Shown in pieces: positions 1 through 64,000 of a stretch of DNA of 64,000 nt. The notes beneath the pieces were generated by a model. It made no database searches. It was not told the DNA's origin and saw only the letters and a list, made by a program, of their open reading frames with translations. The DNA comes from Buxus sempervirens (lineage: Eukaryota > Streptophyta > Magnoliopsida > Buxales > Buxaceae): positions 9,336,221 through 9,400,220 of the forward strand of contig OX387192.1 in the NCBI GenBank assembly GCA_947561395.2, given 5' to 3'. Each line of letters opens with the position of its first letter. Position 1 is the stretch's first letter. The position numbers were made by a program, and so were the translations under genes.

Positions 1-700
1 ATTCACAGCTTCAAATTGAAAAGAGTGAAATGTCATCTTATCAGCAGTCATTTCCATGTTAATACAGGGTACATCAGGGGACCACATGGGGGGGACCAAA
101 TTTTCGGCCAGGACGGTAATCACCTTTTGCCCTCTAATATATTTGACTCTTTGGTGGAGGGTAGATGGTATGGCCCTAGCTGTATGAATCCACGGCCTTC
201 CTAGGAGTAGGTTGAAAGCCGCAGGTATATCCATCACCTCAAATGTGATGTTAAAAATATACGGTCCAATTGTGACCGGCAGTTCAACCTCCCCTAGGGA
301 GTGTGTTTTAGAGCTGTCAAATGCTCTTATAATTCTTCCATTTTGTTTTATTTTGTTTCGCTCCAGATTGAGCTTAACAAAGGTTATCAATGGGCAGACA
401 TTGAGAGCCGACCCATTATCAATCAGAACCCGGGCTATCATGCAACCCTTACTGAGCACAGCAATGTGCAAATGATCCACATGATGGTACCCTGCCGGAC
501 TGATCTCAGTCTCAGAAAAAGTTATCACATTGTGGGATAAAATTTGACCAACCATCCGGCCTAGTTGGTCTGGTTCAATATTTTTAGGCACATGGGCCCC
601 CTGGAGTATCCTTAACAAGGAGTCCCTATGTTTTTCAGAATTTAACAATAGTCCCAGAATTGAGATCTGGGCAGGGACTTTGTTCAACTGCTCGATGACA
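1..700 (-). CDS. Element A protease region (fossil, partial)
   Basis: This stretch matches the protease region of element B in content and order. B shows the aspartic-protease core there (IDNGSALNVCPL, with DNG in place of the usual DTG/DSG, and a later LLGRPWIH segment). In the living family this protease processes the Gag-Pol polyprotein. The region continues past the left edge. Confidence 0.75.
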
Positions 701-2910
701 TTGAACTCACTCTTTTATTATCTTTATGAGGTCAGCAGCCTCACTGTTAGTTACCTGAGGGGCCTCTTCCCCTACCTTGGCCTTGCCTTTATTTTTTTCT
801 TTTTCTTTATCCTTCTCTGTTTCTTTCTGTTTTTCTTCCACCCCTACACATTTTCCTGACCTCATCATGAGGTTTACTTCTTCCTTGCTTTCAACTGCAG
901 GGCATGTAGTGGTAAATGCTTCACTGTAGTTCCATGGTACAGCCGATTCAATGTAGGAAGGCTTAAGGACATTCACCACCAATGGGGGAAGTTTGGACTT
1001 GGCGATGGAAGTCTGAGTAATAGGAACATTAACAACCAATGGAGGAAGTTGTTTTGGTTGGGGGTTTGCAGAAGTGACTGATGCACTAAGGGGGTCACAA
1101 TTTATGACCAATGGTGGCTTAGACTGAATGGGCGGAGTAAAAGTGGATGGATTATAATTAATGACCAAAGGTGGCTTGGCGATGTTCATCTGGGCCATGA
1201 GGGATGAGACCCGGTCCAAAGATGAGCTAATGTTCTTTGCAGCACTATCATTCCCCTTTGAAATCATATTTATTTCTTTGCCTTCACTTCTCCTGTCAAA
1301 ATATACCTTGACCGTTGTCCCTATGGGAGCGATTAATTGAGATGGGTCAAAGGTTATTTTGTCAGAAGAGATGACTCCTATGACATTAGATGGACCTGCT
1401 CCGTGATGCTGGGGCAGTGGGTTTTGTCCAATATCGGTTCTTGGAGGATTGGGAGCCCCTGTATTGAAAGACAGGGTATTCTGGTCCAGTAAATCCTGAA
1501 TGGCATGTTTCAAAGGCCAGCACTTGTCGGTAGGGTGCCCCGGTGCACCCATATGGTAATCACAAGTGGTGGAGGGGTCAAAATTTCTCCCCTTAGATGC
1601 ATTCGGATTAGGTTCTCTTAAGGTGATATACCCTCCTTGCAATAAAGTGGGCAGCAATTGAGAGGGAGTCATTGAAATAGGGGTGAAAACCCTATTTCTC
1701 CTTGCTGCAAAATAGGCATCCTTTTCCTCCTTGGTAAAAACCCTTTTTTGGTCTGAAAGTGCTGCTGGAACATTAACCCTCATGGGGGCCTGGGTAGATG
1801 GAGCAGGTGGAGTAGGAAAATGGGCAGGTATGTTGATTTGTATGGGCTTGTTAGGGCCAGATCGTGGCTGCACCATGTCCACCTCACCCTCCTTCTTGTT
1901 CCCATTCTTTTTTATCCCGCCTCCTTTCTTTAGGTTGGGGTCCTGCTGGCTAACCATGGCAGAGTGGTCAATTATTTTACCTGATCTTATTCCGTCCTCA
2001 ATTCGGTCGGCCACTTGAACCAAAGCTGCAAAATTAGTGGTGGTCTGACCCACCAGGTGGCTGTAGAATGGTTGACCCAAAGTGCTGATGAAAGTAGAAA
2101 TCATTTCCTGTTCTAGCATGGGTGGCCTGACCTGGGAGGCCATCTCCCTCCACCTTTTAGCATATTGCCTTACAGTCTCATCCCTTCCTTTGCTCATTCT
2201 CATGACGTCGTACCTGTCTGGTACGATCTCTGAATTGAACCGGTATTGAGCCAGGAAGGCATCGGCTAGGTCCTTCCATCTTTTGATCTTTCCATGGTCC
2301 AGAGTAGCGAACCATCTTAATGCGGTTCCAGTCAGGCTCCTTTGGAAAAGTTGGATTAGAACACCTTCATCCTGCCCAAACTGGCATAGGGCACCACAGT
2401 ATAACTTTAGGTGGCTCATGGGGCAACCAGTGCCATCATACTTGTCCAAGTCTGGGCACTTAAACTTAGCCGGCAGGTTAACATTGGGGTATAGGCACAG
2501 GTCTTCAAAATTGGTGCCTCCAAAGTTGTTTACCCCTTTGACTTCCCTTAGTTCGTCTTGGATCATTTCTAGCTTATGCATGAACTTTCTTTCAACCTCT
2601 TCCCTTATCCTTTCCTTTTCCTTAGCCTTGTTTGACTCAGCTGTCTCATCCCTGGTCAGTATAGGTTCAGGGGTGGGTTCATAGACGGGTTCAGGAGTTG
2701 GTTGCACTGGAGGTGGAATATTGACTGGGGGTGGAGGTGCAGGGTTGGATGTGGATGCCTGGTTCTGAGCCTGCATTTGTTGGGCCTGCACTTGTTGGGC
2801 CTGTACTGACAGTATGTTCTCTAGCATTCGGGCTAGTCCTGCCACTTGTTCTTGGAGTAGAACAACATCTGGATGAGGAGCATCAACTTCATCTTCAATG
2901 GGATTCATGG
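700..2910 (-). CDS. Element A gag region (fossil)
   Basis: A reading region of roughly 730 residues starts near 2908 with MNPIEDEVDAPHP. It has a Pro/Gln-rich N-terminal third, a charged coiled segment, and the retrotransposon Gag core (for example RYDVMRMSKGRDE and VRQYAKRWREMASQVRPP). A zinc-knuckle-like motif follows (C-x2-H-x5-H-x4-C in CDYHMGAPGHPTDKC), then a Pro-rich and Lys/Glu-rich tail. Gag forms the virus-like particle in this family. Element B's Gag is very similar. Confidence 0.9.
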
Positions 2911-3159
2911 CTCGAGCTCTTGATCTGGTTACAGGAGCTATGATTGCGAGTGTATTGGTACCTGGTCACAAAACAAAGGAGAAAATATCAGTGCCCAATT
3001 AATCTCATTCACATGCCTAGGAATGCCTATGTGTAAGCTGGGTGAACACGAGTTTGGATTTTTCTTTATTTGCTTCTTTTTTCTTTTTCTTTTTTTATTT
3101 TTTTTATTTTATTTTTCTTTTTATTTTCTTTTTATTTTTTTATTTTTTTTTGAATTGAA

Positions 3160-4010
3160 TTGTTGGAATATTCTAGGGCTTCCAACAGGTCCCACAAAAG
3201 AGAGAAAGATCTGAAATTCAAAGGGTTTCAGAGGCCCGGGGGTTTTTGAAAAAAGGTCTGAAATTCAAAGGGTTTCAGAAGCCCAGGGATATTTTTGGAA
3301 AAGGTCTGAAATTCAAAGGCTTTCAGAGGCCCAAGGATTTTTTGATGAAAGTCTGAAATTCAAAGGCTTTCAGAGGCCCAGGGATGTTTTGATGAAAGTC
3401 TGAAATTCAAAGGCTTTCAGAGGCCCAAAAGTTCTGAAATTCAAAGGCTTTCAGAGGCCCAAAAGATAAAGGTCTGAAATTCAAAGGCTTTCAGAGGCCC
3501 AAAAGTTCTGAAATTCAAAGGCTTTCAGAGGCCCAAAAGATAAAGGTCTGAAATTCAAAGGCTTTTAGAGGCCCAGAAGTTCTGAAATTCAAAGGCTTTC
3601 AGAGGCCCAAAAGGAAAAGGTCTGAAATTCAAAGGCTTTCAGAGGCCCAAAAGTTCTGAAATTCAAAGGCTTTCAGAGGCCCAAAAGATAAAGGTCTGAA
3701 ATTCAAAGGCTTTCAGAGGCCCAAAAGTTCTGAAATTCAAAGGCTTTCAGAGGCCCAAAAGGAAAAGGTCTGAAATTCAAAGGCTTTCAGAAGCCCAAAA
3801 GTTCTGAAATTCAAAGGCTTTCAGAGGCCCAAAAGTTCTGAAATTCAAAGGCTTTCAGAGGCCCGAGAGTTTTTTAAGAAAAAGTCTGAAATTCAAAGGC
3901 TTTCAGAGGCCCGAGGAATTTTTTGAAAAATCTGAAATTCAAAGGCTTTCAGAGGCCCCGGATTTTTTTTGAAATTCAAAGGCTTTCAGAAGCCCAAGGA
4001 ACCTTTCTCT
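3160..4010 (-). repeat. Leader tandem array of element A (about 33-48-bp units)
   Basis: About 20 copies of a unit built on TCTGAAA-(9 nt)-TTTCAGA followed by GGCCCAAAAG, separated by short variable spacers. Each copy can form a 7-bp stem. The array lies between the primer site and gag. At its gag-proximal edge is one copy of the 'ggaatattctagggcttcc' word that forms the array in element D. Confidence 0.95.
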
Positions 4011-4137
4011 ATTTTTTTTATCTCAATTTATTTTTTTTTGAAGCATTTTATTCAAACTTGTTTCCCTTTATCATTATTTAAAGGTTAAAGGAAGATTTTA
4101 GTGAGAAAAACTGATTAAAGTTGAATATTCCGAGAAA

Positions 4138-4275
4138 ACCGTATACACAGTACGGTCCAGCCCTGCCCGTATTTAAATTACGGGCAAGCTGTGACCGTAT
4201 GGCAAACACGGGCGAGCCTAGCCCGTGTAACTAATACGGGCAAGCCAGCCCGTGTACCAAATGCGGTTTTACGGA
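4138..4275. promoter_or_regulatory. Array of ACGGGC/ACGGTC words in element A leader
   Basis: At least seven short words of the type TACGGGC, GCCCGTA/GCCCGTG, TACGGTC and GACCGTA occur within about 130 bp, in both orientations. The same words cluster in the LTR U3 of A and B, in B's leader, and ahead of both antisense genes of B. The regulatory role is inferred from position and repetition only. Confidence 0.6.
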
Positions 4276-4429
4276 ACCCTGTTATATTTTTCCAGTTTTT
4301 AGTGGTTTGATCACTTTAATTGCTCATCCAAACATACGGTTCACCCATTGCAGAGCTTCTAAACTGTCCCAAAGTGGACCTTGGCCTTTTTGCTAAAACA
4401 TATGCTTGGGAGGGCACATGTACCCTCCA

Positions 4430-5070
4430 AATTGACACCATACTCAAGAATATGGTACCCTTTTATTGACTCTTACATGAACCTTGGGTAGGATTGATTC
4501 TAAACAGAGTTAGAAACTCTTCCTATGTGCTGTACCAATTTTAAAAACATGTATATTTTGGGACCAATTTTATCCCGAACCAATGGGCACCATGACACCC
4601 CTATGACATGAAAATAATGCAAAACAATAGGATTACCTTGTTACCTTGTTTACTTTGAATATAGCATCCGCATTATGCCCTGGTTTGTAAGCCATGCACA
4701 CGGCCTTCCCACAATCATACAAACCCATATCCCCACGTAATTGTATACTTTAGCCAAAAACGTGTAACTCCACCTTCAAGCGTAGGGGTTTTGGGTTTTG
4801 GCTTAATGGCAACTTAGCACTCAAGCCTAGTGATGACCAGAATCCTAGATCCACATTATCATCACATCATTAGCTCAAAGTTCTAAGGTGAATGTTTTCA
4901 CTTTCGCTTTCCGAAGTATCGACCTCGTTGCGCCAAGCTACACACATTCGGGTTCAACTTCCTATAGGTTAAGGGTAGGCCGTGTAAAAACAAAAGGTGC
5001 ACAGTGCATTGTAAAAATAGGGTGCATTCACAACGTCCCAAACCCTTGCCACTCTTTTCGCAGCCATGCA
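4430..5070 (-). other. Conserved leader block of element A
   Basis: Untranslated leader sequence with clear nucleotide similarity to 41200-41880 in element B and 23160-23790 in element D. It includes the segment around gaatgttttcactttcgc and cgccaagctac. A short open frame occurs here in A and B, but the matching DNA in D is read in another frame, so conservation appears to be of nucleic acid rather than protein. The stretch from 5070 to 5470 is AT-rich leader with no other signal. Confidence 0.6.
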
Positions 5071-5471
5071 TAAACAACCCAAGGCATAATAGGAAAGCAT
5101 ATTTAAAATAAACAAGTAAATAAAGCAATCCTATAACACCCAAAACATGTTCATAAAAAAAATCATCTATTATGCAAACATATGATCATGTTATACACCC
5201 AAAATCATCATGGAGGTCATGCTGAAAATTAAAACATGCTATCATAAAAATATAGCAAGAAATAAGCATGGTTCAACCAAACGGACCTCCCCTACGCATG
5301 TTTGTAGAAACAATCCTATAAATCAAAATTAAGCATGTTTCTACTCCCATGAATTCTTAAGCAATAATTCAGATTTAAAACATACCCAACATGCTCAAGA
5401 ACACAAAATAGGAAGCAAATCCAAAAATATCAAAAACATGAACTAAAACACCAAAAGGCTCAAATTCACAA

Positions 5472-5492
5472 GTCCCCAGCAGAGTCGCCAGT
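5472..5492 (-). other. Primer binding site of element A (tRNA-Arg type)
   Basis: Directly inside the LTR the minus strand reads actggcgactctgctgggga. It contains TGGCGACTCTGCTGGGG, which is complementary, with one mismatch, to the 3' end of plant tRNA-Arg(ACG) as I remember it (CCCCAGCGGAGTCG plus CCA). This primer is typical of Tat/Ogre elements. Confidence 0.85.
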
Positions 5493-6885
5493 TGTGAGAC
5501 ATGGGAAAAAATCAATTTAATGATTTCCTCAATCATCACACGGGATTATATAAAACAAAGAGTCGCCACCATTCAATTTAGGTGTGAATGGACACCAAAA
5601 TATTAAAATAAGCACAAAAGGCAATTTTTAGGGCAAAATATCCCTCCTAAAAAAAAACAACCAGAGATGGGTAAGGGGATTAAGTTATGAACAGGGGAAG
5701 GTGTTAGGCACCCCTATTCATCCACACAAGGTGGTTGCCAGGTATTTGTTCATGTTAAAATAAAGGAAAAAGCTTGCTATAAAAATCACACAAAATCACA
5801 AAAAAGAAAAATATATGGTTTTTTTCATATGAATATTCTGATTGATCCAGAACTATCAAATATGATCATACCATTCCTAGGGTTTCATGATCAAAACAAA
5901 ATTGAGATAAAATCAAATAAACTCAATTTAAAGTGAAAAATCCAAAAATTTGGCTTCAAGTCAAAATTCTAGAAATCTGGAAAAATATGATTTTTATAAA
6001 ATATTTCAAAATTTAACTTGAACAGTCCAGGACATAGATAAAGCCCAAATTTCACATTAAATCTGAAAATCAAAACCAAAAAATACCCACGTTGATGAAG
6101 AACATCAAAAGGGGAGAATTTAGACCGTAGGGTCTTCTCTCAATAATGAAAAACAATTTAAAAACCATATCATGAAACCCTAGAATTTATTTTCAGGCTT
6201 TTGGATTCAGATCTACCATATTGATCATGATAAATCCAAGATCATAGCCTAAAATCACAAAAATCGCAAAAACCGTGCTGTAGGTGCAAAAGTGGTGAAA
6301 ATCCAAATTTTATCAAAAAGTGGGGATCTCATGCTATAAACATCATAGATTCATGTTATTCATTCAGATATATCATAAAAAGCATTAAAACATGATCAGG
6401 ATATTCAAAATAGCCACATCTCACAAATTAGAGCACATGGGGGTCTACCCTACGGATCCACCTGTTCCCCTTTTCCCCTAGTTCTCTCTTCACATTTTAC
6501 GGCTAGAGAGACTCTTGAGGTACTTGGAGATAGGTTTGGTTACACAAACACAATCACAGGCCTTATTCTATGAAAGAAAAAAACAGATATGGGGTTCTAT
6601 TCTAGGGATCCACCTGTTCCCCTTTCCCCTAGTTCTCTCTTCACGTTTTACGGCTAGAGAGACCCTTGAGGTACTTAGAGACAAGTTTAGGAATACAAAA
6701 ACAGATATGGCCTTATTCTACAGCAATAGAGATGATCCTATTACTTCTAAAATTGAAGACAGAAAATAAAAAGGGATAGGGGACTTACCTGGATTGAGCA
6801 GGCAGAGCAGCAGGGATTCCTTTCCTTCTCTTGGAGCTTTTGATTCTTCAAAATTTCGTGGCCCTAAGCTAGAGGAGAGAGCCTC

Positions 6886-6893
6886 TATTTATA
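6886..6893 (-). promoter_or_regulatory. TATA box of element A LTR
   Basis: TATAAATA on the minus strand, at the same place as the TATA box of element B's LTRs (39410 and 61399). Confidence 0.75.
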
Positions 6894-7077
6894 GACACAC
6901 CCAGGGGCATGGCTGGTCCAGAAGGATATATCCTGATCCTCAGGATAGAGTGAAAATTGGAGATAATGCCCATCCATAGCCAACCAAAGTGGCTTCAGCG
7001 AATAAAAGACGTAATTCGCTCGTTTAAAGATATATTAGACTACAAATAAAGCTCGGAAATCGAGAGAAGGTCAAAAC

Positions 7078-7200
7078 TCGCACGTGTCTTCAATGCCCGT
7101 GAATTCACTACGGTCCAATCGTGACCGTAAAGTTTTCACGGGCGCGCCTGTCCGTAGAGAGAATGCGGGCGCGACGGGACCGTGAAGGAAATACGGGCAA
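7078..7200. promoter_or_regulatory. ACGGGC/ACGGTC word array in U3 of element A LTR
   Basis: Words such as acggtcc, gaccgta, cacgggc and tacgggc are packed into about 120 bp in alternating orientation, roughly 200 bp upstream of the TATA box. They match the arrays at 39100-39215 and 61090-61205. Confidence 0.6.
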
Positions 7201-7302
7201 AAGCCTGTTTATTCAATTTTTATGCATTTTTGACCTGTTTTAAGCTCTAATTACATGTTTTTATTATTTTCTCTTTTTGTAGTGCAATTTGGGGTGTCTA
7301 CA

Positions 7303-8546
7303 GCGACAGCCTGTAACTCCGGCGACTTCCATTGTTGCCCATTTACTGCAGTGGTTGAGCCCTAGCTCGATTTCCTCTGATTTGTGGTGATTTTCTCAGC
7401 TCAGTTCCGTCGCCCTTGCTCTGGTGATTTCCCCGGCAGCTTGCTCTTCACCAATTCGACTCCCTTGTGCCTACATTATCTGAGTTTCGATCCCCTTGCT
7501 CTTGCTTCTTCAATTTCCCATCCAACCGGGGCAGTAAGCATTCGGCCATCCTTATTTCACTCATAATTTCCAGTAAGTGATCCTACTTTGCTCGAAATTT
7601 TATCCAAGTAATAGCAATTGGCAATTATTTGCATAACTTTGGGGATCCGATTTCCTGATTGCATGTTTGGTATGCTTTTCATGCTTTGGTTCCTTGTATT
7701 GGTAGATTTTTCTTTTCCTTTTTCTATAACTGGCTTTGATCTCCCAACTGTGATCCAATTTGATATAATCCTTTAAGATTTGTCCCGTTAGTGATCTTTT
7801 CCGCCGAAATGTATGATTTTTCAGACGATATGCTGTTGATACCATGCTGCAATTTTCTTGAATTCTTATTTTCATACCATGCTGTAATTGAACTATGACA
7901 TGCTGCAATTGAATCATGCTACAATTTTTCTTGACTGGAATTCTGATTTGCCTGTTGGCGGTGATCTGCCACTCGAAATTGTATGGGCACATCTTGCTGG
8001 TGTTGAAGAATTTCTACCGATCACCATGGCATTTTCTTGTTTGCAACTGGTATTTTCTTCATACATTGGGTATGCTCGATCCTTTTTACTGCTCTGTTTG
8101 TGTCAAACTACTCAGATCATGCATTGTATTTCCCTGCATTTTAGCAACCTTGGTAATTTCTTGATGATTTCTGGAACTAGCTTGTATCTGGAGAACTGCA
8201 CATTACTACTTCTGCATTTGTCTCGAATCTTTCCAGAAACATTTGAACTGAAATAGACAACAAAATTAAGTTAGAATTCCTGACGATAGCTTTGAAGAGA
8301 CCAAGGTCCTAATAAATTTGAATTGAATCTAGACCAAAAGCAAAGTAGGATCTAGACTAAAAGTAAAGTAGGATTCCTGATAAATTTGAACTGAATCTAG
8401 ACCAAAAGTAAGGTAGTATTCTTGATAAATTTGAACTGAATCTAGACCGAAAGCAATGTAATATTCCTGAATCTAGATCAAAAGCAAAGTAGGATTCCTG
8501 ATAAATTTGAACCGAATCTCATAGGACACTTCCCTGTTGCATGTAG
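7303..8546 (+). other. 5'-UTR exon and intron of the PMD gene in element D
   Basis: The first 270 bp resemble the matching leader exon of B's PMD gene in position and CCGGCGAC-type composition. A good splice donor (ccagtaagtg) is at 7573, and a pyrimidine-containing acceptor ending in tag stands immediately before the ATG at 8547. This suggests a 974-bp 5'-UTR intron. About 8310-8525 holds four diverged copies of a 55-70-bp unit containing gaatctagaccaaaag. Confidence 0.5.
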
Positions 8547-11320
8547 ATGGCTAGGAGTCGTTCCTGTGTTCGAGAGGAGGCTGACCCTGCTGATCAGCCC
8601 TCCACTTCGCGGGCTCAGACAGAGGCGAGTTCTGGCGCCACCCTGTCAGAGCCTCTAGATGATTTCAGAGAGAGCTCTGCTGAGGGCTTTGCTGAGGTAG
8701 GTTTCCCAATCTTTCTTCTTTCTTTCCCTGCTTCCCTTGAAATTGACTTCACCTATTCATTTCTGCTTTTAGCCGGCTGTTGTTCCCGCTCGAGGCCGTG
8801 GTAGAGGCCGGGTTGGTGAGAGGGGTCGAGGCCGAGCTAGAGAGAGAGGCCGAGGCCGGGCCGGAGCTTCAGGCCAGGAGGGTGCTGCTGTAGCCTTGCG
8901 CCTAGGGGTCTCTGCGGAGCTGAGAGCGTTTGTTCATGATACAGAGCTTCTCAGTGGTTTGGATAGCCACCCCTCCATGTGCATGTGACCGATGTGCCTC
9001 TCCCCTATCCTCCTTCTCATTTGCGAGGCAGTTGGGGGAGATTTAGTGAGTTGGCACAGTCGCTTTCCCCGGCACTTAGGCGCGAGTTTGGGAGGTGCCA
9101 CTTGGACTATTTTCTCAGCATCCCGTCGTTCTGAGCCGACTGTCCCCTCATCTTCGCTATGATGGAGCGATATTTTCCGGAGACGCAGTCCTTCCATCTT
9201 CCGGACGTGGAGCTGGGGATCCGCCCCTCTGATTTTGTGATGATCACCGGTATTCCTCTGATGGGGCGGACTATCATTTTGGATCGGCCTTCAGCGGAGG
9301 ATATCGGTCTTCTCTTGGGATATCAGGACCTGCCTCCTGCTGCTTGGGACGGGCGGAGTGGTTGTATCTCCATTAGCTGGCTGCGGGAGAGCCTTGCTCG
9401 ACGTTATGAGGGGAGACACGCAACCGTCACTGTGGAGGATGCAGCCTTTGCACCCATATTTCGACAAGTGTTTCTGCTGATGCTCGGGAGCTACTTCTTC
9501 CAGGAGGACACGACCAGTGTCAGTCCTCTTTTCTTGGATGCTCTGCGAGATTTCCATCAGACCCGCCAGCTAGCATGGGGTCAGCTTATATATGGGACTA
9601 TCCTGGCCGGGCTGTGCCGAGTAGTTCGGGGCCTGGCAGCCCTGAGAGGTGATGGAGTCAGCTGCCGGTTCTTCTGGCAGATTCTGCAGGTATTAAATTC
9701 ATCTGTCTTGTCTTATTCCTTAGGCTTTATCTTCTTTATCTCTGACTGATTTTTCTTTTGCCAGGTGTTTATGTACACCTATATGACCTTTTTCCGCCCA
9801 TCCCCTGTACCTGGTGTCGCGGAGTTCCCTGTTGCTTTGCGCTGGTCGGCCTAGGTCTGAGATGCTGATAGGAGTCAGCCTTGCACTGCCCGGGTTCACT
9901 TGGACCGTGCCCGACGATCCGATGTATATTCTTTACCCTTTTTCCTTTTATTTCTTTTCCTGCACTTTGACTGTATCTGACCATTTTTCTTCTTTGCAGC
10001 TTATCTTGGCACGCTTTGACGACGTGGATGTTGGAGTTGCCCGTGAGATGGTAGTATAGGACGCCTTTGATAGAGATCTCCGACGTCAGCCCTACTAGTG
10101 TTTCCTTGGGAGGCTTCGTAGGGTGATGTATTTGTGAGAGCACCTGTATTATCAGCACACAGGCACACTTCGTATCCCCGTTCCCCCTCCTCCTGTGGGT
10201 CTTGACACGCTCCTGCTGGGTTTCGATATTGATCAGTTTGATCATTTTCAGGATGCGGAGGGGCTCACAATAGCTGGGGATTACGACGAGTGGATCCAGA
10301 GAGTATCCATTGGGTGCTTGATGGATCAACCCACTCGTGCCAGAGTAACAGAGATCGGCGGGATCTATATCCGGGTTCATGATGACACTGTAAGTTTCAT
10401 GATTTTCATTTTTCATCCCATTTCCTTCAATCCTGTATTTCTGACTCTGATCCGGTTCTTATTGGCAAGTATATGAGTTGAATGCTCTTCGGGATCGGTT
10501 CCTGAGTCAGAGGGCCGCAGTGGATGATATGATCGCCGAGCATGATGCGGTCGTGGCCCAGAGGGATGCCCGGATCAGAGAGCTGGAGGCTCTGGTTGCT
10601 GAGCTTCAGGCTAGACAGGTATCTGGTTTCTTTATAATTTCATCTCTTTCATTTCCATGTTTCTGCTATTCTGATATGCATGTTTGCCTTTTGCAGGGCC
10701 CAGTCCCAGATCAGGATACTGCTTTTGAGCCTGATTTCCCTATTCCTAATCCATCTCCGGCTCGGGCTGCTGATCCTGATGATGCCTCGGCTGCCGTTCC
10801 TGACCCTTCTGCATCTCCTGCACGTGCTGCTCCTGCGGATCCCGTGGACCCTGTAGACATTCTGGTTGCAGACCCGGTTATTACTGCTCCTGCCGGCACT
10901 TCATCTCCTGTGGCGGCTCCTGAGGTCCCTGGTAAGTTTTCTTTAGTTTCATCTCCTTAGTTCATTTGGATACCTCAATTTCTGATTTTTCTTCTGTTGG
11001 CCCAGTTATTTCTGTTCCTGGCCCCTCTTCTGCTGCTACTGGGCCTTCTGGATCTGCGGGAGCGGAGGCCGCTGTGGCGGAGGGTCCAGTCGAGCCTGTA
11101 CATGCTGAGCCCGAGGCCTCTTCCCCAGATTCTGCTCCTGATCTGCCTCCTGACATCGAGGATTATTGCTTGGAGTATCAGATCCCGTCGATTGTGGGTC
11201 GGCTTCCTCGCCATGTTGCCGAGCGTATTCTGGCATACTCTAGGCGCCGATCACCTCGAGGTAGAGGTCACAGAGGAGGACGGGGCAGAGGACGCCGAGG
11301 AGATCCTGCACAGGAGTAGT
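8547..11320 (+). CDS. Captured plant mobile domain (PMD) gene in element D, antisense to pol
   Basis: A multi-exon gene on the strand opposite to the retroelement. The first exon starts MARSRSCVREEADPADQPS and ends at a gt donor near 8696. The second exon begins with an Arg-Gly-rich stretch and carries the PMD core (about 9160-9690; RPSDFVMITGIP, GSYFFQEDTTSVSPLF, LIYGTILAGL). Shorter exons follow with a coiled coil (near 10480-10620), a Pro/Ala/Asp-rich part, and a basic RGRG-rich C-terminus ending near 11320. Introns are pyrimidine-rich with gt/ag edges. PMD proteins of the MAIN/MAIL type act in nuclear silencing of transposons in Arabidopsis; a role here is inference. Element B carries the same gene. 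Confidence 0.75.
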
Positions 11321-11514
11321 AGATTAGGATTTTCCTTTTTCCCTTGTCATTGTATAAAAAGACTTGTTTATATATAAAAAAAAATTTTCATTCATTCTTT
11401 CTGTTCTAGCTCTCTTTTTCTTTTCAATTTTGTGCAATTATAGCTTGTACAAAAGTGAAACAGGTAAAAAATCCGGATTTTTCTCCATTTTCTCTTTTTT
11501 TCGCATTTTTCTTT

Positions 11515-11676
11515 GTATCCGACGTATCAGACCGAATACATTGAGATTTCTTTGTATCCGGCATAACATGCCGGATACACATGGTCCCTTTTGTATCTGG
11601 CATACTTCATTGGATATGAATAGGATCTTTTGTATCCGATCTGAGTTGTCGGATACATTAAAAAATGCTATAAATG
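11515..11676 (+). promoter_or_regulatory. GTATCCG word array and TATA box before the DUF7745 gene of element D
   Basis: GTATCCG and CGGATAC words, often as inverted pairs, repeat about eight times between 11515 and 11660. TATAAATG follows at 11669-11676 and the start codon at 11787. The same words form the U3 array of D's LTR (27135-27300). The spacing from array to TATA to ATG looks like a promoter; binding by a factor is inferred. Confidence 0.65.
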
Positions 11677-11786
11677 CAACCAGCCTCGGGATTTGCGTAT
11701 TTTTTTACGAGTTTTTGAGTTTAGAAAACCCCTTTTTCGCCCTTTTCATCCTCCCATTGATTCTTAGCTTGCTCCCATTGCCTCCA

Positions 11787-13463
11787 ATGGATTCCGGATC
11801 ATCCTTTGCCTTGCCATTGTCTGTCCACGCAGCCTCCCCTGCAAAACCCCCTAATCTCACTAGGAATAGCCCGGCAGATTCATTCTACACTAGGTGGGTC
11901 AACTCCATGACCCTTGATGAAGAGAGGAGATGGGATTCCAACCATCTAGGCCACATTCTGCTTATCCCGAAGATTCCCTTCAAGTGGGAGATTATTGAAG
12001 CCATGATTGGTCATTGGGTGCCCGACCTCAATCTTTTCCGTTTTGGCAACCATGAGCTGACCCCGACCATTGAAGAGGTGGAAACCATCCTGGGCTTGAG
12101 ATTTGATGAGAAGGTAGTGAACCCACCCCTTAGGCCCAGCTACAAGAAGGAGGCTTCTACTTTCCTGGGTATAGGGAAGAAGGATTTAGGGGATTCTGAT
12201 ACTCTTTCGACTTTGTCCAAGTCTTTTTGACTGAGAAGCTCTTGAGGGGGGGAGAACAAGGAAGCCAGGTTCAATGCCTTGACCCTGATAGTGGTTAACC
12301 AACTGCTTTTCCCCCGGGATGACGATGAGGTGGACTTGGCCCTTATCTCAGTTATATGCCAAGTTAGGGAGCGGGAGAGATTGGCCCCTATGATTTTGGC
12401 AGAGATGTATCAAGCTTTGACTGACTGTTATTACAGGAAGGCAAAGCGTTTCCTGTCATGTGCCCCTATCCTGCAAGTAATAATTTTTTTTTCTTTTTTG
12501 CATTTTTTTCTTTTTTTTTTCCTATTTTTTCTTTTTATTTTTTTGTTTTTTTGCTTTTTGCTATTTTTTCTTTTGCAATACACTGAAATATCTCTCCTCC
12601 TTTGCAGCTTTGGCTACTTGACCACCTGAGTCAGATTGAGGAGATCAATCGGCACTTTTTCCCAATCTTGAAAGTTCCCATTTTGATGAGCAACCGAGGG
12701 TGTCTTGACATTCCAGGGGGTAAACAGGGCTGGTTTACTTTCTTGGCTACACTCCAGGATGATCAAGTGAGGTGGCCTGGTACTTATTAGCCCAATGCAG
12801 AGACTGTGATCAGTTTCCGAGACCGCAACTTTTTGGTTCTGGCTGGCTTGAGACACGCGGTGCTTTACCTCCCTTTGCGGGTTCTTCGTCGGTTCATAGC
12901 AACCCAGGGGATTATAATCCCAAGTGGATATTGAGGACCACCTTGGGCCACTTTCCCCAGCCACCATAAAGCTGAATGCTTGGTTGATGAGGGAGTGGTT
13001 CTATGTTCGTTTTATGCGGAGCCCGGTCTTCTCAGAGTCCCATGTGAAGGACTATCTCTTCTGGATTAGGGAGCAGATACAGAGTCAGGCTCCAGTACCT
13101 AAAGATCCTCCTGGAGTCTGAGAGAGCTTCTCACAAGCGATTTCAGCAGATATGGGTACGAGAGGCCCGAAAGCTTAGGATACGGGGTCTTGACATGGAA
13201 AGGCAACTTGTAGAGCAGGTATCCCGCCGTCTTGCTATGGAAAAGCAACTTGAGGAGCATAGGCAGGCTTGCTGTCTTGAAGTCCGAGCACTGCGGCAGA
13301 AGCACCAGGATGCTTTAGCCAGCCTTAGGAACATGAGGATCAGTCAGACCCTTTTAGATGAGGCTATATCCTTCTTGAGTGATCCCGATGCAGAGGGGGA
13401 GTGATTGCAGCTCAGGCAGCTCTGATTCGGGAACTTGAGAAGCGGCTAGGAGATAGAGACTAG
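11787..13463 (+). CDS. Captured DUF7745-like gene in element D, antisense to pol
   Basis: It starts MDSGSSFALPLSVHAASP. A segment with FYTRWVNSMTLDEERRWDS, GHWVPDLNLFRF and LTPTIEEVETILGL follows, which I recognise as the DUF7745/PMD-like plant family of unknown function. A pyrimidine-rich intron appears to lie at about 12476-12607. The C-terminal part is a Glu/Arg/Gln-rich coiled coil ending near SFLSDPDAEG. The homologue in element B (51405-53180) has the same layout. The copy looks decayed in places. Function is unknown; the coiled coil suggests self-association. Confidence 0.65.
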
Positions 13464-14426
13464 CCTTATTTCCTGCACATTTTTTCTTTTCTTTTTTCAT
13501 ACCTTTGTATGAAAGCAAACTCCAATAGTGGAAAGACAAAGGATTTAATTCAAAAATAAATTTTTTATATTATTGGCCTCATAATGCTCAGATGCTTGTA
13601 AAAACAAAGGTTTTATGAAAAGTATTTGATTTATCATCACTGGCCAAAGTATAGTTTTTCTTTTTTGATATTTTTTTTTAAATTTGGTCCATGCACTTAA
13701 TCACCCATAATTAAATGAATTAAAACCAAATTAAATAATGAAGAGGGTAGTCCAAGTAATAATAAGGGATCAAAACCGTCCATCTTAGGACCTTTAGAGT
13801 CATCCCCAAATTCCTCTTCTTCCCGAATTGACCGTGTTACCCAATCTGCTCAGTCTTAGTACTTGTGCTGATTTCTCTTCAAGCTTGGATCACATGATCA
13901 ACTCAACCGTTGATTTTTTTCCTTTTTTTATTTTTTTTCTTTCTTTTCTTCTTTGCCAATATTGCCCCTAGCGCCAGTTATGGTTTTCACTAGGGCTGGC
14001 TTCACCAATTTCACTCTGAAATTTGAATGAACATCCTAAAATCACCGAGGGCTTAGAAATAGGACGAAACAAAGGCTAGGCTTGGTTTATGAAAGAAAAG
14101 GTATTACAGGCTCAAAAATTTTCAAATGTGGAAATAGGTTGACCGGACTTACAGTCATGATGAATTTTTCCCCACGTCCCAAAATGAATCCTTTTCCTCT
14201 CTTTTCACACTTGGCTTTCATTTGCCATTTTTCTTTGCTTTTTTTTATTTTTCTTTATTTTTGCCTCAATTGGCCTTGCCCCAATTTGTTTTGCCCCAGT
14301 GTAAGATTGTAAGTCCGGTTTAGGTTTATCAAAGAAACGAACCGGTTCAACTTGACTAGACTTGGGATTAAAATTTTGAAGGAAATAAAGAAGGATGGCC
14401 TCGGATCATTTCCTAGTAATGTTCAA
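13464..14426. other. Spacer between pol and antisense genes of element D
   Basis: AT-rich non-coding DNA where the convergent pol and DUF7745 transcription units meet. It aligns with 50489-51405 of element B, including the blocks around tttacaagcatctgag (in B orientation) and taagtccggttgac. No gene seen. Confidence 0.5.
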
Positions 14427-14429
14427 TCA

Positions 14430-15600
14430 AGGAAAATACCTTTTTACTGCATCAGAGTTAATTGGCTCAGGAAAATCTGTCGCATCCATTTCTGTTAAGA
14501 TGAGTGCACCCCTTGATAGGACCTTCTTGACAACATAAGGCCCTTCCCAATTGGGCTTGAACTTACCACGAGGATCTTCCAAAAATGGTAGAATTTTCTT
14601 TAGAACCAAATTCCCTTCCTGGAAAGTTCTGGGCTTCACTTTCTTATTGTAGGTCGGGCCATTCTCCTCTGGTACAACTGGCCATGACAAAGCGCCTTCA
14701 AACGCTTCTCTTCTATTAGGTGTAGTTGATCACTTCTTGACTGTATCCATTCAGCTTCTTCCAATTCAGCCTCCATGAGCACTCTGAGTGATGGGATTTC
14801 TACTTCCACTGGCAAGACTGCTTCCATTCCATAGACTAGGGAATACGGGGTTGCCCCAGTTGAAGTCCGGATTGAGGTTCTGTAGGCATGTAGAGCAAGC
14901 GGTAGCATTTCATGCCAATCCTTGTAACTCACTACCATCTTCTGAATGATTTTCTTTATATTCTTATTTGCTGCTTCCACTGCCCCATTCATCTTTGGCC
15001 TGTACGGAGCTGACTTGTGGTGGGTGATCTGAAACTGCTCACACATCTTCTTCATGTCCTTGTTCTTAATATTTGAAGCGTTGTCTGATACTATGGCACT
15101 TGGCAGTCCATAGCGACAAATGATATTGTGCTTCAAAAATTTAATAACATGGTTGCTTGTGATATTCGCATATGAGGCTGCTTCTACCCACTTAGTGAAA
15201 TAATCAATTGCCACCAAAATGAATCTGTGCCCGTTTGATGCCTTAGGGGAAATCATGCCAATGATGTCTATGCCCCACATGGAAAAGGGCCATGGTGATG
15301 TCATGTTGTGCAACTCACTTGGGGGTGCGTGCTTGTTATCTGCATATATCTGACATTGGTGACACCTCCTAACATGTATACAGCAATCATGCTCCATGGT
15401 CGACCAGTAGTATCCCAACCGCAGGATCTTCTTTGCCAGCATGTGCCCGTTCATATGGGGTCCACAAACTCCTCCATGTACAGTCTCGATTAACCTTTCT
15501 GACTCAGCCTTAGCAACACATCTGAGCAGAATATCATTGTGTGATCTCTTGTACAAGTGTCCACCGCTTAGCAGGAACTGACCAACCAATCTCTATATTT
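14430..15600 (-). CDS. Element D integrase region (fossil)
   Basis: The HHCC zinc-binding part (HGGVCGPHMNGH, RCHQCQIYAD) is followed by the retroviral-type integrase core with its acidic residues in GIDIIG, VSDNAS and NGAVEAANK. A C-terminal segment with GKFKPNWEGPYVVKKVL follows. In active relatives it inserts the cDNA into the genome. Broken. Confidence 0.88.
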
Positions 15601-15649
15601 GCCTTTTCTCAGTAGAAGTGGCATTTTCTGGCAAACTCCGATTGTTCAA

Positions 15650-18050
15650 GAAATTTTTGATATCTTGAAACCATGGTGTTTCCTCTTCTGTGCTCCCTCT
15701 AGAACGAGACAATAAGCTGGTTCATCCCTGACCTCAATTTCCAATGGTTTGATGTCTACCCCTTCTGGCATGCTGAGCATGGAAGCCAATGTTGCTAGAG
15801 CATCCGCGAACTGATTCTTGGCCCTTGGCATATAGTTAAAGAAAATTCGAGTAAAATTTGTGCTTATTTCTTCCAAATACTGGTGATAGGGGATCAATTT
15901 GTGATCCTTGGTTTTCCATTCACTAGTTGTTTGGAAGATGATAAGACTCGAATCTCTGTATACGTCAAGTTCCTCCACTTCATGATCTATGGCGACTTGC
16001 AACCCAATTATACATGCTTCATATTCTGCAATATTATTGGTGCACTGGAATCTCAACTTCACTGCAATCGGGATGTGTGACCCATCTGACTTGACCAAAA
16101 CTGCCCCTATTCCATTTCCATTCATGTTGGTAGCTCCGTCGAAGAACATCTGCCAAGAATTTTCACTTTCCTCTTCTTCAGTAAATAGAATTGCCTCATC
16201 GGGAAAGTTGGTCTTCAAAGGTTGATATTCTAGCAAAGGATGTGCAGCCAGGTGATCAGCAATGGCTTGACCCTTGATCGCTTTCTGAGTGATGTACGTG
16301 AGGTCAAACTCAGATAGTAGTAGTTGCCACTTTGCCGTTCTACCAGTCAGTGCCGGTTTCTCAAATAAATATTTCAGAGGGTCCATCCGGGATATCAATA
16401 ATGTGGAGTGACTAAGGAAGTAATGCCTTAGCCTCTGAGTTGCCCACACTAGAGCACAACAGGTTTTTTCCAATGGTGAGTACTTGGCTTCATATTCTGT
16501 GAATTTTTTCCTCAAATAGTAAATTGCCCTTTCCTTTCTACAAGTCTCATCATGTTGCCCCAAGACACATCCCATTGACGTTTCCAACATTGACAAGTAC
16601 AGGATCAGTGGTCTTCCTGGAGTTGGTGGCATTAGCACAGGTGGGTTCAGAAAATATTTCTTTATTGTATCAAAAGCCTGCTGGCAATCCTCATTCCAGA
16701 CCGTTGGGTTATCCTTCCTCAGAAGTTTGAAAATTGGTTCACAAATAGCCGTGAGCTGTGAACTTGCTTATATATTGAATTCTTCCAAGAAAGCCCCTAA
16801 CCTCCTTCTCTGTTCTGGGTGATGGCATTTCAATTATGGCCTTGGCTTTAGCCAGGTCAATTTCAATTCCTCTTCGGCTCACTATAAATCCCAGCAACTT
16901 CCCTGATGTAGCCCCAAAGACGCATTTAGCCGGGTTAAGCCGCAGACTATACTTTCTGAGTCGATCAAACACTTTCTTCAGATTGATCAAGCGGTCCTCT
17001 TCTTTGCATGATTTGGCAATCATATCGTCCACATAGACCTCCATCTCCTTATGGATCATATCATGGAATAGTGCTGTCATGGCTCGCTGGTATGTTGCCC
17101 CAGCATTCTTAAGCCCAAACGGCATGACTGTATAGTGGAAGGTGCCCCAAGGTGTGATAAATGCTGTTTTCTCTTGATCTTCCTTAGCCATTTTGATCTG
17201 ATTGTTTCCCAAGAAACCATTCATGAACGAAAATAGGCTATGTACCGCAGTATTATTGACCATAATGTCGATGTGTGGAAGTGGAAAATCATCCTTTGGG
17301 CTTGCCTTATTCAGATCTCTATAGTCCGCGCACATTCTGACTTTCCCGTCCTTCTTTGGTACTGGCACTATGTTTGCAAGCCACTCAGGGTACGTAGAGA
17401 CTGCCAAAAATCCTGTTTGGAATTGCTTGACCAGTTTGTCCTTGACCTTCAAGGTCTATTCAGGTTTTAATATTCTCAGCTTCTGCTTAATTGGCTTGAC
17501 CCCTGGCAAAATTGGCAACTTGTGCACCACCATGTCAGTGTCCAAAACCGGCATGTCTCGATACGACCAAGCAAATACATCCTTATAGTCGGCCAAGAAC
17601 TATGTCATTTCAACACGCTGCACATTAGATAAACATGCCCCAATTTTCACTATTTTTGGGTCATCTTCGGTCCCAAGATTTATTGAAATGGTCTCCTCAA
17701 TATTAGGTTGGACCCCCTTTTCATGACGTTCCAATTGATATTCAATTTCTTTTGGGACGTCTTCTTCTTTGACCTCGGTCTCTTCTTCGATCCCTATGAG
17801 ATCGAAGTTGAGCTCAAGGTCGAAGTCATATTCAACCTGGTCCAATTCGGTTTGCTTATATGGTTCATAAGTGGTTTGGACCTTTTTGAAAAAATTAAAT
17901 TTTCTAGAAAAAATAGAAAAATCTTTTTGGTTTTTTTGTGAGCCTTCTAAATATAATTCCCCTGAAGACGAAGGCTCATTAGGACCTTCAGGGTAATGGC
18001 ATTCCACTATTGGAGTTTTTTTTGGAAGCCGCGTCAGTTTGCCAAACAAA
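15650..18050 (-). CDS. Element D reverse transcriptase and RNase H region (fossil)
   Basis: The RT palm motifs are visible (VRMCADYRDLNKA, PFGLKNAGATYQRAM, YVDDMIAKS). They are followed by the RT-linked RNase H and then a second, archaeal-type RNase H (FFDGATNMNGNGIGAVL, NNIAEYEACIIGLQ). The extra RNase H is a mark of the Tat lineage. Broken in several places. Confidence 0.88.
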
Positions 18051-19460
18051 CGCTACTTCAAAGGTAAGAGGAGTTTCCTCCCAATTGTTCAATACAAAAT
18101 TTTTGGGAGCAGGGGAAATAGGGAAAGCCTGCTCCTCAAGCCCAGAATCCGATGCCATCATCACAGGGTGGGTACTGCCCTTTTCTGCTACTGGGCCCAG
18201 TCCAGATATAACCTCATCCGGAATCTTCACTGCTGTCCAGTCAATGAATGGTAGGTCCATGTCTGCTCCTGTTTTATCGCCCTCAGTCATGGCTAAGAAT
18301 GCACCGACATTTTCAGAGAAGTCTGTCTGATGCTCGGGCTGTGGCCCGGCCCATTTGCTGTTTCCAGTATAGGAGATGGGTTGTACAGTTGCAAGGCCGA
18401 AACAGAAGGCTTTTGGAATGGGTTGATGTTTCGGTAAGGAGGCTTGGATTGGTCCATGGGAGGAGATAGTTGGATTATGCAAGAGGGTCTTGGAAAATTC
18501 TCCCTTAGATGAGGGAGTTTTCCTTTGCTTCTTTTCTCTCCTTCTTCGTACTTCATCCTCCTCCAACCTCTGGGTTTAAATCCCAACCCTACTTTGGGGA
18601 TCAGCTTCTTGGCCCTGATGGGCTCCATCATTCCTTGCAAATTGATTCCTAGACCTTTCCCCGGGTGAAAGTGGCATCTGTTCATCACTTTCTTCACCAT
18701 TTCTTCAGCAGTAGTCTCCTTCTTTTCTTTTTTCTCACACCCCCAGGTATGAAATTAACCGTCTCAAACTGAAATGAGTGAAACGCCATCTTGTCGACAG
18801 TTAAGTCCACATTTATTAAGGGTACATCAGGTGACACAATGGGAGGCACCAAATTCTCAGCTAGGACTGTTATCACCATTTGTCCTCTTATGTATTTCAC
18901 CCTTTGGTGGAGCGTGGATGGTATTGCCCTAGCCGAGTGTATCCATGGCCTTCCTAGGAGCAGATTGAAGGCTGCGGGAATATCCATCACTTCAAATGTG
19001 ATGTTGAAAATATTAGGTCCAATTGTGACCGGCAGTTCAATCTCCCCTAGGGAGTGTGTCTTAGAGCTATCGAAAGCCTTCACTATCCTCCCATTTTGCT
19101 TGATCTTCGACTGATCCAGACCAAGCTTGACAAAAGTGATTAACGGACAGACGTTTAACGCCGACCCGTTGTCAATTAATACCCGTGCGATCATACTGCC
19201 CTTACAAAGCACTGTGATGTGAAAAGGGTCAACATGATAACACCCACCTGGGCTTATCTCACCTTCAGAGAAGCTTATCACATTATGTGACAAGATTTGA
19301 CCAACCATTTTGCCTAGCTGGTCTGGATCGATTGTCTGGGATACGTGTGCACTCTGTAGCACCCTTAACAATTCATCCCTGTGCTTTTCAGAATTCAGCA
19401 AAAGGCCCAGTATTGAAATTTGGGCCGAGACCTTGTTTAGCTGATCCACAAGATTGAATT
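18050..19460 (-). CDS. Element D protease and G-patch-like region (fossil)
   Basis: An aspartic-protease-like segment (LIDNGSALNVCPL, LLGRPWIHSARAIPS) is followed by a Gly-rich G-patch-like piece (HPGKGLGINLQG) and an acidic linker leading to RT. The order matches element B. Broken. Confidence 0.8.
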
Positions 19461-21770
19461 TACTTTTCTTTATAATTTTTATGAGGTCTGATGCCTCATT
19501 TTCTGCACCTTGGGGGTGTCTTCTCCTACTTTTGCCTTTCCCTTCAACTTTCTTTTTTCTTCTGTTTCTTTTTTCTCTCTCTACCTCTGTTTCTTTTTCT
19601 TTCTCTTCAACCCCTGCACATCTCCCCGACCTCGTCATGAGGTTCACCTCCTCCTAGTTCTGGTTCCTGACCATTGGAACCGTAGCCGTAACTCCCTCGC
19701 TGTAATTCCATGGTACAGCGGCCTCAGAATAGGCTAGTTTAGGGACATTGGCCACCAACGGCTGGAGTTTGGATCGGGATGTATGGACCGGTTTAGGGAT
19801 ATTGTAGGATGGCTGAATATTTACAACCAAAGGCTGGAGTTTGTATTTTGTGGGAACAGAAGAGGTGATGGAAGTAGTGGTGGGGTCAAGGTTGACGACC
19901 AAAGGAGCCTTTTGTGGCTTGGCCGGTGAACAAGTAGGTGGACTGCAATTGAAGACCAGAGGAGGCCTTGAAATATTTATTTTGGCCATGAGGGAGGAGA
20001 CCCGGTTCAGAGAGGAGCTGATGTCCTCAGCAGTATCATCATTTTTTTGGGAGACCACATTGACCTCCTCTTCTTCTTTCTCTTGGAAAAAATGGACCTT
20101 GACCGAGGTCCCTATGGGAGCTATAAGCTGAGATGGATCAAATGCCCTTTTCTTGGCAGATATTGCAGTGATGGAGTTGGATGGGCCTGTCCCATTGTGG
20201 TACGGCAGAGGGTTCTGCCCAATATCATTCCCCGACGGGGCGGGTGTAGCAGTGTTGAACACTAATGCCTTCTGATCCAACAGGTCTTGGACCGCGTATT
20301 TCAGAACCCAGCAATTATCTGTAGAGTGCCCTGGTGCACCCATGTGGAAGTCACAAGTGACTGCCAGATTGAAATTCCTCCCCTTTGTGGCATTCGGGCT
20401 GGGCTCCTTCAAGGTCACATATTCCCCTTTCAGCAGAGTTGGCAGTAGTTGGGAAAGAGATACGGGTAGGGGAGTAAAGACTCGGTTCCTCCTTGCTGCC
20501 AACCAGGCCTCCCTCTCTTCCTTGGTAAAAGTCCTCCTTGGGTTTGCTGGCAAGGAGGGGGAGAAATTGACATTGTGTGGGGTCTGATAAGAGTACTGGG
20601 CCTGTTGGGCCTGCTGGGGTGCAGAGATGTTCACATGGAGCGGTTTCTTGGCGGGAGGAGCCTGGACCAGGTTCACTTCTCCTTCTTTCCTGGCTCCGTT
20701 CTTTTTGAATCCAGCCCCCTTTTTCTGTGCAGGGAAGCGGTGGAATCAGATTGCCCAGTCAAAGTTGAATAGTCAATGAGCCTTCCTGACCTGACCCCTT
20801 CCTTGATCCGGTCCACCACCTGTACCAGGGCTGCAAAATTGGTGGTGATCTGCCCCACCAAATGGTTATAGAAAGGCTGCCCCAGTGTGCCCCTAAACGT
20901 TGAGATCATTTCAGGCTCTAGCATAGGCGGCCTGACCTGGGAGGCGGCCTCTCTCCACCTTTTGGCATACTGCCGTACAGGCTCATCTTTCCCCTTGCTC
21001 ATTCTCATCATGTCGTACCGATCTGGCACTATCTCAGAGTTGAATTTATATTGATCTAAGAAGGCATCGGCCAAGTCCTTCCACCTCCTGATCCTCCCAT
21101 GGTCCACTGTGGCAAACCACCTAAGAGCTGACCCTGTCAAACTCCTCTGGAAGAGTTGGATCAGTATGCCGTCATCCCGGCCAAATTGGCATGGGGCCCC
21201 GCAGTATAGTTTCAAGTGGCTCATAGGATAGCCTGTGCCATCAAATTTGTCGAAGTCCGGGCACTTGAACTTGGCCGGTAGACATACATTCGGGTACATG
21301 CACAGGTCGTCGAAGGTGGTACCTCCGTAGCTGTTTCCCCCCTTTACCTCCTTCAATTCTTCCTGGAACCTCTCTATCTTGAGCAGCATTTTTCTTTCCA
21401 TTTCCTCCCTAGCCTTCTCTTTCTCTATCTCCTTTTTAGATTCCACGGTGTTTTCCCTAATCAAGATAGGTTCAGGGACTAGCTCAGAGATGGGTTCAGG
21501 CATGGGTTGAGCCAGAAGTGGAACGTAGGCTTGGGATGGCGGTGCTTGATGGGAAGTCAATGCTTGGTTTTGGGCCTGGGCTTGAGCCGCCAGTAAGTCC
21601 CCCAACATTTTGGCCAGACCAGCCACTTGCTCCTGTAGCTGAGCAAAATCCTGAGCGGGAACAGTAGCTTGAGCTTGATTCTCTTCAGTATTCATGGCTC
21701 GAGCTTTGGATCTAGTCACGGGAGCAATGATGGCAAATATGTGTACCTGGGTAAGGAAAATCAAAGAAAC
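19460..21770 (-). CDS. Element D gag region (fossil)
   Basis: The Gag core has RYDMMRMSKGKDEPVRQYAK and a zinc-knuckle-like CDFHMGAPGHSTDNC, with the same Pro/Gln-rich start and Lys/Glu-rich end as in A and B. The protein start lies just inside the leader near TRSKARAMNTEENQ. Broken. Confidence 0.88.
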
Positions 21771-21869
21771 ATTTCAGCTTCCATTTAATTTGAGTCACAC
21801 CCCTATAAATGTAGACAAGTAGGTTAGGTGAACACAAGTCCAGATTTATCTATTTTTTTTTTGTTTTCC

Positions 21870-22560
21870 GTTGAAATATTCTAGGGCTTCCAAATGTCCC
21901 ACAAATGTTTTGATTTGATTGATAAAAATAACCAATCAAAGGTTTCTTGGAATATTCTAGGGCTTCCAAGTATCCCACAAATGTTTTGATTTGATTGGAA
22001 AAAATAACCAACCAAAGGTTTCTTGGAATATTTTAGGGCTTCCAAGTGTCCCACAAATGTTTTGATTTGATTGATAAAAATAACCAAGCAAAGGTTTCTT
22101 GGAATATTCTAGGGCTTCCAAGTGTCCCACAAATGTTTTGATTTGATTGATAAAAATAACCAACCAAAGGTTTCTTGGAATATTCTAGGGCTTCCAAGTG
22201 TCCCACAAATGTTTTGATTTGATTGATAAAAATAACCAATCAAAGGCTTCTTGGAATATTCTAGGGCTTCCGAGTATCCCACAAATGTTTGATTTTGAAT
22301 GGCTCTCGTGACCAAACAAAGGTTTTTTGGAATATTCTGGGGCTTCCAAATGTCCCATAAGTTTTTTTGATTTTGAATGGTTCTCATGACCAAACAAAGG
22401 TTTTTGGAATATTCTGGGGCTTCCAAATGTCCCACAAAGTTTTGATTTTGAATGGTTCTCGTGACCAAACAAAGGTTTTTGGAATATTCTGGGGCTTCCA
22501 AATGTCCCATAAGTTTTTTTGATTTTGAATGGAAAAAAAATCCAACCAAAGGTTTTTTTT
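21870..22560 (-). repeat. Leader tandem array of element D (about 76-bp units)
   Basis: About nine copies of a 75-76-bp unit centred on TTGGAATATTCTAGGGCTTCCAA and tgtcccacaaatg. Every unit has complementary arms, CTTGGAA/TTCCAAG in the gag-proximal copies and TTTGGAA/TTCCAAA in the last three. It sits at the same place as the unrelated-unit array of A and B. A pyrimidine-rich stretch lies at 22550-22750. Confidence 0.95.
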
Positions 22561-22849
22561 TTATTGCTTAGTTTTCTCAGTTTTCAAGTTCAAAAGCTTG
22601 ATTGAAACATGTTTTGAATTGAATTGGTATCAAAAAATATGACACCTTGGTTCCTTCTTTGAGTTTCAAAATTAGGTTAAATCCTGAAAGAATATTTTAT
22701 TTTATTTTATTCTTTTATTTTATTTTATTTTTTTTATTTTGTATTTTTTGAACATTTTTATGTTCTTTTCGGGGTGCCTAAGGATTATCCACAGTGTTTT
22801 AGGCATTTTATTCTGAAAATTTGGGCTGAAAAACCAATTTGTGCATTTT

Positions 22850-23005
22850 TTGAATGTATTCGGCATGAAATATTGACTAAAGCTATGGCTTATTGTATCT
22901 GATACAAATGATCGAAAACACGCATAGGCCTTTGTGACCGATAAAGTATGCCAGATATGAATAAGACTCTTCTTATCCGACCTGAGTTGCCGGTTAATGC
23001 CGAAA
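22850..23005. promoter_or_regulatory. GTATCCG-type word array in element D leader
   Basis: Diverged copies of gtattcggc, gtatctgata, tatccgac and gccgg words occur in the leader. They are weaker than, but of the same kind as, those at 11515-11660 and 27135-27300. The position mirrors the ACGGGC array in the leaders of A and B. Confidence 0.5.
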
Positions 23006-23159
23006 TGGCCATTTTTGACTCATTTTTTCACCCGATCATGTTATTTTTATTCCTACATGATGTTCACCTTGACTTGGCCTTCAAAACTAGTCCTCAATTG
23101 GACTTTGACACTTTACTTGCAAAATTCACAAATTCATGAGGATACTTGTACCCGCCAAA

Positions 23160-23790
23160 GTTATGCACCAATCCTTGGATTTTGTACATTTGGTTGCCTC
23201 CTACATGGACTGTGGGTAGGATGACTATTAAATTGAGTTGGAAACTCATCCTATAGGTTACACCAACCTTAGGCTATATACATTTTTGGGAAAAATTCCC
23301 TCCCAACCATATGGACACCATGGTTTTTAATTTACATGAAGATAAAAGAATACATGGCTTTACCTTACCACCTTGTGTTACCTTTAATATGGTATTATAC
23401 CTTGGCCTGTGAAACATGCAAACGGCCTTCCCACATTTACACCCAATTCCCCAAAGGCAATTGTGTACTTTTAGCTGAAAACGTGTTTCTCCACCTTCAA
23501 GCATATGGTTTTTGGGTTTTGGCTTAATTGGCAACTTAGAACTCAAGTCTAGTGATGCCCGGAATCGAATCACAGATCCCATTGTCATCACATCATTGAC
23601 TCAAATTCTAAGGTGAATGTTTTCACTTTCGCTTTCCGAAGTAATCGACCTCGGTGCGCCAAGCTACCCACATTCATGGTTCAACTTCCTATAGGTAATG
23701 GGTAGGCTGTGCAAATAGTTTAAAGTGCTCAAGTGCATTTGAAATTCAAGGTGCATTCATAACGTCCCAGCCCCTTGCCACTATTTTTCG
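23160..23790 (-). other. Conserved leader block of element D
   Basis: Nucleotide similarity to the leaders of A (4430-5070) and B (41200-41880) despite otherwise divergent leaders. Shared pieces include ggcaacttag, cacggccttcccaca-like text and tgaatgttttcactttcgct. Confidence 0.6.
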
Positions 23791-23949
23791 TAGCCATGCA
23801 TACAATTTCAAGCCAAGGCATATGATATTATATTGAAAGCAAAACATAAGCAAGCAAGAGAGCCAAAGCAACCAAATATGCACACAATTATTACATACCC
23901 AAAAAGTAGCATACAAGCATGTTATCATTTTGTACAAACAACAATTAAA

Positions 23950-24640
23950 CCATGCCAAACATGCTTGAAACCCAAAAGCATTCCCTAAAATTCCAGATTT
24001 CATGCTCAAAGTGTGTCATTCATACCCCAAATTGATGCCTAAAAATTCAGCAACTAAGCATTTTGTACAAGGAGCATTTGAACATAGAAAACATGCTTGA
24101 AAACTCCTCAAAACATCTACTGAATTCTGGGTTTTAGTGGCCTCATTTTCATGCTCATAGTTCATCATTTATAACCCAAATTGAAGTCTAAAAATCCAGC
24201 AACTAACAATATGGCACATGAGGTGTTTTGCTAGGGGAAAACATGCTTGAAAACTCCCAAAATATACACTAAATTTCCAGATTTCATGTTCTTCATTTGG
24301 ATGCTCAAATTACATTATTTTATACCCAAATGGAAGCCTAAAACTCAGCAACTAACAACATGATACAAAAGCTTTTAGCTTGGGAAATATATGCTTGAAA
24401 ACCCAAAGAAAAAGACCTACTGAATTTCCAGAAATTTTTTTTTTTGTTCTTAATTCTTTATGTTCAACATGCATCATTAAAGCCTAAGAAAAAATCCAGC
24501 AACTAAAATGGGGTACAAGATGTGTCTTAATTAGGGAAAACATGCTTGAAAGACCCCCCAAAATGTCCACTAAGTTTGCTGAATTTATGCTCTTCCATTT
24601 CATGCTCAAAATGTGGCATTATACCCCTAAAGCAAAGCAT
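23950..24640 (-). repeat. Second tandem array in element D leader (about 150-bp units)
   Basis: About five diverged copies of a unit containing aaaacatgcttgaaaac and aatccagcaactaa, with starts near 23959, 24091, 24241, 24390 and 24540. Not seen in A or B. Confidence 0.75.
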
Positions 24641-24864
24641 GTTATAGAATACAATATATAAACATGTATGACAAGACAAGGACCCAAAACATGATTATAA
24701 GCATACACAAATAATGCACACATGACCTTATCCTTATGAACCTTCTAGTCACACAAATCAGATTTGAAATACATTAACATGCACCAATAAAATAGGCAAA
24801 ATAGCAAGCATTCAAAAATAAAGAAAAAGCATGAACAAATACACAAAATGGCTTAAATCCACAG

Positions 24865-24885
24865 GTCCCCAGCGGAGTCGCCAGT
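24865..24885 (-). other. Primer binding site of element D (tRNA-Arg type)
   Basis: The minus strand reads actggcgactccgctggggac beside the LTR. TGGCGACTCCGCTGGGG matches the complement of the tRNA-Arg(ACG) 3' end as I recall it, with no mismatch. Confidence 0.88.
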
Positions 24886-26969
24886 TGTGAGACATGGGAA
24901 AAATCACCGGGATGATTCCCCCTCCGTCAACACACGGGCTCAACAGAAAATGGGAGAGTCGCCACCTTTCAGATTTTTGAGGTGTGAATGGACACCCAAA
25001 AGATTCAAAAATAATTAAAAAGAGCTAAAAGGCAAATTCTAGAGTAAAAATAACTCTACTTGAAAATCAAATCCAGAGATGGGTAAGGGGATTAGATTAT
25101 GAATGGGGGAAGGTGCTAGGCACCCCCATTCATCCACACAAGGTGGTTGCCAAGTGTTGTTCATGCTAAAAAAATAAGAAAGCTTGCTAAAAATCATTAA
25201 AAACCTTGAAAAATGACAAATGTATGATATCTTCACATGAAAATCTAAATGAATTCCAGATCTTCTTTTATGTCAATATCACTTCTGGAATATCACCAAA
25301 AGATGGAAATCAAAGCAAAAGTTGCACAAAACCAAGTTGAGTTAAATCCGGGAAATTCAGCAAAAGCAAGAACCATTAGTCTTGAAATCATTCAAATCCA
25401 ATTTAAATTGAATCAAACCAAATCCATTTGAAAGATTATGGTAAATAAGAGACTCATGCAAAATTTCAATTGAATCCGGTTGAAATCTTAGGTGTTATGC
25501 CTCCTTTAAAATTGCTGCTGGAGATAATTAAAAGTGGCAAGTAGGCAAGTTTGGAAAATCACCTAGCAAAATAGGCTACATATAAATTCATGAAATTTGG
25601 TGTGAGTAAAGTCTGTATGGCCATATTGCAAATGAAACTAGCCTCATACAAAAATTCATTCGGATGTGCCTTGGGTGGTCTCCCGAACAGGCCCCGAAGA
25701 TCACAGATTTACCCAGAAAAGTGCTGTTGAACAGCTCTGAGTAAATCTGTTTCTCATGACACAAATGGAGTCAAAAAGTTATGAAACCAACTGGATTTAA
25801 AACTAGACTTCCATATGAAAACTCAGAAACAAGAATCACTCGAATCGGACTTAAAACGAAGACATGACGCTCAGTCGAAGTTACAGGTTCTGTATTCAGA
25901 TCTGAACTGACCTATCAACTTCGACACAGAGGTGTCAAAAATCCGCGTAATAGAAATTAATGAAATTTGGTAGGCATAAATTAGACAGCCTCACCTTTCC
26001 CATGGTTCTGGAATCACTCCAAAATTCATCCGGACGATAAAGTTATGAGTGTCCGAAGTTGGGGTACAATTGCTGTCGAGTTAAGCCATTTTTAGAGAAA
26101 ATCAATTCAAAAAAGTGACAAGAGGTGTGTGATCGGTGCAAGATAGATCAAAATCACTTGAAAATCATTTAAAGACATTCCAGAATTGCTTGGGGCTATT
26201 TATTTCAGATTTATCCCAATAAATGCAATAAATCCGAAATACGAGCCTATCCAACCAAAATCACGTGCTATGTATGTGTAAGTGTAAAAAAATCATTCCA
26301 ACAACATAGCAAAGATAGCATGCATTCATATCAATCAAAATAGGGTTCTAAAAACAACCTAGGGTTCCATTCCATTATCGTTTATCTTAGTTTTCTCTCC
26401 CCGTTAAACACGGTTCTTCAAGATAATCTTGGGGTACTTTGAATATAGAACGGTCTTCATAGAATCACAAGGCTTATTTCAACATAATAACATATAGCAT
26501 GCATTTAGATTAATAAAAAGGGTTCTAGAAACCTAGGGTTCCGTTCCATTATCGTTTCCCTTAGTTCTCTCTCCCCGTTAAACACGGTTCTTCAAGATAA
26601 TCTTGGGGTACTTTGAATATGGAACGGTCTTCAAAGATTCAAAAGGCTTATTCAAAAGAGGTTCTAGCACTAGGATCAATCCCCAGTCTCGTTTCTCCTA
26701 GATCCCGCCTTCACGTTTTACGGCTAGGGGGAGTCTTGAGATACTTTGAGCCGGGGAAGGGTTTTCATACACACATCAAGGCCTTATTCTACAGAAAGGT
26801 AAAAGAAGAGATCTAGATCTAGAATGTAAAAACAGAAAATTAAAGATAGGTTTAAGGCTTATCTGGGTTCTGGAAGCAGTTCCACAGCGGTTCCCCTCTT
26901 CACTCGGAGCTCTTCTTGGCAAAAGTTCTTGGCAAGAGTTGTTGGCCATTTGCTTAAGGAGGAGCCTCC

Positions 26970-26977
26970 TATTTATA
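26970..26977 (-). promoter_or_regulatory. TATA box of element D LTR
   Basis: TATAAATA on the minus strand, about 170 bp downstream of the GTATCCG array, at the position equivalent to the TATA boxes in the LTRs of A and B. Confidence 0.7.
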
Positions 26978-27134
26978 GGCAAAGGCTAGGGTTAGGGTTG
27001 GTAGGATGGTAGACACAACATAAGGTCCATAGCCCACCAACCTTAACCCTAAGGCTATTTCCGAGATTTCCACACATTTAATGAGGGATATGATGGTAAA
27101 AGGTGAAAACTCTCGGAAAACCCTAATTTTGAGC

Positions 27135-27300
27135 AAAACTAATGTATCCGACATGTCAGGTCGGATACACTAGGGCCTATGTGTATTCGGCATATGTTGC
27201 CGGATACATTAAGGGCTACTTGTATCCGGCATTTTCCATTGGATACGAACAGATATACTTGTATCCGACCTGAGTTGTCGGATACAAGGAAAACTTGCTT
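27135..27300. promoter_or_regulatory. GTATCCG word array in U3 of element D LTR
   Basis: Inverted pairs such as gtatccgaca...gtcggatac recur about four times in 160 bp (roughly eight words). The same words precede the DUF7745 gene of this element. Confidence 0.65.
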
Positions 27301-27387
27301 TTTCACATTTTTCTGCTGGCTTCAAAGGAAACAATGATTTTTACTGATTATTGATCATTTTTACTGTGCAATTTGGGGTGTCTACAC

Positions 27388-27684
27388 ACCCAAGTTTGAA
27401 CTTGTTCGCTTAAGAGCAACTTTATCAAAACATTTAAGATTTAGTGGTATTTTACTATTACACCCCGTTTTCTTCCCACAATGCCCTTTACTCCCACAAT
27501 GCCCTTTTCTCATTTAAATAAATTAAAAATTAAATAAATAGGTTTCCAAGATTGCCCTTCTTACGTTTGAAATTGATTGAATTAAGTATATTTCCAAAAG
27601 TGCCCTTTTCCCCAACTTTCTTATTTTTTATGTTTATTTCTTTTCAAAAAATAATAAAGAAAGAAAAGGAGGAGAGAGAGGGTC
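27388..27684. other. Flank of element D without a gene
   Basis: AT-rich DNA with tandem-like 'cccacaatgccctt' phrases near 27470-27510 and no convincing coding sequence. The first bases (caccc) would be one copy of D's target duplication. Confidence 0.4.
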
Positions 27685-28250
27685 TCAATAAAATGACTTG
27701 TACAATATTGTATCTTGACTTATACTGTTATAAGATAACTAGTACCACTCAATCAAATTACATATATATAATATGTGCCTATAGAGAGACTTGTACATCT
27801 TTACCAAATGACTTATACAATTTTATGTACTGATTTGTACGACTCAATCAAATGACTTGTACCTTCTATCAATTGACTTGTACATCAATATACCTTAACT
27901 TGTATACCAATATAAACTTACACTTCTCTATCAAATGATATGTATAATGATATGTACTGACTTATACCTTTATAAGAGTACATGTACTACTCAATTAAAT
28001 GACTTGTACATTATATTAATTGACTTATATAACAATATATATACTAATTTGTATGCCTATACAGACTTATATCTCTCTATCAAATGACTTGTACAATCTT
28101 AAGTACTGACTTGTACATTTATAGGAGGACATGTACAACTCAATCAAATGACTTGTACATTCTATCAATTGACTTGTACAACAATATATACTAACTTGTA
28201 TGACTAAATAGACTTATACCTTTCTATCAAATGACTTGTACAATGTACAA
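27685..28250. repeat. AT-rich tandem repeat, about 150-bp period
   Basis: About four diverged units contain caatcaaatgacttgtac and related ACTTGTAC words. The phrase recurs near 27845, 27993 and 28140. No coding content. Confidence 0.7.
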
Positions 28251-28822
28251 TTCTATTAATCGAGGGATATTAATAGTTTGTCGTTGAACAATCACGAAGC
28301 ATAAGATGGTATCCTTCGATTAATAGAATTGTATCCCACACGAATATAAATTGTATCCATTGATTCATAGGATTATATCCCATGACATCGATTAATCGAA
28401 ATTTAAAGCCTCGATTAACATTTCGATTTCAATAAAATTCATCGATTAATCGGAAATATTAATGATTTATACACGTGGTAGCAGTATACAGGTGATACCG
28501 GTATCACCTGTATACCGGTATCAACAACTTTCGATTAATCGCATACATCCCCATTAAACACAAGTAATTTGATTAATCGCACTTTCATCCTTTGACTCAC
28601 CTAATGACAATTTTTGATGAAGCATGGACCGTTGATTGTTAATATATCCGATTAATCGATAAATTTTATTGAAATCGAAATGTTCATCAAGGTTTTAAAT
28701 TTCGATTAATCTATGTCATGGGATATAATCCTATGAATTAGTGGAAACAATTTATATTCGTGTGGGATACAATTTTATTAATTGAGGGATACTAATAGTT
28801 TACCGTTGAACAATTGTATCCG
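28250..28822. repeat. Fold-back repeat with a central perfect palindrome
   Basis: Left arm (about 28311-28460) and right arm (about 28640-28790) are inverted copies, including gaattgtatcccacacg-like text and several cgattaatcga words. A perfect 30-bp palindrome lies between them at 28485-28514. A direct copy of about 45 bp (ttaatcgagggatattaata) occurs at 28250-28297 and 28772-28820. Probably a non-autonomous fold-back or MITE-like element; no clear target duplication found. Confidence 0.65.
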
Positions 28823-29440
28823 TGGACCACTTTATAAATTTTTTTCAAAAGTTGGTTGCTTCGGTAGGAAAGACTTTTCAACCTTTTTTTTTTATTAACT
28901 TTCTAAAAGATGTTCGTATTTGAAATTTTCCCTTTAGATTATAACTATAATATTATAACTGTAAATGAGTAAAAATACACATATACTCTTGCATGAATTT
29001 TCGGTGCACAATTGGCTCGCAAGGAATGATCTGTCTATCATGAATAAAGTGTCTAGTAAGTCTAATGGCGTAATAATGAAGGGTGTGCAATCGCCGAAGA
29101 TAGAGAAAGTAAGAGTAATGGAGTACAATGGAGTAGGGTCTTCAAAAAGAGTACAATGGAGTAGTGGGGATAAAAGTTTTGGAGGTACCACCATTGACTC
29201 AATGTCATCTCGTCAATTAGTAGGGACAGAGGTGTGATTTCAAATTCTCGTGAAACATTGCTGTACAATAATGGTGTGGAGATTGGTGCTTCGTAACTCT
29301 AACAATAACGGTGACCCTTTGGGAAGCGAAAATTATAATTCCCACTTGGAAGGGAAAGGACCAAGCAATAACCTTGAAGCCAGCTGCTCCTATACAAAAA
29401 TACCATTAGAATATGCTTGATCACATTAAAGCCAGCTAAT
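28823..29440. other. Unassigned region
   Basis: Low-complexity T-rich stretch near 28890, then about 400 bp of mixed sequence. Short frames on both strands here have no feature I recognise. No gene called. Confidence 0.3.
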
Positions 29441-29604
29441 ACAACCTTAAAATAAGAATTAAGGATGGCTTGTGGGCACATTTTACTAAACATTGAAGAC
29501 AAAAAAATTTTCTTTTGGTTATAACATTTAAAGTATAAACAATGACCTGAAAAAGCTGAATTCACATGGGGTTGTCGGCACAATTTACGTATTAAGCGTA
29601 AGGA

Positions 29605-30474
29605 GAGCCCGCATCTTCTGTCCGTAACGAATGGTATTACGGATTTTTCCGTGACAACACGCGTCCTAATCGTTTTAAAATTTGAATAAACGTTAACGTC
29701 TTAGGTAACGTAACGTTAGTCGATGAAAAACCATCCCGCATCGTTCGAAACCGTTCGAACGTGATTACAAAACCACCGATCGAATACAGCGAATTCACAA
29801 ACAGGGTAGTGTAAATAGGTATGGATTTAGTTTTGAAGCCTTTCATGACTGCTTCTCAGAGATTGGGAGACAATGTGAGAGCTTGTTCGATGAATCCTGA
29901 CATGGAAGGAGTGATGCTCAAACCAAAAATCTATTGACGAACATTTTCGAAGGAGTGACCGGGATCTGGGTCGACGAAATGGGCATCGTCGGTGAAACAG
30001 ACGGATTGGGATTGCAGAATCTTGGTAGACACTGGATTGCACTCTTTTCCCTTGACGCCATTGATCAAGGGATTGATAGATCTCTTCATCCATCCAAGCA
30101 TGTGATCAAAAGATCGGTTCTCCTTAACCAAGGCTACAATGTTTTTGATGAGTTGTTAGACTGTAAAGGCAAAATGGGTTGATTCAAAAACAGAGGAGAA
30201 TACAAAGAGGAGGAAGAAAGTGCAGAGAAATGGAAAATGTTTCATCTTGAACTTTCCCATGCTCGATGATGAAGAGATGGATATGCAAACAGGCTTGTCG
30301 TGCCCGATTTGGGGGTTTTCAGAATCACGTTCGAACGCGGCTTGAACAACACAGAACGGATGCCGTTGCCGTTGAAAAAACTAACGAGAGGACAGAGGGG
30401 TGCGAGACGCATGTCGTGCATCGCGCGCGCGCAACACCATCGGTTATACTAATGGAGACTGAAGATGCGGGCTC
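29605..30474. mobile_element. Pack-MULE 1 with a phospholipase C fragment
   Basis: Its termini are perfect inverted 14-mers (GAGCCCGCATCTTC and its complement), extending imperfectly inward for more than 100 bp. It is flanked by an exact 9-bp target duplication, gcgtaagga (29596-29604 and 30475-30483), diagnostic of Mutator-like elements. At 870 bp it has no transposase, so it is non-autonomous. The interior is a captured host gene fragment on the minus strand. The intact TSD points to a fairly recent insertion. Confidence 0.93.
29770..30260 (-). pseudogene. Captured fragment of non-specific phospholipase C (NPC2/NPC6-like)
   Basis: The minus strand starts MGKFKMKHFPFLCTFFLLF, a typical signal peptide. 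It continues with [56 protein letters not shown] and [15 protein letters not shown] is the conserved phosphoesterase motif of plant NPC enzymes, which hydrolyse membrane phospholipids. The signal peptide and the VNP/GFxEQAL pattern fit the NPC6/NPC2 type. Only about the first 160 residues of the roughly 510-residue family are present. At least three stop codons interrupt the frame (after the signal peptide, after ENVRQ and before EAVMKGF), so it is not a functional enzyme. Confidence 0.85.
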
Positions 30475-30900
30475 GCGTAAGGATGGATGTTGGCACATTT
30501 TACTAAACATTGAAGACATAAACTTTTGTTTTTTTATTGTGGTAGCACATTTTACTAAACATTGAAGACAAACCTTTTTTTTTTTTTTCATTACCAAAAA
30601 AAAAAAGAAAAAAAGAAAGAAGACAAACCTTTTTTTTGGTTTTAACATTGAAAATATAAACAACGAACTGAAAAAGTTGAATGGCACATTTTACGAATTA
30701 AGCACAAGGAGGGGTTGCTGACACATCTTACCAAACATTGAAGACATAAACTTTTGTTTTTTTGTTTTTTTTTTTCGAGGTAATAACATTGAAGAGATAA
30801 ACAAAACCTGAAAAAGTTGAATTCAAATGAGGATTGCTAACTAATAGCCAATTTAAAACGTTGAATTCACATGGGAAAGCTAACTAGAAAGTGGCTATAA

Positions 30901-31908
30901 GAATCTTTGCAGAAACAACACCCACGTAAAAGACGGGATGATTGTGCAACTAAAATAGCCTTCACAACCTTCACATTAGTTATTTTCTACACTAATACAA
31001 AAGCATGTGCGAGGTGACCCTCTGTCAAGTCTAATCGAATGGGGACGGAGGTGTGATTTTCACTTTGTAGGCGATACGTTCAAATAAAAGCATATATCTA
31101 GTTTCCCAGGAATGAGGGGTGATGGTAATGAGACGGGTTAAATGGGTTTGAAATCGTTTGCCATTATTATTTGCAGCTGTCAAGATAGCTGCATTCATAT
31201 GTTGACATATGGATCATCCAATGGTTGTAGAACGTTTGCTTTTATAAATATAGAAATTTTTTTCTTTTTCTTTTTTTTTTATAAAAAAAGCTTAACCATG
31301 AGATGCTCCACTTGATAGCATCTCACTGCACCCTATCCCTAATTGGTTAGAGATTGGAATTTTCAAAATCGGGTAGGGGTGGGTTCAGGTTTAGCCCAAC
31401 CCGCTGGAACCTTGCACCTCAATCTATAAAAATAAGATATTATTTTATATGTTCAAAATATAATTTTAATACGTATTATAAATAAAAAAATCCACATATT
31501 ATTAAATGATGTACTCTTTAACAGCACTCTCTTTTTTTTTTTTTTTTTTCAAATACGAGAGGGCCAACCCCACCCCCTGCTCCTACCAACCCATTAGGAG
31601 AGGTTTAGGGTTTGGTTTGACTAAACCCTCATAGCGACAGGGTTTGGGTTTACCAATAATTGGCTAACTCACTGTTAACTAGGGATTTCTACGTTAACGG
31701 TTAAGAGAAATTTACGCTTTTTATTTTCGTTAACACGGGGGGAGGTTTACCCAAAAAAAAAACACGGAGGGAGGGAATAAGAATGGTCAGGGCGAATGCC
31801 GCACGCGTTTTGCCCTATTATTGCATGAAATAAGTTTAGAAAAAGGTATTAAAGGACTGTACGGTACAAAAAGTAGAGCCTATTTTTTCATTTCTTTGTC
31901 TGTCATGG
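30901..31908. other. Unassigned region
   Basis: T-rich and A-rich low-complexity tracts near 31260 and 31530 with no recognised gene. The last nine bases before the next element (taattatta, 31909-31917) are its target duplication. Confidence 0.35.
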
Positions 31909-31917
31909 TAATTATTA

Positions 31918-33085
31918 CAGCCCGCATCTTCTGTGGCCGATGGTATTACTCTTTGTGTAACAGATTTTGTGGACGCGACACGCGTCCTTCTCTTTTAAAA
32001 CCCAAATAACGCTGACGTTCCAACCGATGGTAACGTCGAACGGCAAAAACTAACGACGCTGTTCCATCGTTCGTTTCAATCGATTAAAATAATTACGCGA
32101 ATTTTGAAAATTTCAAAACCCCTCTTTTTCAAAACCCCTTTCGTTCTTCCTCCTCAAACCTCACTTTTTCAAAACTCCTTTCGTTCTTCCTTCTCCTCAA
32201 CATTCGTAAGACAAATGGCGACAGAGGAAATCGGTCGCTCGCTAAGTACTGTAGATTCTCTCACTAGCTCTGAAGCAACCCTACAAACTAGACTTTGATG
32301 CGAGGTGATAGAAGCCCTAACGGGTTCGTCGTTGCAGATTTTAGCACAGAATTGCAGAAACAGAGGCTTCTGGGTCTCTGATGCTCTTCTTGGTTGACGC
32401 GAAGCTCGTTTCTTACGAACTCAGAATGTCAATGGGGAGAACTTATCATCACATTCCATTTCTCTGCGACACAAGGTCATTCACTTGGTTTCCTCATCTT
32501 CCTCTTTGGAGATGCAGGCATCTTCTTTTTCGATTTTCTTTGTTTTGGATCTTTGATTTTGGTTCTTTAACTTGATTCACTTGGATTTTCGATTTTCTTT
32601 GTTGTGCTTAAACTCATCTTTTAATGCCCTTGAACTCCTCGTTTTTTGTGTGTTTTCCTCAGATCGAAGTGATTGCTAGGGTTTCATAGATTTTAGAGCA
32701 ACCACAAGATTCTCTTTCTTGTTTCATTTTCCTCTTCTCAGATCGGCTGGAGAATTTAGGGCTTTTTTTCTTATTATTTGGTATCGTAGGTTCAATTGGT
32801 TATAGAACTCATACATGAAAGATTTGGTGATGCGTCGAAATTTTTTTATTCTAGGGTTGTAATTCCTTCAAACTAGTAAAGAGAATCGGAAAATTACTAG
32901 GAAGCTTAATAGTGCTTGTGCTGCCCATAAATGTCTTGCATTGTATGTTTTGACAAAGTATTTAGTATAGCTTGAGTTAGCTCTGGGTAAATTAGGTTAG
33001 TTGAATTTAATCCATGTTCATATTCTAATCGGAGTTGGATCTGTGACTGAGTTCTGTTATCTTGTTTTTTTGTTTTTTTGGCTAG
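31918..33085 (+). other. Left TIR and putative leader of the PDCD5 gene
   Basis: After about 200 bp of TIR comes a pyrimidine-rich leader (32100-32210) with a short frame at 32213 (MATEEIGRSLSTVDSLTSSE) unrelated to PDCD5. T-rich intron-like sequence follows up to the acceptor at 33085. The leader may be the captured 5' UTR. Confidence 0.4.
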
Positions 33086-34976
33086 GCTGATCCTGAATTA
33101 GAAGCCATCAGACAAAGAAGAATGCAGGAGTTAATGGCACAGAACGGCCTTGTAAGTGATATTCCACTCTGTGCTTTATAAGTCTGTTGCTTCAATTTTG
33201 AGGTGGCTCTACCCTTTTTTTGGGTACATCTATTACAAGCTTTACTACATGCATTTCTTTGACAAACAGGGAAATCAGCAAAGCTCAGAGCAGCAAAAAG
33301 CCCAAGAAGAGGCCAAACAGTATGTTCTTTTATCTTTTACCCCTTTTTGTACATAATTTTAGAGTATTTTTTTTGCTTAGCTTTCTTCATGTCTAAAATT
33401 ATTGTGGGGCTGATTCGTTAAACGAATCATTTCAGGGAGGCAGATGAACGGAGGCAAATGATGCTCAGTCAGATTTTGTCATCTGAAGCACAAGAAAGGC
33501 GTAGGTTTAAATTCTTTGCTTGTCTTTAAATTTGTTGCTTTGGACTTAGATTATCATTCTTTTTTCTTTTCATAAACTATAAGGTCATATCTTTTAAAGG
33601 AATTTGTACTTGTTAAGTAAATACTGGTTCTTTGCTCAAAAGGAAAAGGTTTTATTTTGGGTTTGTTTCTATTAATGTTGCAGAGTGTTGTTTACTATCC
33701 CATTCCAACACCCAATAGTCTGCTGCTTACTCATGTATAAAGGTCATTCAGCATTGTTTTTTACATGCAAGCTTTGGTTATTATCGCAGTATTTCTAAAT
33801 GGTAGTAACTTTTTTAGTAACGAAATTGTTTGTGGTTATTGCAGCTCATGTATGCCAGTTAAACAAAAAGCAAGTCTGTTAGTCTTTTATGTCATCTGCT
33901 TGTGAGTGGATTATTTTGGTTTCTGTATTATTGATGATGAAAGGCATACTCAAACTAGAGCAGAGGTTAACTAGTTATCTGCAATGTTTGTTGCTATCTT
34001 TGGGCCTGCTTGTATACTGAGTATGTCAACTAATTACATATGAGATCTTCTATGTTCAAATCCTTGGTCGTTTGAATCCTTAATAGTTATATATTTTTTC
34101 TTTTTTGGAAGTGCTTGAGAATTTGTAAGTTAAATTGTGGGTCTTAGACTCTATGTGGCATAGCTTCCTACAAATATAAGGGCATTGTGAGAAATGGCTT
34201 TGTCCTGTACCTTTTGTGCTTATGAAGCATTTTCTGGCCCTCAGGAAGCTATGCCAAACAGGGCCCTCACTCTCTTCAAAAAAATTTTTTTTTCACTGTC
34301 TTCAATAATGAAATTGACTGTGGACTCTATTTTTCATGGTATAACAACCAAGAGAAAGCAAGTCCTGAATCCTCTCTATGAGGTACTTTTGTGCGGATGG
34401 ATTATTCTAGTTTCTGTATCAGTGATCATGAGAGTGATGAATCTAGACAAGTTATGGAATTCATATTTCTCTGTTTGGATTAATGGGACTAAAATAATTT
34501 ATTGGGAATATCTATTTATGTATAATGTCTTTGCAACAGTTGCTCGGATTGCTTTAGTAAAACCTGAGAAAGCAAGGGGGGTTGAGGATCTTCTACTGAG
34601 ATCTACTCAAATGGGCCAGATAGTTGAGAAGGTAAGGAAACATGTGCAGATATTGTGGTGTCCATCAATGCACTACTATCTAATGCCATCCAATCTTTGC
34701 TAAAATTGTTTCATTAAGGAACTCATTAATTGTTTTTATATCATTTTTTTTTTATTTTCAGGTTTCTAAAGAGAGGCTTATATCATTGCTGGAGCAAATT
34801 AATAACCAAGCAACTAAACAGACCAAAGTAACTGTAAGTCATGTTATCATTTGTGCCCGTGTACTGTAATTGTGTGTTATATGCAAAAGTCGATATTTCA
34901 CTGTTTTTCTCCTAATGATGATATTCTTCAGATTCAGAGGCGTCGTGTTCTCGAGGATGATGAGTTACACCTTTGA
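33086..34976 (+). CDS. PDCD5: PDCD5-like gene (programmed cell death 5 / TFAR19 family) inside a MULE
   Basis: Six exons with canonical GT-AG introns keep one open frame of 129 codons plus stop: 33086-33151, 33270-33319, 33436-33500, 34540-34631, 34762-34833 and 34932-34976. The product has ADPELEAIRQRRMQELMAQN, ERRQMMLSQILSSEAQERL, ARIALVKPEKARGVEDLLL, MGQIVEKVSKERLISLLEQ and QTKVTIQRRRVLEDDELHL. This covers essentially the whole PDCD5 family (about 125-130 residues), a small DNA-binding helical protein linked to cell death. No stop or frame change is seen. The missing piece is the initiating exon: the frame upstream of 33086 is closed and no convincing ATG with a phase-0 donor was found in 31918-33085. 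Translation could start at an internal Met (RRM). Intron 3 is long (1.04 kb). Captured copy or relocated gene; expression unknown. Confidence 0.85.
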
Positions 34977-35577
34977 AGGACAAATAGATTGTTTCAGATG
35001 TATATTTCCAGTGTGCTGGTCCATGATTTTAGTCCTAAAGATTTTGACCTGTGTTAACATGATATTGCAGCTAAAAATTATTGTATTTTTTCTTTCTTTT
35101 TTTGTGCATTAAACAGTTTATGTTATGTTAACGAGTATGAGAATTTGTTCCTTCCATGGAAAATTTCTACCCTACTGTTCAAGTCATTTTCTCTCTTTAA
35201 TTTTCTCAAACGCTATCGTTCGCTCAACGAAACGAAACCCCCAGATTTGGGGATTTGCGTCTAAAACACCAAAAGAACATCAAAAACATAAAAAATGTCT
35301 CGAAGAAGAAAATAATAGACGATTAAAAGCTTTTCGAAGGGATTTGAAACCAAACAATCCTTAAAAGAAGCACGAATCATGGATTCAAGACATAAAACCC
35401 TACAAAAACACACGAAATCGAAAACGTTTGAAAAAACCTTTACCAGAAAAGATGGTGAACACTCAACTCATGCATTGGAAGGTATTAAGGATACTTATAT
35501 ATGTTAGAAGGAAGTCTAGAAGGAATTGGAATTATGTTAGGAAGCAGTGTAGAAGGAATTAGAATTACATTAGACAA

Positions 35578-35995
35578 GTTCGCAATTGTTATAAGCGAAC
35601 TAACGGATTTAACGTTCGAACAGCATCGAACGCGGAGAATTACGTAAGGTCAGTTCGCAATTGTTATAAGGGAACTAACGGATTTAACGTTCGAACAGTG
35701 TCAAACGCGGAGAATTACGTAAGGCCAGTTCGAAATCATTATAAGGGAACTATCGGATTTAACGTTCGAACAGCGTCGAACGCGGAGAATTACGTAAGGC
35801 CAGTTCGAAATCATTATAAGGGAACTATCGGATTTAACGTTCGAACAGCGTCGAACGCGGAGAATTACGTAAGGCCAGTATGAAATCGTTATAAGGGAAC
35901 TATCGGATTTAACGTTCGAACAACGTCGAACGGGGAGAATTACGTAAGGTCAGTTCGCAATTGTTATAAGGGAACTATCGGAATTAAAGTTGAAC
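35578..35995. repeat. 75-bp tandem array inside Pack-MULE 2
   Basis: Copies start at 35578, 35653, 35728, 35803, 35878 and 35953, an exact 75-bp period. Each contains ttataagggaac, ttaacgttcgaacagcgtcg and gagaattacgtaagg. Because 75 is divisible by three, part of the array reads as a 25-residue protein repeat, which I regard as incidental. Confidence 0.95.
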
Positions 35996-37690
35996 GGTGC
36001 CTCTAACGCTGTCAAACGATAACCATAAAATCTTCATTTCCACCTCGATTGGGGTGCCGTTTGGACCATAGCTTCTCTAACTTATATTTAACCAACTTAA
36101 ACACTTTAAATACTCGGGTTTGAACAAATGATGGCGTTGGTTACTATTTTAACTTTCATCTTGACGTTTTGCTTATAGACCATCATCCATCCAATCTTTC
36201 TTTCATCCTACTTTTGCACATCTGACTATACTCTATTCTTTAATTTACATTTATGCTTATAAACTAGTTCAAAATACAAGATGTACAATTCGATACATAT
36301 TCATGCTTTCAATTTTATGTGCCATGGGCATACTCTGAAGCTTTGGGACCAACTGTTTCACATCATAAGTTCTTGGCCAAGTATTAGGTTCTATTAGAAA
36401 CAAGAATCCATAGCAAGTCTCTGCACCTGATACTAACAATAAGCATTTATCTGAAACAAGATATATATTTATGGAAAGCCCAAAAGTGGCCAGAAAACAT
36501 GGAGATGGCACTATGGTTTGTGGAAGTGCAAGGTGCAAAAGGGATTATCATGGTTAATGCATGGACTATTCCATGCGTGACTTGAACAAGTACATTAATT
36601 ACAATTGTCGAACCAAAGTAATAGATATATACAATCCTTCCATCATCAAACATTTTCAAAAACCTATATCCACATGCCCAAAAAACCTACATCCACATCC
36701 AAAAAATATACATCCACATCCAAAAAAAGAGACATCATATCCAAAAAATATACATCCACCACTGCCACTAGGGCCAATAACATAACTACAAACAGCCCTT
36801 GGACCGGGAGCATGTGCGAGGAGGACCCCTTCTACCATCCGCTGCACGTGGACCTGGCGCTTCTTTAGGAGCTACATGTCGCTTCCCTTCTTGATCATCG
36901 TCAGCCTGATTGAGGAAAAAGTCTACCAACTCCTTGCCAGCAAGTCAACTTCAACATTTAAAGCATCTGTATGAAAGTTCATATCTGGAGGAATCTCAAC
37001 TACAAATATCAACTAGGATGCCATTAAAACTAATACAGACCCTATGCAAAGAGTTAAGGTTATTACTGGTAGAAGTACCAATTACATCATCTTGGATTAT
37101 ATTGTTTTTGGTGAGTTGATTTTTATTGGGCCTAATTCACACATCAAACTCCATGTAACAAGTCAGACAGACCACTAGTAGATTGGTTTCCACCAATTAG
37201 ATCTCTAATTTCTTTTCTTATAACAAGTATGTAAATATATACTAAGGAAGTGCTTGCTATTCTATTTTCCACTTAAGGACTAAATTAATTGCATAAGCCT
37301 TTCTACTTTTGACTTGTCTTCTCACACAGTTCCTTCAACTTTTGCTCATCAAGACTGATATCTAAACTGAATAGTGTCCCAGTAAACATTTAAAGGAAAA
37401 GATAAACGAAATCTCGCACAACAGTAGAAGCCCTGAAGCGACAGTCGAGAGAGAATGTCCGAGCCCTATCGCAAATAGAGGGCCTTGCAAAGAGACACAG
37501 AGACCGAGGAGACGATAACGAGACGGGAAGAAGAACGAGAGCGGAAGAGGAGAAGATGATTCGGTTGAAGGAGTTTACCTTGAGGACGAAGACCAACAGG
37601 GGTTTAGCTTGAGGACGAAGACTGCTTGAGGATGAAGACCAACAGGGTTTAGCTTGAGGATGAAGACCGACAGGGGTTTTGAAAAAAATA
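35996..37690. other. Interior of Pack-MULE 2 downstream of PDCD5
   Basis: Frames on the minus strand at 36269-36538 (MHLALPQTIVPSPCFLATFG...) and 37390-37596 could be remnants of a second captured gene, but I do not recognise them. Short tandem phrases occur at 36660-36760 (atccacatccaaaaaatata) and at 37575-37680 (gaggacgaagaccaacagg). Confidence 0.35.
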
Positions 37691-38670
37691 GGGATTTTGA
37701 AATTTGGGCGGAATCCTGATTTCGCCCAAATTCATTTTCGTACGAAAACTAACGACGGACGGCGTCGTTAGTTTTCCGTCGACTAACGTTCCCAGCGAGC
37801 GTTTTTCGTTTTTTAAACGTTGGGGACGCGTGTCGCGTCCTTGTGTTGCGTTATACGAAACGCAACACCATTAGACACAGAAGATGCGGGTCGTAATTAT
37901 TAAGCATAAGCCGCGTCAGCCCGAATCCTCTCTTTTGTATCGTCGTTCGAATGGTCATTCGAACGACGATTCAGCGACACGTGTCCAGGCTTTTAAACGA
38001 AAACGAAAACGGCAATTAACCACAATAGCCTCGTTAGTTTTCGTTTTCGGCCGTGAGCCGTTCCTTTTCATTTTCGGCCGAATGTTTAATAAGAACCATT
38101 CGACCGTGGTTCGGCCGAATGGATTTTCTCCTTCCTATTGCGCCTGCGAAACACGAAACGAACGAAGTTTTCAAAACTCCCTCCTTTGTCTTCTCCGATT
38201 CCTGTTGCGCGCAGACGATTGAAATTTATTGATTTCCCCTCACGTTTGTTAGAGAAGAGAATGATTGATTTGCCCCACCCACCGATTGAGTTCAAGTTGA
38301 TTAATTGTGTGAGACTGTAGATTCAGGTGCTTCTTCTTCCCCATTTGGTTTCTATCGACCTGGCAATTCATCTAAATTTAACTGTGCAACATTGTACATT
38401 GCGTTCAGGTTGATTAAATTGTCTGAAGGAGTTCATACCTGACATCTTGAGGAACTGCCCGAATTTTGGGAGCTAACGGCTTGAAGGAGTTGCTTCGGAA
38501 TCGAGTTGGGCAAACGGTGAACGTTTAAATATTTTTGAAAATGCATGGAATGAATTATTTGCTTTTTCACTATCAAGTAATCTTCAAGTGACATTGTGTT
38601 TCTTCGTTTTTTTTTTTTGTTAGTAAACCTAGATTCTATATTCCAGATTATATTCCATATCCTATTTGGG

Positions 38671-39002
38671 ATGGTGTTTGATTCAGAAGACGACGCACAT
38701 CAGTTTTATAATGAGTATGCAAGACGAACTGGTTTCGGAACAAGAAAAGACTTACAGCACAAGCATCAACGTACGGGCATCCTCCTGGATAGGGTTTTTT
38801 GTTGCTCAAAGGAAGGTTATCGTCGGACAAATAAAAGGGATATGGCGGTTGTAAAACATCGTGCAGATACAAGGACTGGGTGTAAGGCAAGAATAAAAAT
38901 TGTATTGGAAGCGAGTGGAAAATATATAATTACACAGTTCGAGGAGGGGCATAATCATGAGTTACTTTTGCCAAGCATGGTCCATATGTTACGATCGCAT
39001 CG
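38671..39002 (+). CDS. FAR1-domain transposase, N-terminal part
   Basis: MVFDSEDDAHQFYNEYARRT, RVFCCSKEGYRR, TGCKARIKIVLEASGKYIIT and FEEGHNHEL form the FAR1 DNA-binding domain (WRKY-GCM1 zinc-finger fold with Cys/His ligands). The frame is open upstream to 38596, but the domain starts at about 38647-38671, after a likely splice acceptor (attccag at 38640-38646). Coding stops being transposase at 39002, inside the codon following SH, where the 5' LTR of element B begins. Confidence 0.85.
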
Positions 39003-39099
39003 TGTAGACACCCCAAATTGCACTACAGAATGAGAAAGTAATAAAAACATGTAATTAGAACTTAAAACAGGTCAAAAATGCATAAAAATCGACTAAGCA

Positions 39100-39215
39100 G
39101 GCTTTGCCCGTATTTCATTCACGGGCCGGTCGCGCCCGAGATCGCTCTACGGTCAGGCGCGCCCGTATTGAAAATACGGGCACCGTTAGACCGTAACTCA
39201 TTTACGGTCACTAAA
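39100..39215. promoter_or_regulatory. ACGGGC/ACGGTC word array in U3 of element B 5' LTR
   Basis: gcccgta, cacgggc, tacggtc, gcccgta, tacgggc, gaccgta and tacggtc lie in about 110 bp, arranged as inverted pairs upstream of the TATA box. Confidence 0.6.
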
Positions 39216-39409
39216 GACTCGTGCGAGTTTTATCCTTCTCTCGATTTCCGAGCTTTATCTTTAGTCCAATATATCTCTAAATGAGCGAATTACGTATTTT
39301 ATTCGCTGAAGCCACCTTGGTTGGCTATGGATGGGCATTATCTTGTGTTTAACTCAAATTGAAACTCTATCTTGCCAAACCTTGGACCAACCATACCCCT
39401 GGGTTTGCC

Positions 39410-39417
39410 TATAAATA
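39410..39417 (+). promoter_or_regulatory. TATA box of element B 5' LTR
   Basis: TATAAATA followed by gagggcc. The identical box is at 61399 in the 3' LTR. Transcription would start about 30 bp downstream. Confidence 0.8.
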
Positions 39418-40804
39418 GAGGGCCTTTCCTCAAGCAAAAGGCCACGAAAATTTGAAGTCTAAGAAGCTCCAAGAGAAGAAGAGGAACCCCTGCTGCTTTG
39501 CCTGCTCAATCAAGGTAAGTCCCTTTTCCCTTTTATTTTCTGTCTTCAATTCTAGATGTAATAGGATCATCTCTATTGCTGTAGAATAAGGCCATATCTT
39601 TTGTACTTGTATTCCTAAACTTGTCTCTAAGTACCTCAAGAGTCTCTCTAGCCGTAAAACGTGAAGAGAGAGCTAGGGGAAAAGAGAACAAGTGGATCCC
39701 TAGAATAGAACCCCATATCTGTTTTTCCTTTTTTCTAGAATAAAGCCTCTGATTGTGTTTGTATAACCAAACCTATCTCCAAGTACCTCAAGAATCCTCT
39801 CTAGCCGTAAAACGTGAAGAGAGAGCTAGGGGAAAAGAGAACAGGTGGATCCGTAGGGTAGACCCCCATGTGCTCAAATTTGTGAGATGTGGCTGTTTTA
39901 AATATCCTGATCATGTTTTAATGCTTTTTATGATATATCTGAATGAATAACATGAATCTATGATGTTTATAGCATGAGATCCCCACTTTTTTATAAAATT
40001 TGGATTTTCCACATATTTGCACCTACAGCACTGTTTTCGTGATTTTCGTGATATTAGGCTAAGATCTTGGATTTATCATGATCAATATGGTAGATCTGGA
40101 TCCAAAAGCCTGAAAGTAAATTCTAGGGTTTCATGATATTGTTTTTGAATCGTTTTTCATTATTGAGAGAAGACCCTACGGTCTAAGTTCTCCCCTTTTG
40201 GTGTTCTTCATTAACGTGGGTATTTTTGGTTTTGATTTTCAGATTTAATGTGAAATTTGGGCTATATCTATGACCTGAACTATTCAAGTTCAATTTTGAA
40301 ATATTTTATAAAAATCATATTTTTCTAGATTTCTAGAATTTGACTTGAAGCCAGATTTTTGGATTTTTACTTTAAATTGATTTTATTTGATTTTATCTTA
40401 ATTTTGTGTTGATCATGAAACCCTAGGAATGGTATGATCATATTTGAAAGTTCTGGATCAATCAGGCTATTCATATGAAAAAACCATACAATTTTTGTCT
40501 TTTTGTGATTTCATGATTTTTATAGCAAGCCTTTTTTCTTTGAAAAACATGAACAATGCCTGGCAACCACCTTGTGTGGATGAATAGGGGTGCCTAACAC
40601 CTTCCCCTGTTCATAACTTAATCCCCTTACCCATCTCTGGTTGTTTTTTTAGGAGGGTTATTTTTACCCTAAAATTGCCTTTTGTGCTTATTTAATATTT
40701 TGGTGTCCATTCACACCTAAATTGAATGGTGGCGATTCTTTGTTTAATTTAATCCGTGTGATGATTGAGGAAGTCATTAATTTGATTTTTTCCCATGTCT
40801 CACA

Positions 40805-40825
40805 ACTGGCGACTCTACTGGGGAC
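40805..40825 (+). other. Primer binding site of element B (tRNA-Arg type)
   Basis: actggcgactctactggggac immediately follows the LTR. TGGCGACTCTACTGGGG is complementary to a tRNA-Arg 3' end with one or two mismatches, depending on the isoacceptor copy. Confidence 0.85.
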
Positions 40826-41199
40826 TTGAGGATTTGAGCCTTTTGGTGTTTTAGTTCATGTTTTTGATATTTTTTGATTTGCTTGCTATTTTGTGTTCTT
40901 AAGCATGTTGGGTATGTTTTAAATCTGAATTATTGCTTAAGAATTCATGGGGGTAGAAACATGCTTAATTTTGATTTATAGGATTGTTTCCACAAACATG
41001 CATAGGGGAGGTCTGTTTTGCTAAACCATGTTTATTTCTTGCTATATTTTTATGATAGCATGTTTTAATTTTCAGCATGATCTCCATGATGATTTTTGGT
41101 GTATAACATGATCATATGTTTGCATGAATAGATGATTTTTTATGAGCATGTTTTAGGTGCTATAGGATTGCTGTATTTACTTGTTTATTTTAAATATGC

Positions 41200-41880
41200 T
41201 TTCCTATTATGCCTTGGTTTGTTTATGTATGGCTGCGAAAAGAGTGGCAAGGGTTTGGGACGTTGTGAATGCACCCTATTTTTACAATGCACTATGCACA
41301 TTTATTTTTACACAGCCTACCCTTAACCTATAGGAAGTTGAACCCGAATGTGTGTAGCTTGGTGCAATAAGGTCGATATTTCGGAAAGCGAAAGTGAAAA
41401 CATTCACCTTAGAACTTTGAGTTAATGATGTGATGATAACGTGGATCTGGGATTCTGGTCATCGCTAGGCTTGAGTGCTAAGTTGCCATTAAGCCAAAAC
41501 CCAAAACCCCTACGCTTGAAGGTGGAGTTACATGTTTTTGGCCAAAGTACACAATTACGTGGGGATACGGGTTTGTATGATTGTGGGAAGGCCGTGTGCA
41601 TGGCTTACAAACCAGGGCATAATGCGGATGCCATATTGAAGGTAAACAAGGTAACAAGGTAATCCTATTGTTTTGCATTATTTTCATGTCATAGGGGTAT
41701 CATGGTGCCCATTGGTTCGGGATAAAATTGGTCCCAAAATATGCATAGTTTCTAAAATTGGTGCAGCCCATAGGAAGAGTTTCTAACTCTGTTTAGAATC
41801 AATCCTACCCAATGTTCATACAAGAGGCAACAAAAGGGTACCAAATTCTTGAGTATGGTGTCAATTTGGAGGGTACATGT
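41200..41880 (+). other. Conserved leader block of element B
   Basis: Reverse-orientation counterpart of 4430-5070 in A and 23160-23790 in D. It contains gcgaaagtgaaaacattcac and catggcttacaaaccagggc. It is followed by AT-rich leader to about 42020. Confidence 0.6.
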
Positions 41881-42019
41881 GCCTTCCTAAACATGTATTT
41901 TAGCAAAAAAGTCAAAGTTCACTTTGGGATAGTTTAGAAGCCCTGCACTGGGTGAACCGTATGTTTGGATGAGCAATCAAAGTATCAAACCGTGAAAAAA
42001 CTGAGAAAACATAAAAGAG

Positions 42020-42165
42020 CTCCGTAAAACCGTATTTAATACACGGGCTGGGCTCGTCCGTATTAGTTATACAGGCGAAGCTCGCTCGTGAATTTCATAC
42101 GGTCACGGCTCGCTCGTAATTTGAATACGGGCAGGGCTGGACCGTACTGTGTATACGGTTTCCAC
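42020..42165. promoter_or_regulatory. ACGGGC/ACGGTC word array in element B leader
   Basis: cacgggc, ccgtatt, tacggtc, tacgggc and gaccgta words lie between the primer site and the tandem array, matching the array at 4138-4275 in A. Confidence 0.6.
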
Positions 42166-42294
42166 GGAAAATTCAATTTTAATCAGTTTTTCCCACTAAA
42201 TCTTATTCCTTTAACCTTTAAATAATGATAAAGGGAAATGAGTTTGAATAAAATGCTTCAAAAAAAAAATAAATGAATAAAAACAAATGTGAGA

Positions 42295-43050
42295 GAAAAT
42301 CCTTTAGGCCTCTGAAAGCCTTTGAATTTCAGACTTTTTCTCAAAAACTCCTTGGGCCTCTGAAAGCCTTTGAATTTCAGACTTTTTCTCAAAAACTCCC
42401 TGGGCCTCTGAAAGCCTTTGAATTTCAGACTTTTTCTCAAAAACTCTTTGGGCCTCTGAAAGCCTTTGAATTTCAGACCTTTTTCTTTTGGGCCTCTGAA
42501 AGCCTTTGAATTTCAGATCTTTTGGGCCTCTGAAAGCCTTTGAATTTCAGACCTTTTTCTTTTGGGCCTCTGAAAGCCTTTGAATTTCAGATCTTTGGGC
42601 CTCTGAAAGCCTTTGAATTTCAGATCTTTTGGGCCTCTGAAAGCCTTTGAATTTCAGCCCTTTTTCTTTTGGGCCTCTGAAAGCCTTTGAATTTCAGCCC
42701 TTTTTCTTTTGGGCCTCTGAAAGCCTTTGAATTTCAGACCTTTTTCTTTTGGGCCTCTGAAAGCCTTTGAATTTCAGATCCTTGGGCCTCTGAAAGCCTT
42801 TGAATTTCAGATTTTTTTTTCTCAAAAACTCTTTGGGCCTCTGAAAGCCTTTGAATTTCAGACTTTTATCAAAAATCCTCGGGCCTCTGAAAGCCTTTGA
42901 ATTTCAGACTTTTCTCAAAATATCCCTGGGCCTCTGAAAGCCTTTGAATTTCAGACCTTTTTCAAAAAAAACCCCCCGGGCCTCTGAAAGCGTTTGAATT
43001 TCAGATTATTTTCTCTCTATTGTTGGGACCTGTTGGAAGCCCTAGAATAT
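42295..43050 (+). repeat. Leader tandem array of element B
   Basis: About 17 copies of GGGCCTCTGAAAGCCTTTGA plus ATTTCAGA with variable T-rich spacers, followed by one tggaagccctagaatattcc word. Same unit as in A on the opposite strand. A poly-A and caaaaaacaaaaa stretch follows to 43100. Confidence 0.95.
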
Positions 43051-43259
43051 TCCAACAATTGCAAAAAAAAAAAAACAAAAAACAAAAAACAAAAAAGGAA
43101 GCAAATAAAGAAAAAATCCAAACTCGTGTTCACCCAGCTTGCACATAGGCATTCCTAGGCATGTGAATGAGATTAATTGGGCACTGATATTTTTTCTTTT
43201 ATTTTGTGCCAGGTACTAATACACTTGCAATCATAGCTCCTGTAACCAGATCAAGAGCT

Positions 43260-45460
43260 CGTGCGCATGAATCCCATTGAAGACGAAGCTGATGCTCCTC
43301 ATCCAGATGTTGTCCTACTCCAAGAACAAGTAGCAGGAGTAGCCCGAATGTTAGAGAACATATTGTCCGTGCAGGCCCAACAAGTGCAGGATCAACAAAT
43401 GCAGGCCCAAAACCAAGCATCCACTTCCAACCCTACACCTCCACCCCAAATCAATATTCGACCTCCAGTGCAACCAACTCCTGAGCCCGTCTATGAACCC
43501 ACTCCTGAACCTATACTGACCAGGGATGAGACAGCTGAGTCAAACAAGGCCAAGGAAAAGGAAAGGATAAGGGAAGAGGTTGAAAGAAAGTTCCTGCACA
43601 AACTGGAAATGATCCAAGATGAACTTAGAGAAGTAAAAGGGGTGAGCAACTACGGGGGCACCAACTTTGAGGACTTATGCCTATACCCCAATGTTAACCT
43701 GCCGGCTAAGTTCAAGTGCCCGGACCTAGACAAATATGATGGCACTGGCTGCCCCATGAGCCATCTGAAGTTATACTGTGGTGCCCTATGCCAGTTTGGG
43801 CGGGATGAGGGTGTTCTGATCCAGCTCTTCCAAAGGAGCTTAACTGGAACTGCCTTGAGATGGTTCACCACTTTAGACCATGGAAAAATCAGAAGATGGA
43901 AGGACCTAGTAGATGCCTTCCTAGCTCAATACCGGTTCAATTCAGAGATCGTACCAGACAGGTATGATGTAATGAGAATGAGCAAGGGAAGGGACGAATC
44001 TGTGAGACAGTACGCCAAGAGATGGAGGGAGACAGCCTCTCAAGTTAGGCCACCCATGCTAGAGCAGGAGATGATTTCCACTTTCATTAGCACATTGGGT
44101 CAACCATTCTACAGCCATTTGGTGGGTCAGACCACCACTAATTTTGCGGCTTTAGTACAAGTGGCCGACCGAATCGAAGACAGAATCAGGTCGGGTAAAA
44201 TAATTGACCACTCTACTATGGTCAGTCAGCAAGACCCTAATGTGAAGAAAGGAAGCGGGATTAAGAAGAATGGGAACAAGAAAGAAGGGGAGGTAAACAT
44301 GGTGCAGCCACCATCAGGCCCTAACAAGCCCATACAAATCAACATACTTGCTCATTTTCCTACTCCATCTCCATCTACCCAGGCCCATATGAAAGTTAAT
44401 GTTCCAGCAGCACTTTCAGACCAAAAAAGGGTTTTTACTAAGGAGGAAAAGGATGCTTATTTTGCAGCAAGGAGAAATAGGGTTTTTACCCCATATTCCA
44501 ATGACTCCTTCTCAGTTGCTGCCCACCTTATTGCAAGCAGGGTATATCACCTTAAGAGAACCCAATCTGAATGCACCCAAGGGGAGAAATTTTGACCCCC
44601 TCCACCACTTGTGATTACCACATGGGTGCACCTGGACACCCTACTGACAAGTGCTGGCCTTTGAAACATGCCATTCAGGATTTACTGGACCAGAATACCC
44701 TGTCTTTTAACACAGGGGCTCCCAATCCTCCTAGAACGGACATTGGCCAAAACCCATTGCCTCAGCATCATGGGGCAGGCCCCTCCAATGTTATAGGTGT
44801 CGTCTCCTCTGATAAAATAACCTTTGACCCATTCCAGTTAATTGCTCCAATAGGGACAACGGTCAAGGTTTATTTTAACAGAATAAATAAGGAAAAAGAA
44901 ATAAATGTAGTTTCAAAGGGGAATGATAGTGCTGCAAAGAACATTAGCTCATCTCTGGACCGGGTCTCGTCTCTCATGGCCCAAATGAACATTGCCAAAC
45001 CACCATTGGTCATCAATTGCAGTCCATCCACCTTTACTTCACCCATCCCGTCAAAACCACCATTGGTCATAAATTGTGACCACTTTAATGCATCAGTCAC
45101 TGCTGTGACCCCTCAACCAAAACAACTCCCACCATTGGTCGTTGATATCCCTTTCACTCAAATTTCATCATCTAAGTCTAAACTTCCTCCCTTGGTGATA
45201 AATGTCCCCAAGCCTTCCTACTCTGAATCGACTGTACCATGGAACTACAGTGAAGCTTTTACCACTACATGCCCTGCAGCTGAAAGCAAGGAAGAAGTGA
45301 ACCTCATGATGAGGTCAGGAAAAAGTGTAGGGATGGAAGATAAACAAAAGGAGATAGAGAAGGAGAAGGAAGAAGAAAAAAATAAAGGAAAGGCCAAGAT
45401 AGGGGATGATGCCCCTCAGGTAACCAATAGTGAGGCTGCTGACCTCATGAAGATAATAAA
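43260..45460 (+). CDS. Element B gag region (fossil)
   Basis: Begins MNPIEDEADAPHPDVVLLQE. The Gag core has RYDVMRMSKGRDESVRQYAK and the zinc-knuckle-like CDYHMGAPGHPTDKC. A Pro-rich and then Lys/Glu-rich tail follows. Nearly the same as element A's Gag. Broken. Confidence 0.92.
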
Positions 45461-46900
45461 AAAGAGTGAGTTCAATGTTGTCGAACAGTTGAACAAAGTC
45501 CCTGCCCAGATCTCAATACTTGGCCTATTGTTAAATTCTGAAAAACATAGGGACTCCTTGTTAAGGATACTCCAGGGGGCCCATGTGCCTAAAAATATTG
45601 AACCAGACCAACTAGGTCGGATGGTTGGGCAAATATTATCCCACAGTGTCATAACTTTTTCTGAGACTGAAATCAGCCCAGCAGGGTACCATCATGTAGA
45701 CCCATTGCACATAGCTGTACTCAGTAAGGGTTGCATGATAGCCCGGGTCTTGATTGATAATGGGTCGGCTCTCAATGTCTGCCCATTAGTAACCTTTGTT
45801 AAGCTCGGTCTGGAGCAAAACAAAATCAAACAGAATGGAAGAATCATAAGAGCATTTGACAGCTCTAAAACACACTCCCTAAGGGAGGTTGAACTGCTGG
45901 TCACAATTGGACCGTATATTTTTAACATCACATTTGAGGTGATGGATATACCTGCAGCCTTCAACCTACTCCTAGGAAGGCCGTGGATTCATACGGCTAG
46001 GGCTATACCATCTACCCTCCACCAAAGAGTCAAATATATCAAAGGGCAAAAGGTGATCACTGTCCTAGCCGAAAATTTGGTTCCCCCCATGTGGTCCCCT
46101 GATGCACCCTACATAAACATGGAAATGACTGCTGATAAGATGGCATTTCACTCTTTCCAATTTGAAACTGTTAATTTCATACCTGGGGGGTATCAGGAAA
46201 AAGAAGGAAAGTTAACCTGTGCTGAGAAGATGGTCAAGAATGTGCTGGAAAAGTACAACTTTCACCATGGAAAAGGTCTGGGGGTTAACCTGCAAGGAAG
46301 GATAGAACCAATAAAGGTTAAGAAGATGGTTCATAGCGCAGGATTGGGGTCCAAGCCGAGGAAATGGAGAAGTCAGAAGGAAATAGAAGACATAAAATTC
46401 CCACACATCAGGGAAACTTTTCCTAAGCTTTCTCACATGATTCAGCTGTCTCCTCCTGAGGATCAGTCCAAACCCCCATACTATAACATCAATCCATTCC
46501 AGAAACCCAACTCCTCAACCGTACAACCATATGTTCCACCTCCACCTCCACAAGCATTGGGTGGGCCTGGGCTACATACAGAACAGGAGCAGGACTTTTC
46601 TGAGGACCTTGGAGCATTCTTTGCCATGACAGAAGGCAACCAAGAAGAAGTAGCAGAGGAGCTACCTTTTATTGATTGGGCTGCAGTAGAAGTTCCATCC
46701 GGAACTGGCCCTACAGAAGAAACAGGAGACGCAACTCACCCAGTATTGGTGATTTCAGATGCAGACCCTGAGCTTGAGGAGCAGGCTTGTATCCCTGCCC
46801 CAGATTTTTTTATTCTGAACAATTGGGAGGAAACTCCCCTTACTTTTGAAGCCGCGTTTGTTTGGCAAACAAACATGGCTTCCAAAAAAAAACTCCATTA
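45460..46900 (+). CDS. Element B protease and G-patch-like region (fossil)
   Basis: Aspartic-protease core VLIDNGSALNVCPL and LLGRPWIHTARAIPSTLHQ (about 45740-46020), then HHGKGLGVNLQGRIEPIK, a G-patch-like segment (about 46260-46320). An acidic linker with NNWEETPLTFEAAFVWQTN leads to the RT part. Confidence 0.88.
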
Positions 46901-49190
46901 GTGGAATGCCTTTTTCCTGAAGGTTTCAATGAGCCTTCGTCTTCAGGGAAAGATTTTGTAGAAGGCTCTCAAAAAACACAAAAAGATTTTTCAATTTTTT
47001 CTAGAAAAGATAAAGTTTTCAAAAAGGTCCAAACCATTTATGAATCATATAAGCAAACGGAATTGAATCAGGATGAGTATGACTTCGACCTTGAGCTCGA
47101 ATTTGACCTAATGGGGGTTGAAGAAGAAACCGAGGACGAAGAAAACGACCCTCCAAAGGAAATCACATATCAATTAGAGCGTCATGAAAAGGGGGTCCAA
47201 CCCAATATTGAAGAGACCATATCAATAAACCTAGGGACCGAAGATGACCCAAAGATAGTAAAGATTGAGGTATGCTTATCTGAGGTACAGCGGGATGAAA
47301 TGATACGGTTCTTGGCTGATTATAAAGATGTATTCGCATGGTCGTATCGGGATATGCCAGGTTTAGACACGAACATGGTTGTGGACAGGCTACCCATTCT
47401 ACCAGATGCCAAGCCAGTTAAGCAGAAACTGAGAAGATTAAAACTTGAATGGACATTGAAGGTCAAAGATGAAGTGGTTAAGCAATTCCAAGCTGGATTC
47501 TTAGCGGTCTCCACTTACCCTGAATGGCTTGCAAATATCGTGCCAGTACCAAAGAAGGATGGAAAGGTCAGAATGTGTGTAGACTACAGAGATTTGAATA
47601 AGGCAAGTCCAAAGGATGATTTTCCACTTCCACACATAGACATCTTAGTGGACAACACTATCGTACATAGTCTGTTCTCATTCATGGATGGGTTTTCTAG
47701 GTACAATCAGATTAAGATGGCTAAGGAAGATCAAGAGAAGACAGCTTTCATCACACCTTGGGGTACCTTCCATTACACTGTCATGCCATTTGGACTTAAG
47801 AATGCCGGGGCAACCTACCAACGGGCCATGACAGCCTTATTCCATGATATGATCCATAAGGAGATGGAGGTTTATGTGGATGATATGATAGCCAAATCAT
47901 GTGAAGAAGAGGACCACTTGATCAACTTGAAAAAGGTGTTTGACCGGCTTAGGAAATATAGTCTAAGGCTCAACCCTGCGAAATGTGTCTTTGGGGCTAC
48001 ATCAGGAAAATTGTTAGGCTTTATAGTAAGCAGGAAGGGAATTGAGATTGACCCAGCTAAAGCCAGAGCAATCATTGAAATGCCATCACCTAGAACGGAG
48101 AAGGAAGTTCGTGGTTTTCTTGGAAGGATTCAGTACATAAGCCGGTTCATAGCACAGCTCACCGCCATCTGTGAACCAATTTTCAAACTTCTAAGAAAGA
48201 ATAACCCGACAGTCTGGAATGACGATTGCTAAGAAGCCTTTGACACAATAAAGGAGTATTTATTGAATCCACCTGTGCTAGTGCCACCAACTCCAGGAAG
48301 ACCATTAATTCTATACTTGTCAGTTTTGGAGACATCAATGGGGTGTGTCTTAGGGCAGCATGACGATACAGGCAGAAAGGAGAGGGCGATTTATTACTTA
48401 AGAAGGAAATTTACAGAATATGAAGCAAAGTATTCCCCTTTGGAAAAGACTTGTTGTGCATTAGTGTGGGCAACTCAGAGGCTGAGGCATTATTTCCTTA
48501 GTCATTCCACCTTATTGATATCCCAAATGGACCCTCTGAAGTATCTATTTAAGAAACCAGCTTTAACTGGCAGAACAGCAAAGTGGCAGTTGTTACTCTC
48601 TGAATTTGACCTCACCTATATCACACAAAAAGCCATTAAAGGTCAAGTCATAGCTGATCACTTAGCTGCACACCCTTTACCAGAATACCAACCTCTGAAG
48701 ACTAATTTCCCTGATGAGGCAATCCTGTTTACTGAAGAAGAAGAAGGGGAAAGCTCATGGCAAATGTTTTTTGATGGAGCCGCCAATATGAATGGAAATG
48801 GAATAGGTGCTGTTTTGATCAAGCCAGACGGGGCACACATCCCGATCGCAGTGAAGTTAAGGTTCCAATGCACGAACAATATAGCAGAGTATGAAGCATG
48901 CATAATTGGGTTGCAGGCTGCCTTAGACCATGAAGTAGAGGAACTTGACGTATATGGGGATTCGAGTCTTATCATCTTCCAAACAACTGGTGAATGGAAA
49001 AGCAAGAATCACAAATTGATCCCCTATCACCAGTATTTGGAAGAAATAAGCACCAAGTTTACTCGAATTTCCTTCAATTATATGCCAAGGACCAAAAACC
49101 AGTTTGCAGATGCTTTAGCCACATTGGCTTCAATGGTCAGTATGCCAGAAGGTGTTGATATTAGACCATTGGAAATTGAAGTCAGAGATG
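46900..49190 (+). CDS. Element B reverse transcriptase and double RNase H region (fossil)
   Basis: RT motifs VRMCVDYRDLNKASPKDDFP, PFGLKNAGATYQRAM and the catalytic YVDDMIAKS (about 47560-47900), then connection and RT-linked RNase H (about 48260-48660). An archaeal-type RNase H follows (MFFDGAANMNGNGIGAVL, NNIAEYEACIIGLQ, VYGDSSLII; about 48760-49130). The second RNase H places the element in the Tat lineage. Broken. Confidence 0.92.
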
Positions 49191-50490
49191 AACCAGCTTA
49201 CTGCCTTGTTCTAGAAGAAACCCCAGAAGAAGAAATACCATGGTTTCAAGACATTAAGAACTTCCTAAATGATCGGAGCTTGACAGAAAATGTTACTTCT
49301 ACAGATAAAAGAACAATACAAAGATTAGCCGGTCAGTTCTTACTAAGTGGTGGTCAGTTGTACAAAAGATCACACAATGATATACTACTCAGATGTGTTG
49401 CAAAGACTGAGTCAGAAAGGATAGTTGAAACGATACATGGAGGAGTGTGTGGACCCCATATGAATGGGCATATGCTTGCCAAGAAGATTCTACGATTGGG
49501 ATATTACTGGTCAACAATGGAGCATGATTGCTATATACACGTTAAAAGGTGTCATTTATGCCAAGTGTACGCGGATAACAAGAACGCACCCCCAAGTGAA
49601 TTACACAGTATGACATCTCCGTGGCCTTTTTCTATGTGGGGTATAGACGTCATTGGGATGATCTCTCCAAAGGCATCAAATGGACACAGGTTTATACTTG
49701 TGGCAATCGATTACTTCACCAAGTGGGTAGAGGCAGCTTCATATGCAAACATTACAAGTAGCCACGTTTTGAAATTCTTAAAGCACAATATCATTTGTCG
49801 CTATGGTGTGCCAAGTGTCATAGTATCAGACAATGCTTCAAACCTTAAGAACAAGGACATGAGAAAGATGTGTGAACAGTTTCAGATTACCCACCACAAG
49901 TCAGCTCCGTATAGACCAAAGATGAATGGGGCAGTGGAAGCAGCAAATAAGAATATAAAGAAGATCATTCAGAAGATGGTAGTAAGTTTTAAAGATTGGC
50001 ATGAAATGCTGCCACTTGCTCTACATGCTTACAGAACCTCAATTCGAACTTCTACAGGGGCAACCCCGTACTCTTTAGTATATGGAATGGAAGCAGTTTT
50101 ACCAGTGGAAGTGGAAATACCTTCACTAAGAGTGCTAATGGAAGCTGAAGTAGAAGAAGCTGAATGGATACAATCAAGACATGATCAACTCAATCTAATA
50201 GAGGAAAAGCGATTAAGGGCGCTTTGTCATGGCCAATTGTATCAGAAGAGAATGGCCAGGGCTTACAATAAGAAGGTGAAGCCCAGAACTTTCCAAGAAG
50301 GAAATTTAGTATTGAAGAAAATCTTACCCTTTTTGGAAGATCCTCGTGGAAAGTTCAAACCAAATTGGGAAGGACCTTATGTGGTCAAGAAGGTCCTATC
50401 AGGGGGTGCTCTCATCTTAACAGAAATGGATGAGAAGGATTTTCCTGAGCCAATTAACTCTGATGCAGTAAAGAGATATTTTCCATGAAT
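49190..50490 (+). CDS. Element B integrase region (fossil)
   Basis: HHCC domain (HGGVCGPHMNGH, KRCHLCQVYAD), core with GIDVIG, VSDNASN and NGAVEAANK as the D-D-E residues, then GKFKPNWEGPYVVKKVL. The region ends just after DAVKRYFP. Confidence 0.92.
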
Positions 50491-51405
50491 GAATATTACT
50501 AGGAAATGATCTAAGGCCATTTTTCCTTATATCCCAAAATTTGAATCCCTAGTCAAGCCAATTTGAGCCTGTTCGTCTTTTTTGTTAAACCTAAACTAGA
50601 CTTACAATCTTATACTAGGGCAAGGCCCATAGGGGCGAAGCCAATAGGGGCAGAAAAGAAAAAAGAAAAAAATAGGGGCAAATGAAAGCCAAATACAAAA
50701 GAAGGGGAACGGGATTGAATTCATCATGATTGTAAGTCCGGTTGACCCATTTTCACACTTAGAAAATTTTGAGCCTTTAATACCTTTTCTTTCATAAATC
50801 GAGCTTAGCCTTTGTTTCGTCCTATTATTAAGCCCTCGGTGATTTTAGTATATTCATTCAACTTTCAGAGTAAGATTGGTGATGACGGAATGCAGAAGCC
50901 GACCCTAGTGAAAACCGTAATTGGCACTAGGGGCAATAAGGGCAAAAAGAAAAAAAATAGAAAAAAAAAATCAAAGGTTAAGTTGATCATGTGGTCCAAA
51001 TGTAATCAGCATAAGCACTGGAAACTGAGCAAATTAGCAGGGTCAATCATGAAGGTAAAGCCATTAGGGGATGATTCTAAAGGTCACGGGGTAGACGGAT
51101 TTGGTCTCTCCCTATTGCTTGGACTACCCTTTTCATTATTCAACCTGATTTTAATTCCTTTAATTATAGGTGATTAAGTGTTTTGGATCAACTTTCAAAA
51201 AAAAAAAAAACAAAAAACAAAAACTATACTTTGGCCAGTGATGAGAAATCAAATACTTTTTCATAAAACTTCTGTTTTTACAAGCATCTGAGAATTCTGA
51301 GGCCAATAATATAAAACCTATTTTTGAATTAAAACTATTATATTTCCACTAATGGAGTTTGCTTTTGTATAAAAGTATGAAAAGAAAAAAAAAGAGATAA
51401 AAGAA
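50491..51405. other. Spacer between pol and antisense genes of element B
   Basis: Non-coding, aligns with 13464-14426 in D. Short frames here (for example 50812-51177) are low-complexity lysine-rich readings and are not called. Confidence 0.5.
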
Positions 51406-53180
51406 TCTAATCCCTACTCCCTAACTGCTCCTCAAGTTCCCTAATCCTAGCTGCCTGAGTTGCAATGATTCCAGAAGCACCCTCTGCATCAGGATCACTC
51501 AAAAAGGAGATGACCTCATCTGAAAAAGAATGCTTGATCTTCAACGCCCTAAGGTCGGCCAAGGAATCTTGATATTTCTTCCGCATCACTCGGACTTCAA
51601 AGCGACGAGCTTGCCTTTGTTCTTCAAGTTTCTTCTCCATGGCAATGCGGCCAGACTTCTGCTCTTCAAGTTTCCTCTCCAAATCAATGACTTTTATCCT
51701 AAGCTCTTGTGCTTCTCGTACCCATATTTGTTGAAGCCGCTTATGAGTTGCCCTTTCAGACTCCAGAATGTCCTCATAGGTAGGAGGAAGAACTGCAGGA
51801 GGATCCTCTGGTACTGGGGCATGACTCTGCACCTGCTCTTTGATCCAAAAGTGATAGTCCTTCACATGGGACTCAGAAAAGACAGGACCCCGCAGAAAGC
51901 GAACATAGGACCACTAATTCATTAATTGAGCATTTAGCCCCATGGTGGCTGATGTAAGTGGTCCTACAAGGCTCTCATAGCCAGTTGGGATCATAATTCC
52001 CTGGGTCGCTCCAAACTGCCGAAGAACCCTCAAAGGAAGATAGAGAACAGCAGATTTCAAGCCTGCCAGGACCAGAAAGTTCCTATCTCTGAAGTTGATC
52101 ACTGTCTCTGGATTGGGCTGATAAGTGCCAGGCCATCTCACTTGATCATCCTGGAGAGTACCCAAGAAAGTGAACCATCCCTGCTTGCCGCCTTGGATAT
52201 TAGGACAACCCCTGTGGCTCATCAGAACAGGAACTTTCAACCTTGGAAAGAAGCGGCGAGTTATCTCTTCAACTTGGCTCAGGTGGTCAAGCAACCAAAG
52301 TTGCAGAAAAGGGGAGAATTTCAATTTATGTCAAAAAAAAAAAAAAGAAGAAGAAAAAAAAGAAAAAAAAAAGAGAGAAAAAAAAGAAAGAAAAAAAAAA
52401 GAAAGAAAAAAGAGAGGAAAAGAAAAGAAGAAGAAGAAAAGAAAAAAAAAAGAAAAAAATATATGTATATTTTTTTACCTGTAGGATAGGGGCGCAGGCA
52501 AGGAAGCGTTTCTTCTTTCTGAAATAACAGTCAGTAAGGCCCTGGTATATCTCTGCTAAGATCATAGGGGCCAACCTCTCACGTTCCCTAACCTGGCAGA
52601 TAACTGAGATGAGAGCCAAGTCAACCTGGTCATCACCCCGTGGAAAAAGCAACTGGTTGACCACTACCAAAGTCAATGCATTAAACCTGGCATCCTTGTC
52701 CCCACTCCTTAGAAGTTTTTCAGTCAAAAAGGTCTTGGACAAGGTTAATAGGGTATCTGAACTCCCTAAGTCTTTCTTCCCTATACCCAGGAATGTAGAG
52801 GCCTCCTTTTTGTAACTAGGCTTTAGGGGTGGGTTCACAACTTTTTCAGAAAATTTTAAGCCAAGGATGGTTTCAATTTCTTCTATGGTAGGAGTCATCT
52901 CTTTGTCATCAAAACGGAAGAGATTCAGCTCAGGTACCCAATGTCCAATCAAAGCTTCAATGATTTCCCACTTAAAGGGAATTTTAGGGAGTTGTAGGAT
53001 ATGCCCTAAGTGGATGGAATCCCAGCGAATCTCCTCATCAAGGGTCGTGGAGTTAACCCATCTATCGTAGAAGGAGTCCACAATAGTCTACCTGGTAAGA
53101 TTAGGAGGTTTTGATCTAACAGGGTGTTTTGCAGGAGGAGATTCAACGGCAGGAGAAAGCGGCGTAGGGGAAGCCATGGA
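51405..53180 (-). CDS. Captured DUF7745-like gene in element B, antisense to pol
   Basis: On the minus strand: FYDRWVNSTTLDEEIRWDS, GHWVPELNLFRFDDKEMTPT and IEETETILGL-like text (IEEIETILGLKF). Next come VVVNQLLFPRGDDQVDLALI and, after an AT-rich intron-like tract (52320-52480), a coiled coil with WVREAQELRIKVIDLERKLE, ending SFLSDPDAEGASGI. Same layout as 11787-13463 in D. Function unknown. Its introns could persist because they are on the strand opposite to the retroelement RNA. The copy shows some decay. Confidence 0.65.
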
Positions 53181-53268
53181 AGCGCCAAAGAAGCCAAGGA
53201 AAGCGAGAAAAGACGTGCTCAGGGAGTTTTCAAACTATTAAAAGTGTCACAATGACGCTCCCCATGAG

Positions 53269-53440
53269 TTTATATAGAAAAAATCGTTAAGGCAGTAAAA
53301 TCCGTAAATAGAATACGGGCATATGGCGCCCGTATAAAGAATACGGACAAACTGTGACCGTGAAAACTTTACGGGCACAGTGCGCCCGTGTTCATATTAC
53401 GGGCACAGCTTGCTCGTAGTCTAAGTACGGTTACTTCCGA
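53269..53440 (-). promoter_or_regulatory. ACGGGC/ACGGTC array and TATA box before the DUF7745 gene of element B
   Basis: Words tacgggc, gcccgta, gaccgtg, tacgggc, gcccgtg, tacgggc and tacggtt occupy 53290-53440. TATATAAA on the minus strand is at 53269-53276, about 95 bp before the likely start codon. The geometry matches 11515-11787 in D, although the words differ. Confidence 0.65.
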
Positions 53441-53637
53441 AAAATGCAAAAAATTGGGCAGTTTCAATTTCTTTGCTTCACCTGTCCCTGTTTTAACATT
53501 CATCATGTAATAAGAACTGAAAAGAAAGAAGAAAAGAACACAAATGAATGAAAATTAAACTCCTTTTATATATATGAGAATGTTTACATCACTTTTGTCA
53601 AAGATACAAATGTATACGAAAAATCCTAATCTACTGT

Positions 53638-56488
53638 CTATGCAGGTCCGCCCCTACGGCCACGGCCTCGTCCTCTGCCCCGACCACGGCCTGAAGATCG
53701 CCTGCGCTCAAAGACATGCCGCACAATATTGCAGGCAGTGCTACGAGTCATCCTGCTCAAAACAGACTGAATATCATACCACATATATAAAGGCACAAGG
53801 CCAGCAGTGGGATGATCAGGAGGGACGTACCCTGAAGTATCTACATATCCCGTAGACTCGGGATCAGAATCAGTACGGGAAGAATCCGTAGAAGGATCAG
53901 TAGCAGCAGGCGTCTCCTCTACAGCCTCCATAGCAGGACCAACAGGAGCAGATGTCCCAGGTACATCAGCATCAGGACCAGGCTCTACAGGATCAGCTGT
54001 AGCCTCCTCCATCACCACGGCCTCCACAGCAGGCTCTACCACAGCGGCATCCATGGCCGACTCCATATCTACATCCGCAGATGCCACAGGAGCAGTCTCA
54101 GCAACTGGGGCCGACTCTGGCACATCCTCAGCAGCAGGTGCAATATCAGCCTCGACCTTAGGCTCTGCTGCAGGAACCTCTACCGACCTGGGAGAAGTCA
54201 CAAACTCCACCTGTGCCACAGAAAAAACCTCATCACGAAGATGCATGGGCACGGGTGAAGCAGGTGAAGAAGGGCCGGCTGTGTCCTCCTGAAAAGAGAA
54301 GAAATTTCAGTCAGAACAAGACAAACTAATACAAAAGCAGGAAGGGAAATAAAAGAAGAAAATAACCTGAGTATGAGATGGACCCGCCTGGTCCTGTGCA
54401 TCAGATGGACCCTCCTGGCCCTGTGCTCTGGCTAGCTGTACCCGGAGGTCTGAGACCGTGATATAGAGGGCGTCCCGCTCAGCAATCGCAGCATCTCGCT
54501 GGCACTCTAGATCAGCATATCGAGACCGGATCTCTACCAACTGAGCCTCCTGAAATAGAAAAGAAAGGGTCAGAAAATGTCAAGATCAAATGAAAATAGA
54601 AAGGTGAAAAGGAAGAAGGCATACCGTAGTGTCATAAGCCCTAATCACTACCCCTCCAATCTCAGTGACTCCGCCACGGACAGGCATAGGTGGCATAAGG
54701 CACCCAACTGAAGCTCGCCTGAACCAGGCATCATAGTCACCCTCCTCCAATAATGTCTCTGCCTTAGTCCAATCTAGGAACTGGGCAGGATCAACAGGCA
54801 TAGGAGGGTAGGAAGGAGTAGTATCTGGCAGGATGGCAGGAATCCGCGGCTCTCCTACATGCTGAAAGAAGAAGCGCTCGCCGCAGTACCAGATGCTGCC
54901 CATCTGACCAATAAAGAACTAGTATCTCTGTCGTCTCTGGTCAGGGACAAATGCATCATCTCTGGCTGCATGCAGGGCCAGCACCTCATGAATGTCATCC
55001 ATCCTGGGGACAAACAGCTGAAAATCAGAGTAGGATATTAGATATGTGATTCAGGAAGAAAAGGAAAGAAGAAAGAAGAGGAATTAAAATAGATTACCTC
55101 AGACCGGTATAGCCTGTCCAAGTGGGCCCGGGCGGACCTAGGACGACTCTTTTCAGAGTCGTGCTCTACATGACACCATCTACGTGCCATGGGATACGTC
55201 TCCTCAGACATTGTAGGGGTAGGACGGAAATAGAGTATATAAACCCTAGCAAAGAACTGCAGAAAGAAGAAAAGATCAGAAGAATAGAAAAAGAGAAAAA
55301 AGAAAGAAAGAGAGAGAAAAAGAAGGGAAATAAGATTCACCTGCAAAAAGGGCCAGAAGAACCTGCACCCGACTCCAGCCCCTCTGGAAGTAGAGAGGCC
55401 GCTCACTGATCGGCGCAGACCGGCCAAAATAGTACCAAAAATGAGCGGGCCCCATGCATACCTCCTCGCTCGATGCAGATCTCCCAGTAAGCTCAGAAAA
55501 TAAGGACTAACCGAAGTCGTGTCCTCAGGGAAGAAGCAAGATCCCATCATGTACAGAAAAAGGAATCGGAAGGCGTATGGGAAAACATGATCACCGGAGG
55601 CAAGCTGGCCAAACTGCCTCGCCCTGAAAGTCTCTCTCAACCATGTCAGAGACAATCTCGTTCTCCCTCTATCCCATGCCTCAGGAGGCAGCACGATATA
55701 TCCAAGATAAGCAGTGACCTCATCAGCCTCTAGCATCGCCATCTCAGGAATAACATCACCAATCATCCTAATCCCGGTGATAAGGGTGAAGTCAGAAGGC
55801 CGGATCCCGATCTCAATATCTGGGAAGTGGAAGCTCAAAGTCTCCGGGAAGAATCTCTCGAGCGGTGCAGCAATGAGGGCCCGATCCATGCGCACGTCCG
55901 GAATGGTAATAAACATGCCAAATCCATATAAGCCTAACTCCCAACGGTAGGCTGAACTGCAAGCCCCCAAGAATCTAATAAAACTGGCCCAGCTCCCTCT
56001 ATAGTGGGACATAGGATACTTTAAAGGGATATCCGCCCTAATACACGCTGAGGGATGAGTCCTCAAGCCATGCAAAAGATCGGTATCCCTAATCTGGGCA
56101 GCCACCTCCTCAGGGATCTCAACCCTGGTCCTGGCCTCATCTCTGCCACGGCCTCCTCTACGGCCCTCATCATGGCCTACATCTCTGCCTCCACCTTGGC
56201 GCCTGCTACGGCTCCTATCTCGGCCTGAAGCCTCAACGGCCGGCTAAAGAAGCAATTGAAAAGGAAAGGATCAAGGGGATGTTTTTGAAAAAGAATATTG
56301 AATTCAGAAGAGTTAGAGAATACCTCTGGGGTCGCCTCACGCAAATCACCAGAAGGAAGATCTGGGATATCAGAATCCGAATCCCTCTCAGCCCTCGAAG
56401 ATGAGGCCACGTCCGCATGATCCCGCCTAACCCGCGAGGAGGAAGGCTCATCTGCAGGATCCCTAGAAGCTGATCGAAGGCGGGCCAT
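53638..56488 (-). CDS. Captured plant mobile domain (PMD) gene in element B, antisense to pol
   Basis: Minus-strand multi-exon gene. The first exon starts MARLRSASRDPADEPSSSRV. The next is Arg/Gly/Asp-rich and leads into the PMD core (about 55370-56110; YPMSHYRGSWASFIRFLGAC, RPSDFTLITGIR, GSCFFPEDTTSVSP, GPLIFGTILAGLRRSVSGLS). Further exons hold a coiled coil (about 54430-54540), a long acidic Pro/Ala/Glu-rich part (53780-54250) and an RGRGRGRGRGRR C-terminus ending near 53638. gt/ag introns with pyrimidine tracts separate them. The architecture equals that in D. PMD proteins act in transposon silencing in Arabidopsis; here the role is unknown. Confidence 0.75.
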
Positions 56489-57934
56489 CTACGGTTCAAA
56501 TCAGGGAGATGTTCATTATTCTTGTTAAAATTTTATTGCTTGATTTTCATGATTACCAGGTTTACAGAAAAAAAGGGAAAATGGAAAAAGTGATTTAGAT
56601 ATTCCTGACTAAATCAGGAATTGATCAAAGAAGATTATCCTTAGGAAATTCAGTTATCTTATAATGGTTTGTTTTAATTACTTATGCCTAATCATCTTGT
56701 TTTGTTTGGTTTCAGGACAGGCCAAGTAGATGACAACAAGGAAAAAAACAAAATGATGCTCTAAATGGTGAGATGGGATTGTAAATGAGGAAGGTATCCT
56801 AAATCATTCAAGTTGAAGTGAGATATAGCAGCATCTTATGTGTGCGCACCCCGATTTCGGTCGCACGACGAGGCTGTGCGCAAAACGATGCGTGCCTCGG
56901 GATTTGTTTGGAGTCGCCACTGCCTGATGGGGTGCAGGCAGACACCTGGGTGCCTAAGTTCTTCTACTAAGGCTTTTGGTCTGCGGCTTTTGAGATTCTA
57001 AGTAGGGGCTCGGTTGCGGTCTGGGGAAGTCCGTAGACACCCCAGTCCACCCCATCAAGTGACGGCTCCCATAGGTTTCCCTAGTTTTGAGTCAACTTTG
57101 GTCTCTCACTCACCCGATTCCTATTCCAGCATGCAATTTTGATTAAGTCTGGCGGGATCGCCAAAGTGGTGTGGGTCCCTTTACTTGATTTTATCTTTTT
57201 AATTAAAGTGATGTGAGTCTGATTGGGCGGGCCCCGTTGGAAGGCCCACAGATTCCTTGGTGGGCCAAGTGTGGCCCATATGTCCCCTTGGTGGGCCTTA
57301 ATCTAAACCTGAGAGGCCCTTTGGGCTTTGGTTCAAATGAACTGATTTTTATTTGAAGTTCAAATTGGATTAGCTAAGTGGATTTCATGCCAAAAGTTGG
57401 CCGGGATTGCTTTGTGGGCCCTTGAGTGGACCCCACAATTGGTTGCCAAGTGATTTTGATTTTATCTTTCTTATCTGTGTCAAAATGGGCCAGGCATTGG
57501 GCTTGGGCTTGAAAGCCCAAGGCTTCCTGAATTAGGGTTTGGAAACCCTAAGTTGGTCGGGTTCATAGGCTTAGTGGGCCCGATAGGCCCTACCCGTAGT
57601 CTCGGCCAAACCACGCATTTCATGCATCAATTTCACAAGTCCGGTTCGGGTGGACCGCCTGAAGTTTGGCCCGCCCGGTTTAATCGGTTAATTTCACTTA
57701 TCTTGATTAAGTTGCATGCATACATGTTTATTGGGCCGGGTGGGCCCCGTTGGAAGGCCCACTGGAAATCAAGTTGGACCGAGGGTCCAAGTCCCATGTT
57801 GGGTTTCCGGGTGACCCGGAAACCCTATTGGTTCATTTGGCTCGATTTAAGAATGCCACCCATACTTAGCAAAAGTAGTTACAGAAGTGGGCGGACCGAA
57901 AACAGCAAAAAAACACGAAAAATGAAGTGGGCGC

Positions 57935-58130
57935 CAGGTGGGCGCCAGGTGGGCGCGAGCTAGGCGCCAGGTGGGCGCGAGCTCAGCGCACCCAAAAAGA
58001 AGTGGGCGCGAGCTCGGCGCGAGGTGAGCGCGAGCTTGGCGCGAGGTGAGCGCGAGCTCGGCGCGAGGTGAGCGCGAGCTCGGCGCGAGGTGGGTGCGAG
58101 CTCGGCGCGAGGTGAGTGCGAGCTCAGCGC
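57935..58130. repeat. GC-rich minisatellite in the solo LTR
   Basis: About eight to nine copies of a 20-22-bp unit, gcgcgagctcggcgcgaggtg, slightly varied. In one frame it reads as a repetitive Arg/Ala-rich peptide, which I regard as incidental. A short (TA)n tract is at 58456-58476. Confidence 0.9.
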
Positions 58131-59211
58131 AGACCCTGACTCTCTGTTTTTTCTCTCTAAACTCCATTTCCGACTGGTTTTAAGCTCTGTAATTGGTTTC
58201 TGGGGATCCTTAGAACCCCAGCAGACCTCTAAACACAGATGGAAATTAATCTAACCTAACGGATCCTCACCACTCATCACTCAAATCTCTCTGGAAAGCT
58301 ACAAATCCAAAACAATACATTAACAGAACATACAAAGAAGGGAACAGGGGGCTTTATTCGGGATACAAGAGATGAGATAAGAGGGAACATGCTCCCCTTC
58401 GAATCAAGCAAGCAATGACAAACCAGATGTTAGAGATGCATGGGAAGCCTGATTTATATATATATATATATATATTGAACAAAAGAAAGTGGAGAGCTCA
58501 CCTTGGTTCTAGGTCTCTGTAGAGTAGGCCGGAGGGTTCCTTGGAGCCAACGAGCAGCTGCCGGAGCCCCCTTCTTCTCGCACCAACAACAAGATCACCT
58601 TCGGGTTTGACGAGGAAGAAGAGGAAGGGAAGAAACGAGTGTGTCTGGTCTTTTCTTCGAATTACCAAACCCAGAAAAATGTCCAACCGAAACTCTCCCA
58701 CCCAAATTTCCGAACCCCCCCAACAATCCGAACCAACAAAAAAATGCAGAACCCCTGCAAATGAAGGGGGATGCTGCTTTTATAGAAGGGGGCGGGGTAT
58801 CCGCCGACTTCGGCGCCCAGCTCGCGCCCACTTGCTGTCGCTGGGCGTGAGCGACAAAATCATTAAAACATTAAATGCCGCCGCGGGTTTGTTTAAAAAA
58901 TCCGAAAATTAAGATATAGCCCCTGGGATATTTTGGTTTAATATTATTTTATTCAGATATTTTCAAATATTTTCAGATTGGTCCCTGGGATATTTTGAAT
59001 GTTCGGATATTTACGGATTTGATCCCCGAGATATTTTCCTGCGCAACTCACCACGTGTGCAGCTTTTTGCCACACGCGCAGTTTGTCGGTTTTGCTGCTC
59101 GGGAATTTTGTCAGCTCATATTTTCTTCATCCGGGCTCCGATCCGGGCAAACTCAGTTGCGTTAGAATCGTATTGGAGCCCTCTATCCAATGGCATGGGG
59201 TAAGCACCTGG

Positions 59212-59500
59212 ATCGGATTTTAGCAGAAAGTCAACTTTTGGCTTCGCCCAAGTTTGACTGCCCGCAGAACCTTCATCCGGACTCCGATTCCTGCAAACTC
59301 AGTTGCACTGGAATCATGTCGGGATCCTCTATCCAATGATATAAAGCAAGGCCTCTGGATCGGATTTTGGCAGAAAGTCAACTTTTGGCTTCGCCCAAGT
59401 TTGACCGCCCGCAGAACCTTCATCCGGACTCCGATTCCTGCAAACTCAGTTGCGTTGGAATCGTGTCGAGGTTCTCTATCCAATGATATAAAGCAAGGTG
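59212..59500. repeat. Direct duplication in the solo LTR
   Basis: Two tandem copies of about 150 bp containing cagaaagtcaacttttggct and catccggactccgattcctg, with a diverged third copy upstream (59110-59215). Confidence 0.85.
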
Positions 59501-60204
59501 GCCAAATATCACTTAATCAAAAAGTCAACTTTTTGTCCCCTCGGGGTTTGACTTTCTGCCAGGGTTTTGAGCTGTTTTGCTGTCTTTTAGCACATTTTTT
59601 TTTGTTTTCTTATTTTCTTTTCTATTCTTTTCTTTTCTTTTTTTTTCTCTCTTTCTTTTTTTTTTTTTTTTTGGTTTGATCAAAATTTGGGTGCTTACAT
59701 TATGCATAAAGACAAAATCAGAAATATCATGCAAAGTCAGGGAAATCAGTTGGCCAGGAATTTGGTCTAATTTGCCAATAACAAAAGGGAATTAGAATTT
59801 CAATTGGAAGCATACAAGATCAAAGCAGAAATCAAATCTAAATAAGAAAAGTTACAGGCATGTGGCACTTGGAGGAGAAAACAGTAAATCACATATATGG
59901 ATTAAGTCTTCATCCCATCAGGAACCTAAACTCAAAGATTGCTAGCACAAGAGCAAATTTCAGACAAACCAAAATGAATCAGGATTTACAACATAAATCA
60001 TAGCATGATGGAGCTTATTTGTTCATAAATCAATTATCAAAACAATAACAGATTCGGCATATATTGGGCATCAAGATCATAGCATAACAAAGTTCGAATG
60101 GCAAGAAGATCAGAGCAAATTCATGCATAAGCTAAGCTAGTTCAGTCGTATGGTCACTTGCAATGTATTGGTTGCAACAGGAATGAGTGTTTCGGCCACT
60201 TACC

Positions 60205-60539
60205 AGGAATGATCAAGAAAGAAATACAAGTAAGCAGCAGTCGAACCTTGATCCACCAAGCTCCTAGAGAAAAAGAAGTCCACGAATTTGAGCAAGTCAA
60301 TGGAGAACCTTCGAACACTGTTCGGATGGTTGCAGAAGAAGGTAATAGTCGCCCAAGGAAAAAGGCAAGTGGTCGCCGAAGATGGTCGCCGGAGAACAAC
60401 AGGGATCGTCGGAGATAGAAGTCGGACTATGGAAGAAGAGAAGAAAACCGTAGAAGAAGATACGGTCGGGGAAGAGTTAGGGCTTGAATGCGAGCAGAAG
60501 AGGAAAAATTCGCGATCGCGGTCTTAAGAAGAGAGTAAA
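60205..60539 (-). other. 5'-UTR exon of B's PMD gene
   Basis: On the minus strand this stretch lies between the word array and the donor at 60204. It has CCGGCGACC-type composition like 7303-7572 in D. No coding feature is credible. Confidence 0.4.
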
Positions 60540-60650
60540 ATCCGTAAAATCAGTACGGGCATCAGATGCCCGTGAAAGTAATACGGTCCCGTTCGCCCAT
60601 GAACAATCTACGGGTAGCATGTATCCGTAAGGAAAATACGGGCAAAGCCA
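60540..60650 (-). promoter_or_regulatory. ACGGGC/ACGGTC array before the PMD gene of element B
   Basis: tacgggc, gcccgtg, tacggtc, cgcccat, tacgggt, tccgta and tacgggc lie in 110 bp upstream of the PMD gene. This is the fourth type of location for this word set in the element. Confidence 0.6.
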
Positions 60651-60977
60651 AAAATAGCATATTTTATTATTTTCTCCACACTTTTCAGGAGATTAATGTC
60701 CATATTAGTTGTAAGTTGCAAGGATTGCCACCATACTCACTTTTGTTTAAAAATTTTGTCTCAAATCTCACTTCATAGCCACAAGAGCTCAGTGAGAGGA
60801 GAGAGAAGGATTTGGCCCTTAAGTTGAGGGACTTCTAGCAAATCTTCCAAAAATAAATTCTTTCTATAAAATCATCCATTTAGTCCTTGCAAAGTGCAAT
60901 TGGTTAGACAAAAATCTCAGAAAGTGCAATTGGTGGGTCTTTTTGCTCTTTGCTTGTAATTGATTCCAATTACCAGC

Positions 60978-60990
60978 AAAGAGGGGGCAG
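60978..60990 (+). other. Polypurine tract of element B
   Basis: aaagagggggcag stands one base before the 3' LTR, where plus-strand cDNA priming occurs in this class. Confidence 0.85.
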
Positions 60991-60991
60991 C

Positions 60992-62794
60992 TGTAGACAC
61001 CCCAAATTGCACTACAGAATGAGAAAGTAATAAAAACACGTAATTAGAACTTAAAACAGGTCAAAAATGCCTAAAAATCAACTAAGCAGGCTTTGCCCAT
61101 ATTTCATTCACGGGCCGGTCACGCCCGAGATCGCTCTACGGTCAGGCGCGCCCGTATTGAAAATACGGGCACCGTTGGACCATAACTCATTTACGGTCAC
61201 TAAAGACTCGTGCGAGTTTTATCCTTCTCTCGATTTCCGAGCTTTATCTTTAGTCCAATATATCTCTAAATGAGCGAATTACGTATTTTATTCGCTGAAG
61301 CCACCTTGGTTGGCTATGGATGGGCATTATCTTGTGTTTAACTCAAACTGAAACTCTATCTTGCCAAACCTTGGACCAACCATACCCCTGGGTTTGCCTA
61401 TAAATAGAGGGCCTTTCCTCAAGCAAAAGGCCACGAAAATTTGAAGTCTAAGAAGCTCCAAGAGAAGAAGAAGAACCCCTGCTGCTTTGCCTACTCAATC
61501 CAGGTAAGTCCCTTTTCCCTTTTATTTTCTGTCTTCAATTCTAGATGTAATAGGATCATCTCTATTGCTGTAGAATAAGGCCATATCTTTTGTACTTGTA
61601 TTCCTAAACTTGTCTCTAAGTACCTCAAGAGTCTCTCTAGCCGTAAAACGTGAAGAGAGAGCTAGGGGAAAAGAGAACAGGTGGATCCCTAGAATAGAAC
61701 CCCATATTTGTTTTTCCTTTTTTTCTAGAATAAAGCCTCTGATTGTGTTTGTATAACCAAACCTATCTCCAAGTACCTCAAGAATCCTCTCTAGCCGTAA
61801 AACGTGAAGAGAGAGCTAGGGGAAAAGAGAACAGGTGGATCCGTAGGGTAGACCCCCATGTGCTCAAATTTGTGAGATGTGGCTGTTTTAAATATCATGA
61901 TCATGTTTTAATGCTTTTTATGATATATCTGAATGAATAACATGAATCTATGATGTTTATAGCATGAGATCCCCACTTTTTTATAAAATTTGGATTTTCC
62001 ACATATTTGCACCTACAGCACTGTTTTCGTGATTTTCGTGATATTAGGCTAAGATCTTGGATTTATTATGATCAATATGGTAGATCTGGATCCAAAAGCC
62101 TGAAAGTAAATTCTAGGGTTTCATGATGTTGTTTTTGAATCGTTTTTTATTATTGAGAGAAGACCCTACGATCTAAGTTCTCCCCTTTTGGTGTTCTTCA
62201 TTAACGTGGGTATTTTTGGTTTTGATTTTCAGATTTAATGTGAAATTTGGGCTATATCTATGACCTGGACTATTCAAGTTCAATTTTGAAATATTTTATA
62301 AAAATCATATTTTTCTAGATTTCTAGAATTTGACTTGAAGCCAGATTTTTAGATTTTTACTTTAAATTGATTTATTTGATTTTATCTTAATTTTGTGTTG
62401 ATCATGAAACCCTAGGAATGGTATGATCATATTTGAAAGTTCTAGATCAATCAGGCTATTCATATGAAAAAACCATACAATTTTTGTCTTTTTGTGATTT
62501 CATGATTTTTATAGGAAGCCTTTTTTCTTTGAAAAACATGAACAATGCCTGGCAACCACCTTGTGTGGATGAATAGGGGTGCCTAACACCTTCCCCTGTT
62601 CATAACTTAATCCCCTTACCCATCTCTGGTTGTTTTTTTAGGAGGGTTATTTTTACCCTAAAATTGGCTTTTGTGCTTATTTAATATTTTGGTGTCCATT
62701 CACACCTAAATTGAATGGTGGCGACTCTTTGTTTAATTTAATCCCGTGTGATGATTGAGGAAGTCATTAGTTTGATTTTTTCCCATGTCTCACA
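60992..62794 (+). repeat. 3' LTR of element B
   Basis: 1803 bp, TGTAGACACC to TCTCACA. It aligns end to end with the 5' LTR and shares its array (61090-61205), TATA box (61399-61406) and internal duplication. One copy of the transposase frame resumes just after it. Confidence 0.97.
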
Positions 62795-62799
62795 CACCG

Positions 62800-64000
62800 G
62801 AAAGTAACAGTGGCCCAGGCAGCTGAAATTAATCTTGCAGATTCGATAGGGATACAGCCCAAGAGAACTGTCGAAATGATGAGAAGGGAAGTAGGTGGCG
62901 TTGAATGCCTAGGATTCATGCGGGTAGACTGTCAGAATTATTTGCGGTCCAAACGTAGGGTAGCCATGCAACAGGGAGATGCAGGAGCCTTATTGGAATA
63001 CTTTCAGAGAAAACAATCGGAAGATGCATCCTTCTTATATGCCATTCAGTTAGATGAAGACGATCTTATTAGTAACATATTTTGGGCTGACTCTGGGATG
63101 ATGGCAGATTATACTTACTTTGGTGACGTAGTTTGTTTTGACACCACATATAGAACAAACAAGTACGGTAGACTATTCGGGTTATTTGTTGGTGTTAATC
63201 ATCACAGACAAACCAAGATCTTTGGCGCTGCCCTATTATATGATGAAATCGTTCAGACATTCAGTTGGTTATTTGAAAGCTTTGTAAGAGCAATGTCTGG
63301 TAAAAGGCCGAAGACAATTCTCACTGATCATGACCAAGCTATGACGAGTGCAATAGCCTCGGTGCTTCCGGATACATTCCATCGCTTCTGTGTTTGGCAC
63401 ATGTTCCAAAACGCTGCAAAGCATCTTAGCGATGTGTTTAACAGTGAGAAATCGTTTGCAAAAGATTTTAGTAGATGTGTTTACAAGTATGAAGACGATG
63501 AGGAATTCATAGAAGCATGGAACACAATGATTAACAAATATGATTTATCCTCGAATAGATGGTTGAAAGCAAAGTTTGAGGAAAAGGAGAAATGGTCTCT
63601 GGCATACGGAAGGAACACGTTCTGTGCAAACATGAGTACGACACAAAGGTCCGAGAGCATGAATGCTTCACTGAAAAGTCATCTACAGAGGCAAAAGGAT
63701 TTATTGCGATTCTTGGGGCGCTTCGATGAATTATTGGATGATAGGCGGTATGAGGAACTGAGGGTTGATTGTAAGATGATAAATAGTACTCCTGCGTTGC
63801 CGATTGAGGGAAATCAAATGTTGGAATGTGCACGAAACGTCTACACAGAAGCAATCCTTGAATTAGTTCGTAAAGAAATACTTGATGGTGTCCTTAATTG
63901 TGAGATGTATGTTTGTGGGGAAGTTGGCGGATTGGTTGAGTATAAAGTCAATAATGATGCCGAACGGAGAGTTCGTCAACATACTGTTACATTCGATCGC
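62800..64000 (+). CDS. FAR1-type MULE transposase, central part, open to window edge
   Basis: The frame resumes right after element B's target duplication and stays open for 400 codons to the edge. It starts KVTVAQAAEINLADSIGIQP. It holds the FAR1-family linker (YFQRKQSEDASFLYAIQLDE) and the MULE catalytic core: FDTTYRTNKYGRLFGLFVGV with the first Asp, TDHDQAMTSAI with the second Asp, and a CVWHM C-x2-H element. SYGRNTFCANMSTTQRSESM-like text (here AYGRNTFCANMSTTQRSES) is also present. The SWIM zinc finger expected downstream lies outside. It belongs to the FHY3/FAR1 and Jittery-like group. The related TIR at 37917 argues for a transposon rather than a domesticated FAR1-related gene. Confidence 0.9.

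Follow-up and report, generated by a model that had tools for sequence, protein, structure and literature searches.

Retroelements at this locus carry rows of short inverted words beside their control regions, and the words differ between families while their places along the elements recur. What reads these words, and could the reader be encoded by the elements themselves? We addressed this question in the 64,000-nt stretch of contig OX387192.1 of Buxus sempervirens (the window) and in related loci fetched from the same genome.

Retroelements of the window and their antisense genes

By its LTR pair and domain order, element B (39003–62794, plus strand) is an Ogre-type LTR retrotransposon of the Tat clade. 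Its LTRs (39003–40804 and 60992–62794) share 98.4% identity and are flanked, in a by-eye reading, by a near-TSD, CATCG/CACCG. The segment at 48233–50488 contains RT_RNaseH (21–125), RVT_3 (180–298), and rve (465–562) domains, and we read RVT_3 as the aRH, situated between RH and INT as in Ogre; the RH-aRH-INT order is common to Ogre and Retand. The antisense strand of B carries PMD (PF10536, E = 1e-20), an extra ORF that is typical of Ogre and non-obligatory, in an open frame at 55038–56243 (minus strand; basic, pI 9.1). It also carries a DUF7745 (PF24924) exon at 52326–53087 (minus strand), with more pieces at 52330–51407. An acidic open frame (53638–54306, minus strand; pI 4.3) lies in line with the PMD gene, onto which it may be spliced, and shows the lowest conservation among the antisense frames compared. 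An hmmscan search of eight proteins, including five B antisense frames, gave no match to DUF1985 up to E = 10, and TRP28 (PF04195) had no match up to E = 10 in five of six B antisense frames and none up to E = 0.01 in the sixth. Neither Rfam families nor tRNAs were found in the window. Long satellite-like arrays are also present there and constitute a feature separate from the word arrays.

Elements A and D lie on the minus strand. The LTR of D starts at 27386, and its 3′ end lies outside the window; a continuation of D past A at C15:9314000–9320000 was rejected, since similarity was absent (L081).

Position, register, and conservation of the word arrays

A preliminary description had placed ACGGGC/ACGGTC clusters in A and B in the LTR U3, in the leader, before the DUF7745 gene, and before the PMD gene. 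Defining a cluster as at least four half-sites with at most one mismatch to TACGGKC, we recovered all seven. Those of B are found in U3 of the 5′ LTR (39106–39209) and the 3′ LTR (61095–61198), in the leader (42028–42160), upstream of the antisense DUF7745 gene (53314–53432; nine alternating half-sites with at most one mismatch, in eight steps of exactly 14 bp), and in the stretch that separates the antisense PMD gene from the 3′ LTR (60554–60643, 349–438 bp ahead of the LTR). Those of A occupy the leader (4137–4254, minus-strand element) and the LTR U3 (7095–7198). Two extra clusters (50625–50679 and 50901–50943) lack any exact word, and the reversed-sequence control yielded a single cluster of four. 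The array beside PMD, which may form part of the PMD promoter, recurs at the same place in an element with the word GCGGTT.

In D, where the word is GTATCCG, two of the three sites described were found: an array in the LTR U3 (27144–27285; four units, period 39), described near 27135, and one upstream of the antisense DUF7745 gene (11515–11656). These are the only GTATCCG clusters in the window, and the two large clusters in the reversed control both lie at satellites. At the third site, near 22850 in the D leader, exact GTATCCG is missing from this copy, and the four words with one mismatch are scattered. At the same leader position, however, L085 and L086 have six words in an 18/21-bp register, of which two and four, respectively, are exact, indicating that the position is right and that the D copy (22840–22990) has decayed. 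In L084, a GTATCCGG copy, the 842 bp preceding the 3′ LTR are free of the word even when one mismatch is allowed.

The description further held that an array stands ahead of every transcription unit, a claim that is borne out only in part. Some arrays have a TATA box on the gene's strand at 13, 15, or 38 bp: that of the antisense DUF7745 gene of B (53270–53276, minus strand) lies 38 bp from the array edge, a distance repeated in L046, and another (11669–11675, plus strand) follows the D array by 13 bp, as in L083. The leader array of B lies 1.1 kb upstream of gag and lacks a TATA within 300 bp. Of 28 clusters in the 16 loci fetched, 18 have no TATA box within 120 bp on either strand. The array at 60554 lies 4.3 kb from the PMD frame, and its placement before the start of that gene is presumptive. 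An upstream array was not found in 26 of 30 fetched DUF7745 loci by an insensitive de novo scan, which needs exact words and recovered a known word in L035 only; because it missed arrays visible by eye in L027, L042, and L046, these 26 loci are a weak negative. TAAAGA clusters near other DUF7745 genes were rejected as a fourth word set, as they lie beyond the gene and are tandem repeats in L030, the one inspected. L027 also has a GATCCA cluster 910–789 bp upstream of the match.

Both words are strongly enriched. ACGGKC has 64 matches in the window compared to 18.5 ± 3.8 in 100 dinucleotide shuffles, and GTATCCG has 15 compared to 2.1 ± 1.3. When inverted 6-mer pairs 10–30 bp apart were scanned de novo with satellites masked, ACGGGC (11 pairs) ranked first and GGATAC (8 pairs) second, against a maximum of 5 pairs in 20 crude first-order shuffles in which masked bases were read as letters. 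Four more 6-mers exceeded five pairs (AGCTCG, 7; TTCAAA, GATACA, and GGCCCA, 6 each), of which only GATACA belongs to the D word. Within B, 26 of 33 ACGGKC words fall in the five arrays, 553 bp in total, a density 156-fold higher than in the remainder of the element, and in D 11 GTATCCG words fall in array intervals and none elsewhere. CpG is retained, with observed/expected ratios of 1.55 in the arrays of B and 1.08 in those of D versus 0.47 in the remainder of either element.

Half-sites switch orientation alternately at a fixed pitch, which is 14 bp in ACGGKC arrays. Genome-wide, TACGGKC-N7-GMCCGTA has 11,813 sites, compared to 6 for the backwards pattern and 11 with an N8 gap; the outer N7 gap has 19,345 versus 0 reversed, and GTATCCG-N11-CGGATAC has 30,553 versus 0 in the control. 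Same-word pair patterns are self-complementary and both strands report the same sites, so each site was counted once. Column identity for word, spacer, and flank was 0.861, 0.640, and 0.816 in the ACGGKC set (five LTRs against the B reference) and 0.949, 0.690, and 0.882 in the GTATCCG set (11 LTRs with none excluded, including pairs that come from a single element, against the D reference), the two sets scored for conservation. As six ACGGKC LTRs had been found via their words, the values for that set come from a repeat on word-blind copies, from which these six loci were excluded together with B3 and L058. One or two of 104–144 register shifts, the true one counted, reached the observed word-spacer difference.

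Arrays were visible by eye at all 20 word-blind LTR starts, which were hand-picked among the first 100 listed places, on contig C1 only. Among 32 distinct LTRs, 14 carry ACGGKC (six of them found via their words), 12 GTATCCG, and 6 GCGGTT, and 31 contain no foreign-set word, the exception being L071, with one ACGGKC beside two GTATCCG. The copies are partly non-independent: L060 and L061 differ at 1 of 300 bases, and L066 and L067, which lie 20 kb apart and are probably two LTRs of one element, at 3 of 300. A nested GTATCCGG LTR in L019 was left out, as it matches L063 exactly over the first 300 bases. The preliminary description had proposed a scan of other Tat families for a private word set at the same four positions; GCGGTT, a third set, occupies the three that the fetched sequence of one element covers (LTR, PMD, and DUF7745). 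The claim that positions are kept while words are replaced as a set is supported.

A proposed family-specific factor and its alternatives

These sequence data support well the reading of the arrays as putative protein-binding sites, with one factor per family. Each array would be a row of half-sites for a protein, placed beside control regions of the element. One sequence-specific factor per family would bind the LTR, leader, DUF7745, and, in two families, PMD-side arrays, so that their promoters would be controlled, or kept from silencing, together. Set-wise replacement of words could arise if arrays are copied between positions while the specificity of the regulator shifts. We infer that the factor may be element-encoded, with PMD or DUF7745 as its possible identity and a VANC-like action. 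Judged from sequence, we give close to an even chance to the proposal that an element-encoded factor, probably the PMD product, binds the arrays of its family and coordinates their promoters or blocks silencing. The candidate would be the antisense PMD-gene product, a basic PMD with an acidic, fast-evolving tail, with DUF7745 ranked second, and the outcome would be activation or anti-silencing, not repression. More tentatively, the antisense PMD protein may read its own word at kin promoters and ignore those of other families, a private trans code. Such a code, equally tentative, could comprise tens of thousands of sites and several mutually insulated regulators in one genome, acting like retroviral Tat or like VANC.

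Protein divergence bears on the candidate in an equivocal manner. Comparing one ACGGKC element (B) with one GTATCCG element (D), PMD is 48% identical, RT 86%, RH/integrase pieces 86–95%, and DUF7745 81%. Two gag pieces (60% and 40%) and the frame after gag (56–66%) also fall below pol, so PMD does not stand apart in this contrast, and its faster divergence may reflect weak constraint. The acidic frame is 51% identical between B and L046 though both have the same words. AlphaFold models of DUF7745 (L024 plus 15 relatives) and of the B PMD frame (seven sequences) had mean pLDDT values of 34 and 38 and were unusable; hence a DNA-binding fold is not supported by them.

The element need not encode the factor. 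If host transcription factors read the arrays and families had changed from one host factor to another, then register, TATA proximity, and conservation would be explained equally well, and U3 boxes of plant copia elements are known to be bound by host factors. We nonetheless regard this as less likely, since word exchange occurs set-wise at several positions and the array-geometry loci fetched (first-listed sites, contig C1 only) matched window elements in 15 of 15 cases (12 distinct places) and in 5 of 5, such that no ordinary-promoter site was met. To our knowledge, no plant factor has a motif resembling the array words. Recruitment of a repressor, serving either self-limitation of the element or host silencing, agrees with all the positional data, and the host PMD proteins MAIN and MAIL1 act in TE silencing according to the available portion of PMC7156037. 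An element would have no reason to keep sites for a host repressor; self-limitation may apply, and we consider repression as a whole improbable.

Two further readings rank low. The D LTR and DUF7745 arrays have a common spacer, 74% identical over 145 bp, and AACTCAG occurs in the unit 1 spacer at several positions, as expected of functionless minisatellites spread by duplication or conversion. Neutral repeats are expected to drift evenly, however, while here words outlive spacers and flanks, CpG is kept, and array positions recur across families, making this origin very improbable. We assign a marginally smaller likelihood to nucleic-acid hairpins functioning in packaging, RNA processing, or recombination with the words as stems. 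Folding is conceivable for 7-bp inverted words separated by 7 nt, but word identity itself is kept beyond what pairing needs, partners at the variable G/T position mismatch in 7 of 20 distinct inner pairs and in 9 of 25 distinct outer ones, and inner and outer gaps are fixed alike.

Relation to known systems and significance

The proposed element-encoded factor finds its closest parallels in systems described in papers of which portions were available. Like the arrays, VANC target motifs of VANDAL elements are short, family-specific, and repeated in non-coding DNA, with words differing between related families (PMC5735166, PMC10398659). Divergence of the VANC regulator gene outpaces that of the transposase gene (PMC5735166), which the B-D contrast of PMD (48%) with RT (86%) and the RH/integrase pieces (86–95%) would parallel if PMD were the regulator, although gag is low too. 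VANDALs are Mutator-like transposons of Arabidopsis, whereas the array hosts here are LTR retrotransposons, and VANC regulators carry DUF1985/DUF287 where the candidates here are PMD and DUF7745. The targets of VANC have been characterized as tandem repeats, and neither "inverted" nor "palindrom" appears in the accessible text of PMC5735166, in contrast to the alternating inverted half-sites at fixed pitch of the present arrays. VANC binding and demethylation have been demonstrated (PMC5735166, PMC10398659), whereas for the present arrays protein binding is a prediction from sequence.

The Ogre account (PMC6317226) shares the aRH between RH and INT and PMD as an extra ORF, which occurs in 57% of the Ogre elements surveyed; its available part is silent on promoter arrays, the word "promoter" being absent, and leaves extra-ORF function open. 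In Retand (PMC11963269), the region from pol to the 3′ LTR likewise holds antisense ORFs, for which a role as DNA-binding regulators has been proposed, and tandem repeats, but Retand belongs to another subclade with a TRP28 domain, and promoter arrays of private words are unmentioned in the accessible portion. PMD action is linked to a promoter motif for MAIN/MAIL1 and DOWN as well, there in host genes (PMC7156037, PMC9899485, as far as available).

If the proposal is true, sequence-specific anti-silencing or self-activation would extend beyond VANDAL DNA transposons to a sizeable group of LTR retrotransposons in plants. A family-private target word offers a direct entry to the function of plant Tat extra ORFs, which have been known for years, a question left open in the part of PMC6317226 available, and paired word sets and proteins provide a natural series for studying how regulator and site specificity change together. 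MAIN and MAIL1 have been proposed to derive from TE versions of PMD (PMC7156037, available portion), and, on the same condition, it would be plausible that the PMD family ancestrally served in sequence-specific regulation.

Elements of the window

Judged by its elements, the window (G000:C15:9336221-9400220, in a 676.5-Mb assembly) is plant DNA, and LTR retrotransposons make up most of it. Element B (39003-62794, forward strand) has 1.8-kb LTRs that are 98.4% alike, a target duplication that is near-perfect by eye (CATCG/CACCG), and sense frames for gag, a G-patch frame, RT, RNase H, a second RNase H-like domain and integrase. Frame and domain searches place antisense DUF7745 (51407-53087) and PMD (55038-56243) genes between pol and the 3' LTR. 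Excerpts of PMC6317226 name an additional RNase H placed after RH and before integrase as the order of Ogre and Retand and report PMD for 57% of Ogre elements, and an excerpt of PMC11963269 describes the TRP28 domain as typical of Retand; because B has this order and PMD, and domain searches found no TRP28 in its frames, we treat it as Ogre-type. Element A (from 7302 leftwards, reverse strand) is a close relative of B, and D (LTR start 27386, reverse strand) a more distant one. Outside the elements studied, a 170-aa open frame (34191-34703) that matches Pfam dsDNA_bind (E=1e-6) is possibly a piece of a host gene.

Inverted-word arrays and their private word sets

Short half-sites, ACGGKC in A and B and GTATCCG in D, occur in the window 64 and 15 times against 18.5 and 2.1 expected. 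The preliminary description had placed them in arrays, that is, rows of alternating inverted words, and this concentration is borne out: five arrays of B, totalling 553 bp, contain 26 words and its remaining 23,239 bp contain 7, a 156-fold difference in density, while in D all 11 words fall within array intervals that total 435 bp, its remaining 19,648 bp being free of them. When 6-mers are ranked without guidance by how many inverted pairs they form, ACGGGC comes first (11) and GGATAC second (8); four further 6-mers exceed the shuffle maximum of 5, the highest being AGCTCG (7). Half-site orientation alternates in a highly regular arrangement. In the best arrays (4137-4254 and 53314-53432, at most one mismatch) all steps are 14 bp except one of 13, and the repeated unit is therefore a 7-bp word, a 7-bp gap, the reverse word and a 7-bp gap. 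Gaps are longer in D-type arrays, with steps of 18 and 21 bp alternating at 27144-27285. Satellite-like tandem repeats with a period of about 74-76 bp lie at 3149-4056, 21795-22558, 35486-36066 and 42299-43017, those of A, B and D between leader array and gag.

All 20 LTR starts picked on contig C1 without regard to words have an array within about 300 bp by eye: 4 of ACGGKC, 11 of GTATCCG(G/A) and 5 of a third word, GCGGTT. Among these loci, L071 and L074 have decayed arrays, at least one pair, L066 and L067, is probably two LTRs of one element, and L060 and L061 are nearly identical. No word of another set occurs in 31 of 32 distinct LTRs, the exception being L071, with one ACGGKC alongside two GTATCCG. 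The proposal that words are exchanged as a set at fixed positions holds for a GCGGTT element on contig C8, which, among the parts fetched, has an LTR array in two clusters, a PMD-side array lying outside the start of the 3' LTR at 344-443 bp (349-438 bp in B), and arrays before DUF7745 and after pol. It holds in part for a GTATCCGG element on C1: four-unit arrays stand in the LTR (L065), in the leader (L085) and before DUF7745 (L083), but the 842 bp before the 3' LTR (L084), a region occupied by another repeat, contain no words even at one mismatch.

A fifth array position, just after pol, is clear in the GCGGTT element (L035:3403-3519); at about the matching place in B (50901-50943) lies a decayed array with no exact words. 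Additional arrays, not found in B, occur at L009, L011, L016, L017, L021 and L055-L058, where they adjoin or separate stretches resembling 56.9-57.25 kb and 59.0-59.55 kb of the window. At L019:1328-2446 a GTATCCGG-type LTR is nested within an LTR of ACGGKC type. The nested LTR and L063, which lie 20 kb apart, agree at all of their first 300 bases, pointing to a single recent insertion.

Genome-wide, TACGGKC-N7-GMCCGTA has 11,813 exact sites (backwards control 6), against 11 with N8 (backwards 3). The outward-facing ACGGKC-type pair with N7 has 19,345 sites, GTATCCG-N11-CGGATAC 30,553 and TGCGGTT-N7-AACCGCA 964, each with none backwards. Mixed pairs of first and third words number 47 and 30, so these sets rarely mix. 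Loci fetched by pair geometry, the first-listed sites on C1, match window elements in 15 of 15 (12 distinct places) and 5 of 5 cases.

Conservation of the words

Among aligned LTRs picked without regard to words, pairwise column identity for word, spacer and flank is 0.861, 0.640 and 0.816 in five ACGGKC LTRs (register from B) and 0.949, 0.690 and 0.882 in eleven GTATCCG LTRs (register from D), the margin over flanks being small and some copies non-independent. A sliding word mask reaches the observed difference at 2 of 104 positions in the first set and at 1 of 142 in the second, the true one included; an 8-bp word gives 0.919, 0.689 and 0.883, with 2 of 144 positions. CpG decays in methylated DNA, and the words contain CpG; its observed/expected ratio nevertheless reaches 1.55 in the arrays of B and 1.08 in those of D, compared with 0.47 elsewhere in either element. 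That the words outlast spacers and flanks and retain CpG speaks for selection on them. Since arrays within one element share spacer traces, a word set may have been exchanged through copying and not one site at a time. Copying does not explain why words are better conserved than spacers.

Promoters, DUF7745 genes and a candidate factor

The view that arrays sit at promoters is supported at some positions. TATAAAT lies 13 bp from the array end at the antisense DUF7745 of D and L083, and a TATA box 38 bp from it in B and L046; but for 18 of 28 clusters scanned, including GCGGTT arrays before DUF7745 in L035, L027 and L054, neither strand shows a TATA-like word in the neighbouring 120 bp. A TATA box on the reverse strand stands 15 bp from the edge of the extra arrays in L009, L011, L016, L021 and L057, which are related copies and hence not independent. 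For the LTR array of B, a TATA box follows some 200 bp downstream, and for the leader array none occurs out to 300 bp; the window holds 124 TATA-like words over both strands.

A de novo scan found no array in the 1 kb upstream of 26 of 30 DUF7745 loci. By eye, the four loci with window-like DUF7745 (L027, L035, L042 and L046) carry arrays; the scan is insensitive, as it recovered only L035 of these, its L027 match being another word. With arrays at these four and none found by the scan at 26 others, the arrays are apparently a feature of this Ogre group and not of DUF7745 generally. The 26 loci without nucleotide similarity to the window gene are L024-L026, L028-L034, L036-L041, L043-L045 and L047-L053, many with long frames without stops; a DUF7745 reference among 13 loci aligned is 34% identical to that of B.

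The arrays are very probably binding sites of some protein. The preliminary description proposed a factor, perhaps element-encoded, with sites analogous to the short motifs of VANC, the VANDAL anti-silencing protein; that the putative binder is encoded by the element stands slightly short of an even chance. Between B and D, identity is 86% for RT, 86-95% for RH/integrase pieces, 81% for DUF7745 and 48% for PMD, with 60% and 40% for two gag pieces and 56-66% for the frame after gag; the acidic frame of B (53638-54306, in line with PMD) found no match in D. Against the GCGGTT element, B shows 62% for PMD, 77% for DUF7745 and 32% for the acidic frame, and against L046, which has the same words, 88% for DUF7745 and 51% for the acidic frame. 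The isoelectric point is 9.1 for PMD, which is thus basic, and 4.3 for the acidic frame behind it. The contrast of PMD with pol resembles that of fast-diverging regulator and enzyme in VANC/VANA (excerpt of PMC5735166), but it would be weak evidence for PMD as regulator, because gag identity is also low. Excerpts elsewhere report that a promoter motif marks genes downregulated in MAIN/MAIL1 mutants (PMC7156037) and that chromatin contact of the MAIN/MAIL1 complex is an open question (PMC9899485).

The likeness to VANC and its targets would lie in the proposed working of putative factor and arrays; by domain and element type, the present arrays are not a member of that system. We found no description of such arrays in open-licence literature on Ogre/Tat elements, PMD, VANC or anti-silencing LTR elements, and no paper there on DUF7745. 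The arrays stand as observed, now extended to a third word set and to genome scale.
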